Origin: Amyelois transitella
Taxonomy: Eukaryota > Arthropoda > Insecta > Lepidoptera > Pyralidae
Direction: 5' to 3'
Assembly: GCF_032362555.1 (NCBI RefSeq)
Contig: NC_083525.1
Coordinates: 2,093,501 to 2,157,500, forward strand
Length of the DNA: 64,000 nucleotides
Positions 1 through 64,000 of the stretch are shown here, one piece after another (within the stretch, counting starts at the first letter, position 1; each line of letters starts with the position of its first letter). The position numbers and the translations under genes were made by a program. Under the pieces are notes generated by a model. That model saw only the letters and a program-made list of their open reading frames with translations. It had not been told where the DNA came from and searched no databases.

Positions 1-80
1 TTAACATATATCAACAACAAAATGTTTATGTATAAATGATCTAGTTCTAGTTCATTACTACAGTATATACTTTTATGTAG

Positions 81-146
81 GTATCCTTCCGAGGCAAGCG
101 ATGGGAGTGTTATGACGATCTTCGTAATAATGTAAGAAAAAGCTAA
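81..146 (+). CDS. possible terminal coding exon of a gene entering from the left
   Basis: After a pyrimidine-rich stretch and the acceptor-like TTTTATGTAG, a frame of 21 codons reads VSFRGKRWECYDDLRNNVRK, then S and a TAA at 144-146. The W-x2-YDDL core resembles the C-terminal edge of ubiquitin-specific protease or papain-like folds, but this is only a resemblance over a few residues. No earlier exon is in the window, so the reading frame cannot be confirmed. An AT-rich, 3'-UTR-like stretch follows. It could equally be a chance open frame. Confidence 0.3.
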   Translation, partial: VSFRGKRWECYDDLRNNVRKS

Positions 147-434
147 ATGTATGATTTCAGAATGTGACCTTTATAGATTGAAATATTTTTTTGTAATATA
201 CATAAAAATATATTTTGTGATTTAGGAATGTTACAATTCTGTACATAAATGTGTAATCACATACAGACAGATACTAGAGTGATCCTATAAGAGTTCCTTT
301 TTTTTATTTTATTTTTTTTTTCATTTTCTCAGCACCCTTAATATTTTTTATTTATTTAATATTTGTTTCTGCAGGTACACAAGAGGTACCAAATCTACAT
401 ATACAGTTAACTTACTTACATATGCTAACTAGAA

Positions 435-472
435 GTACACCCGCGGTCCTGACGTCAGGACCGCGGGTGTAC
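435..472. repeat. perfect 38-bp palindrome with GGTACAC motifs around it
   Basis: The half GTACACCCGCGGTCCTGAC is followed directly by its exact reverse complement, with no spacer. A diverged half copy (GTACACCCGCCATTCTGAC) lies at about 583-602, and further AGGTACAC motifs lie between 380 and 590. The GC content is high against an AT-rich background. No ORF or known element is recognised here. It may be the terminal or internal fold of a small foldback element. Confidence 0.8.
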
Positions 473-599
473 CTATTTTATTAAAAATCTTTACATAGAA
501 GGAGGTACACAGATTTTTAGGATAGGTACACTGAGGTACACATCAGGTACGTTTTTAATCCAAAACAGATATTAAAATCCGTGAGGTACACCCGCCATT

Positions 600-720
600 C
601 TGACACACATTTCATATCGCTTAGTAATTGTCAAAACTTTTAGTTTCACAACATTGGTTGACGTCAAATAAATTACTTAAAAACTAAGTTTACTGCCGCT
701 TCCAAGGCGTCAGTGCAGAA
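600..720 (+). repeat. dispersed moth repeat, also present near 33740-33870
   Basis: The stretch around ACGTCAAATAAATTACT and AACTAAGTTTACTGCCGC is shared, with scattered mismatches, with 33740-33870 (and 58270-58400 in the duplicated unit). Two diverged copies in one window mark it as an interspersed repeat. Family not identified. Confidence 0.6.
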
Positions 721-1569
721 GAAGCGGTAACAAACTACACTGCACCATTTTCTTCAATCCAGCCCTGTAGCAAGAAACGCACGAAGCTGTGTTTATCGCG
801 CGATAAAGAAGAATCCTACAATAATGAATAAAAATTTTGAATTTTGAATTTTTTGAATTGCTTCACACAAACATAGATATTGAGCGAGTGACTGGACTAT
901 TATGACCAATAAAGGTTATACAGTATCGAAGAATAAATTGATGATTATTAAAGACGCCATTTGTAAAATGATTGTAGTTTAACGATTATGCAGTTATTGA
1001 TGTGATACTGTTGTTTTGTAAATATTTAATTGTTAATTTAGTTAGTAGTGTAAATAAAACGTGTAACATTTATTACGTTAGTTTTTATTTTAGTTTTAGT
1101 CTGCTTACGCCCTTCTATCCATTATGGGAATACATATTTAATTATCCTTATTGTCATACCAGTATGACCAAAGAAATAATTTAAAAAAATAAAGGTACAT
1201 AAGTATCTACTTAATCTTATTTGATTCCCAATTCTATGGATATGACAACCACGAGAAAATAGCGGTTCAATTATTTCCTTAATCGCCTATTATAACCATG
1301 GAAAAGCAAGCGTTTGGTTTCTACACAATTCTAGATTCCCTATATTGTCTCAAAGAAGAAAAGTTATATATTTTCAATATACTCGTTTATTCTACTGCCG
1401 TCAAAACATTACCATTTTCTTTGTATTTAAAAACTTTCTCTTTCCGCCTCGATTTCCAATGCTTTGTTGCTTCTTTGGATATTATATACGCGCCATCCAG
1501 AGCAACTGCTTTAATTTTGTCTGAAAAAAAAATAAAAAACAATATAACATATTCCCAGCATTAGAAAAA

Positions 1570-1745
1570 AGAATAGGACCCACACGGATGTCGTAGGAAG
1601 CGACTAAAGGTCGGGCTTATAAACTTAAGATTCTTCTGTTAGGCAATGGGCTAGCAACCTGTCACTATTTGAATCTCAATTCTATTACTAATCCAACTAC
1701 CAGTCTACCCCGCTATGGATAAAGACGTGATTATATGTATGTAAA
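1570..1745 (-). repeat. family A interspersed repeat (minus orientation)
   Basis: In reverse orientation it carries the family hallmarks in order: a GTCG(T)AGGAAGCGACTAA block, GGCTAGCAACCTGTCACT, ATTTGAATCTCAATTC, a decayed 'GTAGAC' box and a TATGTATGTA tail. Same family as 21494-21751 but diverged. Confidence 0.75.
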
Positions 1746-1849
1746 ACATATATTTTACCAAAAATTTGCAATGTCAACTGTGCCAGGGGCAAAAAGAAAA
1801 AAAATTACAGTGAAATCCAGCTGTTTGTCTAACAGGCTAGATTGTAAAG

Positions 1850-1985
1850 TCAAGGCAATGGGGGTAGCAATCTGACACTATATTTCAGATTCAATTCCAT
1901 CATTTGACCCATACAGTCAAATCTGACCTTTGAGTCTTGTGACTATTGACACTCTACCCCGTAAGAGATATGTGATGTGTGTCTG
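1850..1985 (-). repeat. decayed family A repeat
   Basis: The order of blocks (GGCAATGGGGGTAGCAATCTG, ATTCAATTCCATCATT, a CTACCCCGTAAGAGATA box) matches family A, with many differences. An old copy. Confidence 0.6.
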
Positions 1986-2217
1986 TGAATTCCAGCAGAT
2001 TTAAAGAATCACTCCTCTTGTCCTTTTTTTGTCTATAAAATTCAGTTATATTAGTTTCACATAATCATTATGGTGGATTCAAAACAGGCATATTACGAAT
2101 ATTCTTATTATTTTTAATTTTATATCTTTAAAGAAATATACCAGTTAAAAATGAACATGACAAATATGAAAAGGTAGATACCTAACAGCCTTAGACCAAT
2201 AATAACATACTACGATG

Positions 2218-3475
2218 CTACATAACTAAATAATACACACCATTTTCATTTTTATCATCTTCCTCAATCTTCCGTTTCTTCTTATTTTTCCTATACTCGG
2301 CATTGTGGACAGCCGTGTATGTATCCTTCGGATCTTCAGCGCTTAAATAACTTTCTGAATCTCTAAATAGCTTCACTCCTCCTTTTATTTTGCGATTTCT
2401 GTAAGAAAACATAATATAGAAATAAACACAGTCTATGATTGAAGGATTTCCATATAAAGTAGTACCATGTGCAATATGCATCAATACTTCAAATTGTAAT
2501 GTTGTCACAAGAAATGTTTTTGATTAAGTGAATACAAATTTATATACAAATAGTATAAGAATAATAATTCTGTTACAAGTAAGCAAAGACAGGAAATTTG
2601 ATACAAAATGAGTATTTATGTCAGTATTTGATACAAAATGAGTATGGCGTGCATTACTAGAGGCCTACATCCAGGAGTGGATGAATATGCGCTGAAGAAG
2701 AAGAAGAAGAGAGTATTTATAATCTAAATTATAATTTATGAACATGATAGGGTGCTCACTTGAGAGCAATAGGTTCTGCATCAACAAATTTAATATTTTT
2801 CCTTATCAAATCCGACACTTTAGCCCCAATCCGTTTCTGCAGTTCCTCGGGAACCTTCACGTCATTGTAGTGGCTTGCTTCCTCTAAATATCTTTCAGAC
2901 TTTGGTTTAACTGTAATCAAATAAAACAAATGTTTAATATAGAAGCATTGGAGTTGTCTCTATTATATCTTCAGAAAAACTAGTCATAAGATTTGTTGTA
3001 ATGGTTTTTGACACAATAGTATGCTTTCTCCATCTTTCTCAAGGCTAAGATGATAAGAATGAGGAAGAATGACAAGAGTAATAATTTTGGACAAGTGTAA
3101 TAAGTTTATTAACACTGGACTACGCGTCTCCTGCATTGTCATACGCAAATGTGGGAGAGGAGTCAAACATACCAAAAGAATAAAGTGTACATCTATAAAA
3201 GACGGGTGGGTATTATGCATAAAGAAGCAAACAGTCGACCCCAATGCATACACGTAAAGGTGTTTTCTTGCCACTGTTGATGTTGAAACCAACCTCAAGC
3301 CCTAATGTTTCTAAATATAAAAAGAATACGAGTAGTCTGAGATCATACGAAAATTACCTGTGTCCGTGTGTGTTGTTGAAGTTTTATTTCGAGAGTCATT
3401 GATTAATTTCGTAAAAGAAGTGTCTACTGCTTCCCGAAATCGCGAGAGGTCTTCGTCCTCTGAAGAATCTGACAT
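2218..3475 (-). CDS. CUSTOS-like nuclear protein, 149 aa, three exons
   Basis: Exons on the minus strand: 3358-3475, 2760-2910, 2218-2398. Every junction is GT-AG (donors GTAATT and GTGAGC) and the phases join exactly to 149 codons plus stop. The start is the ATG of MSDSSEDEDLSRFREAVD, an acidic head. The middle has a KPKSERYLEEASHYND stretch and an amphipathic PEELQKRIGAKVSDLIRKN segment. The end has a basic KNKKKRKIEEDD cluster that looks like a nuclear localisation signal. The order matches the CUSTOS family (C12orf43), which in vertebrates is a nuclear-envelope/Wnt-linked protein; the match is from memory. The last residues (VYYLVM) could be intron read-through, because AATG-GTGTGT is a possible donor, so a further short exon is not excluded. 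A family A repeat and TIM22 lie upstream, transcribed the same way. Confidence 0.65.
2694..2712. repeat. (GAA)n microsatellite in CUSTOS-like intron 2
   Basis: A short run of GAAGAAGAAGAAGAAGAG within the second intron. No coding role, since the flanking exons join without it. Confidence 0.7.
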
Positions 3476-4139
3476 TATAACAAACACTATATCTGGGTTT
3501 TAAATTTTAAACCTAAGTTTTTAAAACATGTGCGCATTTATTTGTTTATATTTTGATGTTTGACATTTGGTTTGGTAAGGTTAGGTTAGGAATTTCGGAT
3601 TGTCGATATCGATAAATATTATCATTTTATGAATGTATGTTTTTAATTAAATCAAAGAAGTGTACAAAGTTACATTAACTTATTTTTTTTTATTTTAGAT
3701 TAAGTATCAAAGTCAAAAAGTTATTTTGTAAGTTTTCAAATTCAATCTACCTATTTGTTATTTCTTTTTTTTATTCTCAAACTCATTAATTATTATGATT
3801 ATGCTCAATGGTTTTTATAACACATTCTAAGTTACCATAATAAAACTGAAATAAATCTTTGATTAATATTTGTTATTAGTGTAGATTAAAAAATAATTTC
3901 GTGGTAATTATACCATAACATATTATACATCTTTTTTCACAGCGACTTTTCACAAAATGTAGGTGACTAAAAACTGTAAACTGAAAAAACGGGAAATAAC
4001 AACGCAGTCAACAAAATTCAAACCTTCAGCAAGGTTATATTTTGTTTAAAATATCTAAAAAGGGAATGTTTTATTAAAACTAAAATTGGTCAACACAATA
4101 TGTAATTAGAACTAATTAATAATTTTTTTTGTACAATAT
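3476..4139. other. intergenic, CUSTOS-like 5' side and TIM22 3' side
   Basis: AT-rich. AATAAA in the minus direction at about 4069-4074 lies 66 bp past the TIM22 stop and is the likely poly(A) signal of that gene. No other exon or repeat recognised. Confidence 0.5.
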
Positions 4140-5510
4140 TTATGATCCTCTTTGATGCATATAATAATCAATAGCTGTTGAGAATGCTGCAAATCCTGCT
4201 GCTCCAAATATACCAGCTTTCAGGCCACCTGAAAATAAAACATCATATAATTAAAGGTGACATACATAAAACAAAAATTAAATGTGGTTCCCAGTGCTTT
4301 TAAATAGGATATAAAGCTGACGAAGAAATAGCCTAATAAACTTGGGATTCTTCTAGTAGGCGATTCGGCTAGCAAACTGTAAATATTTTATTCTCAGTTC
4401 CATCATTAACCCATACATCTGAACATGACCTTTCAGTCTTTTAAAGACTGTAAGGTAAATGTAAGGTAGATGGAGCCACCATCTACCTTACAAGGGAGGG
4501 ATATATATGTGATCAATGTATCACTACATATTATAAAGTAAATGATCTATGGCAAGTCTATCTTTCAAACTCAAATGAGATATGAGTGGTTGATTGGTAC
4601 AGTGGCTGGAGCAGAGCACGTAAGTAGATTGTAAATGTTTTAGCTAATTTAATATTATGGGTATTGCACATTTATTTTAGCGATATTCACAATTTGTATG
4701 TATAAAAAATTTTGTATTTACAATGTGTAAATTCACAGCGATAGTTCAAATCACTTCACATACCTCTCAACCCAATCAAACCACCCGTAACACCTCCAGC
4801 GTAAGTACCATTCTTCCAATCGGATTTCCCCCTAGCTGACTCTATGCAGCATTCGACTCCAGAAAAAACAGCTCCAAGGATGGCAAAGTTCTTTGCGTAA
4901 CTCAACATGGCTCCTTTCATTTCGCGAAGGATTTCTCTGGCAGTTTGCGTCTGTGGCGCTGTTGTGTCCGTAACGTTTGGCATCAGTGAAGATGTGAAGA
5001 GACCTACAGCTGCCCCGAGGCCATAACCTGAAGAAGAACAGTAGTGAAATGGAGACAATGTAAAAAAGTATTGAGCAAAAATTCTTTCAGGAAGAAAATG
5101 ATGATGATGAAATTAGACATTTAAAATCATGAGAGAAACTGAAAATGAACTTATCCTGAGGATTGGATTATTTTACATCCTCACAATAAATGGGGATTAC
5201 TTTAACTCTAAATATACTTAGCCCATTAATATAACTTTAATGAGAAGTGCCTAAGAAAAACGAAGTCCGTAATCGACTTACCAATAATGCAGCTGGTCAA
5301 AGATTTGAATGGACAGCTCTCAACTGTAGCTTCAATCATTTTCTCCTCATTTGTCTTTATTACGATGGGTCCTAGGATCCTCGGTATGATAATATTCTCA
5401 CGGAAACGACTGTGGTTTCCAACTAAATATTTTGCAAGGGAATCGTAATCATTTTTCTCCATAAAGTCTTTCAAATCAGGATCCACGGGAACCTTTTTAT
5501 ATTCTGCCAT
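4140..5510 (-). CDS. Tim22: mitochondrial import inner membrane translocase subunit Tim22
   Basis: Three minus-strand exons, 5282-5510, 4764-5027 and 4140-4228, join with GT-AG junctions in matching phase to 193 aa plus stop, the usual Tim22 length. The ATG at 5508-5510 ([10 protein letters not shown]) is chosen; the frame runs further upstream but only to a GTG. The Tim17/22/23 fold is clear. It has [16 protein letters not shown] before the first membrane helix, a [11 protein letters not shown] glycine-rich helix, [22 protein letters not shown], the conserved [15 protein letters not shown] segment, and a final [23 protein letters not shown] helix. Tim22 is the channel of the TIM22 complex, which inserts carrier proteins with internal signals into the mitochondrial inner membrane. 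A partial family A repeat (about 4320-4450) sits in intron 2. The gene lies outside the duplicated block and is single-copy here. Confidence 0.96.
4320..4450 (-). repeat. partial family A repeat in Tim22 intron 2
   Basis: Contains AATAAACTTGGGATTCTTCT, GGCTAGCAAACTGT and CCTTTCAGTCTTTTAAAGACTG in family order and minus orientation; the 'GTAGAC' end is lost. Confidence 0.65.
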
Positions 5511-6506
5511 TTTGAATATACTATTCACACTTATTAGTATTTTAAGTTCAGTTCACTTTATCTATTTCATTTTATAAAACTTTGCCTGAATATTTATTAA
5601 ATATGTTACCTACTCATTCATAACCATTTTAACCTAAAAAAATATCTATATTGACAAAAACTCTTAACTGACAAACACTCTGACCGTGAAACTGTCGCCT
5701 CTGCGTCACTGTCAGTTTGAAATTCTTGGGGTTACTGATATCCCCCTAAAATCAAGGAAAATTAAAAAAAGATGTGTCGATATATCAATGCATTAAATAG
5801 CAAAAAGAAATGTCAACAATTTTGAATATTTTTTTATACACATTTAACGACGTGACAGAGATCTTGTGTAAAAATTATTAATTGATTATACTGTCAATGT
5901 GATTGAGTGGTATGTGGTGTATTTATGAAAGATGATCTTGTTTTTGTTTTACCCTGCGGTTAAACTAAAAGATAAGTCCAAAAAAAATTAAACATGGCCT
6001 GTGAATTAAGAGGGTGGTTAATTAAAAAAAAAAGGTAGTTCATTATAGTGCTTTGTTCGCAGTTTCTTTTGTTTAATAAGAATTATAATTAATATTTCGA
6101 GGGTAAAGAATTTGGAAGAATGTGAGGGTAACACTCGACTTCAGAAAGTCAATGTCAAATCACCAACCGTCGTTGCGGCACGGTCCGCACGCTAAACGCG
6201 TTGCGTGTACTATACGATTCGATTACTAAGTCGATTATTTCCGAAATAGATCGATTTTTAAATCACAAGCCTTATGTATCGATTAAAAAAAAAACGTTTT
6301 TTTTTCAAGTTAGAATTTATTTTGGACATATAAATTCATTATACATTATATGGATAACAAGATAGATAACATAATAACCGATCTCTCAACAGTAAAATCA
6401 GCTTTATTAATTCAGGGAATTCGATAATAACAATCATTCTATCTTATTGTATTCTATTATAATTCTATTACAATATCAAAGACAGATCAGGTATGTAAGA
6501 AGACAT
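5511..6506. other. intergenic upstream of Tim22
   Basis: AT-rich DNA holding the presumed Tim22 promoter near 5511-5720. No exon or recognised repeat up to the LTR element. ACAT at 6503-6506 is the left target-site copy of that element. Confidence 0.5.
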
Positions 6507-6761
6507 TGTAGCGGGAGCGATGATTCGGCTCGACCGCCACCAAAGGGAAGATCTTCCGCCAGGCTAGGTGTTATGCCTGGGGAACCGCGGCTCCGACGAT
6601 GTTGTGTCGGAGGTTGTATATATAGCTCCAATCCGTGAAATCTTTGAAATCGCGTTCTAGATACTTCACAGCTATTGGTTGAGCGCGTCAATTTCTTCGC
6701 GATGATTGACAGTTGTTGTTGATTTGATGTTGTTGACGAGTGGCGTAGAGATGTCGCCACA
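6507..6761 (-). repeat. 3' LTR of TRIM-like element
   Basis: 255 bp, TGT...ACA termini, matching 11830-12084 at all but about 3 positions. Confidence 0.9.
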
Positions 6762-7176
6762 GTACTCCCCCCCAAGACCGAAGGTCTGAAGTCTTGATCT
6801 TGCTGTGCAATCTGTGCTTCAGTAGCTTGCAAGTTGCCAGTTGTCTTCCAGTGAGTCGGAAGTTGCTCGAAGTCCTAGTGAGTCAGGAGTGAGCCGTTGC
6901 GTTGCTCGTAGTCTGCGGTGAGTCGAGACAGTAGAGAGCGAAGTCGACTTGTTGGCGCCGGGAGAAATCGTGCAGAGCTGCCACGCTGGAGAGAAGAGCG
7001 GCCGTCGAAGAGATCCAGGCGTGGGCTGCGGTAGATGCGTCGGTCGCTGAAGTCGATGAGAGCGAGTGTGGGTGGAGACAGGACCAGGTAGCTCGTTGCG
7101 TTGGCTGCGATGGACCTGCTGCGATACCCAGTTGCTGGCTTGCTGTGAGACTGCTTGCAGAGTGAGGAGTGATGCT

Positions 7177-7399
7177 TGATAAAGGCTGAGAATCGTTACC
7201 CGCAGTGGAATAGAAGCCCGCGTAGCACACAATAGATTTTATACTTTTATTTTAAATACACTACACAATATAATAGATATATTTTATTGAGTTATAAAGA
7301 TATTAGAATATTCACACATCACAGTTTTTTTTCAGAAGTCACGAGTGACATGACAGTGTCTTTCTTTTTATTTCTTGCTTGTGCTATACAACCTTAATA
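7177..7399 (-). repeat. copia 3' LTR
   Basis: 223 bp, one difference from 11544-11766. Carries an AATAAA-type signal in the element's orientation. Confidence 0.93.
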
Positions 7400-10300
7400 C
7401 TTTCCCTCACTAGCTAGAAAAGTTTGTAGCCCCAAGTTGGCTCTTAACTTGATGAGCCTGGGCTTTGGAACAGCCTTCGTCAATAAATCAGCTAATTGTT
7501 CAACTGAGCTTGTCTTCATAATATGAACCAGTCCCTCTTGCACTGTCTCTCTAACAAAAAAGTGTCTCACTCGGATATGCTTGGTTCGCTTATGAAATAC
7601 GGGATTGTTTGCAAGCTGAATGGCTGCTTCATTGTCTACTTTTAATGTTGGTACATTTTCCAAGCATGTTAGTTGACTGAAAATTCTTTGAAGCCAGACC
7701 AACTCTCGTGCTCCTTCACTTGCTGCAACAATCTCAGCTTCAGTCGTTGAAATCGCTACCGATGGTTGCCGTTGGCTTAACCACGAAACAGCTCCTCCAG
7801 CAAAAAGACAAGCGACTCCTGTTGTTGAACGTCCAGTCATATCATCACCTCCGTGATCTGCATCACTATAACCTTCAACCAAGTTTCTAACAGAATTTGC
7901 TTCATATCTTAAGCCAAAGGATATTGTTCCCTTCAGATATCTGAATATCCTTTTTACTCTTAGCCAATCACTTTCGGTTGGGTTTTCCAGTTTTCTAGAA
8001 ACTACTCCAACAGCATAAGCTATATCAGGCCGTGTGCCTGTCATAAGGTATGCTAAAGCACCTACTGCTTCTCTGTATGGAAATTGCTTCTCAGAATCTC
8101 CATTTCGCACTTTCCCTAATTCAGAAATCTGATTTCTTTCAATTGGTGTCGATACTGGATTACATTCTGACATTCGAAATCGATCCAAAATCTTCCTTGT
8201 ATAAGCTTCTTGTTTAACATATACAGAACTGTCTTCAGATCTCTCAATTTCCAAACCTAGATAGTAAGAAGCAGGTTTTATTGTGATTTTTATTGTACTT
8301 CCTAATTCTTTAAGGAACTGGTGTGCCAAAGCTTCATCTGTTGTTGCTACAAGTCCATCGTCCACATAAAGAGTTATCAAAATTTTCTTGCCTTTCATAA
8401 TCTTTGTGAATAGACAATTATCAGAAGAACTCTGTACGAAACCTTTTTCTAGCAGGATTTCCGCAAAGCAAGAATTCCAGCAGCGTGGTGCTTGCTTAAG
8501 TCCGTATAGGCTTCTCTTTAATCGACAGACTTTTGATGTGCCATCGCTAAATCCATCAGGCTGACTCATGTAAATCTCTTCTTCGACCTTGCCATTTAGA
8601 AATGCAGTCGACACGTCAAATTGCATCAGATGTAGTTTTTCTTTGGCGCTGACACTTAACAAAGCTCTTATTGTAGCCATCCGGGCCACCGGACTATAGG
8701 TCTGTTCATAGTCAATCCCTTTTCGTTGCTTGAACCCTTTTGCTACAAGTCTTGCCTTGTATTTGTCTATTGTGCCATCTGGTTGGCGTTTAATTGTAAA
8801 GACCCATTTACATGGAAGCGCTCTTTTGTTTGGCGGCAAATCACACAACGTCCAAACTTCATTATCTTCAAGAGACTTAAGTTCACTAGCCATGGCCTTT
8901 TGCCATTCAGCTCTATCTTCTCTCTCAAGAGCTTCCTTATAGGTCTCAGGAAATCTCTCTACACCCACAAAACACACATAATCATCAAACTTCTTAGGAC
9001 GCAGAATTGTTGATCTATCTCTCAGATTATAACGAGGCTCCACTTCTGTTTCAAGAGGCTCTACTATTTCCAACTGATTTTGATCAGCATCAACAAATAC
9101 TTCTTCCTCGTGTAAGCTTTCCCTTGAATTATAATGTGGATTGTCAATCATCGTAGGTGTTACTTCAGAGTTCTCTCTATCTTGAATTCTTTGATCTTGG
9201 TCTTCTCTAGTTAGACTATTTTCTCCCTCTAGACCATGATCAAGACGATCTGCATTTTCAGGCAATTCTTGAATGTTTTCACAATAATCGTTGTTTGGCG
9301 CTCCCTCTGACGAAATAGGATTATTGATGATAGTCTTGAATTCAACATCAGATTCAAACGTTATGTCCCTCGACTTCAACGTCTTGACTCCATCCCAAAC
9401 ACGATAGCCATCATCATTCTCGTAGCCGACTAAAATGCCTTTAATCGCTTTTTTCTCCATTTTCTTACGATTCTGTTTTGGAACATGTGCGTAACATGTA
9501 CTACCAACAATCTTAAGATGGGATATCTTAGGTTTTTTCCCAAACCACAGTTCATATGGTACCTTATCTGCCTCTCTTGTAGGCCCGGTCCTATTTAGAA
9601 GATATGTAACTGTGTTAATTAATTCAGCCCATAGTACTTGTGGTAACTCTCCTCTTGCATGCATTATCGATCTAGCAGCCTCTACTAATGTCCGATTTTC
9701 TCTCTCACTACAGCCATTCTGCTCTGGCGTGTATGGCATTGTTAATCGCTGCTGAATACCATATCTCTGTAATATTTTACGAACGTTTTCATTATTGAAT
9801 TCGCCACCATTGTCACTCAGAAGAGTTTTGACAGTATGCCCAGCATTCTTTACTTCTTGAAGCATTAAAAGGAGTTTATCTTTAACTTCCGATTTGTGTC
9901 TAATGAAGTAAACCATGCGATAACTCGAATAATCGTCCTTAAATAAAACGTAGTATTGATATTTCGAGATGCTTTTTGCGAAGGGACCACAAACGTCTGT
10001 GTGAATTAGCTCTCCAACTGCTTTAGCTCTTTCCCTTGTCCCAAACGGCTTTCGGTGAGACTTTCCATAAATACAACCTTCACACGTCATTTTATCTGGA
10101 CTAAGTTGAATGCCTAACTCACGTTTTACCACGCGAATAACATGTCGTTTGTCCTGGTGCGCAAGTCGTTCATGATATAACTGTAGCAAATTAGAGCCTG
10201 TCACAGCGTTTATTTCTATAGCTGAATGCTTAGTCGGAACAATTGTCTTTATTTCTAACTTATAAAGTCCACCACAATGGGACCTGCTTCCAACAACTTT

Positions 10301-11506
10301 AGTCGTGCCGGCAATATCCAGCTTGCACTCTCTGGTTGTAGAAGTAAACACACTATTTTGCACCTTATCTTGTGCAGCCAATGGTGAAAACAGATTTTTC
10401 GTTAAGGATGGTACTAGCCACACGTTGTTCAAAGTTATTATTTCTTTCTGCCCATTGACATTTGATTCCACCTCTACAGAACCCGTTCCTAAAGCTGGTA
10501 TTGTAGTTCCATCTGCCGTATTGACAGTGTGATCTGAATCAAATTCATGAAAATCATTGAAGAAACTTTTCTTGACAGCAATGTGTACCGTCGCGCCGTT
10601 ATCAACGTACCAATTTTCTCTATCTTGCATCTGATTATTAGAGCAAGCATTTACCATTAACGAAATCTGTTGCACTTGCTTAGACTTTGAACTGGATGCT
10701 GATGTGCCTGAAGTTGGTTTTGGTGGCCTCCCGTCCTTAATCCACTTCTTACACTTCCGAACTCTATGTCCTTTTCCCGAACAATAGTTACAGATCAGTT
10801 GTTCATCCACAGTCTTTTTTCCTTTACGTTCATTAGGTGTAATCACTAGCGTCTCTTGTTTTGAGTCTGACTCTTGACTACCTAACTCTCTTTCGAACGT
10901 ACACAGATGACTCGTCAAACTATCGATCGTTCTGTCTGACTGTTTGAGCATTAGCCAACTTGACTTAAAGTTAAAATATTTGTCATCAAGCGTATCTAAG
11001 ACTTTACATATGAGGAACATTTCAGGGAGTTTAGCGTCAGGGTCGATTTTTGAAATCTCTACCTTTAATTCTGTCCATAAATTTTTGAGATGTGACATAT
11101 GTGTTGGAATGTCATCTTCTTTCTTATGCCGAAACCCAAAGAATTCTAAACATAAATTATACGCTCTGTCGTCTGTTTGTCCATCAAATAGTCTATGCAG
11201 CTCTTGCCAAACTTCATGTGCGGTTCTAAATCTCATAACTTTTTTGAGTGTATCCTCTGACATATTGGTTGTTAACATGAGTAGAGCACCACTCTCAGTC
11301 CGCCTATATTTAGCCATCGCAGAATTATAGGTGCTGATTTCGGCGTCACCTGCTCCGTCATTAAGAATAGGTTTCATAAGCTTACCCTCTACTGCTTCTA
11401 AAGCACCTTCCGTGCCTTCAAGCATAATAGAAATTTTATATTTCCAGGTAGCCCAGTTTTCCTTTCCTGTTAACTTTCCAATTTCAATTTTTGTAGAAAA
11501 ATCCAT
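7394..11506 (-). CDS. copia gag-pol polyprotein, about 1370 aa
   Basis: Start placed at MDFSTKIEIGKLTGKENW (11504-11506), the usual copia Gag head; the frame is open further upstream into the LTR. Parts in order: Gag with a UBN2-type region; a CCHC zinc knuckle CNYCSGKGHRVRKC at about residues 239-252; an aspartic protease at about 300; the GAG-pre-integrase zinc region (LYHERLAHQ...CEGC, about 440-490); the integrase core (HTDVCGPF...DNGGEF); reverse transcriptase with KARLVAKGF and YVDDG; and RNase H (GYSDADHGGD). The domain order protease-integrase-RT-RNase H is that of Ty1/copia (Pseudoviridae). The single frame looks whole. Known copia elements make Gag from a spliced or processed product. 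Confidence 0.95.
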   Translation of the reverse strand: MDFSTKIEIGKLTGKENWATWKYKISIMLEGTEGALEAVEGKLMKPILNDGAGDAEISTYNSAMAKYRRTESGALLMLTTNMSEDTLKKVMRFRTAHEVWQELHRLFDGQTDDRAYNLCLEFFGFRHKKEDDIPTHMSHLKNLWTELKVEISKIDPDAKLPEMFLICKVLDTLDDKYFNFKSSWLMLKQSDRTIDSLTSHLCTFERELGSQESDSKQETLVITPNERKGKKTVDEQLICNYCSGKGHRVRKCKKWIKDGRPPKPTSGTSASSSKSKQVQQISLMVNACSNNQMQDRENWYVDNGATVHIAVKKSFFNDFHEFDSDHTVNTADGTTIPALGTGSVEVESNVNGQKEIITLNNVWLVPSLTKNLFSPLAAQDKVQNSVFTSTTRECKLDIAGTTKVVGSRSHCGGLYKLEIKTIVPTKHSAIEINAVTGSNLLQLYHERLAHQDKRHVIRVVKRELGIQLSPDKMTCEGCIYGKSHRKPFGTRERAKAVGELIHTDVCGPFAKSISKYQYYVLFKDDYSSYRMVYFIRHKSEVKDKLLLMLQEVKNAGHTVKTLLSDNGGEFNNENVRKILQRYGIQQRLTMPYTPEQNGCSERENRTLVEAARSIMHARGELPQVLWAELINTVTYLLNRTGPTREADKVPYELWFGKKPKISHLKIVGSTCYAHVPKQNRKKMEKKAIKGILVGYENDDGYRVWDGVKTLKSRDITFESDVEFKTIINNPISSEGAPNNDYCENIQELPENADRLDHGLEGENSLTREDQDQRIQDRENSEVTPTMIDNPHYNSRESLHEEEVFVDADQNQLEIVEPLETEVEPRYNLRDRSTILRPKKFDDYVCFVGVERFPETYKEALEREDRAEWQKAMASELKSLEDNEVWTLCDLPPNKRALPCKWVFTIKRQPDGTIDKYKARLVAKGFKQRKGIDYEQTYSPVARMATIRALLSVSAKEKLHLMQFDVSTAFLNGKVEEEIYMSQPDGFSDGTSKVCRLKRSLYGLKQAPRCWNSCFAEILLEKGFVQSSSDNCLFTKIMKGKKILITLYVDDGLVATTDEALAHQFLKELGSTIKITIKPASYYLGLEIERSEDSSVYVKQEAYTRKILDRFRMSECNPVSTPIERNQISELGKVRNGDSEKQFPYREAVGALAYLMTGTRPDIAYAVGVVSRKLENPTESDWLRVKRIFRYLKGTISFGLRYEANSVRNLVEGYSDADHGGDDMTGRSTTGVACLFAGGAVSWLSQRQPSVAISTTEAEIVAASEGARELVWLQRIFSQLTCLENVPTLKVDNEAAIQLANNPVFHKRTKHIRVRHFFVRETVQEGLVHIMKTSSVEQLADLLTKAVPKPRLIKLRANLGLQTFLASEGKY

Positions 11507-11543
11507 GATACTTCGCTTCGATCTTCCAGTGGGGCACAGAACC

Positions 11544-11766
11544 TGATAAAGGCTGAGAATCGTTACCTGCAGTGGAATAGAAGCCCGCGTAGCACACAAT
11601 AGATTTTATACTTTTATTTTAAATACACTACACAATATAATAGATATATTTTATTGAGTTATAAAGATATTAGAATATTCACACATCACAGTTTTTTTTC
11701 AGAAGTCACGAGTGACATGACAGTGTCTTTCTTTTTATTTCTTGCTTGTGCTATACAACCTTAATA
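11544..11766 (-). repeat. copia 5' LTR
   Basis: 223 bp partner of 7177-7399; followed on the plus strand by the ATGCT target copy. Confidence 0.93.
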
Positions 11767-11810
11767 ATGCTGAGGATTGGAGTTGATGATGATGGAGAAG
11801 GTTGCTTCCA

Positions 11811-11828
11811 ATCACGTCGGGGTCACCA
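11811..11828 (-). other. primer binding site, tRNA-Trp type
   Basis: The plus strand reads ATCACGTCGGGGTCACCA, which is the 3' end of an animal tRNA-Trp including CCA. On the element's own (minus) strand this is an 18-nt complementary primer site one base after the LTR. Confidence 0.8.
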
Positions 11829-11829
11829 A

Positions 11830-12084
11830 TGTAGCGGGAGCGATGATTCGGCTCGACCGCCACCAAAGGGAAGATCTTCCGCCAGGCTAGGTGTTATGCC
11901 TGGGGAACCGCGGCTTCGACGATGTTGTGTCGGAGGTTGTATATATAGCTCCAATCCGTGAAATCTTTGAAATCGCGTTCTAGATACTTCGCTGCTATTG
12001 GTTGAGCGCGTCAATTTCTTCGCGATGATTGACAGTTGTTGTTGATTTGATGTTGTTGACGAGTGGCGTAGAGATGTCGCCACA
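11830..12084 (-). repeat. 5' LTR of TRIM-like element
   Basis: 255 bp partner of 6507-6761; repeated as 36360-36614 in the second unit of the big duplication. Confidence 0.9.
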
Positions 12085-12445
12085 ACATTTATTTCTAAAA
12101 TGTTTTTATCGCATGAAAAAGTTAATACTCCCAACGCTTCATATCTAAATTTAAAAAAAAATTCTGGATTGAATCATTAACATATTGCTATTAAAAAATC
12201 GATATTTATGCCTTGAATAATCGATTATTCAATTAAACGATCTCAGATCGCCATCCCTAGCTAGTAACGTTCAATAAAATAACGGACGAACAAAGGAAGG
12301 ATTTAAACAGTGTGAACTTCATGCAATTGATTTTTTGAAGAACAATTTACTGAAACCTTTGCTTATTCATCTATTATTCGGAAAGTATATAGTTAAATAT
12401 TATTTAAGTGTTATTGACTCTAAATATCGCCTTATTACATTGAAA
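12085..12445. promoter_or_regulatory. presumed promoter and 5' UTR of the S/T-P gene
   Basis: Sequence between the TRIM-like LTR (ends 12084) and the ATG at 12446. It is AT-rich with two ATCGAT-type motifs at about 12197-12240. No TATA box stands out. The LTR insertion lies within about 360 bp of the start codon and may touch upstream control. Confidence 0.35.
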
Positions 12446-14377
12446 ATGAAGGACCCTTTTGCATCGGACGCTGGGATCGATTCCCCATCACACAGCCTGA
12501 AAAATGTTGATGGATGTTATAATAATAGCCTTTTTAAGGGAAAAACATTCGCTAATTCACGCCGTGCCTTGCAGTCTGGCGCTGAGAAGATTTCCAGAAC
12601 ATTTAGGAGTGTCAGGAACACATTTGGGAACTTGTCTCAGGTAAGATATACCATATAATGAAATAATGAAAAAATAATAAATATTACATACATACATACA
12701 TATGGTCACGTCTATATCCCTTACGGGGTAGACAGAGCCAACACTCTTGAAAAGACTGAATGGCCATGTTCAGCTATTTGGCTAAATGATAGAATTGAGA
12801 TTCAAATAGTAACAGGTTGCTAGCCCATCGCTTAAAAAAGAATCCCAAGTTTGTAAGCCTATCTCTTAGTCGCTTTTTACGACATCCAAGGGAAAGAGAT
12901 GGAGTGGTTCTATTCCTGGGCACCACACGGCACACATAATAAATATTGACGAGAAGATTTCTTAGGGAGAACTTATAAACTACCAAAGTACTGAGTAGAT
13001 TTATGTAACATAGGTTCTCTGTTTTACAAAGCAGTTTCTTAAGAATTCAATAATGTAGTACAATGTGAATGTGGGATCCATCAGCAATCAGCTTTTTTGA
13101 TTTTTGTTAAAAAAATCTGATCTTTTACAATAAGAATATACCAGTGAACTGGTTTGTTAAACAAAATCTTATTTGTTAATATGTTTTGTATGATATTAGC
13201 ATTTGAGGCTGGCTGGCAGACGCAGGCATCGGTTAGCTGAGATGGGGTCACCATGCCGGGCTCCTTCTACGCCTGTTATGAAGAAAAAGGTAAATATCCA
13301 TTTTTATTGAAATTTAACATATAATTATTTAGTGAGGATTCCCGTAAACCCCGCAGGAATGAAAATTATTATTAGGATTTTTCTAACACATACAGGCAAT
13401 ACTAGAGTTTGGATAAACCTGCCGTCTTACTGCCATCATTATTTTCTTTTTAATATTTCAGGTTCTTGGCAGAAGTCCAGCCAAACTGTACAGCCCGTTT
13501 GGCATTGAAACGCCTCACAGCCGCGACTTCAGGATGTCTCCGTACATGCCCGACACTCCAGAACATGGGTTTGTATATGATTTCGATTCTGGTATAAATA
13601 TTTTTTATTTAATGTACCATCTTTATTTGTATTAAGTAATAAAGTATATTATTTAATATTAACTTAAATTTAAGTACTCCATTGTTTACTCCTGCTTTAT
13701 GCATTTAATAGTTAAATATAAAGACCATAAGTGATTCTATCTGTACTTTACTATATGACAATTTAATAAATTAGATGCATCAAATGACAATTTATGGAGT
13801 GGACGTATAATTTAGTTAAAGCCACGCCCATCACGGTAATTGGTGGTTACTTATTCAAAAACTGGGCTCCATTCTGTTCTACTTAAGCACTTATTTTGTA
13901 ACTTAAGGCTTATAAAGTTAGATTTATGAAGTTATGAACGATTTAAGTGATCGCTTGCACGCAATAACGTAGTTGAAATAAACTTGATTATTTTGTCACT
14001 TATTCTGATAAACAGACAAATAAATATACATAGCTCCGTACATGGGCAGGAAATACGTGTATGTTTTTATTTTTATTTCAAAAGTCGATTCCGGTGCGTA
14101 TGTAAGTAGTCTTGCTGTAACTGGCACTATGTCACGCCTCTTTCCCGGAGGGGTAGACAAGTTATTTAATTTGTAAATTTTTCAAATACTTACCACTAAC
14201 CTAGTTAATAATTTGCTGGCTGTTGTCTTTGATTAAAAAAAACTGGAATTAAACAAATAATGCGCAACATTACAACAAATATGTGATTTTTTCAGTTTAT
14301 CGCCGAAACGTCACAAAAGCATAGCGCAGTCATGGCATCTGCTGTCCAAGAAACGGCCGCGGGTTCTCTTCCATTGA
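12446..14377 (+). CDS. small basic S/T-P-rich protein of unknown function, 157 aa, four exons (unit 1)
   Basis: Exons 12446-12640, 13200-13289, 13462-13568 and 14296-14377 join in phase (donors GTAAGA, GTAAAT, GTTTGT; acceptors ATTAG, TTCAG, TTCAG) to 157 codons plus TGA. Start chosen at MKDPFASDAGIDSPS; the frame extends upstream but without conserved-looking sequence. The protein is basic. It has SRRALQSGAEKISRTFRSVR (a helical stretch), LRLAGRRRHRLAEM, then LGRSPAKLYSPFGIETP and a basic tail LSKKRPRVLFH. At least nine Ser/Thr-Pro sites (SPS, GSPC, STPV, RSPA, YSPF, ETPH, MSPY, DTPE, LSPK) with nearby basic residues suggest a nuclear target of cyclin-dependent kinases. No family recognised. 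The exon 3 donor was picked because only it keeps the last exon open. AATAAA at 14467 is a likely poly(A) signal. The TRIM-like LTR ends about 360 bp upstream of its ATG. Confidence 0.72.
12687..12934 (+). repeat. family A repeat in S/T-P gene intron 1
   Basis: A nearly full copy: ACATACATACATATGGTCACG head, CCCTTACGGGGTAGACAGAG, body blocks, and a CACCACACGGCAC tail. Counterpart 37217-37464. Confidence 0.85.
14125..14158 (-). repeat. short RTE-like LINE 3' tip
   Basis: TCACGCCTCTTTCCCGGAGG followed by GGTAGAC is the reverse complement of the SAYPSGKEA-stop end seen at 21925-22168. Only the tip is present. Confidence 0.5.
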
Positions 14378-14487
14378 TCCGTCTAATGTACCAAAACAAG
14401 AGGTGAATTTATATGTAATGTTTCCTAAATTTTGAAAGATTTCGAAATATTTCCAAACATTGTTACAATAAATATTATATAACATGA

Positions 14488-14598
14488 ATACCTATTATCA
14501 CGTCTTTACCCTGTAATGGAACAGGGTAGGCAGAGCCAACAGTCTCGAAAAGAGAGACAGATAGCTAGCCCATCGCCTAAAAGAAGAATCCCAAGTTT
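14488..14598 (+). repeat. shortened family A repeat
   Basis: ATCACGTCTTTACCCTGTAA, GGGTAGGCAGAGCCAACAGT, then CTAGCCCATCGCCTAAAAGA with the middle missing. Counterpart 39018-39128. Confidence 0.65.
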
Positions 14599-14616
14599 AT
14601 TATATAAGTTATATAA

Positions 14617-14690
14617 TATTAGTTGAAATATATACGGGAGAACAGATAGAGCTAGCCCCATAGTAAGTTAGAGACTTGTGCTATGGGTTA
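14617..14690 (-). repeat. fragment related to the tRNA-derived SINE (family C) tail
   Basis: ATATATACGGGAGAACAGAT ... GTAAGTTAGAGACTTGTG resembles the 3' part of family C (29431-29664). No tRNA-like head. Confidence 0.4.
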
Positions 14691-14914
14691 CTGGAAATTA
14701 TTTTTAGAATGTAGAAGTTTATCAGACAAAAAAATATTTTAAATGCATTAGATTTTAAAAGTTTATATCTTTTATATACAATGAGAAATCTTTATAGAAA
14801 TTTAGGAAACTTACATCATCTCTTATAATATTGTAACCCACCGTTTAATTTAAGATGCTTTGAATGGTTTGTCGAGTGTAGTGACGTGCATAACATACAA
14901 ACAGACTGGATCTA

Positions 14915-15005
14915 CCCTATTCTACCTTTTATCCCTTATGGGTTGGACAGAGCCAATAGTCTCGAAAAATATAGAGACAGGTTGCTGGCCCATCGCAGAA
15001 TATTT
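14915..15005 (+). repeat. partial family A repeat
   Basis: TTTTATCCCTTATGGGTTGG, AGAGCCAATAGTCTCGAAAA and ACAGGTTGCTGGCCCATCGC in family order. Counterpart 39445-39535. Confidence 0.55.
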
Positions 15006-16527
15006 TACTGTAGAAACAAATTTTAATCCTAAGTATGTATAATTTATTCGCTTTGCCAAATATTTAATTGAAATCCAAATTTTCTCTTAGAAATGAAAGC
15101 GAAAACGATTTTTTTTGTCAAAGCAACAAATGGTAGATTTTATGCACGTCACAGGAAGGCTTGATAGAAGGCTGGAAGGAAATAATCTAATTCAAAATAT
15201 TTTTATATAATTTTATTTATCATCAATCCCAAATGAACCTCTATTGTTCATTCGTGTTATTTTATTTCTGAATAAAAGTATTTTTTTAAACCATAATTTT
15301 AATGTTTTTATAATAGCTTCAAGCCTTCTATAGCCGTTTTTATGCAATTGGTGCTAAATGTCATGTAATTGTATTAGCTTCTCTGCTAATGCATCTGGAA
15401 TGGGGCTTATGTAATATATATTATATTCTATATGAAAAGGACTGAACATTATTCTTCCTGAAGTTTCAAGTATATTATGTAAGTATGTAGAATTTTTATA
15501 ATTCCCATTTTCATAATTTCAACAATTATTGTTCAATGTGAAAAGAAAAATGAATCAGAAATAACCGGTTATTATGTTAATGCCTTGTTTTTCTCATTGT
15601 GGCAAGTAAAATTCTAAATTTCTTGTGTTTGAGTAAAAAAATAATAACATAAGCACTTACACTAAATTACATCTGGTTTATAGCTTATTTTGCAAGCTGG
15701 CATTTGGCAAACTATAGAATATATTATTTTTTTATTAATATTATTATATGGTATATTAATAACAACAAGTATTAAAGTCATATCCAGTATTAAAAATGCC
15801 AAAATTGTATCGTAAAATTGCGAGAAAGGTGATGTATTTACTACGCTTCGCTACGACAATATTAGTCTGCTAACGCTTAGTTTTAAGTGGTATAAGATGC
15901 CTATAATATTTTATAATTGATGTAATAATATTTAGGTTTTTTAAAAAGTTATTTATTAAGAACAAAAGTAGTCGCAGGAAAATGTTTTTCCAACGCTACT
16001 TAACAGGTTTTAGTGTTTTTGTAAAGAGTGATTTTATTTCGTAGGTATCCAATAATAAATTGTGTAAGACTGATTTATCAGTAATCGATATACACATAGC
16101 ATTTTTTAGATGTTTTTCAATAATTTGGCAAATTTATTTTTGTATAGATAGGAGTATGAAATACCAGTCATTAAATTTGTTTTTTTTTCTGATGCAAGTC
16201 TTCATTTATTCAAGACTTATTTTTATTCTTTAGGTAGTTGTCTAACTAAATATAATTACAATTTCACTATTAATTTCAACTATTTCTATATAATGCTGCA
16301 GAAACGATAATATAAATGTACCTAAATCTTTTCTTACAATGCTAGAGTAATACCAATTTATGTCATTATGTCGAAGGGTTTATTTAACCCTGCCAATGTG
16401 TGTATTTATTAATTAGTAAAAGGCGTCTTTATGAAAAGTACTTATCTAAATTTTCACAGCAAAATTATGAAACAGAATAATTTTCCTTAGAAATCGGAAG
16501 AATCGATTTTTTTATTTTTTAAATACT

Positions 16528-17188
16528 TACATAAAATCACGCTTTTTTCCGAAGGGGTAGGCAGAGACTACATTACTTATTATATTAATTACTAGCCTCG
16601 ATCTCTGCATACTTCTTTCGCTTCGTCCACATTCATAACTCTCTTCATGCAAGCTCTGCGCTTTCGGGTTAGTACTCTTGACCTGACCTTTTGCCAGGAC
16701 TCCACACTCTCCTTGTATATTTGCTTAGTCAATCAGCTTTCTTGCTCTCCAAATGACCAAACCCTTTTCTATTCCTTGTACTACATCTTCTTTCACATCA
16801 CAACATCCCTTCTCTCGCTGTTCCTTATCCTGTCACTCAATTTAACACTGATCATACTCCTTAACGCTCTCATTTCCGTATTCTGCTTTCGTGCTTCTTT
16901 TGCCACACCCAACTTTCACTCCCATACATTAATGTCGGGATCAACATGCCCACATGCACAGCCAGGCGAGTCTTTTTGGACTATCTCTGACTGTTCGCAA
17001 AAGCATGTACCTAATGCTCCATTCACCAAGTTTACCGCGTTCACTCTCCTTTCAATATCTATCACACTTTCTATCTGATGTAAACTTTGATCTTAGATAT
17101 ACCTACAAACCTCTTTCACTTGCTCGACTTTTTCTCCTCCAATATTACTGCTATTATCTCCTACAATATGCTGAAATTTTCTTTTCCA
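16528..17188 (-). mobile_element. decayed 3' part of an RTE-like LINE
   Basis: Read on the minus strand, broken frames give ERRVNAVNLVNGALG, QIYKESVESWQKVRS and RRACMKRVMNVDEAKEVCRD in the order of the C-terminal end of the long endonuclease/reverse-transcriptase frame of moth RTE-type LINEs. The plus-strand left end has the GCCTTTTTCC-GAAGGGGTAGG tip. The 5' part is missing and many stops interrupt it, so it is an old, dead copy. Counterpart 41056-41716. The clade call is by memory. Confidence 0.65.
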
Positions 17189-18915
17189 TTTAAAAAAAAA
17201 TATTATTTTTTTGTATGGTATTTATTGATCTTCAACACACTTCTGTTTTTGAGTAATTACATATTATAGTTATTAATTTTGGGATGTCTTATGCACAGAG
17301 CTGTGAAAGTTTAGATATTGTTTAAAAGCCATCATTATTCAAGTTGAGGCTGCTCGTGTTTAGTAAAAAAAAGGCTGTATTTGTAAAGTAGCGGACTGTA
17401 TAAGATATGCTTATTTTTTCAAAGTAGTAGGTATGTGGTATATGAGGCTCAACATCACTGATGTACTTATTTGTTTATTTCTATATTGAATATCTACAAT
17501 GTAATAAGACATTTAATAATATAATGTTTTTCTACGATATGAATTGTTTTATTTTAAAAAAAACTTCTTTATATTATATATTTTTATTACAAATTATATC
17601 CAGTTTGGCGCTGATAAAATTCAACAATTTTTACGTCGATAACAAAAACACCTAACTAACGTAAACCTATCAAACATTTACTTTTAAATTTTACTTATAG
17701 TTAAAAGTATGGCAAAACGAAAACCACTGGCGGCCTGCATAAAAAAAAAATAGTACCTACATACTTTTGTTCGTAAGTGTACCACAAAATATGTTAATAG
17801 TTAAAAAAAAAAATACGAAATTTTGCCTTAAAATTACTAAATTCAGACGCCAGTGAATCTTCGTCCATGAACTGTACAACATAACATTATTTTATCACTG
17901 ATTCCAGGCAAATATCCTTTACTTATTTTAATACGTATGTATAAAACTTAAAGAGTGTTACCTATTAAAGAAAACAGTATTTTTACAAATCTAAGAGTTC
18001 CTAATTAGTTTTTATACAATATGAAATGAATGATGAAAATATTATCAAACTGAAAATAATTACAAATGCTATAGTGACTATGAAAGTGAATATGAAAAAA
18101 AATATATTTATACTACCTAGTCATAAATGCGTAACCTGTGTCTCTCACAAACTTTGAGGACTAAACTTCTGAACAGTTATTCTGGAGTGGCAGTTGTAAA
18201 TTTATTTTGTAACTATATGTAGCTTTTACTAGAAAACAGATTTTTCGCAAATTCCACTGGAACTTTATTACGCAACCATTTTGAGTATTCGCTGCGTGGC
18301 CGTTTTAAAAAACGTTTGCAATACGCCAGTGTGGCATGGCCCTTATTCATGATCAGTCCAAAAAGGCCATTAATTAATGCGTCTTAAATTTGATTTCTGA
18401 TTTCTCACTGATGTTATTGTCACAAGATATCTTTACAAATTGAATAAATAAAAACGAATATTTTTGTTAAATGAACTTATGTGTAGCTGGTTCGGGACAA
18501 GTTATAGGTTTGGTAGAGTATCTTAGACTGCTTCTATTAGTTTTTCGTTCGTTTACATAAAACATGTTTACATAAATCACCGATTCATAAATATGCTATT
18601 GTAAAATAGAATTGATATATACTATAATAATATAGCTAGAGAGAGCTTTCTATATTATTATATTTCCAAATTTATTATAACAATTAAAGACTTCTTAGAC
18701 TGTCTCAAACTTAAATCTATTTATAATTATGAAACATACATAATACAGCGTTAACAAATAAGAATATTTAAAAAACCACTAATTGGTACTAATGGTAAGA
18801 AACTATGCTCGTCTTAAAATAATGTCATTCTGTAATAATAGGCAGTTCTACAGTCAAAAGTGAATATACAGGGTGTCTGGTAAATCGCGTTTCATAATTA
18901 AGGACAAAGTAAACC
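17189..18915. other. gene-free AT-rich stretch
   Basis: No coding exon, RNA gene or recognised element. A slightly GC-richer patch at about 18240-18360 (CGCTGCGTGGCCGTTTT, AATACGCCAGTGTGGCATGG) is unexplained. Counterpart 41717-43443. Confidence 0.45.
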
Positions 18916-18919
18916 CAAA

Positions 18920-18990
18920 CATCATCAACCGAGTCTTTACAAAGACTGTTGGCTCTGTTTACCCCGCAAGGGATATAGATTTTATGTATG
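18920..18990 (-). repeat. family A head fragment
   Basis: GAGTCTTTACAAAGACTGTTGG-like block, then CCCCGCAAGGGATATAGA and TATGTATGTA: the head end only, reverse orientation. Counterpart 43448-43518. Confidence 0.65.
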
Positions 18991-19052
18991 TATGTAAACC
19001 GCACACCGACTAACCGACTCTATTTAAAAAAATTCAATAAAATTCTCTCTAG

Positions 19053-19270
19053 TACATACATACATACATATAATCACGTCTATATCCCTTGCGGGGTAGA
19101 CAGAGCCAACAGTCTTGAATAGACTGATAGGCCACGTTCAGCTGTTTGGCTTTTTGATGGAATTGAGATTAAAATCGTGACGGGTTGCAAGTCCATTGCC
19201 TACAAAAAGAATCCTTTGTTTATAAGTCTATCCCTTAGTCGCCTTTTACGACTTCCGTAGGAAAGACATA
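19053..19270 (+). repeat. family A repeat
   Basis: TACATACATACATACATATA, ATCACGTCTATATCCCTTGC, GGGGTAGACAGAGCC and a CCTTTTACGACTTCCGTAGG end. Counterpart 43581-43798. Confidence 0.85.
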
Positions 19271-19989
19271 TTACCCGAAACGAGAATCATATACTGAGTG
19301 TCCGCTTTTAATATGCGACACTATTTACCAGTACCACGTTATTTTAATAAAACGTGTTAAAAATTTGAGGTAGATTTATATTATGATACTTAATTCAGGC
19401 ACCACTTCTTCACAACAGGTCATCCATAAAATATATGTTTTTATCTATAATATTGTTTAGAAAGTAACTGTTATATTGTGGAGAATTTTTTTTTTAATTT
19501 ACCCAAATTGTGTAAAAATACTTTCATTTGCCAATAAGATCACTCAATTAAGAAAGTGTTTCAAACTTATAGCACTGACATTATGCCCGGTACAGTTGCC
19601 CACAGATAAACTTTACTCTCTTAGTAATATAGGTGCCAGTCTGAAACTTGTATAATACCAAGGATGTTACACTGATTTTCCAAAAATACAGTATTATAAG
19701 CTCAGCTTCAGACAAGTAAATTTTTCAACAACGTATTTTGATTCGAAGCCTTTTATCATAAACTTACTTTATAACAATTGCAGTTTGTACTTAAAGAATA
19801 GGATCGTATCAAAATATCTCGAATGAGATATACAAAAAACTTAAAAATAATTTTCTTAAAAATATATAGTAGGAACGTTAAATTAACGTAACAAAAATAC
19901 ATAAACGCTAAAAGAAATCCGGCCCGGGTCGTCTCGGGAAATTCTGAAACAAAATTTTTGCATTAGAATGTAATAAATGTCAGAAAGCG
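19271..19989. other. gene-free stretch
   Basis: AT-rich, no exon or recognised repeat. Counterpart 43799-44517. Confidence 0.45.
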
Positions 19990-20240
19990 CACCCTGGGCC
20001 CCGTTATCATGCGCAAAAGGTCTTTTCGTAAAATATCACTTTAGCAAAATGTCTTTTTTCGCAGATTGTCTCTGTCGCAAAATATCGCGCCAGGGACTTA
20101 GAATAACATTTGATTTTCAAAGCACAATCATTTATTGGAGTCATCATATAAAATTAGAGATACATTTTGCGAAAGAGACATTTTGCGACCAGGGGACATT
20201 TTACGAAAGAGACCAATTGCATAATGAGCCGCCCCAAAGC
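19990..20240. mobile_element. fold-back MITE-like element
   Basis: Left GGTCTTTTCGTAAAATATCA and right TTTTACGAAAGAGACC (ending 20211) are inverted. Inner blocks (GCAAAATGTCTTTTTTCGCA against TTTTGCGAAAGAGACATTTT) also pair, and outer flanks (CCCCGTTATCATGCGCAA and TTGCATAATGAGCCGCCCC) extend the match. This gives a long hairpin of about 220-250 bp, with short CAAAATGTCTCTTTCG-type units repeated inside each arm. No transposase. The open frame across it (19977-20333) is not a gene. Counterpart 44518-44768. Confidence 0.6.
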
Positions 20241-20591
20241 ATATTTTGGCGGCGGAGGGTGCAATTAGAAATAACTAATTATGAGACAGAAAAAGCAGTG
20301 TCCAGCACGTTTGTATATCTGACCAGTCGTTGATTAATACTCGACTTGAACAACATGGTAAAAACAAAATGGCGGCCTAGGCTTGATCTAAATCTTGTCA
20401 CCACTGTGGGTAAGTCAACAAAATTACTGAGCATTTCATTATATAGATACTTAATTTAAAATCTTCGCAAGATAATAGATATGTATCAAAATATTTTAAT
20501 TTTTATGATTATAAATGATTTAAAACTTTCGCATTGCATCACACTAGGTATTTATTAATAATACAGATATTAAACGCGCACGATACGAACC

Positions 20592-21098
20592 TTTATAAAA
20601 ATAAATAAAGATACAATAAAGGTATGTTACGCGCGTGTTTAATACCTTTATTATTCATAAATAGTATTTTAATGACTGATACTAATGGTCCAAATTGTGA
20701 TAAGAATATAAACACAGATATTATTAACAAGTTAAGTTACCTTTAAAGGGTCGTAGTTGAAACTTTATCAAAATACTATGACTCATTCATTCATTGATTT
20801 AGTGAACATGTTCAATATTTGTTGAGAAATTCATTGATTTAGTGAACATGTTCAATATTTGTTTATAAAAATAAATAAAGATACAATAAAGGTATGTTAC
20901 GCGCGTGTTTAATACCTTTATTATTCATAAATAGTATTTTAATGACTGATACTAATGGTCCAAATTGTGATAAGAATATAAACACAGATATTATTAACAA
21001 GTTAAGTTACCTTTAAAGGGTCGTAGTTGAAACTTTATCAAAATACTATGACTCATTCATTCATTGATTTAGTGAACATGTTCAATATTTGTTGAGAA
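20592..21098. repeat. 270-bp tandem repeat, about 1.9 copies
   Basis: TTTATAAAAATAAATAAAGA begins at 20592 and again at 20862; the ~237 bp that follow are the same in both, and a short part (TTCATTGATTTAGTGAACAT) recurs a third time between them. Each unit has an inverted repeat AATAAAGGTAT...ATACCTTTATT around GTTACGCGCGTG. Counterpart 45120-45626. Confidence 0.85.
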
Positions 21099-21239
21099 CA
21101 TTGGTACTCAATTTCCGGAGCTACTTACCTCATTTTATCCAAGTTTAGACATAATAAAATCAATGCACTTAGTGACTTCACTCAAATAACCAACATACAA
21201 ACCACCTTTTATCTGTAGTCGGCTAACAAAAAGATATAC

Positions 21240-21480
21240 ATACGGAAGTCCCCCCATACGTGACCTGTCGATCCGTTCTTCGCTTCCGGTACCGCTGTGC
21301 GGAGCACTTATTGAATATACTCTTGTTCTTCCACGAAGCGAACAGATTACTAGGCTTGGGCGTTCGTGGGTAGTCGTCAGTGCTTTCGCTTGATGACGAA
21401 TTGTAATTCGAGAATGTTCTATCGAAGTTTATAGTCCTCTTTATGACTGGCTCGTTTGTTGGTTTGTTCTGTGAAAGTGT
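21240..21480. other. GC-richer unexplained patch
   Basis: Around CCCCCATACGTGACCTGTCG to ATGACTGGCTCGTTTGTTGG the base composition rises and inverted words occur (GTTCTTCGCTTC and CACGAAGCGAAC). It could be an old promoter or first exon, or part of an unknown repeat. No reading frame convinces. Counterpart 45768-46008. Confidence 0.3.
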
Positions 21481-21493
21481 TTTATATATTTGT

Positions 21494-21751
21494 TACATAC
21501 ATACATATGGTCACATCTATATCCCTTGCGGGGTAGACAGAGCCAACAGTCTTGAAAAGACTGAATGGCCACGTTCAGCTATTTGGCTTAATGATAGAAT
21601 TGAGATTCAAATAGTGACAGGTTGCTAGCCCATCGCCTAAAAGAAGAAACCCAGGTTTTTAAGCCTATCCCTTACTCGCCTTTTACGACATCCATGGGAA
21701 AGAGATGGAGTGGTCCTATTCTTTTTTGTATTGGTGCCGGGAACCACACGG
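21494..21751 (+). repeat. full family A repeat (reference copy)
   Basis: Best copy in the window. Head ACATACATACATATGGTCAC, ATCCCTTGCGGGGTAGACAG, AGCCAACAGTCTTGAAAAGA, TAGAATTGAGATTCAAATAG, TGACAGGTTGCTAGCCCATC, CCTTTTACGACATCCATGGG, and tail GGTGCCGGGAACCACACGG. No RNA polymerase III boxes found, so I call it an interspersed repeat and not a proven SINE. Counterpart 46022-46279. Confidence 0.88.
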
Positions 21752-21924
21752 AATATATTTGTTTACAGAGATATACGAGCTTAAGTAGCGAGTAGCGTCG
21801 GTGGTCAAATCTGTAAGGTGTCCGGCTAAAATGCATGATTCGCATGAAGACATGACCAAATCCCACTTCAGCCATATGACCAATGACTAATTTTCAAAGT
21901 TACGTATATTATTATTTTTAATAC

Positions 21925-22168
21925 TAACAGATAAAGTGGAGGGATAGGTCGGAGTGGGAAGACCTAGACGAACGTATCTTGATCTAAATAAGAACGTCCT
22001 GGTAAAGGGTCAGGTCAAAAGTATCCCGAAACCGCCGAGCTTGCATGAAGAGAGTTATGAATGTGGATGAAGCGAAGGAAGTATGCAGAGATCGTGGCAA
22101 GTGGAAAGAGGTAGTCTCTGCCTACCCCTCCGGGAAAGAGGCGTGATTCTATGTATGTATGTATGTTT
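21925..22168 (+). mobile_element. 5'-truncated RTE-like LINE 3' end
   Basis: The plus-strand frame reads RRACMKRVMNVDEAKEVCRD then RGKWKEVVSAYPSGKEA and a stop, followed by the TATGTATGTATGT tail. This is the usual C-terminus of the endonuclease/reverse-transcriptase polyprotein of moth RTE-type LINEs. Only about 240 bp remain; upstream the frame is broken. Counterpart 46453-46696. Confidence 0.75.
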
Positions 22169-22184
22169 AATACTAACCAATGCT

Positions 22185-22425
22185 CTTAGAGTGAGGGGAA
22201 ATATCGTAAGGAACCTGCACATTCAGGCAATTGGATTTGTAATCATGATCGATCCAATAAGGGTCAGGTTTACCTACATAGGTTGCGGAGGTCAGATGGG
22301 AGTTGCTTGCTTCGTGTAAAATCCTGACTCACCCAACCAGGGTTTAAAGTCGGCGAAACCCTGGCGAAACTCTCCAGAGTGGTGAGGATGTAACCGGTAC
22401 TAAAGCCAGGAGGAAGAACAAAGCA
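22185..22425. repeat. probable dispersed repeat
   Basis: GGAACCTGCACATTCAGGCA, ATAAGGGTCAGGTTTACCTA, GGTTTAAAGTCGGCGAAACC and CTCCAGAGTGGTGAGGATG look like a repeat common in noctuid introns, by memory. There is no second independent copy in the window to prove it. Counterpart 46713-46953. Confidence 0.4.
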
Positions 22426-22580
22426 AGCATAAAGAAATAGAAATGTTTTATTTTATTTTAATTTATAAAAATTAAATTGGCAACTCTTAAATGTAGTCTT
22501 GAGTCTAATACGAGTACCACCTTTGATTTCGGTGACTGTATACATGCAACATAGGTAATACAAACATACATACATAAACT

Positions 22581-22711
22581 TCACTGTCACTATTTGGGTC
22601 TCAATTCCATTATTTAGCCCACAAAGCTGAGCGTAGCCTTTCAGTCCTTTCAAGACTGTTGGCTCTGTCTTCCCCGCAAGGGATAAAGACGTGACTATAT
22701 GTATGTATACA
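22581..22711 (-). repeat. partial family A repeat
   Basis: TCACTATTTGGGTCTCAATT, CAAGACTGTTGGCTCTGTCT, CCCCGCAAGGGATAAAGACG, TATGTATGTA; reverse orientation. Counterpart 47109-47239. A short CATAAAATCATGCCTCTTAT LINE tip follows at about 22712-22740. Confidence 0.75.
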
Positions 22712-22853
22712 TAAAATCATGCCTCTTATCCAGAAAGGTAAGGTACTACAATTTTCCTTCTTTCAAATTTATCCACATCCCAGCTTGCCTGTTTATGGTA
22801 GAGTAACCTGACTTTATCAATATGGAAATTTAAATCTATTAATGTCAACTCAC

Positions 22854-25800
22854 CATAGTGTCCAAATGCGTGGTATCCGGCGACGTGTACCTTTTTACCC
22901 CGTCAGGGTACATCGGGTTTGACATCGGCCGCTCCATTTCTTCTCGTCTCATCATAGAGGGCGCCACGGGGACATAAGGTTGGCTCACAACCGGCCGACT
23001 CATGCCAGCCATCTCTTTCACCATCATGAACTCCCGGTGCAAACCCTCATTTGAAGACAACTGCTTCTCAAACTGAGCCATCATTGAATTTTCAAATATC
23101 ACAACATCCGTATGCTTTATAATACTTATCAACGCCCAAGCCAAAGAATCATTGAACGGCAGAATCGCCACGCGTTCCAATATATGCGTAGCGACGTCCA
23201 AACTGAACGCCCTCTGATTCTCAATCACAAAGTCGGTCAATTTTATGAAAACCGGCTTGAACCGCGTAAAATTCTGCGTGTTAGCTATCGTCTCCATAAA
23301 ATAATCACACAACTGTTTACCCTGTATCACATATTTCAGTAGCTCTTCACAATTACTGAGGTCTATATTGTTTAAATGCAACAATGCCTCTTCTAAGACG
23401 TGGATTTTGAGCTCGGCATCGTCCTGGGAATTCGGATTTGCTTTTGTTACGAAATCTAGTGCCATTTCTACCAATAACTTAGTCAAGTCCCGTCTCTTAC
23501 ACTCATCAACGAAGCAGATACCGAACTTTCTCCTCAATACTGGCCAACACTTCAACAACATGTATTCTTGAATGAATACATCTTCACTAAGTTTGATTAA
23601 TTTCGCGCACACATCGATTGGTAATGGCTCGACATGAGGAAATCGACATCTCAATTGATTCTTGCAACTCCCTATCAGAAAGAAGAAACACATTCCTTTG
23701 AAAACAACACTCTTCACTCCTGGAGACGGCTTGAACAACGTTGCTAATAAACAAGGCCCTTTTTTCACTATTGCTGGCTTAACACTGACATTGGGATCAG
23801 GTAACTTCTCAGTACAGTCAATTTGATTACTACCTAGTACTCCTTCTCTGACAACAGACGTAGAATCCGCATTTTGTTTTTCACACACTATTGTTGTTGG
23901 TTTCACATTTGGAACATTTTTAGGCGCCGGAGTAGTAACGTTAGTAATTTTAGTAGGATTATAGACAATAGTGTTATGAGGTACATCTCTTGTTACAGAT
24001 TGTGGGATGTATTCCTCATATTCAGGATTATTGTATAGAGGTGGAGAACAAGTGCTGTTTCTATTAGATTCAAATCCTATACTCTCTGCATATAATGATA
24101 GAGCATCTTCATCATCATTTTGGTCGAAAGGAATGTATGCGATATTGTCTGAAGCAAAATTCTCATTTAAATCAAATTTACGATCTCCATAATCATTTTG
24201 GTCTCTGCTATGGTTACCATTGTCTAAACCGGAATGTTCAGCAGATTTATTTATATTTTTCGCCACGACAACATCGGTTGGTTTGACAAAAGAATCATTA
24301 ATATTATCCGCTTTTTCTGCATTATTTACTTCCGTTTGTGTTCCATCTTCATTATCAGTCAAAACTTTATTGATATGTCTACACTGAAGAATAATATTAC
24401 TTTCCTCTTGTAAACTTTGATGTATTTTGTCCTTTAATTTTTTAGAGTTAACATTGGTGTCTTCATTCTGGTAACCAACCCAATTTATCATTTCTAAATC
24501 TATTTTCTTCAGACTCATTGATAGTTTATCTAATGCCTTACTAATTTTACTAACATTGCTATTCATGGTGTTAATACTGATGTTTTTTTGAGTGATTATT
24601 GGAGACATATGAGATTCGGATGAAGTGCTCAAATTTAATGAGTGTTTACTTATTATTTCACTTTCCTTGTAAGACTTACAATTTGTGCTACATTCAGATT
24701 CAGAGCTGTCACTATCTGAAGACAAAGAAGACTTACTAGGAGTTTTAGGGGTAAGCCCTTTGGAATCTATTTTGGTCAATTTGACTTCTGGCAATTTTTT
24801 GTCAATCAGTACGAAATCTGACGAGGTGACGGCGTTCAAAGAGGTTGTGTTACTGGAATCCGATATATCTTTGGTCCATGATAGTTCTGAACAGACAGAC
24901 GTTTTACGAGAATCTATTGCTCCAGCATTATCGAAAGTTCCATTGTCCTCTTTTTTTACTGCAACTTTTGGTTCATTATTTGGTGCATCTTTAGCTGCAA
25001 TAGATGGTGTATTTTCTTGAACGCCTGCTATATTTTCAGCACTTTTCTTACCTCTGGGTGTTCTTTTCCTGACAATTTTTGGTTTAGCGACTGTGACGGT
25101 ACGAGTTTTGTTGCTGTTGTCGCAGTCTTCAGAATTCCGTTTGACGACGATATTCATTTCCGTTATTCTGGATTGCGTCCATTTACGTTTGGGTGGGTTG
25201 ACGATACCTGAGATTGAAGGAGAATTATATTGGAAAAGTGTCATGGGTGTTCAAAATATTTTGTTATCAAGAATTTTAATCTATAAGGATACAAGAATGT
25301 ACAATGAGATTTTAGGACCTGGGTATCCACAACAAGTTATTTACACTTTATGAGATAGTTTTGACAACTTGATCACGCATAATACTCCTGACATTGCCTG
25401 GTTTCCGCATTTGACCAAAATTCGAGATTGGGAAAGACACTTAAATTCTGAACTAAAGTGACAGTGACAAGTTAGTTAAAAGTTCTAACTTAGTAAGATT
25501 CCATGCTGGTTTAATAACTAAGAAAAAATAAAGTGTACCAGCTACTTCACTTTAGGGAAACGCTAATAAACTTGGGATTCTTCTTTAAGGCTAGCAACCT
25601 GTCACTATTTGAATCTCAATTCCATCATCATTAGGCTTTGGCTCTGTCTGCCTCATAAAAGGAATTAATGTATGTCATAATTTACCCTCCGAAGGGCTGA
25701 CTAGTTTTCTCTTCTTAGGACCTCTCTTGACAGGGTCTAGAGGTAGTTGCATTGCTGTTTTTTTCGTCAGCGTTTGCTTAACCGGGCTGGTAATCTTCCT

Positions 25801-27351
25801 AATAATCTTTTGCTTTGGCTGCTCAAAAACATCTGAAAAACATAATATTATTTTAACATGGTGGAGAAATAGAAAGAGATTTCAAAATAGGATGTCTCCA
25901 TATCTTTCCCATGGATATCGTAACAGCGACTAAGGAACAGGCTTAAAAAACTTTAAAACTTTGGATTCTTGGGATGGCTAGCAATAAGCACCTTGTCACT
26001 ATTTGAATCTTTATTAAGCCATACAGCTACACATGGCCTTTAAATCTTTTCAAGACTGTTGGCTCTGCCAACCCCGTAAAGGATATAGATGTGAGTACCT
26101 TCAGTGTCTGTACTGCCAGTGACTGGCGAGCTTGGACAAATATTCATGTTTGATGTTTCCGGAACATTTTCCACTTCTTCAACTTTCTTTTTTCTCCCTC
26201 GTTTCCTTCCCACTTTAGTCACAGTCTGGACTTCAGATTGCGAAGGAAAAACGATTGGCTCCGATTTGTTCAGTTGTGCTCTTGCAACTTTAAAAAAATA
26301 AGGATGTTTAATATATTTATATATGTTCTAGTTTTTGCGCAAGGCTTCGGAAGCAGCCGTAAACTTAGTTTAAAGTAATTTATTTGACGGCAACCAATGT
26401 TGTGAAACCAAAAGATATGACAATTATTAAGTGATATAAAGTATCCTATAATACTGAATAAAAATTTAGAATATTTTTGCTTTGCTCCTGTCCTGATTCC
26501 AGAAAAAAAGCAACAAATATACTTCCAAAGGTCTTTTCTATATGTGTGCCAAATTTTGTCCAATAGTTTTTGAGTTTATTTGTTACAAATATACAAAAAT
26601 ACCAATCTTTTTATTAATAGTGTGGATAAAACTCTTCCATTAATCAGTGACTGAGTAATGAGTGATGCACAGCTCACACCATTGATTTTAGTTAGTATGT
26701 TATTTCCCTTTGTATGTGGTAGACCACTAGGAGGGCATGAAGGGAGGGTTTCCCGTTTCTAATACCAATTCCAAGGTCCTCTTACTCTTCCTTGGAAGCC
26801 TTTAATCCATGTTCATAGCTAACCAGATACGGCCCCAGGCAAAACATGAGTAATAAACCTATTTAAGAAATTAGTGTAGTAAGGTTCCCAGCACTTTAAT
26901 ATGAGGACTCCATACACTTGCATGACTGTGCATGGTATATAAATATTTTTTTTTAACAAACCTTTATTTGCTAACTCAAGCTTGTCTTTGGATGTCAGAT
27001 ATTTGCTCTTTTTTTCCAGTAAACTTTGATTTGGAGATACTAGGTTTTGGACTGATCTGCTGAGGTCTGAAAAAATAAAACTAGTTTCAAGCAAAAAGCA
27101 TAAAGAACAATCAGGATGTGCATTGTTCTCTTAAATCAAAGAGTGTTAACATTAGAAACATAACAAAATACCAAAGAAGCAGCTTTTTTGGTATACGATT
27201 TCGCTAATAGTCACTTACTCTTTTTAAACACTTTTATCTTGATAGCCGTTGGTGTTTTCAGTGTTTCCTTATTTTCTTTAGGCTTTTGAGGTCTTCCTTT
27301 AGCAACTGCTTGAACTGTTTCAGGTTTAGCAGCAGCTTTTCTTGGAGCCAT
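22854..27351 (-). CDS. nuclear AT-hook and CCCH zinc finger protein, about 976 aa visible (unit 1)
   Basis: Minus-strand exons 27219-27351, 26962-27066, 26099-26287, 25686-25832 and 22854-25207 join in phase. Start MAPRKAAAKPETVQAV. The last exon is entered at the acceptor CAATCTCAG (IVNPPKRKW), so the ATG at 25244 is intronic. Features: an AT-hook-like GRKRGRKKK at about 106-114; an NLS RGPKKRKLV at 179-187; a long Ser/Asn-rich low-complexity middle; one CCCH finger (C-x7-C-x5-C-x3-H, CFFFLIGSCKNQLRCRFPH) at about 698-716; then about 210 residues of predicted helices. The exon ends at ATG-GTGAGT, a good donor; reading through gives VS-stop. So either 978 aa or a further exon not found. The finger plus helical C-terminus recalls TOPAZ1-type germline proteins, but that is a guess; role unknown, probably RNA/DNA binding. 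Family A repeats lie in introns 3 and 4. Head-to-head with PGAM. Confidence 0.8.
25566..25675 (-). repeat. partial family A repeat in CCCH gene intron 4
   Basis: AATAAACTTGGGATTCTTCT, GGCTAGCAACCTGTCACTAT, TTGGCTCTGTCTGCCTCATA. Counterpart 50094-50203. Confidence 0.7.
25899..26096 (-). repeat. family A repeat touching a splice donor
   Basis: Reverse-oriented copy whose head (ATATAGATGTGA, from TCACGTCTATATCC) runs into the GTACTCAC donor of CCCH-gene exon 3 (exon ends at 26099). Counterpart 50427-50624. Confidence 0.75.
26330..26640 (+). repeat. LINE-like 3' tail repeat in CCCH gene intron 2
   Basis: GTGTGCCAAATTTTGTCCAA, TAGTTTTTGAGTTTATTTGT, TACAAATATACAAAAATACC and CTTTTTATTAATAGTGTGGA form a tail motif seen in many insect LINE/SINE 3' ends (by memory). 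Counterpart 50858-51168. Boundaries are uncertain. Confidence 0.45.
26690..26850. repeat. possible dispersed repeat in CCCH gene intron 2
   Basis: GTGGTAGACCACTAGGAGGG, CTTCCTTGGAAGCCTTTAAT and AACCAGATACGGCCCCAGGC resemble a moth repeat of which a diverged form may lie at about 62780-62910. Weak. Counterpart 51218-51378. Confidence 0.3.
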
Positions 27352-27992
27352 TTTAGCACTGATATATTCAACTATCGATGAAGTCAAAGTTTCAAGACAT
27401 ATTTATTTACCATTGTAGAATCGCGTAATTAACGCCAATTATTAACACGTTTTTTTGGGGTATCTTACTTTCTCAGTCAAGATAAAATTTCTTCGAGGTT
27501 AGGTTTGGAATTTTGGATAACAAACTTTCATTTCAACAAGAACAAGAGAGAGAGAGAAAGAGATAGATATAGATACCGGAAACGATACCCAATGACAGCG
27601 ACAGCAGAGAAAAATAAAATATTTTTAGTTTAAACTCAACTACGTAAAGTGGAAGCAAAAGAATTTCAATCTTACGGCCTTTGATCAAAATGAATGTGCA
27701 TTTACAAAATTAAGTAATTTATTGAAACACCTGAGGTACATTTTCGTTTATACCTACCGTAGGTATTTATTTCAAAGCAAATAAAATAGCTAGGCTATCA
27801 GAATCGATGAATAACCGTAGAAAATACAAACGTGATATTCTTTACTCTGTGTTGTCGTTGTAATTAGTTTATTAATAATGCTGGCTACACCGACTAAAGG
27901 TCGAAAAGGTCGTTTCTGTCAAACTAATAAATTGTGAAGGTCGTCTGCTGAACCGGGGGAATTTATCAAAACTTTAAAAAAGTCTATCAAAA
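27352..27992. promoter_or_regulatory. shared head-to-head promoter region of CCCH gene and PGAM
   Basis: 641 bp between two divergent start codons. Contains a (GA)n run with GATA/TAGA tail at about 27545-27575. Near PGAM the word AAGGTCG occurs three times (27896-27946: AAAGGTCGAAAAGGTCGTTT and GAAGGTCGTCTG). These resemble, imperfectly, orphan nuclear receptor half-sites (AAGGTCA); insect ERR is known to drive glycolytic genes, but this is inference. No TATA box recognised. Counterpart 51880-52520. Confidence 0.5.
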
Positions 27993-29993
27993 ATGCCTGC
28001 AAAATATAAGATTGTGATGATTCGCCACGGCGAAAGCGAGTGGAATCAGAAAAACCTGTTCTGTGGCTGGTACGACGCTGATCTCAGTGATAAGGGTAGG
28101 TTGCTGTAATTTTCCGCTTTATTGTCACTTATTTAATATTTTATGAAAATAAACTGGCTGTAGGCTGTTGATGTTAATGAACATTTTAACCATTTTGTAG
28201 GGCGTGAAGAAGCCGTGGCTGCCGGCAAGGCCTTGAAAGCCGAAGGTTATCAGTTTGACGTCGCCCACACATCGGTTCTGAAACGAGCTCAGATTACCCT
28301 GAACACCGTTCTCCAGGAGATTGGGCAGCCAGACTTGCCTGTGAACAAAACCTGGCGTCTGAATGAGAGGCATTATGGTGGACTCACTGGCTTAAACAAA
28401 GCTGAAACGGCAGCCAAATATGGCGAGCAGCAGGTATACTTAATTTGCGTGGTACATTTTTTTATTGGGACCAACAGTCTTGAAAAAACTGATAGGCCAA
28501 GCTCAGCTATTTGGTTTAATGAAAGAATTGAGATTCAAATAGTGACAGGTTGCTAGCCCATCACCTATAAAAGAATTCGCACATGATAGAATAATATTAG
28601 AATTGTATAGTGGTGAATAGCAGAATACATTACAATATTTTGAAACAAATACCCTTACTTGACAAAACTTATAATAATATTCTTTCATGCTTGCAGGTCC
28701 AAATTTGGCGCAGAAGCTTCGACATCCCTCCCCCACCAATGGAGAAAGACCACCCATACTACGACACCATTGTAAATGACCCCCGCTATGCTGGTGATCC
28801 AAAACCTGAGGAATTCCCCATGTTTGAGAGCTTGAAACTGACTATTGAAAGGACATTGCCGTATTGGAACGATGTTATTGTGCCACAGGTAAGATGCTTC
28901 TCTAAAGGCACATTGTCAAAAGAATACTTACTACAAGTAACTGATAAATGGGATATTTTTGTCTCACTGTCATAATATCACTTATTTCTTTTTATCTGGA
29001 GCTGAAGCCGAAGAACACTGTTGTTCTTATTATCACTCTTCCTCATATTTTCACTGTATACAGAGACACCATGATAGGACTCAATTATTTTTATAATGTA
29101 TCAACACTAATTAGCATATTTATTTATAACAGTCCACTTTCTACAGATCAAAGAGGGAAAGAGGATAATCATCGCCGCTCACGGAAACAGTCTCAGAGGC
29201 ATCGTTAAGCATTTAGATGGTAAGCAAACAATTAATTTTTGATATTTGTTACATTATACATAGTGATTATTTTGTTTTGTGTGATAACAGTTGACCTTGG
29301 GTCATCAAAACAAACAAGAGCTTTTTCAACAATCTTAAAAATTGTTATCTCAGACATTTGGCTCCAGGAAGAATGCTAAAGCAGCCTTATTTTATGACAA
29401 AAAGGGTAAATAAATAAATAAATAAATAAATATATACGGGACAAATTACACAGATTGAGTTAGCCTCGAAGTAAGTTTGACACTTGTGTTACGAGATACT
29501 AACTCAACGATACTATATTTTATAATAAATACTTATATAGATAAACATCCAAAACCCAGGCCAATCAGAAAAAGTTCTTTTCTCATCATGCCCTGGCCGG
29601 GATTCGAACCCGGGACCCCCGGTGTCACAGGCAAGCGTACTACCGCTGCGCCACAGAGGCCGTCAAGGGTAATTCCAGTTCTGTTCAATGTGCATTTTAT
29701 ATAAAAATGTAATAATAAGCACCTTTTGTTTTTTCCTTTTATTAATTTACCAAATGTTTTTCCTACCCAGTAAAAGTTTTTCCTAAGACTTTTATGCAAT
29801 ATCTTATACACATTTGTACTCTTCAGAGCTCAGTGATGCTGCCATTATGGAGTTGAATCTGCCGACCGGCATTCCTTTTGTCTATGAACTCGATGAGAAC
29901 ATGAAACCTGTTGACTCAATGGTCTTCCTCGGAGACGAGGAAACCGTAAAGAAGGCTATGGCTGCCGTCGCCGCCCAGGGGAAAGCCAAGTAA
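27993..29993 (+). CDS. Pglym78: 2,3-bisphosphoglycerate-dependent phosphoglycerate mutase, 255 aa (unit 1)
   Basis: Five exons, 27993-28095, 28201-28433, 28697-28888, 29147-29219 and 29827-29993, all GT-AG and in phase, give 255 aa, one more than human PGAM1. It interconverts 3- and 2-phosphoglycerate in glycolysis in the cytosol through a phosphohistidine intermediate. Catalytic residues are present: IRHGESEWN with His12, Arg63 in LKRAQ, Glu90 in [11 protein letters not shown], and the second catalytic His188 in AAHGNSLRG. The end AVAAQGKAK resembles the usual mobile Lys-rich tail. Intron 2 holds a family A fragment and intron 4 a reverse tRNA-derived SINE. AATAAA at 30334 is a likely poly(A) signal. 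The symbol is by analogy with the fly gene. The frame is intact and identical in both duplicate units, so both could be expressed. Confidence 0.97.
28466..28575 (+). repeat. family A fragment in PGAM intron 2
   Basis: ACCAACAGTCTTGAAAAAAC, AGAATTGAGATTCAAATAGT, GACAGGTTGCTAGCCCATCA; both ends lost. Counterpart 52994-53103. Confidence 0.75.
29431..29664 (-). repeat. tRNA-derived SINE (family C) in PGAM intron 4
   Basis: On the minus strand it opens GGCCTCTGTGGCGCAGCGGT with an A box, then GGGTTCGAATCCCGGCCAGG as B box, a non-tRNA body ending GTAATTTGTCCCGTATATA, and an (AAAT)n tail at 29407-29431. Tail and box order are those of a tRNA-derived SINE. Counterpart 53959-54192. Confidence 0.88.
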
Positions 29994-31090
29994 ACCATAG
30001 ACAATAGTGCAACTATAGACAATCGTGTAACCATAGATAATAAGGATAATCTGTTATTTATTTAAGGAATGTGTCGCTGAACTTATTGTAATTAGAGTTG
30101 ATCACAAATTTTAAATTAATCCTTTGAATTTATAAGTCAGGAATACAATAACATGGATTACCCAGTGATTTGAAAGCATAATTTTTTTTATAAAAAGATT
30201 TCTTAATGTGATAAATCTATGTGCAATTTTTAAAAATGTTTTCTTAAAAGAAATGTTTTAATTTTATAGCTGGATCTATGCCAACAGCTGTTACGATAGA
30301 ATATTTATTCTAGTATTGCGCTTTCGTGATGATAATAAAAACAAATTGATGATATTTCTTGCTTTTTATTTTTATTTTATGTGTATTAAAAGATTAATCT
30401 ATTAAAAAAAATTGCATTTAATATTTGTCGACATTGAGGTCCCAATCTAACAATGAATGTCCAATTAATGTAAGCTGGCCACTATGGTTGCCAGTTGTGA
30501 AATTTTTGACAGTTTATACCAATTCTCCACAGTAGTAGACAGTATAAACCCCCCGTCGTCGTCTTGTGAGCAAGATTCACAATATCCTGTTTTAAACCAT
30601 TTTAGTAGTGCAGCAGTAGGATGGCCCGCGTGAACGCTTTTTTACCGCGCGAAAAACCATCGCTGTTTCACTTTTTATTATGACATGAAACGGAACAGCG
30701 ATAAAAACGGCGTAGCGCGTACCATAGCATAGTACGGGGACAGCACTTAGATGCTCTGTTGAATGTCTGTGTAGTTCACAGGTCGGAGTAAAAACGAGGC
30801 CTGTTTGATAAATCACAATAAAGCCTATAGTTATAGATTTGATATATTTATATATGCTGATTTTCTCAGTGCGCGCGTAGTAACTACAACATTACTCTGA
30901 TGTTACCTATAAATATGTTGTTTGTTGGCGCCCGGGCCCATAACCTGACGCGCCACCTGGACTTTCAATGCTCTGTGGGGCGTTCAAAAAACATACTTCG
31001 CCCATCTCTCTCTCATTGAAGTTAACCGAATTGCTAAATAGAGAGGGGAAAATATTTTGGTTGCCTTGTCAGCCTTCGTGAGTAAACCGG
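29994..31090. other. convergent intergenic region, PGAM 3' and ZNF511 3'
   Basis: Holds the PGAM 3' UTR (to about 30360). The GC-rich patches at about 30600-30790 and 30895-30975 (TTGGCGCCCGGGCCCATAAC) are unexplained and contain no convincing gene. Counterpart 54522-55618. Confidence 0.45.
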
Positions 31091-32694
31091 TTAAGAATCA
31101 GGTAGACTTTCTTTTAAGTCCTCCATCACCACATCTATATTAACATGTCTTTTTGATTTTTCTTCATCGTTTTTTGTAAATTTCCTGCCAGTATACGTGA
31201 ATTTTTGCTTGCCATTTATAAAACTAAATTGTTTCTGGTCTTTTGAGCTTTCACCGTCCACCTCCATGGCTGATGACCTTTTCTTAATCTTTTTTTGTTT
31301 TTGAAATTTACAATTTGTCTCGAATCGGAAATCTTTTGGTAGTTTATGTATTTTTACGCAGTGCGATTTTCTCTCTTCGGCGTTAATGAATTTCTCCTTG
31401 CACTCTTCTATATAGCAGCAATACTGAAAATTTTTAACATGTTATGTTAAAAAAATGAAAATATATACTGAGCAAGCTGTCTTACTTCATTGGTAAAATT
31501 TAAATTAGCAATATCCATGGTGCCGGGAACCACACGGCACGGTATAAAATTAACCAATTGTGTGTGTCGGGCCACGCCCGTTGTATGCTTCCGTAGTTGG
31601 TTTTATCTTTTATCAGCTAAAAACTTAGTAAGTATTTAGTCAGGTCTGTTTATGCTTCTCTGCACAGATGCTCTCTGGACGATAAGCATATACTGACGAC
31701 CTTACATCAAAACATTGATGAATGTGGCTGAAGCAAAAGGATCTTAGGTGCTTAACAATTGGCTTGGAAAAAAAAGCTTGAGCAAATGAAAGTTTTTTTT
31801 TTTTTTTTTTTTCAAAAAAAGAATGCTTACCGAAGGTTTTTTCTCGGCCATGACAGCGAAGAACGAATCGTGAGTCTCTTGTATATGCAAGTCTAATAAA
31901 TGGGGTGACGGCATCACTTTCTTACATTGGGCGCAAGAGTATCTGTGTGACGAGTTGTAGTGGTTCTCAAAGGATAGCAGAGATTCTGTGGTGTAATAAC
32001 ATCCTGGGACTGCACACGTTGTTGTTATGCTGCAAACATGTGATCAGGAATTGGTAAGATAATAAAAAAAAAATATTTAAAATATATGTATATAATTCCG
32101 ACGCCTTAAGAGGTAGAATATGTGTGCACAAAAACTGTAAGTACCTAATTAATTTAGACCTATATTGTAACCATATTCAATGAATAAAAAATATGATTAA
32201 ATGCGGTTTGCACGTTATTTATGTGGTAGGTAAGTAAATGTCAGAGCAGTAGAAATCGAAATGAGAATTGCAATTTTGAGCAGATAACTGCGTACTAAGC
32301 AGTTATTGCCATTTCGGTATCCATCGCATTATGAGCATCGAACGATAGGATTCAAACCTGTGAATTGTGTGTATCACGAATTTTTAGTCGGTTAACTTAA
32401 CCGTTCAACCGCCAACGATATCGAGGAATCCAAAAATGAGTTATTTTCGTAGCTATAATGTGCAAACATAATTTTAATCGGTCGATGGGTTTAGCCATGA
32501 AATCATAAGCAACAGACTTCCGAATTTATAATATCAGTATGGAACACTTACACCTCATGGCATAAGTCCTCGTCATCGACGTCGTAAACTCCGAGCCTGG
32601 GAAGCGGTGGATCGTCCTTGAACAAGTGGTCATCTAACTTCCGCCTACCGACGCCATATTTGTCCAGCTGTTCTAGAAGTGTGCTCATGTCCAT
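31091..32694 (-). CDS. ZNF511-like C2H2 zinc finger protein, 224 aa (unit 1)
   Basis: Minus-strand exons 32552-32694, 31831-32029 and 31091-31423 join in phase (donors GTAAGT and GTAAGC) to 224 aa. Start MDMSTLLEQLDKYG; the frame continues upstream only into a family A repeat. Three C2H2 fingers: CAVPGCYYTTESLLSFENHY with a following H; CAQCKKVMPSPHLLDLHIQE with TH; and CYIEECKEKFINAEERKSHC with VKIH. Between fingers 2 and 3 is THDSFFAVMAEKKPS, the counterpart of the 'WHDSLF...ER' linker of ZNF511. After them come KDFRFETNCKFQKQKKIKKR, basic and probably a nuclear signal, and a FTYTGRKFTK stretch. Finger spacing and linkers match the ZNF511 family, a conserved single-copy gene of poorly known function. 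A poly-T tract lies in intron 2. Converges on PGAM. Confidence 0.88.
31514..31545 (+). repeat. family A tail fragment
   Basis: CATGGTGCCGGGAACCACAC then GGCACGG, the conserved 3' tip only, inside ZNF511 intron 2. Counterpart 56042-56073. Confidence 0.5.
32320..32425 (-). repeat. possible tRNA-related SINE
   Basis: The minus strand has TGGCGGTTGAACGGTTAAGT (A-box-like) and, about 45 bp on, GGTTTGAATCC (B box). The spacing fits a tRNA-derived promoter, but the cloverleaf is poor. In ZNF511 intron 1. Counterpart 56848-56953. Confidence 0.4.
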
Positions 32695-32734
32695 GTTTCT
32701 GAGAAAATAATTTGGTATATATACATATAATATA

Positions 32735-32898
32735 AAGTCTATATCCCTTTCTGGGTAAATTGAGTCAACAGTCTTGAAAGTACTGATAGGCCGCATTCAG
32801 CTGTTTGGCTTAATGATATAATTGAGATTTAAATGGTGACAGGTTGCTAGACCATCGCCTAAAAGAAGAATCCCACGTTTGTAAGTCTATCACTTAGT
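32735..32898 (+). repeat. family A repeat upstream of ZNF511 gene
   Basis: AAAGTCTATATCCCTTTCTG, GTCAACAGTCTTGAAAGTAC, TGACAGGTTGCTAGACCATC, GCCTAAAAGAAGAATCCCAC. It begins about 40 bp upstream of the ZNF511 ATG. Counterpart 57263-57426. Confidence 0.75.
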
Positions 32899-33204
32899 TA
32901 ATAAGAAGGTATATATATACCTATAATAAAATAATGTGACATTTCCTAATTTTGGATATAGTTACATCAAAAAATATAGTATTGCTTTAAAAGATCTTAT
33001 CGGATACGCAGACACCGCGGCTAGATTATAACTTTATATCTATATATACCTAGGTACTATGCAATATTAAAACGATATTTCACCCATATAATCAATCATC
33101 GTCATACTTTAATATCTCCGGGAAAAAGAAAGAGTGACTCGTATTCTAATGTACCAGCCACCGGGAAGCACATGCTCCATAATGAATAATAGTATGTTAC
33201 CTAT

Positions 33205-33535
33205 ACATACCATTATCCCTTATGGAGTGGATAGACTCTGAAGGTCACGTTCAGCTGAATAAATATATACCCGACAAAGTTAGCCTCGAAGTAAGTTCGA
33301 GACTTGTGTTACGAGATACTAACTTAACGATACTATATTTTATAATAAATACTTATAAAGATAAACATCCAAGACCCAGGCCAATCATGCCCTGGCCGGG
33401 ATTCGAACCCGACACCTCCGGTGTGTGTCAAAGACAAGCGCACTACCGCTGCGCCACAGAGGCCGTCGAAATTGATAATCAGATCGTGATAAGTTGCTAA
33501 CCCATGAGCTAAAAGAATAATACCCATGTTAAGGC
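33205..33535 (+). repeat. family A repeat split by a family C SINE
   Basis: Left part 33205-33259 (ATTATCCCTTATGGAGTGGA, GGTCACGTTCAGCTGAA) and right part 33468-33535 (AATTGATAATCAGATCGTGA, AGTTGCTAACCCATGAGCTA). The gap is filled by the SINE below. Counterpart 57733-58063. Confidence 0.7.
33260..33467 (-). repeat. tRNA-derived SINE (family C) inside a family A repeat
   Basis: The minus strand opens GGCCTCTGTGGCGCAGCGGT with a B box GGGTTCGAATCCCGGCC, and ends near ACTTTGTCGGGTATATATTT. Same family as 29431-29664, diverged. Counterpart 57788-57995. Confidence 0.85.
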
Positions 33536-33599
33536 ATGGAGCTAGGCGACAGCCTGTGTTATAAGCATTTACCAAATTCAAATTATAGGGCACTTCATG

Positions 33600-33660
33600 G
33601 ATAGATAGATAGATTCTTTATTGCAACATAAGAAAAAGAAAATCAGAAAAAAATAACTGG
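33600..33660 (+). repeat. GATA-run with dispersed repeat tail
   Basis: GATAGATAGATAGATTCTTT then ATTGCAACATAAG, a motif frequent at moth repeat ends. Counterpart 58128-58188. Confidence 0.45.
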
Positions 33661-33739
33661 TAATGAGGTACAAAGGCGGACTTATCGCTAAAGCAATCTC
33701 TTCCAGTCAACCTTAGGGTGGGAGGAAATTAATTAAAAT

Positions 33740-33870
33740 GGCAAGGCTATCATATTAATTGATAATTGTCATATCTTTTGGTTTTACAATATTTGTTTAC
33801 GTCAAATAAATTACTCAAAACTAAGTTTACTGCCACTTTCAAAGCGTCATTACCTTCAGTGAGTAATAAT
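33740..33870 (+). repeat. second copy of the dispersed repeat at 600-720
   Basis: TTGTTTACGTCAAATAAATT and AACTAAGTTTACTGCCACTT align with 600-720. Counterpart 58268-58398. Confidence 0.6.
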
Positions 33871-34152
33871 CTGCGTGGAAAGAGAAGCAACTGGCACAGT
33901 TATTTCTTCGCTAGATAAAAGCGCTTATAACCATGATGATGCTTATGAGCAGATGGAGTGATACTCTTCTAAAGTGCCGCTAACCACACGGCACGTTTGT
34001 TATAGTCAAACATTTTGTATCTTATCTCTAGAATATAGTATACTCAACCTCACAGATAACATCTATACTAGTCGTAATGCCAAATCATTGTGATTAAGTA
34101 ATAATAGCTTGTCTTTATACCTAGTAATCATGATGTGATGACATCATGATTT

Positions 34153-34226
34153 GTATGATCATTATATGTTAAATTCATGTTCATCATTGATGAACGATGA
34201 ACATGAATTTTACATAATGATCATAC
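34153..34226. repeat. long inverted repeat next to the duplication breakpoint
   Basis: Left arm from GTATGATCATTATATGTTAA to CATGTTCATC and right arm GATGAACATGAATTTTACAT to GATCATAC pair over about 31-33 bp around a 10-bp loop. A second small palindrome ATCATGATGT/ACATCATGAT precedes it (about 34126-34149). It ends 30 bp before 34256. Counterpart 58681-58754. Confidence 0.85.
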
Positions 34227-34256
34227 AAACATACATGTAATCACGTCTTTATCCCT
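34227..34256 (+). repeat. family A head, cut by the duplication junction
   Basis: AAACATACATGTAATCACGT then CTTTATCCCT, after which sequence switches to copia pol. The full repeat is at 58755-58976. Confidence 0.9.
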
Positions 34257-36296
34257 GCGTGTATGGCATTGTTAATCGCTGCTGAATACCATATCTCTGT
34301 AATATTTTACGAACGTTTTCATTATTGAATTCGCCACCATTGTCACTCAGAAGAGTTTTGACAGTATGCCCAGCATTCTTTACTTCTTGAAGCATTAAAA
34401 GGAGTTTATCTTTAACTTCCGATTTGTGTCTAATGAAGTAAACCATGCGATAACTCGAATAATCGTCCTTAAATAAAACGTAGTATTGATATTTCGAGAT
34501 GCTTTTTGCGAAGGGACCACAAACGTCTGTGTGAATTAGCTCTCCAACTGCTTTAGCTCTTTCCCTTGTCCCAAACGGCTTTCGGTGAGACTTTCCATAA
34601 ATACAACCTTCACACGTCATTTTATCTGGACTAAGTTGAATGCCTAACTCACGTTTTACCACGCGAATAACATGTCGTTTGTCCTGGTGCGCAAGTCGTT
34701 CATGATATAACTGTAGCAAATTAGAGCCTGTCACAGCGTTTATTTCTATAGCTGAATGCTTAGTCGGAACAATTGTCTTTATTTCTAACTTATAAAGTCC
34801 ACCACAATGGGACCTGCTTCCAACAACTTTAGTCGTGCCGGCAATATCCAGCTTGCACTCTCTGGTTGTAGAAGTAAACACACTATTTTGCACCTTATCT
34901 TGTGCAGCCAATGGTGAAAACAGATTTTTCGTTAAGGATGGTACTAGCCACACGTTGTTCAAAGTTATTATTTCTTTCTGCCCATTGACATTTGATTCCA
35001 CCTCTACAGAACCCGTTCCTAAAGCTGGTATTGTAGTTCCATCTGCCGTATTGACAGTGTGATCTGAATCAAATTCATGAAAATCATTGAAGAAACTTTT
35101 CTTGACAGCAATGTGTACCGTCGCGCCGTTATCAACGTACCAATTTTCTCTATCTTGCATCTGATTATTAGAGCAAGCATTTACCATTAACGAAATCTGT
35201 TGCACTTGCTTAGACTTTGAACTGGATGCTGATGTGCCTGAAGTTGGTTTTGGTGGCCTCCCGTCCTTAATCCACTTCTTACACTTCCGAACTCTATGTC
35301 CTTTTCCCGAACAATAGTTACAGATCAGTTGTTCATCCACAGTCTTTTTTCCTTTACGTTCATTAGGTGTAATCACTAGCGTCTCTTGTTTTGAGTCTGA
35401 CTCTTGACTACCTAACTCTCTTTCGAACGTACACAGATGACTCGTCAAACTATCGATCGTTCTGTCTGACTGTTTGAGCATTAGCCAACTTGACTTAAAG
35501 TTAAAATATTTGTCATCAAGCGTATCTAAGACTTTACATATGAGGAACATTTCAGGGAGTTTAGCGTCAGGGTCGATTTTTGAAATCTCTACCTTTAATT
35601 CTGTCCATAAATTTTTGAGATGTGACATATGTGTTGGAATGTCATCTTCTTTCTTATGCCGAAACCCAAAGAATTCTAAACATAAATTATACGCTCTGTC
35701 GTCTGTTTGTCCATCAAATAGTCTATGCAGCTCTTGCCAAACTTCATGTGCGGTTCTAAATCTCATAACTTTTTTGAGTGTATCCTCTGACATATTGGTT
35801 GTTAACATGAGTAGAGCACCACTCTCAGTCCGCCTATATTTAGCCATCGCAGAATTATAGGTGCTGATTTCGGCGTCACCTGCTCCGTCATTAAGAATAG
35901 GTTTCATAAGCTTACCCTCTACTGCTTCTAAAGCACCTTCCGTGCCTTCAAGCATAATAGAAATTTTATATTTCCAGGTAGCCCAGTTTTCCTTTCCTGT
36001 TAACTTTCCAATTTCAATTTTTGTAGAAAAATCCATGATACTTCGCTTCGATCTTCCAGTGGGGCACAGAACCTGATAAAGGCTGAGAATCGTTACCTGC
36101 AGTGGAATAGAAGCCCGCGTAGCACACAATAGATTTTATACTTTTATTTTAAATACACTACACAATATAATAGATATATTTTATTGAGTTATAAAGATAT
36201 TAGAATATTCACACATCACAGTTTTTTTTCAGAAGTCACGAGTGACATGACAGTGTCTTTCTTTTTATTTCTTGCTTGTGCTATACAACCTTAATA
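34257..36296 (-). mobile_element. incomplete copia element, second unit
   Basis: Exact copy of 9727-11766: the gag, protease and first integrase part plus the 5' LTR (36074-36296). It exists through the segmental duplication, not a new insertion, as its flank is the same as in unit 1. Not a whole element. Confidence 0.95.
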
Positions 36297-36301
36297 ATGC
36301 T

Positions 36302-36614
36302 GAGGATTGGAGTTGATGATGATGGAGAAGGTTGCTTCCAATCACGTCGGGGTCACCAATGTAGCGGGAGCGATGATTCGGCTCGACCGCCACCAAAGGG
36401 AAGATCTTCCGCCAGGCTAGGTGTTATGCCTGGGGAACCGCGGCTTCGACGATGTTGTGTCGGAGGTTGTATATATAGCTCCAATCCGTGAAATCTTTGA
36501 AATCGCGTTCTAGATACTTCGCTGCTATTGGTTGAGCGCGTCAATTTCTTCGCGATGATTGACAGTTGTTGTTGATTTGATGTTGTTGACGAGTGGCGTA
36601 GAGATGTCGCCACA
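36302..36614 (-). mobile_element. incomplete TRIM-like element, second unit
   Basis: Copy of 11772-12084: tRNA-Trp primer site (36341-36358) and 5' LTR (36360-36614). The 3' half is absent because the duplication starts inside the nested copia element. Confidence 0.9.
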
Positions 36615-36975
36615 ACATTTATTTCTAAAATGTTTTTATCGCATGAAAAAGTTAATACTCCCAACGCTTCATATCTAAATTTAAAAAAAAATTCTGGATT
36701 GAATCATTAACATATTGCTATTAAAAAATCGATATTTATGCCTTGAATAATCGATTATTCAATTAAACGATCTCAGATCGCCATCCCTAGCTAGTAACGT
36801 TCAATAAAATAACGGACGAACAAAGGAAGGATTTAAACAGTGTGAACTTCATGCAATTGATTTTTTGAAGAACAATTTACTGAAACCTTTGCTTATTCAT
36901 CTATTATTCGGAAAGTATATAGTTAAATATTATTTAAGTGTTATTGACTCTAAATATCGCCTTATTACATTGAAA

Positions 36976-38907
36976 ATGAAGGACCCTTTTGCATCGGACG
37001 CTGGGATCGATTCCCCATCACACAGCCTGAAAAATGTTGATGGATGTTATAATAATAGCCTTTTTAAGGGAAAAACATTCGCTAATTCACGCCGTGCCTT
37101 GCAGTCTGGCGCTGAGAAGATTTCCAGAACATTTAGGAGTGTCAGGAACACATTTGGGAACTTGTCTCAGGTAAGATATACCATATAATGAAATAATGAA
37201 AAAATAATAAATATTACATACATACATACATATGGTCACGTCTATATCCCTTACGGGGTAGACAGAGCCAACACTCTTGAAAAGACTGAATGGCCATGTT
37301 CAGCTATTTGGCTAAATGATAGAATTGAGATTCAAATAGTAACAGGTTGCTAGCCCATCGCTTAAAAAAGAATCCCAAGTTTGTAAGCCTATCTCTTAGT
37401 CGCTTTTTACGACATCCAAGGGAAAGAGATGGAGTGGTTCTATTCCTGGGCACCACACGGCACACATAATAAATATTGACGAGAAGATTTCTTAGGGAGA
37501 ACTTATAAACTACCAAAGTACTGAGTAGATTTATGTAACATAGGTTCTCTGTTTTACAAAGCAGTTTCTTAAGAATTCAATAATGTAGTACAATGTGAAT
37601 GTGGGATCCATCAGCAATCAGCTTTTTTGATTTTTGTTAAAAAAATCTGATCTTTTACAATAAGAATATACCAGTGAACTGGTTTGTTAAACAAAATCTT
37701 ATTTGTTAATATGTTTTGTATGATATTAGCATTTGAGGCTGGCTGGCAGACGCAGGCATCGGTTAGCTGAGATGGGGTCACCATGCCGGGCTCCTTCTAC
37801 GCCTGTTATGAAGAAAAAGGTAAATATCCATTTTTATTGAAATTTAACATATAATTATTTAGTGAGGATTCCCGTAAACCCCGCAGGAATGAAAATTATT
37901 ATTAGGATTTTTCTAACACATACAGGCAATACTAGAGTTTGGATAAACCTGCCGTCTTACTGCCATCATTATTTTCTTTTTAATATTTCAGGTTCTTGGC
38001 AGAAGTCCAGCCAAACTGTACAGCCCGTTTGGCATTGAAACGCCTCACAGCCGCGACTTCAGGATGTCTCCGTACATGCCCGACACTCCAGAACATGGGT
38101 TTGTATATGATTTCGATTCTGGTATAAATATTTTTTATTTAATGTACCATCTTTATTTGTATTAAGTAATAAAGTATATTATTTAATATTAACTTAAATT
38201 TAAGTACTCCATTGTTTACTCCTGCTTTATGCATTTAATAGTTAAATATAAAGACCATAAGTGATTCTATCTGTACTTTACTATATGACAATTTAATAAA
38301 TTAGATGCATCAAATGACAATTTATGGAGTGGACGTATAATTTAGTTAAAGCCACGCCCATCACGGTAATTGGTGGTTACTTATTCAAAAACTGGGCTCC
38401 ATTCTGTTCTACTTAAGCACTTATTTTGTAACTTAAGGCTTATAAAGTTAGATTTATGAAGTTATGAACGATTTAAGTGATCGCTTGCACGCAATAACGT
38501 AGTTGAAATAAACTTGATTATTTTGTCACTTATTCTGATAAACAGACAAATAAATATACATAGCTCCGTACATGGGCAGGAAATACGTGTATGTTTTTAT
38601 TTTTATTTCAAAAGTCGATTCCGGTGCGTATGTAAGTAGTCTTGCTGTAACTGGCACTATGTCACGCCTCTTTCCCGGAGGGGTAGACAAGTTATTTAAT
38701 TTGTAAATTTTTCAAATACTTACCACTAACCTAGTTAATAATTTGCTGGCTGTTGTCTTTGATTAAAAAAAACTGGAATTAAACAAATAATGCGCAACAT
38801 TACAACAAATATGTGATTTTTTCAGTTTATCGCCGAAACGTCACAAAAGCATAGCGCAGTCATGGCATCTGCTGTCCAAGAAACGGCCGCGGGTTCTCTT
38901 CCATTGA
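36976..38907 (+). CDS. small basic S/T-P-rich protein, 157 aa (unit 2)
   Basis: Exons 36976-37170, 37730-37819, 37992-38098 and 38826-38907, identical in sequence to the gene at 12446-14377, including 361 bp of upstream flank to the LTR. The full frame is kept, so both copies could make the same protein. Function unknown; see the first copy for features. Confidence 0.72.
37217..37464 (+). repeat. family A repeat, unit 2
   Basis: Copy of 12687-12934 in intron 1 of the second S/T-P gene. Confidence 0.85.
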
Positions 38908-41055
38908 TCCGTCTAATGTACCAAAACAAGAGGTGAATTTATATGTAATGTTTCCTAAATTTTGAAAGATTTCGAAATATTTCCAAACATTGTTACAATA
39001 AATATTATATAACATGAATACCTATTATCACGTCTTTACCCTGTAATGGAACAGGGTAGGCAGAGCCAACAGTCTCGAAAAGAGAGACAGATAGCTAGCC
39101 CATCGCCTAAAAGAAGAATCCCAAGTTTATTATATAAGTTATATAATATTAGTTGAAATATATACGGGAGAACAGATAGAGCTAGCCCCATAGTAAGTTA
39201 GAGACTTGTGCTATGGGTTACTGGAAATTATTTTTAGAATGTAGAAGTTTATCAGACAAAAAAATATTTTAAATGCATTAGATTTTAAAAGTTTATATCT
39301 TTTATATACAATGAGAAATCTTTATAGAAATTTAGGAAACTTACATCATCTCTTATAATATTGTAACCCACCGTTTAATTTAAGATGCTTTGAATGGTTT
39401 GTCGAGTGTAGTGACGTGCATAACATACAAACAGACTGGATCTACCCTATTCTACCTTTTATCCCTTATGGGTTGGACAGAGCCAATAGTCTCGAAAAAT
39501 ATAGAGACAGGTTGCTGGCCCATCGCAGAATATTTTACTGTAGAAACAAATTTTAATCCTAAGTATGTATAATTTATTCGCTTTGCCAAATATTTAATTG
39601 AAATCCAAATTTTCTCTTAGAAATGAAAGCGAAAACGATTTTTTTTGTCAAAGCAACAAATGGTAGATTTTATGCACGTCACAGGAAGGCTTGATAGAAG
39701 GCTGGAAGGAAATAATCTAATTCAAAATATTTTTATATAATTTTATTTATCATCAATCCCAAATGAACCTCTATTGTTCATTCGTGTTATTTTATTTCTG
39801 AATAAAAGTATTTTTTTAAACCATAATTTTAATGTTTTTATAATAGCTTCAAGCCTTCTATAGCCGTTTTTATGCAATTGGTGCTAAATGTCATGTAATT
39901 GTATTAGCTTCTCTGCTAATGCATCTGGAATGGGGCTTATGTAATATATATTATATTCTATATGAAAAGGACTGAACATTATTCTTCCTGAAGTTTCAAG
40001 TATATTATGTAAGTATGTAGAATTTTTATAATTCCCATTTTCATAATTTCAACAATTATTGTTCAATGTGAAAAGAAAAATGAATCAGAAATAACCGGTT
40101 ATTATGTTAATGCCTTGTTTTTCTCATTGTGGCAAGTAAAATTCTAAATTTCTTGTGTTTGAGTAAAAAAATAATAACATAAGCACTTACACTAAATTAC
40201 ATCTGGTTTATAGCTTATTTTGCAAGCTGGCATTTGGCAAACTATAGAATATATTATTTTTTTATTAATATTATTATATGGTATTAATAACAACAAGTAT
40301 TAAAGTCATATCCAGTATTAAAAATGCCAAAATTGTATCGTAAAATTGCGAGAAAGGTGATGTATTTACTACGCTTCGCTACGACAATATTAGTCTGCTA
40401 ACGCTTAGTTTTAAGTGGTATAAGATGCCTATAATATTTTATAATTGATGTAATAATATTTAGGTTTTTTAAAAAGTTATTTATTAAGAACAAAAGTAGT
40501 CGCAGGAAAATGTTTTTCCAACGCTACTTAACAGGTTTTAGTGTTTTTGTAAAGAGTGATTTTATTTCGTAGGTATCCAATAATAAATTGTGTAAGACTG
40601 ATTTATCAGTAATCGATATACACATAGCATTTTTTAGATGTTTTTCAATAATTTGGCAAATTTATTTTTGTATAGATAGGAGTATGAAATACCAGTCATT
40701 AAATTTGTTTTTTTTTCTGATGCAAGTCTTCATTTATTCAAGACTTATTTTTATTCTTTAGGTAGTTGTCTAACTAAATATAATTACAATTTCACTATTA
40801 ATTTCAACTATTTCTATATAATGCTGCAGAAACGATAATATAAATGTACCTAAATCTTTTCTTACAATGCTAGAGTAATACCAATTTATGTCATTATGTC
40901 GAAGGGTTTATTTAACCCTGCCAATGTGTGTATTTATTAATTAGTAAAAGGCGTCTTTATGAAAAGTACTTATCTAAATTTTCACAGCAAAATTATGAAA
41001 CAGAATAATTTTCCTTAGAAATCGGAAGAATCGATTTTTTTATTTTTTAAATACT

Positions 41056-41716
41056 TACATAAAATCACGCTTTTTTCCGAAGGGGTAGGCAGAGACTACA
41101 TTACTTATTATATTAATTACTAGCCTCGATCTCTGCATACTTCTTTCGCTTCGTCCACATTCATAACTCTCTTCATGCAAGCTCTGCGCTTTCGGGTTAG
41201 TACTCTTGACCTGACCTTTTGCCAGGACTCCACACTCTCCTTGTATATTTGCTTAGTCAATCAGCTTTCTTGCTCTCCAAATGACCAAACCCTTTTCTAT
41301 TCCTTGTACTACATCTTCTTTCACATCACAACATCCCTTCTCTCGCTGTTCCTTATCCTGTCACTCAATTTAACACTGATCATACTCCTTAACGCTCTCA
41401 TTTCCGTATTCTGCTTTCGTGCTTCTTTTGCCACACCCAACTTTCACTCCCATACATTAATGTCGGGATCAACATGCCCACATGCACAGCCAGGCGAGTC
41501 TTTTTGGACTATCTCTGACTGTTCGCAAAAGCATGTACCTAATGCTCCATTCACCAAGTTTACCGCGTTCACTCTCCTTTCAATATCTATCACACTTTCT
41601 ATCTGATGTAAACTTTGATCTTAGATATACCTACAAACCTCTTTCACTTGCTCGACTTTTTCTCCTCCAATATTACTGCTATTATCTCCTACAATATGCT
41701 GAAATTTTCTTTTCCA
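41056..41716 (-). mobile_element. decayed RTE-like LINE 3' part, unit 2
   Basis: Copy of 16528-17188. Confidence 0.65.
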
Positions 41717-44517
41717 TTTAAAAAAAAATATTATTTTTTTGTATGGTATTTATTGATCTTCAACACACTTCTGTTTTTGAGTAATTACATATTATAGTTA
41801 TTAATTTTGGGATGTCTTATGCACAGAGCTGTGAAAGTTTAGATATTGTTTAAAAGCCATCATTATTCAAGTTGAGGCTGCTCGTGTTTAGTAAAAAAAA
41901 GGCTGTATTTGTAAAGTAGCGGACTGTATAAGATATGCTTATTTTTTCAAAGTAGTAGGTATGTGGTATATGAGGCTCAACATCACTGATGTACTTATTT
42001 GTTTATTTCTATATTGAATATCTACAATGTAATAAGACATTTAATAATATAATGTTTTTCTACGATATGAATTGTTTTATTTTAAAAAAAACTTCTTTAT
42101 ATTATATATTTTTATTACAAATTATATCCAGTTTGGCGCTGATAAAATTCAACAATTTTTACGTCGATAACAAAAACACCTAACTAACGTAAACCTATCA
42201 AACATTTACTTTTAAATTTTACTTATAGTTAAAAGTATGGCAAAACGAAAACCACTGGCGGCCTGCATAAAAAAAAAATAGTACCTACATACTTTTGTTC
42301 GTAAGTGTACCACAAAATATGTTAATAGTTAAAAAAAAAAATACGAAATTTTGCCTTAAAATTACTAAATTCAGACGCCAGTGAATCTTCGTCCATGAAC
42401 TGTACAACATAACATTATTTTATCACTGATTCCAGGCAAATATCCTTTACTTATTTTAATACGTATGTATAAAACTTAAAGAGTGTTACCTATTAAAGAA
42501 AACAGTATTTTTACAAATCTAAGAGTTCCTAATTAGTTTTTATACAATATGAAATGAATGATGAAAATATTATCAAACTGAAAATAATTACAAATGCTAT
42601 AGTGACTATGAAAGTGAATATGAAAAAAAATATATTTATACTACCTAGTCATAAATGCGTAACCTGTGTCTCTCACAAACTTTGAGGACTAAACTTCTGA
42701 ACAGTTATTCTGGAGTGGCAGTTGTAAATTTATTTTGTAACTATATGTAGCTTTTACTAGAAAACAGATTTTTCGCAAATTCCACTGGAACTTTATTACG
42801 CAACCATTTTGAGTATTCGCTGCGTGGCCGTTTTAAAAAACGTTTGCAATACGCCAGTGTGGCATGGCCCTTATTCATGATCAGTCCAAAAAGGCCATTA
42901 ATTAATGCGTCTTAAATTTGATTTCTGATTTCTCACTGATGTTATTGTCACAAGATATCTTTACAAATTGAATAAATAAAAACGAATATTTTTGTTAAAT
43001 GAACTTATGTGTAGCTGGTTCGGGACAAGTTATAGGTTTGGTAGAGTATCTTAGACTGCTTCTATTAGTTTTTCGTTCGTTTACATAAAACATGTTTACA
43101 TAAATCACCGATTCATAAATATGCTATTGTAAAATAGAATTGATATATACTATAATAATATAGCTAGAGAGAGCTTTCTATATTATTATATTTCCAAATT
43201 TATTATAACAATTAAAGACTTCTTAGACTGTCTCAAACTTAAATCTATTTATAATTATGAAACATACATAATACAGCGTTAACAAATAAGAATATTTAAA
43301 AAACCACTAATTGGTACTAATGGTAAGAAACTATGCTCGTCTTAAAATAATGTCATTCTGTAATAATAGGCAGTTCTACAGTCAAAAGTGAATATACAGG
43401 GTGTCTGGTAAATCGCGTTTCATAATTAAGGACAAAGTAAACCCAAACATCATCAACCGAGTCTTTACAAAGACTGTTGGCTCTGTTTACCCCGCAAGGG
43501 ATATAGATTTTATGTATGTATGTAAACCGCACACCGACTAACCGACTCTATTTAAAAAAATTCAATAAAATTCTCTCTAGTACATACATACATACATATA
43601 ATCACGTCTATATCCCTTGCGGGGTAGACAGAGCCAACAGTCTTGAATAGACTGATAGGCCACGTTCAGCTGTTTGGCTTTTTGATGGAATTGAGATTAA
43701 AATCGTGACGGGTTGCAAGTCCATTGCCTACAAAAAGAATCCTTTGTTTATAAGTCTATCCCTTAGTCGCCTTTTACGACTTCCGTAGGAAAGACATATT
43801 ACCCGAAACGAGAATCATATACTGAGTGTCCGCTTTTAATATGCGACACTATTTACCAGTACCACGTTATTTTAATAAAACGTGTTAAAAATTTGAGGTA
43901 GATTTATATTATGATACTTAATTCAGGCACCACTTCTTCACAACAGGTCATCCATAAAATATATGTTTTTATCTATAATATTGTTTAGAAAGTAACTGTT
44001 ATATTGTGGAGAATTTTTTTTTTAATTTACCCAAATTGTGTAAAAATACTTTCATTTGCCAATAAGATCACTCAATTAAGAAAGTGTTTCAAACTTATAG
44101 CACTGACATTATGCCCGGTACAGTTGCCCACAGATAAACTTTACTCTCTTAGTAATATAGGTGCCAGTCTGAAACTTGTATAATACCAAGGATGTTACAC
44201 TGATTTTCCAAAAATACAGTATTATAAGCTCAGCTTCAGACAAGTAAATTTTTCAACAACGTATTTTGATTCGAAGCCTTTTATCATAAACTTACTTTAT
44301 AACAATTGCAGTTTGTACTTAAAGAATAGGATCGTATCAAAATATCTCGAATGAGATATACAAAAAACTTAAAAATAATTTTCTTAAAAATATATAGTAG
44401 GAACGTTAAATTAACGTAACAAAAATACATAAACGCTAAAAGAAATCCGGCCCGGGTCGTCTCGGGAAATTCTGAAACAAAATTTTTGCATTAGAATGTA
44501 ATAAATGTCAGAAAGCG

Positions 44518-44768
44518 CACCCTGGGCCCCGTTATCATGCGCAAAAGGTCTTTTCGTAAAATATCACTTTAGCAAAATGTCTTTTTTCGCAGATTGTCTC
44601 TGTCGCAAAATATCGCGCCAGGGACTTAGAATAACATTTGATTTTCAAAGCACAATCATTTATTGGAGTCATCATATAAAATTAGAGATACATTTTGCGA
44701 AAGAGACATTTTGCGACCAGGGGACATTTTACGAAAGAGACCAATTGCATAATGAGCCGCCCCAAAGC
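44518..44768. mobile_element. fold-back MITE-like element, unit 2
   Basis: Copy of 19990-20240. Confidence 0.6.
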
Positions 44769-45119
44769 ATATTTTGGCGGCGGAGGGTGCAATTAGAAAT
44801 AACTAATTATGAGACAGAAAAAGCAGTGTCCAGCACGTTTGTATATCTGACCAGTCGTTGATTAATACTCGACTTGAACAACATGGTAAAAACAAAATGG
44901 CGGCCTAGGCTTGATCTAAATCTTGTCACCACTGTGGGTAAGTCAACAAAATTACTGAGCATTTCATTATATAGATACTTAATTTAAAATCTTCGCAAGA
45001 TAATAGATATGTATCAAAATATTTTAATTTTTATGATTATAAATGATTTAAAACTTTCGCATTGCATCACACTAGGTATTTATTAATAATACAGATATTA
45101 AACGCGCACGATACGAACC

Positions 45120-45626
45120 TTTATAAAAATAAATAAAGATACAATAAAGGTATGTTACGCGCGTGTTTAATACCTTTATTATTCATAAATAGTATTTTAA
45201 TGACTGATACTAATGGTCCAAATTGTGATAAGAATATAAACACAGATATTATTAACAAGTTAAGTTACCTTTAAAGGGTCGTAGTTGAAACTTTATCAAA
45301 ATACTATGACTCATTCATTCATTGATTTAGTGAACATGTTCAATATTTGTTGAGAAATTCATTGATTTAGTGAACATGTTCAATATTTGTTTATAAAAAT
45401 AAATAAAGATACAATAAAGGTATGTTACGCGCGTGTTTAATACCTTTATTATTCATAAATAGTATTTTAATGACTGATACTAATGGTCCAAATTGTGATA
45501 AGAATATAAACACAGATATTATTAACAAGTTAAGTTACCTTTAAAGGGTCGTAGTTGAAACTTTATCAAAATACTATGACTCATTCATTCATTGATTTAG
45601 TGAACATGTTCAATATTTGTTGAGAA
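45120..45626. repeat. 270-bp tandem repeat, unit 2
   Basis: Copy of 20592-21098, with the same repeat number. Equal copy number in both units is a further sign that the large duplication is very recent. Confidence 0.85.
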
Positions 45627-46021
45627 CATTGGTACTCAATTTCCGGAGCTACTTACCTCATTTTATCCAAGTTTAGACATAATAAAATCAATGCACTTAG
45701 TGACTTCACTCAAATAACCAACATACAAACCACCTTTTATCTGTAGTCGGCTAACAAAAAGATATACATACGGAAGTCCCCCCATACGTGACCTGTCGAT
45801 CCGTTCTTCGCTTCCGGTACCGCTGTGCGGAGCACTTATTGAATATACTCTTGTTCTTCCACGAAGCGAACAGATTACTAGGCTTGGGCGTTCGTGGGTA
45901 GTCGTCAGTGCTTTCGCTTGATGACGAATTGTAATTCGAGAATGTTCTATCGAAGTTTATAGTCCTCTTTATGACTGGCTCGTTTGTTGGTTTGTTCTGT
46001 GAAAGTGTTTTATATATTTGT

Positions 46022-46279
46022 TACATACATACATATGGTCACATCTATATCCCTTGCGGGGTAGACAGAGCCAACAGTCTTGAAAAGACTGAATGGCCAC
46101 GTTCAGCTATTTGGCTTAATGATAGAATTGAGATTCAAATAGTGACAGGTTGCTAGCCCATCGCCTAAAAGAAGAAACCCAGGTTTTTAAGCCTATCCCT
46201 TACTCGCCTTTTACGACATCCATGGGAAAGAGATGGAGTGGTCCTATTCTTTTTTGTATTGGTGCCGGGAACCACACGG
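46022..46279 (+). repeat. family A repeat, unit 2
   Basis: Copy of 21494-21751. Confidence 0.85.
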
Positions 46280-46452
46280 AATATATTTGTTTACAGAGAT
46301 ATACGAGCTTAAGTAGCGAGTAGCGTCGGTGGTCAAATCTGTAAGGTGTCCGGCTAAAATGCATGATTCGCATGAAGACATGACCAAATCCCACTTCAGC
46401 CATATGACCAATGACTAATTTTCAAAGTTACGTATATTATTATTTTTAATAC

Positions 46453-46696
46453 TAACAGATAAAGTGGAGGGATAGGTCGGAGTGGGAAGACCTAGACGAA
46501 CGTATCTTGATCTAAATAAGAACGTCCTGGTAAAGGGTCAGGTCAAAAGTATCCCGAAACCGCCGAGCTTGCATGAAGAGAGTTATGAATGTGGATGAAG
46601 CGAAGGAAGTATGCAGAGATCGTGGCAAGTGGAAAGAGGTAGTCTCTGCCTACCCCTCCGGGAAAGAGGCGTGATTCTATGTATGTATGTATGTTT
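46453..46696 (+). mobile_element. RTE-like LINE 3' end, unit 2
   Basis: Copy of 21925-22168. Confidence 0.75.
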
Positions 46697-47381
46697 AATA
46701 CTAACCAATGCTCTTAGAGTGAGGGGAAATATCGTAAGGAACCTGCACATTCAGGCAATTGGATTTGTAATCATGATCGATCCAATAAGGGTCAGGTTTA
46801 CCTACATAGGTTGCGGAGGTCAGATGGGAGTTGCTTGCTTCGTGTAAAATCCTGACTCACCCAACCAGGGTTTAAAGTCGGCGAAACCCTGGCGAAACTC
46901 TCCAGAGTGGTGAGGATGTAACCGGTACTAAAGCCAGGAGGAAGAACAAAGCAAGCATAAAGAAATAGAAATGTTTTATTTTATTTTAATTTATAAAAAT
47001 TAAATTGGCAACTCTTAAATGTAGTCTTGAGTCTAATACGAGTACCACCTTTGATTTCGGTGACTGTATACATGCAACATAGGTAATACAAACATACATA
47101 CATAAACTTCACTGTCACTATTTGGGTCTCAATTCCATTATTTAGCCCACAAAGCTGAGCGTAGCCTTTCAGTCCTTTCAAGACTGTTGGCTCTGTCTTC
47201 CCCGCAAGGGATAAAGACGTGACTATATGTATGTATACATAAAATCATGCCTCTTATCCAGAAAGGTAAGGTACTACAATTTTCCTTCTTTCAAATTTAT
47301 CCACATCCCAGCTTGCCTGTTTATGGTAGAGTAACCTGACTTTATCAATATGGAAATTTAAATCTATTAATGTCAACTCAC

Positions 47382-50300
47382 CATAGTGTCCAAATGCGTG
47401 GTATCCGGCGACGTGTACCTTTTTACCCCGTCAGGGTACATCGGGTTTGACATCGGCCGCTCCATTTCTTCTCGTCTCATCATAGAGGGCGCCACGGGGA
47501 CATAAGGTTGGCTCACAACCGGCCGACTCATGCCAGCCATCTCTTTCACCATCATGAACTCCCGGTGCAAACCCTCATTTGAAGACAACTGCTTCTCAAA
47601 CTGAGCCATCATTGAATTTTCAAATATCACAACATCCGTATGCTTTATAATACTTATCAACGCCCAAGCCAAAGAATCATTGAACGGCAGAATCGCCACG
47701 CGTTCCAATATATGCGTAGCGACGTCCAAACTGAACGCCCTCTGATTCTCAATCACAAAGTCGGTCAATTTTATGAAAACCGGCTTGAACCGCGTAAAAT
47801 TCTGCGTGTTAGCTATCGTCTCCATAAAATAATCACACAACTGTTTACCCTGTATCACATATTTCAGTAGCTCTTCACAATTACTGAGGTCTATATTGTT
47901 TAAATGCAACAATGCCTCTTCTAAGACGTGGATTTTGAGCTCGGCATCGTCCTGGGAATTCGGATTTGCTTTTGTTACGAAATCTATTGCCATTTCCACC
48001 AATAACTTAGTCAAGTCCCGTCTCTTACACTCATCAACGAAGCAGATACCGAACTTTCTCCTCAATACTGGCCAACACTTCAACAACATGTATTCTTGAA
48101 TGAATACATCTTCACTAAGTTTGATTAATTTCGCGCACACATCGATTGGTAATGGCTCGACATGAGGAAATCGACATCTCAATTGATTCTTGCAACTCCC
48201 TATCAGAAAGAAGAAACACATTCCTTTGAAAACAACACTCTTCACTCCTGGAGACGGCTTGAACAACGTTGCTAATAAACAAGGCCCTTTTTTCACTATT
48301 GCTGGCTTAACACTGACATTGGGATCAGGTAACTTCTCAGTACAGTCAATTTGATTACTACCTAGTACTCCTTCTCTGACAACAGACGTAGAATCCGCAT
48401 TTTGTTTTTCACACACTATTGTTGTTGGTTTCACATTTGGAACATTTTTAGGCGCCGGAGTAGTAACGTTAGTAATTTTAGTAGGATTATAGACAATAGT
48501 GTTATGAGGTACATCTCTTGTTACAGATTGTGGGATGTATTCCTCATATTCAGGATTATTGTATAGAGGTGGAGAACAAGTGCTGTTTCTATTAGATTCA
48601 AATCCTATACTCTCTGCATATAATGATAGAGCATCTTCATCATCATTTTGGTCGAAAGGAATGTATGCGATATTGTCTGAAGCAAAATTCTCATTTAAAT
48701 CAAATTTACGATCTCCATAATCATTTTGGTCTCTGCTATGGTTACCATTGTCTAAACCGGAATGTTCAGCAGATTTATTTATATTTTTCGCCACGACAAC
48801 ATCGGTTGGTTTGACAAAAGAATCATTAATATTATCCGCTTTTTCTGCATTATTTACTTCCGTTTGTGTTCCATCTTCATTATCAGTCAAAACTTTATTG
48901 ATATGTCTACACTGAAGAATAATATTACTTTCCTCTTGTAAACTTTGATGTATTTTGTCCTTTAATTTTTTAGAGTTAACATTGGTGTCTTCATTCTGGT
49001 AACCAACCCAATTTATCATTTCTAAATCTATTTTCTTCAGACTCATTGATAGTTTATCTAATGCCTTACTAATTTTACTAACATTGCTATTCATGGTGTT
49101 AATACTGATGTTTTTTTGAGTGATTATTGGAGACATATGAGATTCGGATGAAGTGCTCAAATTTAATGAGTGTTTACTTATTATTTCACTTTCCTTGTAA
49201 GACTTACAATTTGTGCTACATTCAGATTCAGAGCTGTCACTATCTGAAGACAAAGAAGACTTACTAGGAGTTTTAGGGGTAAGCCCTTTGGAATCTATTT
49301 TGGTCAATTTGACTTCTGGCAATTTTTTGTCAATCAGTACGAAATCTGACGAGGTGACGGCGTTCAAAGAGGTTGTGTTACTGGAATCCGATATATCTTT
49401 GGTCCATGATAGTTCTGAACAGACAGACGTTTTACGAGAATCTATTGCTCCAGCATTATCGAAAGTTCCATTGTCCTCTTTTTTTACTGCAACTTTTGGT
49501 TCATTATTTGGTGCATCTTTAGCTGCAATAGATGGTGTATTTTCTTGAACGCCTGCTATATTTTCAGCACTTTTCTTACCTCTGGGTGTTCTTTTCCTGA
49601 CAATTTTTGGTTTAGCGACTGTGACGGTACGAGTTTTGTTGCTGTTGTCGCAGTCTTCAGAATTCCGTTTGACGACGATATTCATTTCCGTTATTCTGGA
49701 TTGCGTCCATTTACGTTTGGGTGGGTTGACGATACCTGAGATTGAAGGAGAATTATATTGGAAAAGTGTCATGGGTGTTCAAAATATTTTGTTATCAAGA
49801 ATTTTAATCTATAAGGATACAAGAATGTACAATGAGATTTTAGGACCTGGGTATCCACAACAAGTTATTTACACTTTATGAGATAGTTTTGACAACTTGA
49901 TCACGCATAATACTCCTGACATTGCCTGGTTTCCGCATTTGACCAAAATTCGAGATTGGGAAAGACACTTAAATTCTGAACTAAAGTGACAGTGACAAGT
50001 TAGTTAAAAGTTCTAACTTAGTAAGATTCCATGCTGGTTTAATAACTAAGAAAAAATAAAGTGTACCAGCTACTTCACTTTAGGGAAACGCTAATAAACT
50101 TGGGATTCTTCTTTAAGGCTAGCAACCTGTCACTATTTGAATCTCAATTCCATCATCATTAGGCTTTGGCTCTGTCTGCCTCATAAAAGGAATTAATGTA
50201 TGTCATAATTTACCCTCCGAAGGGCTGACTAGTTTTCTCTTCTTAGGACCTCTCTTGACAGGGTCTAGAGGTAGTTGCATTGCTGTTTTTTTCGTCAGCG

Positions 50301-51879
50301 TTTGCTTAACCGGGCTGGTAATCTTCCTAATAATCTTTTGCTTTGGCTGCTCAAAAACATCTGAAAAACATAATATTATTTTAACATGGTGGAGAAATAG
50401 AAAGAGATTTCAAAATAGGATGTCTCCATATCTTTCCCATGGATATCGTAACAGCGACTAAGGAACAGGCTTAAAAAACTTTAAAACTTTGGATTCTTGG
50501 GATGGCTAGCAATAAGCACCTTGTCACTATTTGAATCTTTATTAAGCCATACAGCTACACATGGCCTTTAAATCTTTTCAAGACTGTTGGCTCTGCCAAC
50601 CCCGTAAAGGATATAGATGTGAGTACCTTCAGTGTCTGTACTGCCAGTGACTGGCGAGCTTGGACAAATATTCATGTTTGATGTTTCCGGAACATTTTCC
50701 ACTTCTTCAACTTTCTTTTTTCTCCCTCGTTTCCTTCCCACTTTAGTCACAGTCTGGACTTCAGATTGCGAAGGAAAAACGATTGGCTCCGATTTGTTCA
50801 GTTGTGCTCTTGCAACTTTAAAAAAATAAGGATGTTTAATATATTTATATATGTTCTAGTTTTTGCGCAAGGCTTCGGAAGCAGCCGTAAACTTAGTTTA
50901 AAGTAATTTATTTGACGGCAACCAATGTTGTGAAACCAAAAGATATGACAATTATTAAGTGATATAAAGTATCCTATAATACTGAATAAAAATTTAGAAT
51001 ATTTTTGCTTTGCTCCTGTCCTGATTCCAGAAAAAAAGCAACAAATATACTTCCAAAGGTCTTTTCTATATGTGTGCCAAATTTTGTCCAATAGTTTTTG
51101 AGTTTATTTGTTACAAATATACAAAAATACCAATCTTTTTATTAATAGTGTGGATAAAACTCTTCCATTAATCAGTGACTGAGTAATGAGTGATGCACAG
51201 CTCACACCATTGATTTTAGTTAGTATGTTATTTCCCTTTGTATGTGGTAGACCACTAGGAGGGCATGAAGGGAGGGTTTCCCGTTTCTAATACCAATTCC
51301 AAGGTCCTCTTACTCTTCCTTGGAAGCCTTTAATCCATGTTCATAGCTAACCAGATACGGCCCCAGGCAAAACATGAGTAATAAACCTATTTAAGAAATT
51401 AGTGTAGTAAGGTTCCCAGCACTTTAATATGAGGACTCCATACACTTGCATGACTGTGCATGGTATATAAATATTTTTTTTTAACAAACCTTTATTTGCT
51501 AACTCAAGCTTGTCTTTGGATGTCAGATATTTGCTCTTTTTTTCCAGTAAACTTTGATTTGGAGATACTAGGTTTTGGACTGATCTGCTGAGGTCTGAAA
51601 AAATAAAACTAGTTTCAAGCAAAAAGCATAAAGAACAATCAGGATGTGCATTGTTCTCTTAAATCAAAGAGTGTTAACATTAGAAACATAACAAAATACC
51701 AAAGAAGCAGCTTTTTTGGTATACGATTTCGCTAATAGTCACTTACTCTTTTTAAACACTTTTATCTTGATAGCCGTTGGTGTTTTCAGTGTTTCCTTAT
51801 TTTCTTTAGGCTTTTGAGGTCTTCCTTTAGCAACTGCTTGAACTGTTTCAGGTTTAGCAGCAGCTTTTCTTGGAGCCAT
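47382..51879 (-). CDS. nuclear AT-hook and CCCH zinc finger protein (unit 2)
   Basis: Exons 51747-51879, 51490-51594, 50627-50815, 50214-50360 and 47382-49735. Same as 22854-27351 except for two substitutions in the last exon: one silent (Val codon) and one changing Leu to Ile at about residue 775 (EMALDF to EMAIDF), in the helical part after the CCCH finger. The frame stays open. As in the first copy, any exon after the GTGAGT donor was not found. Confidence 0.8.
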
Positions 51880-52520
51880 TTTAGCACTGATATATTCAAC
51901 TATCGATGAAGTCAAAGTTTCAAGACATATTTATTTACCATTGTAGAATCGCGTAATTAACGCCAATTATTAACACGTTTTTTTGGGGTATCTTACTTTC
52001 TCAGTCAAGATAAAATTTCTTCGAGGTTAGGTTTGGAATTTTGGATAACAAACTTTCATTTCAACAAGAACAAGAGAGAGAGAGAAAGAGATAGATATAG
52101 ATACCGGAAACGATACCCAATGACAGCGACAGCAGAGAAAAATAAAATATTTTTAGTTTAAACTCAACTACGTAAAGTGGAAGCAAAAGAATTTCAATCT
52201 TACGGCCTTTGATCAAAATGAATGTGCATTTACAAAATTAAGTAATTTATTGAAACACCTGAGGTACATTTTCGTTTATACCTACCGTAGGTATTTATTT
52301 CAAAGCAAATAAAATAGCTAGGCTATCAGAATCGATGAATAACCGTAGAAAATACAAACGTGATATTCTTTACTCTGTGTTGTCGTTGTAATTAGTTTAT
52401 TAATAATGCTGGCTACACCGACTAAAGGTCGAAAAGGTCGTTTCTGTCAAACTAATAAATTGTGAAGGTCGTCTGCTGAACCGGGGGAATTTATCAAAAC
52501 TTTAAAAAAGTCTATCAAAA
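51880..52520. promoter_or_regulatory. shared head-to-head promoter region, unit 2
   Basis: Copy of 27352-27992, so the second PGAM and CCCH genes keep their complete divergent promoter. Confidence 0.5.
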
Positions 52521-54521
52521 ATGCCTGCAAAATATAAGATTGTGATGATTCGCCACGGCGAAAGCGAGTGGAATCAGAAAAACCTGTTCTGTGGCTGGTA
52601 CGACGCTGATCTCAGTGATAAGGGTAGGTTGCTGTAATTTTCCGCTTTATTGTCACTTATTTAATATTTTATGAAAATAAACTGGCTGTAGGCTGTTGAT
52701 GTTAATGAACATTTTAACCATTTTGTAGGGCGTGAAGAAGCCGTGGCTGCCGGCAAGGCCTTGAAAGCCGAAGGTTATCAGTTTGACGTCGCCCACACAT
52801 CGGTTCTGAAACGAGCTCAGATTACCCTGAACACCGTTCTCCAGGAGATTGGGCAGCCAGACTTGCCTGTGAACAAAACCTGGCGTCTGAATGAGAGGCA
52901 TTATGGTGGACTCACTGGCTTAAACAAAGCTGAAACGGCAGCCAAATATGGCGAGCAGCAGGTATACTTAATTTGCGTGGTACATTTTTTTATTGGGACC
53001 AACAGTCTTGAAAAAACTGATAGGCCAAGCTCAGCTATTTGGTTTAATGAAAGAATTGAGATTCAAATAGTGACAGGTTGCTAGCCCATCACCTATAAAA
53101 GAATTCGCACATGATAGAATAATATTAGAATTGTATAGTGGTGAATAGCAGAATACATTACAATATTTTGAAACAAATACCCTTACTTGACAAAACTTAT
53201 AATAATATTCTTTCATGCTTGCAGGTCCAAATTTGGCGCAGAAGCTTCGACATCCCTCCCCCACCAATGGAGAAAGACCACCCATACTACGACACCATTG
53301 TAAATGACCCCCGCTATGCTGGTGATCCAAAACCTGAGGAATTCCCCATGTTTGAGAGCTTGAAACTGACTATTGAAAGGACATTGCCGTATTGGAACGA
53401 TGTTATTGTGCCACAGGTAAGATGCTTCTCTAAAGGCACATTGTCAAAAGAATACTTACTACAAGTAACTGATAAATGGGATATTTTTGTCTCACTGTCA
53501 TAATATCACTTATTTCTTTTTATCTGGAGCTGAAGCCGAAGAACACTGTTGTTCTTATTATCACTCTTCCTCATATTTTCACTGTATACAGAGACACCAT
53601 GATAGGACTCAATTATTTTTATAATGTATCAACACTAATTAGCATATTTATTTATAACAGTCCACTTTCTACAGATCAAAGAGGGAAAGAGGATAATCAT
53701 CGCCGCTCACGGAAACAGTCTCAGAGGCATCGTTAAGCATTTAGATGGTAAGCAAACAATTAATTTTTGATATTTGTTACATTATACATAGTGATTATTT
53801 TGTTTTGTGTGATAACAGTTGACCTTGGGTCATCAAAACAAACAAGAGCTTTTTCAACAATCTTAAAAATTGTTATCTCAGACATTTGGCTCCAGGAAGA
53901 ATGCTAAAGCAGCCTTATTTTATGACAAAAAGGGTAAATAAATAAATAAATAAATAAATATATACGGGACAAATTACACAGATTGAGTTAGCCTCGAAGT
54001 AAGTTTGACACTTGTGTTACGAGATACTAACTCAACGATACTATATTTTATAATAAATACTTATATAGATAAACATCCAAAACCCAGGCCAATCAGAAAA
54101 AGTTCTTTTCTCATCATGCCCTGGCCGGGATTCGAACCCGGGACCCCCGGTGTCACAGGCAAGCGTACTACCGCTGCGCCACAGAGGCCGTCAAGGGTAA
54201 TTCCAGTTCTGTTCAATGTGCATTTTATATAAAAATGTAATAATAAGCACCTTTTGTTTTTTCCTTTTATTAATTTACCAAATGTTTTTCCTACCCAGTA
54301 AAAGTTTTTCCTAAGACTTTTATGCAATATCTTATACACATTTGTACTCTTCAGAGCTCAGTGATGCTGCCATTATGGAGTTGAATCTGCCGACCGGCAT
54401 TCCTTTTGTCTATGAACTCGATGAGAACATGAAACCTGTTGACTCAATGGTCTTCCTCGGAGACGAGGAAACCGTAAAGAAGGCTATGGCTGCCGTCGCC
54501 GCCCAGGGGAAAGCCAAGTAA
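52521..54521 (+). CDS. Pglym78: phosphoglycerate mutase, 255 aa (unit 2)
   Basis: Exons 52521-52623, 52729-52961, 53225-53416, 53675-53747 and 54355-54521. No difference from the first copy was seen, in exons or introns, and all catalytic residues are kept. The complete promoter region and 3' UTR are included in the duplicated block, so this is a full second gene and not a retrocopy (introns are kept). Confidence 0.96.
53959..54192 (-). repeat. tRNA-derived SINE (family C), unit 2
   Basis: Copy of 29431-29664 in intron 4 of the second PGAM gene. Confidence 0.88.
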
Positions 54522-55618
54522 ACCATAGACAATAGTGCAACTATAGACAATCGTGTAACCATAGATAATAAGGATAATCTGTTATTTATTTAAGGAATGT
54601 GTCGCTGAACTTATTGTAATTAGAGTTGATCACAAATTTTAAATTAATCCTTTGAATTTATAAGTCAGGAATACAATAACATGGATTACCCAGTGATTTG
54701 AAAGCATAATTTTTTTTATAAAAAGATTTCTTAATGTGATAAATCTATGTGCAATTTTTAAAAATGTTTTCTTAAAAGAAATGTTTTAATTTTATAGCTG
54801 GATCTATGCCAACAGCTGTTACGATAGAATATTTATTCTAGTATTGCGCTTTCGTGATGATAATAAAAACAAATTGATGATATTTCTTGCTTTTTATTTT
54901 TATTTTATGTGTATTAAAAGATTAATCTATTAAAAAAAATTGCATTTAATATTTGTCGACATTGAGGTCCCAATCTAACAATGAATGTCCAATTAATGTA
55001 AGCTGGCCACTATGGTTGCCAGTTGTGAAATTTTTGACAGTTTATACCAATTCTCCACAGTAGTAGACAGTATAAACCCCCCGTCGTCGTCTTGTGAGCA
55101 AGATTCACAATATCCTGTTTTAAACCATTTTAGTAGTGCAGCAGTAGGATGGCCCGCGTGAACGCTTTTTTACCGCGCGAAAAACCATCGCTGTTTCACT
55201 TTTTATTATGACATGAAACGGAACAGCGATAAAAACGGCGTAGCGCGTACCATAGCATAGTACGGGGACAGCACTTAGATGCTCTGTTGAATGTCTGTGT
55301 AGTTCACAGGTCGGAGTAAAAACGAGGCCTGTTTGATAAATCACAATAAAGCCTATAGTTATAGATTTGATATATTTATATATGCTGATTTTCTCAGTGC
55401 GCGCGTAGTAACTACAACATTACTCTGATGTTACCTATAAATATGTTGTTTGTTGGCGCCCGGGCCCATAACCTGACGCGCCACCTGGACTTTCAATGCT
55501 CTGTGGGGCGTTCAAAAAACATACTTCGCCCATCTCTCTCTCATTGAAGTTAACCGAATTGCTAAATAGAGAGGGGAAAATATTTTGGTTGCCTTGTCAG
55601 CCTTCGTGAGTAAACCGG

Positions 55619-57222
55619 TTAAGAATCAGGTAGACTTTCTTTTAAGTCCTCCATCACCACATCTATATTAACATGTCTTTTTGATTTTTCTTCATCGTTT
55701 TTTGTAAATTTCCTGCCAGTATACGTGAATTTTTGCTTGCCATTTATAAAACTAAATTGTTTCTGGTCTTTTGAGCTTTCACCGTCCACCTCCATGGCTG
55801 ATGACCTTTTCTTAATCTTTTTTTGTTTTTGAAATTTACAATTTGTCTCGAATCGGAAATCTTTTGGTAGTTTATGTATTTTTACGCAGTGCGATTTTCT
55901 CTCTTCGGCGTTAATGAATTTCTCCTTGCACTCTTCTATATAGCAGCAATACTGAAAATTTTTAACATGTTATGTTAAAAAAATGAAAATATATACTGAG
56001 CAAGCTGTCTTACTTCATTGGTAAAATTTAAATTAGCAATATCCATGGTGCCGGGAACCACACGGCACGGTATAAAATTAACCAATTGTGTGTGTCGGGC
56101 CACGCCCGTTGTATGCTTCCGTAGTTGGTTTTATCTTTTATCAGCTAAAAACTTAGTAAGTATTTAGTCAGGTCTGTTTATGCTTCTCTGCACAGATGCT
56201 CTCTGGACGATAAGCATATACTGACGACCTTACATCAAAACATTGATGAATGTGGCTGAAGCAAAAGGATCTTAGGTGCTTAACAATTGGCTTGGAAAAA
56301 AAAGCTTGAGCAAATGAAAGTTTTTTTTTTTTTTTTTTTTCAAAAAAAGAATGCTTACCGAAGGTTTTTTCTCGGCCATGACAGCGAAGAACGAATCGTG
56401 AGTCTCTTGTATATGCAAGTCTAATAAATGGGGTGACGGCATCACTTTCTTACATTGGGCGCAAGAGTATCTGTGTGACGAGTTGTAGTGGTTCTCAAAG
56501 GATAGCAGAGATTCTGTGGTGTAATAACATCCTGGGACTGCACACGTTGTTGTTATGCTGCAAACATGTGATCAGGAATTGGTAAGATAATAAAAAAAAA
56601 ATATTTAAAATATATGTATATAATTCCGACGCCTTAAGAGGTAGAATATGTGTGCACAAAAACTGTAAGTACCTAATTAATTTAGACCTATATTGTAACC
56701 ATATTCAATGAATAAAAAATATGATTAAATGCGGTTTGCACGTTATTTATGTGGTAGGTAAGTAAATGTCAGAGCAGTAGAAATCGAAATGAGAATTGCA
56801 ATTTTGAGCAGATAACTGCGTACTAAGCAGTTATTGCCATTTCGGTATCCATCGCATTATGAGCATCGAACGATAGGATTCAAACCTGTGAATTGTGTGT
56901 ATCACGAATTTTTAGTCGGTTAACTTAACCGTTCAACCGCCAACGATATCGAGGAATCCAAAAATGAGTTATTTTCGTAGCTATAATGTGCAAACATAAT
57001 TTTAATCGGTCGATGGGTTTAGCCATGAAATCATAAGCAACAGACTTCCGAATTTATAATATCAGTATGGAACACTTACACCTCATGGCATAAGTCCTCG
57101 TCATCGACGTCGTAAACTCCGAGCCTGGGAAGCGGTGGATCGTCCTTGAACAAGTGGTCATCTAACTTCCGCCTACCGACGCCATATTTGTCCAGCTGTT
57201 CTAGAAGTGTGCTCATGTCCAT
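55619..57222 (-). CDS. ZNF511-like C2H2 zinc finger protein, 224 aa (unit 2)
   Basis: Exons 57080-57222, 56359-56557 and 55619-55951, matching 31091-32694 with no difference noticed. The upstream flank, over 1.5 kb, is in the duplicated block, so the copy should keep its promoter. Confidence 0.88.
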
Positions 57223-57787
57223 GTTTCTGAGAAAATAATTTGGTATATATACATATAATATAAAGTCTATATCCCTTTCTGGGTAAATTGAGTCAACAGT
57301 CTTGAAAGTACTGATAGGCCGCATTCAGCTGTTTGGCTTAATGATATAATTGAGATTTAAATGGTGACAGGTTGCTAGACCATCGCCTAAAAGAAGAATC
57401 CCACGTTTGTAAGTCTATCACTTAGTTAATAAGAAGGTATATATATACCTATAATAAAATAATGTGACATTTCCTAATTTTGGATATAGTTACATCAAAA
57501 AATATAGTATTGCTTTAAAAGATCTTATCGGATACGCAGACACCGCGGCTAGATTATAACTTTATATCTATATATACCTAGGTACTATGCAATATTAAAA
57601 CGATATTTCACCCATATAATCAATCATCGTCATACTTTAATATCTCCGGGAAAAAGAAAGAGTGACTCGTATTCTAATGTACCAGCCACCGGGAAGCACA
57701 TGCTCCATAATGAATAATAGTATGTTACCTATACATACCATTATCCCTTATGGAGTGGATAGACTCTGAAGGTCACGTTCAGCTGAA

Positions 57788-57995
57788 TAAATATATACCC
57801 GACAAAGTTAGCCTCGAAGTAAGTTCGAGACTTGTGTTACGAGATACTAACTTAACGATACTATATTTTATAATAAATACTTATAAAGATAAACATCCAA
57901 GACCCAGGCCAATCATGCCCTGGCCGGGATTCGAACCCGACACCTCCGGTGTGTGTCAAAGACAAGCGCACTACCGCTGCGCCACAGAGGCCGTC
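57788..57995 (-). repeat. tRNA-derived SINE (family C), unit 2
   Basis: Copy of 33260-33467, again inside a split family A repeat (57733-58063). Confidence 0.85.
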
Positions 57996-58680
57996 GAAAT
58001 TGATAATCAGATCGTGATAAGTTGCTAACCCATGAGCTAAAAGAATAATACCCATGTTAAGGCATGGAGCTAGGCGACAGCCTGTGTTATAAGCATTTAC
58101 CAAATTCAAATTATAGGGCACTTCATGGATAGATAGATAGATTCTTTATTGCAACATAAGAAAAAGAAAATCAGAAAAAAATAACTGGTAATGAGGTACA
58201 AAGGCGGACTTATCGCTAAAGCAATCTCTTCCAGTCAACCTTAGGGTGGGAGGAAATTAATTAAAATGGCAAGGCTATCATATTAATTGATAATTGTCAT
58301 ATCTTTTGGTTTTACAATATTTGTTTACGTCAAATAAATTACTCAAAACTAAGTTTACTGCCACTTTCAAAGCGTCATTACCTTCAGTGAGTAATAATCT
58401 GCGTGGAAAGAGAAGCAACTGGCACAGTTATTTCTTCGCTAGATAAAAGCGCTTATAACCATGATGATGCTTATGAGCAGATGGAGTGATACTCTTCTAA
58501 AGTGCCGCTAACCACACGGCACGTTTGTTATAGTCAAACATTTTGTATCTTATCTCTAGAATATAGTATACTCAACCTCACAGATAACATCTATACTAGT
58601 CGTAATGCCAAATCATTGTGATTAAGTAATAATAGCTTGTCTTTATACCTAGTAATCATGATGTGATGACATCATGATTT

Positions 58681-58754
58681 GTATGATCATTATATGTTAA
58701 ATTCATGTTCATCATTGATGAACGATGAACATGAATTTTACATAATGATCATAC
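58681..58754. repeat. long inverted repeat, unit 2
   Basis: Copy of 34153-34226. Here it is followed by the intact family A repeat, showing the ancestral arrangement. Confidence 0.85.
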
Positions 58755-58976
58755 AAACATACATGTAATCACGTCTTTATCCCTTGCGGGGTAGACAGAG
58801 CCAACCGTCTTCAAAAGACTGAAAGGCCACGTTCAGCTGTTTGGCTTAATTATATAATTTGGATTCATATTCATTACAAATTCAAATTCAAACCCATGGC
58901 GTAAAAGATGAATCCCACGTTTATAAGCCTATCCCTTAGTCGCCTTTTACGACATCCATGGTAAAGAGATGGAGAC
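58755..58976 (+). repeat. family A repeat spanning the right end of the duplication
   Basis: Head AAACATACATGTAATCACGT, ATCCCTTGCGGGGTAGACAG, body, and CCTTTTACGACATCCATGGT. The duplicated block stops at 58784, 30 bp into it. Confidence 0.88.
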
Positions 58977-58979
58977 AAA

Positions 58980-59080
58980 CAATTCTTCAATTATATTTTT
59001 CTTCTTCCTCATAGCGTTAATCCCGGTTATATCTTCACCTATTTGGAGAGGAGCCCGAGGTGTACCTTGACTATTGAATT
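58980..59080. repeat. possible dispersed repeat
   Basis: CTTCTTCCTCATAGCGTTAATCCCGG ... TTGGAGAGGAGCCCGAGGTG resembles a common moth repeat, by memory; no certain second copy here. Confidence 0.3.
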
Positions 59081-59357
59081 CTTTAAACCCTACTTCTTAT
59101 TATAGTGATGCAAAAGCAATTCTGTTACGCTTTCACGCTTAATTTTTTGAAGAATTGGTGAACAGATATAGAGTTCACCCTGAGGAAGAACATAGGCTTC
59201 TTTTATTGCCAAAAAAAACCACGCAGACGAAATTGCGGGCTTTAGTTTTGTATAACCCAAGAGTCTTAACTCGTAAAACGAAGTAGCTACGTAGCATAAA
59301 GTACCCAAACAATGACACTGCAAGATATCTATTTGATTAAACCTCTGGATTAAAAGG

Positions 59358-59570
59358 GGATCCCGGCACCAATACAAACAAGAATAGGACCACTCCATCT
59401 CTTTCCCGTGGATGACGTAAAAGGCGACTAAGGGATAGGCATACAAACTTGGGATTCTTGTTTTAGGCGATGGGCAAGCAACCTGTCACTATTTGAATCT
59501 ATCATTAAGCCAAATAGCTGAACGTGGCCATTCAGCCTTTTCAAGACTGTTGGTTATGGTTGTATGTATT
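59358..59570 (-). repeat. family A repeat
   Basis: GGATCCCGGCACCAATACAA, TAAAAGGCGACTAAGGGATA, AGCAACCTGTCACTATTTGA, TTCAAGACTGTTGGTTATGG; the extreme head is lost. Confidence 0.8.
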
Positions 59571-60295
59571 TAAAGGAAGTGAGATGCTCAACTATTCAAC
59601 TTTTGACAAATAGCACTTTTTTATTTTTCGAACTTTAACATTAATAATAGTAACGCTGTTTACGACAGATATAATAAGCTTATAAATCAATGATTATAAA
59701 TTTATGGCTCCATAATACAACATAGTATTTGATAAGACACGGTGTTATCAAGAGCGCGCTAAATACAGTAAGTATGATAAGTTTGAGACTTCTTCACAAC
59801 CAGTTTTTAAATGGTGATTTTTTCAACCATTTTTTTAATAAACAGGTTAAAATAGATATCGACTAAATAGAGAGGGCTTGGTAATAAGAGGATCAACTCA
59901 AAATATCATTATGCGATATTTGTTCATGATAGTATTCCTGAATAAAGATCATGCATGTCGCATGGTTAGTAATGTCAATAGTTGACTTGAAGATATTTGT
60001 GCAATGAAGTTGAAAAAAATAAATAATACGATACGACCACAGTAATCCTGTGAATAAAGCAAGAATATGGGAATAAGAACTACACCATTATAATTATTAG
60101 AGGGGGCCATTTTGTTTGAATTGGACCACGGAACTAGCGCAAGGTGCTGTACTTATTCGCAATTTTTTTTTGTTTGGCTGACCCATTATACGATTAGTAG
60201 AATGGAGCACTCTGGACCACTGTCTCCGACGTGTCCATCTGGATTAGTAATATAGCCCAGTTTACTCAGTGCCATCATGACGCAACCCATCCCTT

Positions 60296-60535
60296 GACGG
60301 CCTCTGTAGCGCAGCGGTTGTACGCTTGTCTGTGACACCGGAGGTCCCGGGTTCGAACCCCGGTCAGGGCACGATGAGAAATTCCTGATTCTGATTGGCC
60401 TGGGTCTTGGATGTTTATCTATATAAGTATTTATTATAAAATATAGTATCGTTGAGTTAGTAGGTAACTTGTAACGCAAGTCTCGAACTTACATCGAGGC
60501 TAACTCAATCTGTGTAATTTGTCCCGTATAATATC
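60296..60535 (+). repeat. tRNA-derived SINE (family C), plus orientation
   Basis: GGCCTCTGTAGCGCAGCGGT with A box; B box GGGTTCGAACCCCGGTCAGG; body TTGGCCTGGGTCTTGGATGT; end TGTGTAATTTGTCCCGTATA. The head folds roughly like a tRNA but is followed by the SINE body. Confidence 0.9.
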
Positions 60536-61248
60536 TTATCTTTGTCTGCCGACTGCCTTCAATCTTAAACACAGTTCTCCTCTCACATAGGCGCCACTCG
60601 AATTTTCATAGGATTTCAAACACAAAAATTCAGTACTCAAGACTTCAATATGCGCGTAAATACAAGGAAGTAAGTTCAGCACTAGCTTTTCTCCGAGGCC
60701 TACTGGTAAAGGTATTTTCGTCAAATTATTTCGTAAGTGTCATAAGTTAACTAATGCCAGTGGGATTTCTTCTTTTTTTCTCTCTCTCTCTCTATTGAAC
60801 AGAGAGAGAGCAAAGATAGAGAAAAATAAGGCATAGGATTTCAACTTTCGTAAACAGACCCACAGTGCACATTTGCTCCATTTTGGGTAACTAACTATAC
60901 ATGGGACGTTTGAAAACTCAAAATAAGGAGCGGAAAACTTTATGATCTATCCACGCATACTTCAATCCTTCCTCAGAACGGCGTCACATGAGACAAAAAT
61001 ACAAAACTTAATAAAAAAAAAATGAACAGTCTGAACTTGACCTTAAGTTGTAGATTACGGTACCACATCAACCAATGGCACAATCTACAACGCAGTGTCA
61101 GTCATTCATGTAATTTATTACGTCTTGGTCATTGGAACATAACGTCCTGCCTGTCCTAATGTTGTGTAATAAACTTGTTTAATCGTTGAGTGACATTAAT
61201 AACTTTTTGTCTAGCATATTGTGAAAAGTGAATGAAAAATACTTTAAA

Positions 61249-63310
61249 ATGACTGTACGACAAAGAAAAGTAAGTGATGCGATGTTTTTTTTATTGTACT
61301 AAGTCTTTAAATTATTTCGCAAGACAGGTTAAAATCTGTAAACATAACCTAAAATTAGTGGGTTAAAAATGTTTTTTTAATTTGTTCGGTTAGAATAAAA
61401 AATATTCAATCGAATATTATAAGTAAATAGTTATAGATATTTTAGCTTAAAAAAACCTTACCTTAACAAATGAAATAGATTAAAACCGAGCGCGAAGGAA
61501 CTTTTGGTTTAGTTTAAGAAAACGTTTTACTTTGAATTCTTGTTTTTGTGATGGCTGGAATGGCGTTTAGTTTCGCGTTTTCTTTCGAGTTGAGTATTTT
61601 AAACACATTTTCCTAACAAAAGTACTAAGGAAGACTTGTCATATAGATTACTATTCTACTATCCGATTCTATCGGTCGATTTCAATCGATTTAGTGTTGT
61701 GCTTTGACTGACACGGATATTAGTTGAAACACTTTTATTGCCAAACTTTTACAGCTATTAAAGTATAACTCATATTAATTAATTTATAATAAAAAAACCT
61801 TTTCTAAATTACAGACAAAAATATTATTATTTAAATTTAGATTCCTAGGAAAATGTTAAATGTAAATAAGTGCCAAATGTTTAGTCCAGTTTTACAATTA
61901 AAAATAAACAAGTAGTCTCTGAAAAGATTAACGTTTGATTGATTTGACATTGACATTTAGTTAGTGTCATTGGTTGTCATCTGAACATAGCCTGTGAAAA
62001 TAAAATAGCTTGTTTTCTTCGTGAAGGTGACATGATTTTTTAAATCATTTTTTTCTAAATTACAAAGATTTTTCATGATTAAATTATGATAAATGACTGC
62101 ATTATAACAAGCACATTTATTCTTTAAATGTTGTTTTCTGGTTGTGATGTTATTTTTATCTCGATATGGGAAAATTCAGTACTTACAGGTATTTAGAAGT
62201 AAGTGCTATTATTATTGTTTGTTTAAATTAATAAACAGTATTATTTGATATTACCAATATGAACATGTATACAATAAAGAATGGAAGAGGTGAAGTTCTA
62301 TACAATATATAAAACTATATTATGAAAAGTGCACAGAAAATGCAATCTTTTTGAAGGTACCTATCCAGGCAATTTACTACTGAGATTTATTACAAACCGT
62401 TCGCTTACTGATAAAAGACAATAAAAGCCATTGAATGCGACTTTGAGAAGACCTTGGCAAAGCATATTATTATCCTAATAATGTGTTTTGGTCTTACTAT
62501 TTTAATATTTTTAAACATATTTGTTTAGTTTAATTAATGGCCTAATGATAAATACGAGTATTGGAAGGAAATTTTGGACAAAATCCAGAAGTAGGAAGTA
62601 GTACTGTCTGCAAACATTCATGAGTAGAATAAATGGGTAACTTTTGGATAGGTATGTAACATTTTCGTCTTCATCATCACTTACCATCAGGTGAGATGGA
62701 AGATAAATACCTAAGTAATCTAATATTGTATAAAAAATAAGTTAAAATAATCATGGCCTCAATTATCATGCTCCTGCCATGAGTTGTTTGTTCCCCATTG
62801 TATCCTCAACTCTCTTGAGAGTAACCCAGGGTGCACCTTTAACATGTTTTAACAAAAAGCAACTTGTGTCTAATGGCCACAACCTTTCCAGGGAACCTAA
62901 CCTGATACAAATCCATATGCCTGAATGTGTTAATATTTTATAAGTAAAAACTTAATTGTTTTAAAAATATTTAAACAAAATAAAAAATAAGCATTTATTC
63001 TGTGCTTAGCTTTGCAATCTTAATACTTCCATTCTACAATCTGTGTTTACTATGTAAATGTTTTTTCTGAAAATGATGAGAATAGATCAGAATAAAAATT
63101 GTGAAGATGGTACTAAGGCAGGCCTAGAGATCTGTTTTACGCAACTCTTCTATGTCGCTATAATTTTTAAATGTCTTGTTTTCCAGTTAAAAGATGATAC
63201 CTCAGCGCCACATATCAACGTAAGGTCTAGAATACTCAAGCAGCCTCGCCGCTTCAAGAAAGTATTCATCCTCCTCTTAATATTAGCATTATGCGCCACT
63301 TATTTATTGG
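61249..63310 (+). CDS. 5' part of a membrane-anchored protein gene, continues past the window
   Basis: Exon 1 is 61249-61269 (MTVRQRK, then donor GTAAGT). Exon 2 is 63187-63310 after TTTTCCAG, and reads LKDDTSAPHINVRSRILKQP, RRFKKVF, then the hydrophobic ILLLILALCATYLLG, ending at donor GTATGT. Phases fit (21 nt, then 124 nt). A short basic cytosolic head followed by one hydrophobic helix from about residue 34 is the layout of a type II membrane protein such as a Golgi glycosyltransferase. The family cannot be named from 48 residues. No later exon is seen before 64000. Confidence 0.6.
61270..63186. other. first intron of the right-edge gene
   Basis: AT-rich. A stretch around CACTTACCATCAGGTGAGAT (62680-62700) and another around 62780-62910 look like repeat tails. 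No other exon seen. Confidence 0.4.
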
Positions 63311-63360
63311 GTATGTATTGTTTATTATCAATTATATGTAGGTATATTATTATTATTTAT

Positions 63361-63562
63361 GTGTGCCGTGTGATGTCGTAAAAGGCGACTAAGGGATAGG
63401 CTTACAAACTTGGGATTCTTTTTTAGGCGATGGGCTAGCAACCTGTCACTATTTGAATCTCAATTTTATCATTAAGGCAAATAGCTGAATGTGGCCATTC
63501 AGTCTTTTCAAGACTGTTGGCCTGCATGGGATATAGACGTGACCATGTGTATGTATGTATTA
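63361..63562 (-). repeat. family A repeat
   Basis: GTGCCGTGTGATGTCGTAAA, AGGCGACTAAGGGATAGGCT, GGCTAGCAACCTGTCACTAT, TTCAAGACTGTTGG, and TGTATGTATGTA; reverse orientation, lies in intron 2 of the right-edge gene. Confidence 0.85.
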
Positions 63563-63724
63563 TTTATGTCAAGGATTATGTATGACTCCATAGTCTTAAG
63601 CAAAGTCTCTTCCCATGGCTGTCCTCATATATGTATGCGTCGATCTTTAAAACTACACAACAGATATAGAAGCAGATTTTATTTTTAAATAGAAAGAATG
63701 ATTCAATAGTGATTTTTAAATGTA

Positions 63725-63765
63725 TAAATGGTACCCATGCGAAGCCGGGGCGGGTCGCTAGTCGT
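63725..63765 (+). repeat. moth repeat tail
   Basis: ACCCATGCGAAGCCGGGGCG then GGTCGCTAGTCG, a conserved 3' tip of a widespread lepidopteran repeat (by memory). Confidence 0.5.
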
Positions 63766-64000
63766 AAGATATGTCACAAGGTACATCCAAGGGGATCCTA
63801 TAGATTAGAGAGTTCAATTTCAAATTAAAATCTGATACGTAATTCGACTGAAATTCGATTTACGAAGTCTCATATTCGTTTTTCACGCTACTGGCCAGTC
63901 ACGCAATGTCAATATTATCGTTTTATCGTTGTTTTGGCTATTGTGTTTTAAATCAATCAAGTATTAGATAAATGCCAGTATTTCAGTGAAGGTAAAAAGG

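Follow-up and report, generated by a model that had tools for sequence, protein, structure and literature searches.

A probable, very recent 24.5-kb segmental tandem duplication carrying four genes in Amyelois transitella

Introduction

Tandem duplications that arise by non-homologous joining or template switching belong to the copy-number variants of animals, insects included, and are recognised by direct copies, a new junction free of homology, intact outer edges and the genes carried along. The locus described here, from the navel orangeworm moth Amyelois transitella, shares these traits, but differs in that its breakpoints lie in two different kinds of repeat, one of them beside a strong hairpin. 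The locus also resembles false duplications created during assembly, for which the sections of Ko et al. (2022; PMC9516828) used here describe adjacent near-identical copies with duplicated genes; unlike in these, no gap separates the copies at our locus and their divergence is far under the published diversity of the species. A long inverted repeat directly at a breakpoint is further reminiscent of palindrome-linked breakage, as treated in the consulted parts of a review (PMC7999016). In contrast to the products of such breakage, the duplication found here is direct and not inverted, and its link to the palindrome is positional and post hoc.

Results

The whole stretch of DNA analyzed (64 kb, referred to as the window) was compared with itself by BLAST, which detected one 24.5-kb direct match with 99.98% identity, covering coding as well as non-coding DNA. 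Together with a global alignment, this delimited copy 1 of the unit at 9727..34256 (24,530 bp) and copy 2 at 34257..58784 (24,528 bp), arranged in direct tandem. A match of such length and identity between the copies cannot, judged from the sequence, be produced by chance. No N bases were present in the 64-kb window, and hence there is no gap between the copies.

Only 3 differences, occupying 4 alignment columns, were detected between the copies in the global alignment, namely one 2-bp indel and two SNVs. The TA indel is present in copy 1 only (15752..15753) and is missing in copy 2 at 40281. Both SNVs, which are 10 bp apart (23459..23469, minus strand; 47987 and 47997 in copy 2), are located within the long open exon of a CCCH-type gene. 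The first (G at 23459, T at 47987) is a missense change with Leu in copy 1 and Ile in copy 2, and the second (T at 23469, C at 47997) leaves a Val codon unchanged. An earlier reading made from the sequence only had proposed adjacent near-identical direct units with the same edges and three differences, all of which was reproduced by the self-comparison and the global alignment. Since no two neighbouring positions among the unit edges and the three differences are separated by more than 10.8 kb, long reads of common length could link both copies.

To place these numbers, the divergence was set against the diversity of the species. For Amyelois transitella a pi of ~0.0175 (~1.75%) is given in the part of the published work used here, from which ~429 differences would be expected between random alleles over the unit. 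Ordinary retained haplotypes were rejected on this comparison of 3 observed with ~429 expected differences, with the proviso that the sequenced strain may have a heterozygosity other than the species pi. The sequence-only reading had argued in the same direction from a heterozygosity of about 1%, and its argument becomes stronger with the published value. A caveat on rejecting retained haplotypes by divergence comes from swept windows of Amyelois transitella, for which the consulted part of the sweep study lists a pi of 0.00002-0.00041, and zero in one population. In the main text of that study, the words mutase, Tim22, zinc finger and phosphoglycerate were absent at word starts, and the window is therefore not tied to a published sweep.

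With a mutation rate of 2.9e-9, as stated in the part of a Heliconius study used here (PMC4271535), the duplication would be roughly 7,000-21,000 generations old (limits ~180-62,000), an estimate that borrows the Heliconius rate and not one of Amyelois. Gene conversion between the tandem copies would bias this age towards too young. Because of the diversity of the species the duplication should still segregate, barring fixation by selection or by drift in a colony; the earlier description of it as extremely recent and perhaps still polymorphic agrees with the divergence observed. Among the papers listed by literature searches, none on the newer Amyelois assembly was found.

The left outer edge (9727) is located inside a Copia-type LTR element (6507..12084, minus strand), which was delimited by its LTRs, flanks, ORF and Pfam matches. 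Its two LTRs of 255 bp each (6507-6761 and 11830-12084) are identical at 252 of 255 positions, and ACAT(T) is repeated at both flanks. The ORF of 1,403 aa (7397-11605) is unbroken and crosses the unit edge uninterrupted; over its whole length RVT_2, rve and Retrotran_gag_2 scored above their respective Pfam cut-offs, and gag_pre-integrs reached 28.0, just under its cut-off of 28.4. LTRs, a short flanking duplication and a single ORF that combines gag, integrase and RVT_2 thus identify the element by its sequence as Copia-type. In copy 2 only the 5' part of the element is found (34257..36614, minus strand), with an ORF of 628 aa (34252-36135) that ends just beyond the junction.

A short interspersed repeat (58750..58974, plus strand) crosses the right outer edge (58784/58785) unbroken. 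It was aligned with five other copies that were picked by the analyst within the window, and continuity at the edge was seen in three of these five, one of them with a one-base change; the fourth is gapped at the edge position and the fifth lacks the head of the repeat. A search of a phage collection with the right flank yielded no match. Matches to tRNAs and Rfam families in the window were weak and have no bearing on the question of duplication.

At the inner junction (34256..34257) both structures are severed: the interspersed repeat, of which only the head is retained up to 34256, abuts a truncated Copia integrase, with zero shared bases at the join. As the Copia ORF and the interspersed repeat are whole across the outer edges, these edges are ancestral and 34256/34257 is the sole new join. 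The ancestral order can accordingly be read off the sequence: the left flank, then the complete Copia element, the four genes, the hairpin, the interspersed repeat and the right flank. Adjacent direct copies of high identity, ancestral outer edges and a derived inner junction, all of which the unit shows, are among the properties by which a recent segmental tandem duplication is recognised.

When the regions within ±500 bp of the breakpoints were compared, no breakpoint homology was found, and the longest common exact word was 10 bp and lay off the breakpoints. This weakens the assembly loop that the earlier reading had offered as an alternative, since a simple repeat-driven loop needs sequence common to both unit ends. 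Unequal crossing over between repeats of the same family (non-allelic homologous recombination) would fit the position of each breakpoint in a repeat; however, the two repeats differ in kind and have no common sequence at the breakpoints. As breakpoint homology was not found and the inner junction contains no hybrid repeat, it was rejected and we consider it extremely improbable. An extrachromosomal circle of 24.5 kb, joined end to start, that was sequenced along with the genome and linearised in the contig as copy 2 predicts exactly the end-to-start junction and the intact outer edges that are seen, but circles are normally too rare to shape a contig, which makes this origin very unlikely.

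A long imperfect palindrome, predicted to form a hairpin (34132..34247; second copy 58660-58775), stops 9 nt short of the right breakpoint. Folded as DNA, region 34130-34260 has an energy of -36.8 kcal/mol (z -8.8). Among 1,962 windows of 120 nt the breakpoint hairpin had the lowest energy (-35.8), followed by -27.4 for the next non-overlapping window. With windows of 200 nt it ranked second (-39.0) after a pair of inverted repeats at 18942-19116 (-52.2), which lies away from any breakpoint; the designation as strongest hairpin of the locus thus holds for 120-nt windows and fails for 200-nt windows. The position of a strong hairpin beside the breakpoint speaks for a real duplication; that this adjacency was spotted post hoc, and that the 200-nt scan has a stronger site, speaks against it. 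The breakpoint hairpin and the intact Copia ORF and repeat at the outer edges were absent from the sequence-only reading.

Four genes had been assigned to the unit from the sequence, and their presence was confirmed by ORF and exon positions and by gene models. An uncharacterized S/T-P-rich gene of 157 aa (12446..14374, plus strand; 36976-38904 in copy 2) corresponds to model LOC132903166, and an uncharacterized CCCH-type gene of 1,062 aa (19908..27351, minus strand; 44436-51879 in copy 2) to isoform X1 of LOC132903165. The label CCCH derives from the names that some relatives have in their source records ('C3H1-type domain-containing'), and a Pfam match was not obtained; the AT-hook that the sequence-only reading also assigned to this gene is a putative motif. 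Phosphoglycerate mutase (27993..29993, plus strand; 52521-54521 in copy 2) has five coding exons, which give one open frame of 255 aa in each copy, and its label PGAM is firm. The fourth gene (31091..32694, minus strand; 55619-57222 in copy 2) was located from ORFs and exon positions, with exon joins set by eye, and is described here as zinc-finger-like; the previous label ZNF511 was not confirmed, and the family search gave just two sub-threshold matches, both to other families.

At the Leu/Ile site of the CCCH-type protein, an Amyelois protein from a 9.18 Mb contig (P0001) has Ile, the residue of copy 2, which speaks for the duplication. In 44 alignment rows, including P0001 and isoforms, the site is occupied by I (20), L (12), Y (9), M (2) and S (1), and because of this variation the difference says little on function. 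Plodia, the nearest relative among those listed, carries I, hinting that the Leu of copy 1 may be derived. LOC132903165 and LOC132903166 are consecutive identifiers, both matching genes of the unit, and presumably postdate the LOC106 numbers used in the older annotation. This numbering hints that copy 2 may have received new gene identifiers. Amyelois transitella gave the top database match, which supports the moth origin assumed in the sequence-only reading. The window and the matched Amyelois sequences probably share one assembly, so that these matches are not independent.

Discussion

The locus probably represents a tandem duplication of a chromosomal segment of Amyelois transitella that is both real and very recent. 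Taken alone, the sequence fits such a duplication, and the event is of an ordinary type with a clear anatomy. We propose that a break or a stalled fork at the end of the hairpin and repeat could have been resolved on the sister chromatid by connection to a position further upstream, within the Copia element, either through end joining or through a template switch that went back 24.5 kb. A single step of this kind would give one extra copy, comprising all four genes with their upstream DNA, and gene dose should rise.

Further observations speak against this explanation. A chimeric molecule would likewise yield a homology-free junction, and the two SNVs could be allelic, their spacing resembling an allelic cluster. 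Both would suit an assembly artefact, in which a locus present once was read through twice, the two passes were connected by a chimeric molecule or an erroneous gap fill, and the differences are allelic or consensus errors. A false join, however, normally needs several reads before an assembler follows it; moreover, the window is free of gaps and random alleles predict about 430 differing sites where 3 were seen. False duplications are at times joined by sequence without read support, according to the part of PMC9516828 used here. We regard an artefact as rather unlikely.

If the duplication is real, it may be present on one haplotype only, or an array of more than two copies may have been collapsed to two. 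The first is favoured by the expectation that a neutral duplication this young segregates at a pi of 0.0175 and the divergence seen, and the second by the collapse that identical extra copies would undergo during assembly; we consider this a serious possibility, somewhat short of even. The boldest version, a duplication of the glycolytic gene PGAM and three neighbours that was started at the hairpin, joined into a mobile element and is sweeping or segregating in a major orchard pest, perhaps in more than two copies, is unlikely.

If the structure is an artefact, the reference may contain up to four false extra genes, which would mislead analyses of gene families, dosage and SNPs. If it is real, this moth reference would contain a multi-gene duplication of very young age, whose single-step junction can be read directly, and copy-number polymorphism of PGAM and its three neighbours would be directly testable in field populations. 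Should it also segregate, it would provide a natural dosage series, and one junction PCR would suffice to date and type it.

Two near-identical copies of a gene-bearing unit

Comparison of the window against itself yielded a single long direct match of 99.98% identity (9727-34259 against 34257-58788). Global alignment of copy 1 (9727-34256, 24,530 bp) with copy 2 (34257-58784, 24,528 bp) revealed three differences: a TA dinucleotide (15752-15753 in copy 1 versus 40281 in copy 2) and two substitutions spaced 10 bp apart (23459 and 23469 in copy 1, 47987 and 47997 in copy 2). The sequence-only reading had thus described the duplication accurately. No gap separates the copies, the whole 64-kb window containing 0 N. 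Each unit also harbors a nested tandem duplication (20592-21102 and 45120-45630; period 270, 1.9 copies, 100% matches).

The unit contains four genes, each of which is present twice as a result. These encode a 157-aa S/T-P-rich protein (12446-14374, plus strand), a CCCH-type protein (19908-27351, minus strand), phosphoglycerate mutase (PGAM; 27993-29993, plus strand; five exons) and a zinc-finger-like protein (31091-32694, minus strand; exon positions from ORFs, joins by eye). Among them only the mutase scored above Pfam cut-offs; its earlier assignment is upheld, with one 255-aa frame in both copies, and the label ZNF511 given to the last gene in the sequence-only reading is unconfirmed. Within the CCCH-type gene, named after some of its relatives, an open exon of 801 aa best matched Amyelois transitella LOC132903165 isoform X1 (100% rounded identity, 99% of the query), followed by a Plodia interpunctella protein at 65%. 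Both substitutions affect this gene, one exchanging Leu and Ile and one being silent in a Val codon. The LOC132903165 protein carries Ile, the residue of copy 2, and over this exon shares 788 identities with copy 2 and 787 with copy 1. A second unit gene, that of the 157-aa protein, matches A. transitella LOC132903166. The start codons of the divergent PGAM and CCCH-type genes are separated by 641 bp (27352-27992), a likely shared promoter region that was doubled intact.

Outside the unit, the left flank contains an unduplicated Tim17/22-family gene (~4759-5510, minus strand) and the right flank an ORF with a hydrophobic segment (63058-63378) that may be the opening exon of a gene for a membrane protein. 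Five tRNA-like bodies were found, at 29589-29660, 33388-33463 and 60300-60372 (ARAGORN: His, Gln, His) and, as copy-2 counterparts, at 54117-54188 and 57916-57991. The first and second sites, together with their counterparts in copy 2, barely reached the Rfam tRNA gathering score of 29 (29.4 and 30.1), and the bodies are probably parts of interspersed repeats rather than tRNA genes.

Old outer edges and a new inner junction

The left edge of the unit lies within a Copia-type element (6507-12084, minus strand) with ACAT(T) on both flanks. Of the 255 positions of its LTRs (6507-6761 and 11830-12084), all but 3 are identical. In the element's ORF (7397-11605, 1,403 codons), Pfam cut-offs were exceeded by gag, integrase, SH3-like and RVT_2 domains and narrowly missed by gag_pre-integrs. 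The integrase core match ends at position 9727, which the ORF crosses without a break; at the inner junction the ORF is cut, with a stop slightly past the join (34252; 628 aa). The element also carries an unusual 223-bp internal direct repeat with 1 mismatch (7177-7399, at the gag end, and 11544-11766, after pol), an extra 415 bp separating the second stretch from the 3' LTR.

At the right edge, an interspersed repeat starting at ~58750 passes through 58784/58785 and is likewise cut at the inner junction. It was aligned with five other copies picked from the self-comparison matches, further partial copies (for example 1586-1699 and 28471-28575) being left aside. Sequence was continuous at the edge point in three of the five, with a single-base change in one of these; of the remaining two, one was gapped there and one lacked the head. 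Because ORF and repeat are intact across the outer edges and cut at the inner junction, both outer edges represent the ancestral state, and 34256/34257 is the sole new join.

The longest exact word common to both breakpoints (±500 bp compared) was 10 bp and lay off the breakpoints. No base is shared at the join itself, although by eye GCG occurs within 1 base of it on both sides. This lack of homology disfavors recombination between repeats and suggests end joining or a template switch as the origin.

A long imperfect palindrome (34132-34247) ends 9 nt before the right breakpoint. The predicted DNA fold of 34130-34260 reached -36.8 kcal/mol (z -8.8; 0 of 200 shuffles as good). In a scan of 1-34256 and 58785-64000, the window at 34121 had the lowest energy of 1,962 windows of 120 nt (-35.8; next non-overlapping window -27.4; mean -8.6, sd 3.7). 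Among 1,954 windows of 200 nt the hairpin ranked second (-39.0 versus -52.2), behind two interspersed repeats in inverted orientation at 18942-19116, which do not lie at a breakpoint (38-nt arms, 97% complementarity, 99 nt between; by offset 43470-43644 in copy 2). No comparable fold was found at the left breakpoint (-1.9 to -12.3, windows starting 9600-9840). The hairpin may have favored a break or fork stall, a link that is positional and post hoc, and the broken or stalled end could then have been joined by end joining or a template switch to give the tandem copy.

Age and reality of the duplication

At the Heliconius rate quoted in PMC4271535 (2.9e-9 per site per generation), 1, 2 or 3 changes in 24,528 bp correspond to ~7,000, 14,000 or 21,000 generations; across the three cases the Poisson limits span ~180 to 62,000. 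Counting the indel is generous, as the rate covers point changes. Gene conversion between the copies would lower the apparent age. For Amyelois genome-wide pi, the table in PMC7850051 gives 0.017517 (FIG), 0.017089 (R347) and 0.17911 (ALM), whereas its text gives 0.17911 for R347 and 0.01752 and 0.01799 for ALM and FIG; since the two assign the figures differently, 0.17911 is probably a slip. At pi 0.0175, taken from that source, ~429 differences would be expected in the unit between two random alleles. With three observed, the copies are more than 100 times closer than random alleles, and simple retained haplotypes fit badly, as had been argued before. With an implied Ne of ~1.5 million, so young a duplication would be expected, if neutral, to be still unfixed in the species.

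The same sequence would result from a chimeric join or an unrolled circle. In favor of a real event are the gap-free, non-homologous new junction between intact ancestral edges, the sub-allelic divergence and markers no more than 10.8 kb apart, a distance that ordinary long reads can span. The marks of false duplications named in the text of Ko et al. (PMC9516828) are haploid-level depth, gaps and discordant reads; gaps, the sole mark compared, are absent here. Taken together, we consider the duplication probably real, and most likely an event of an ordinary kind, very young and of clear anatomy. Its interest is modest unless it is both real and segregating.
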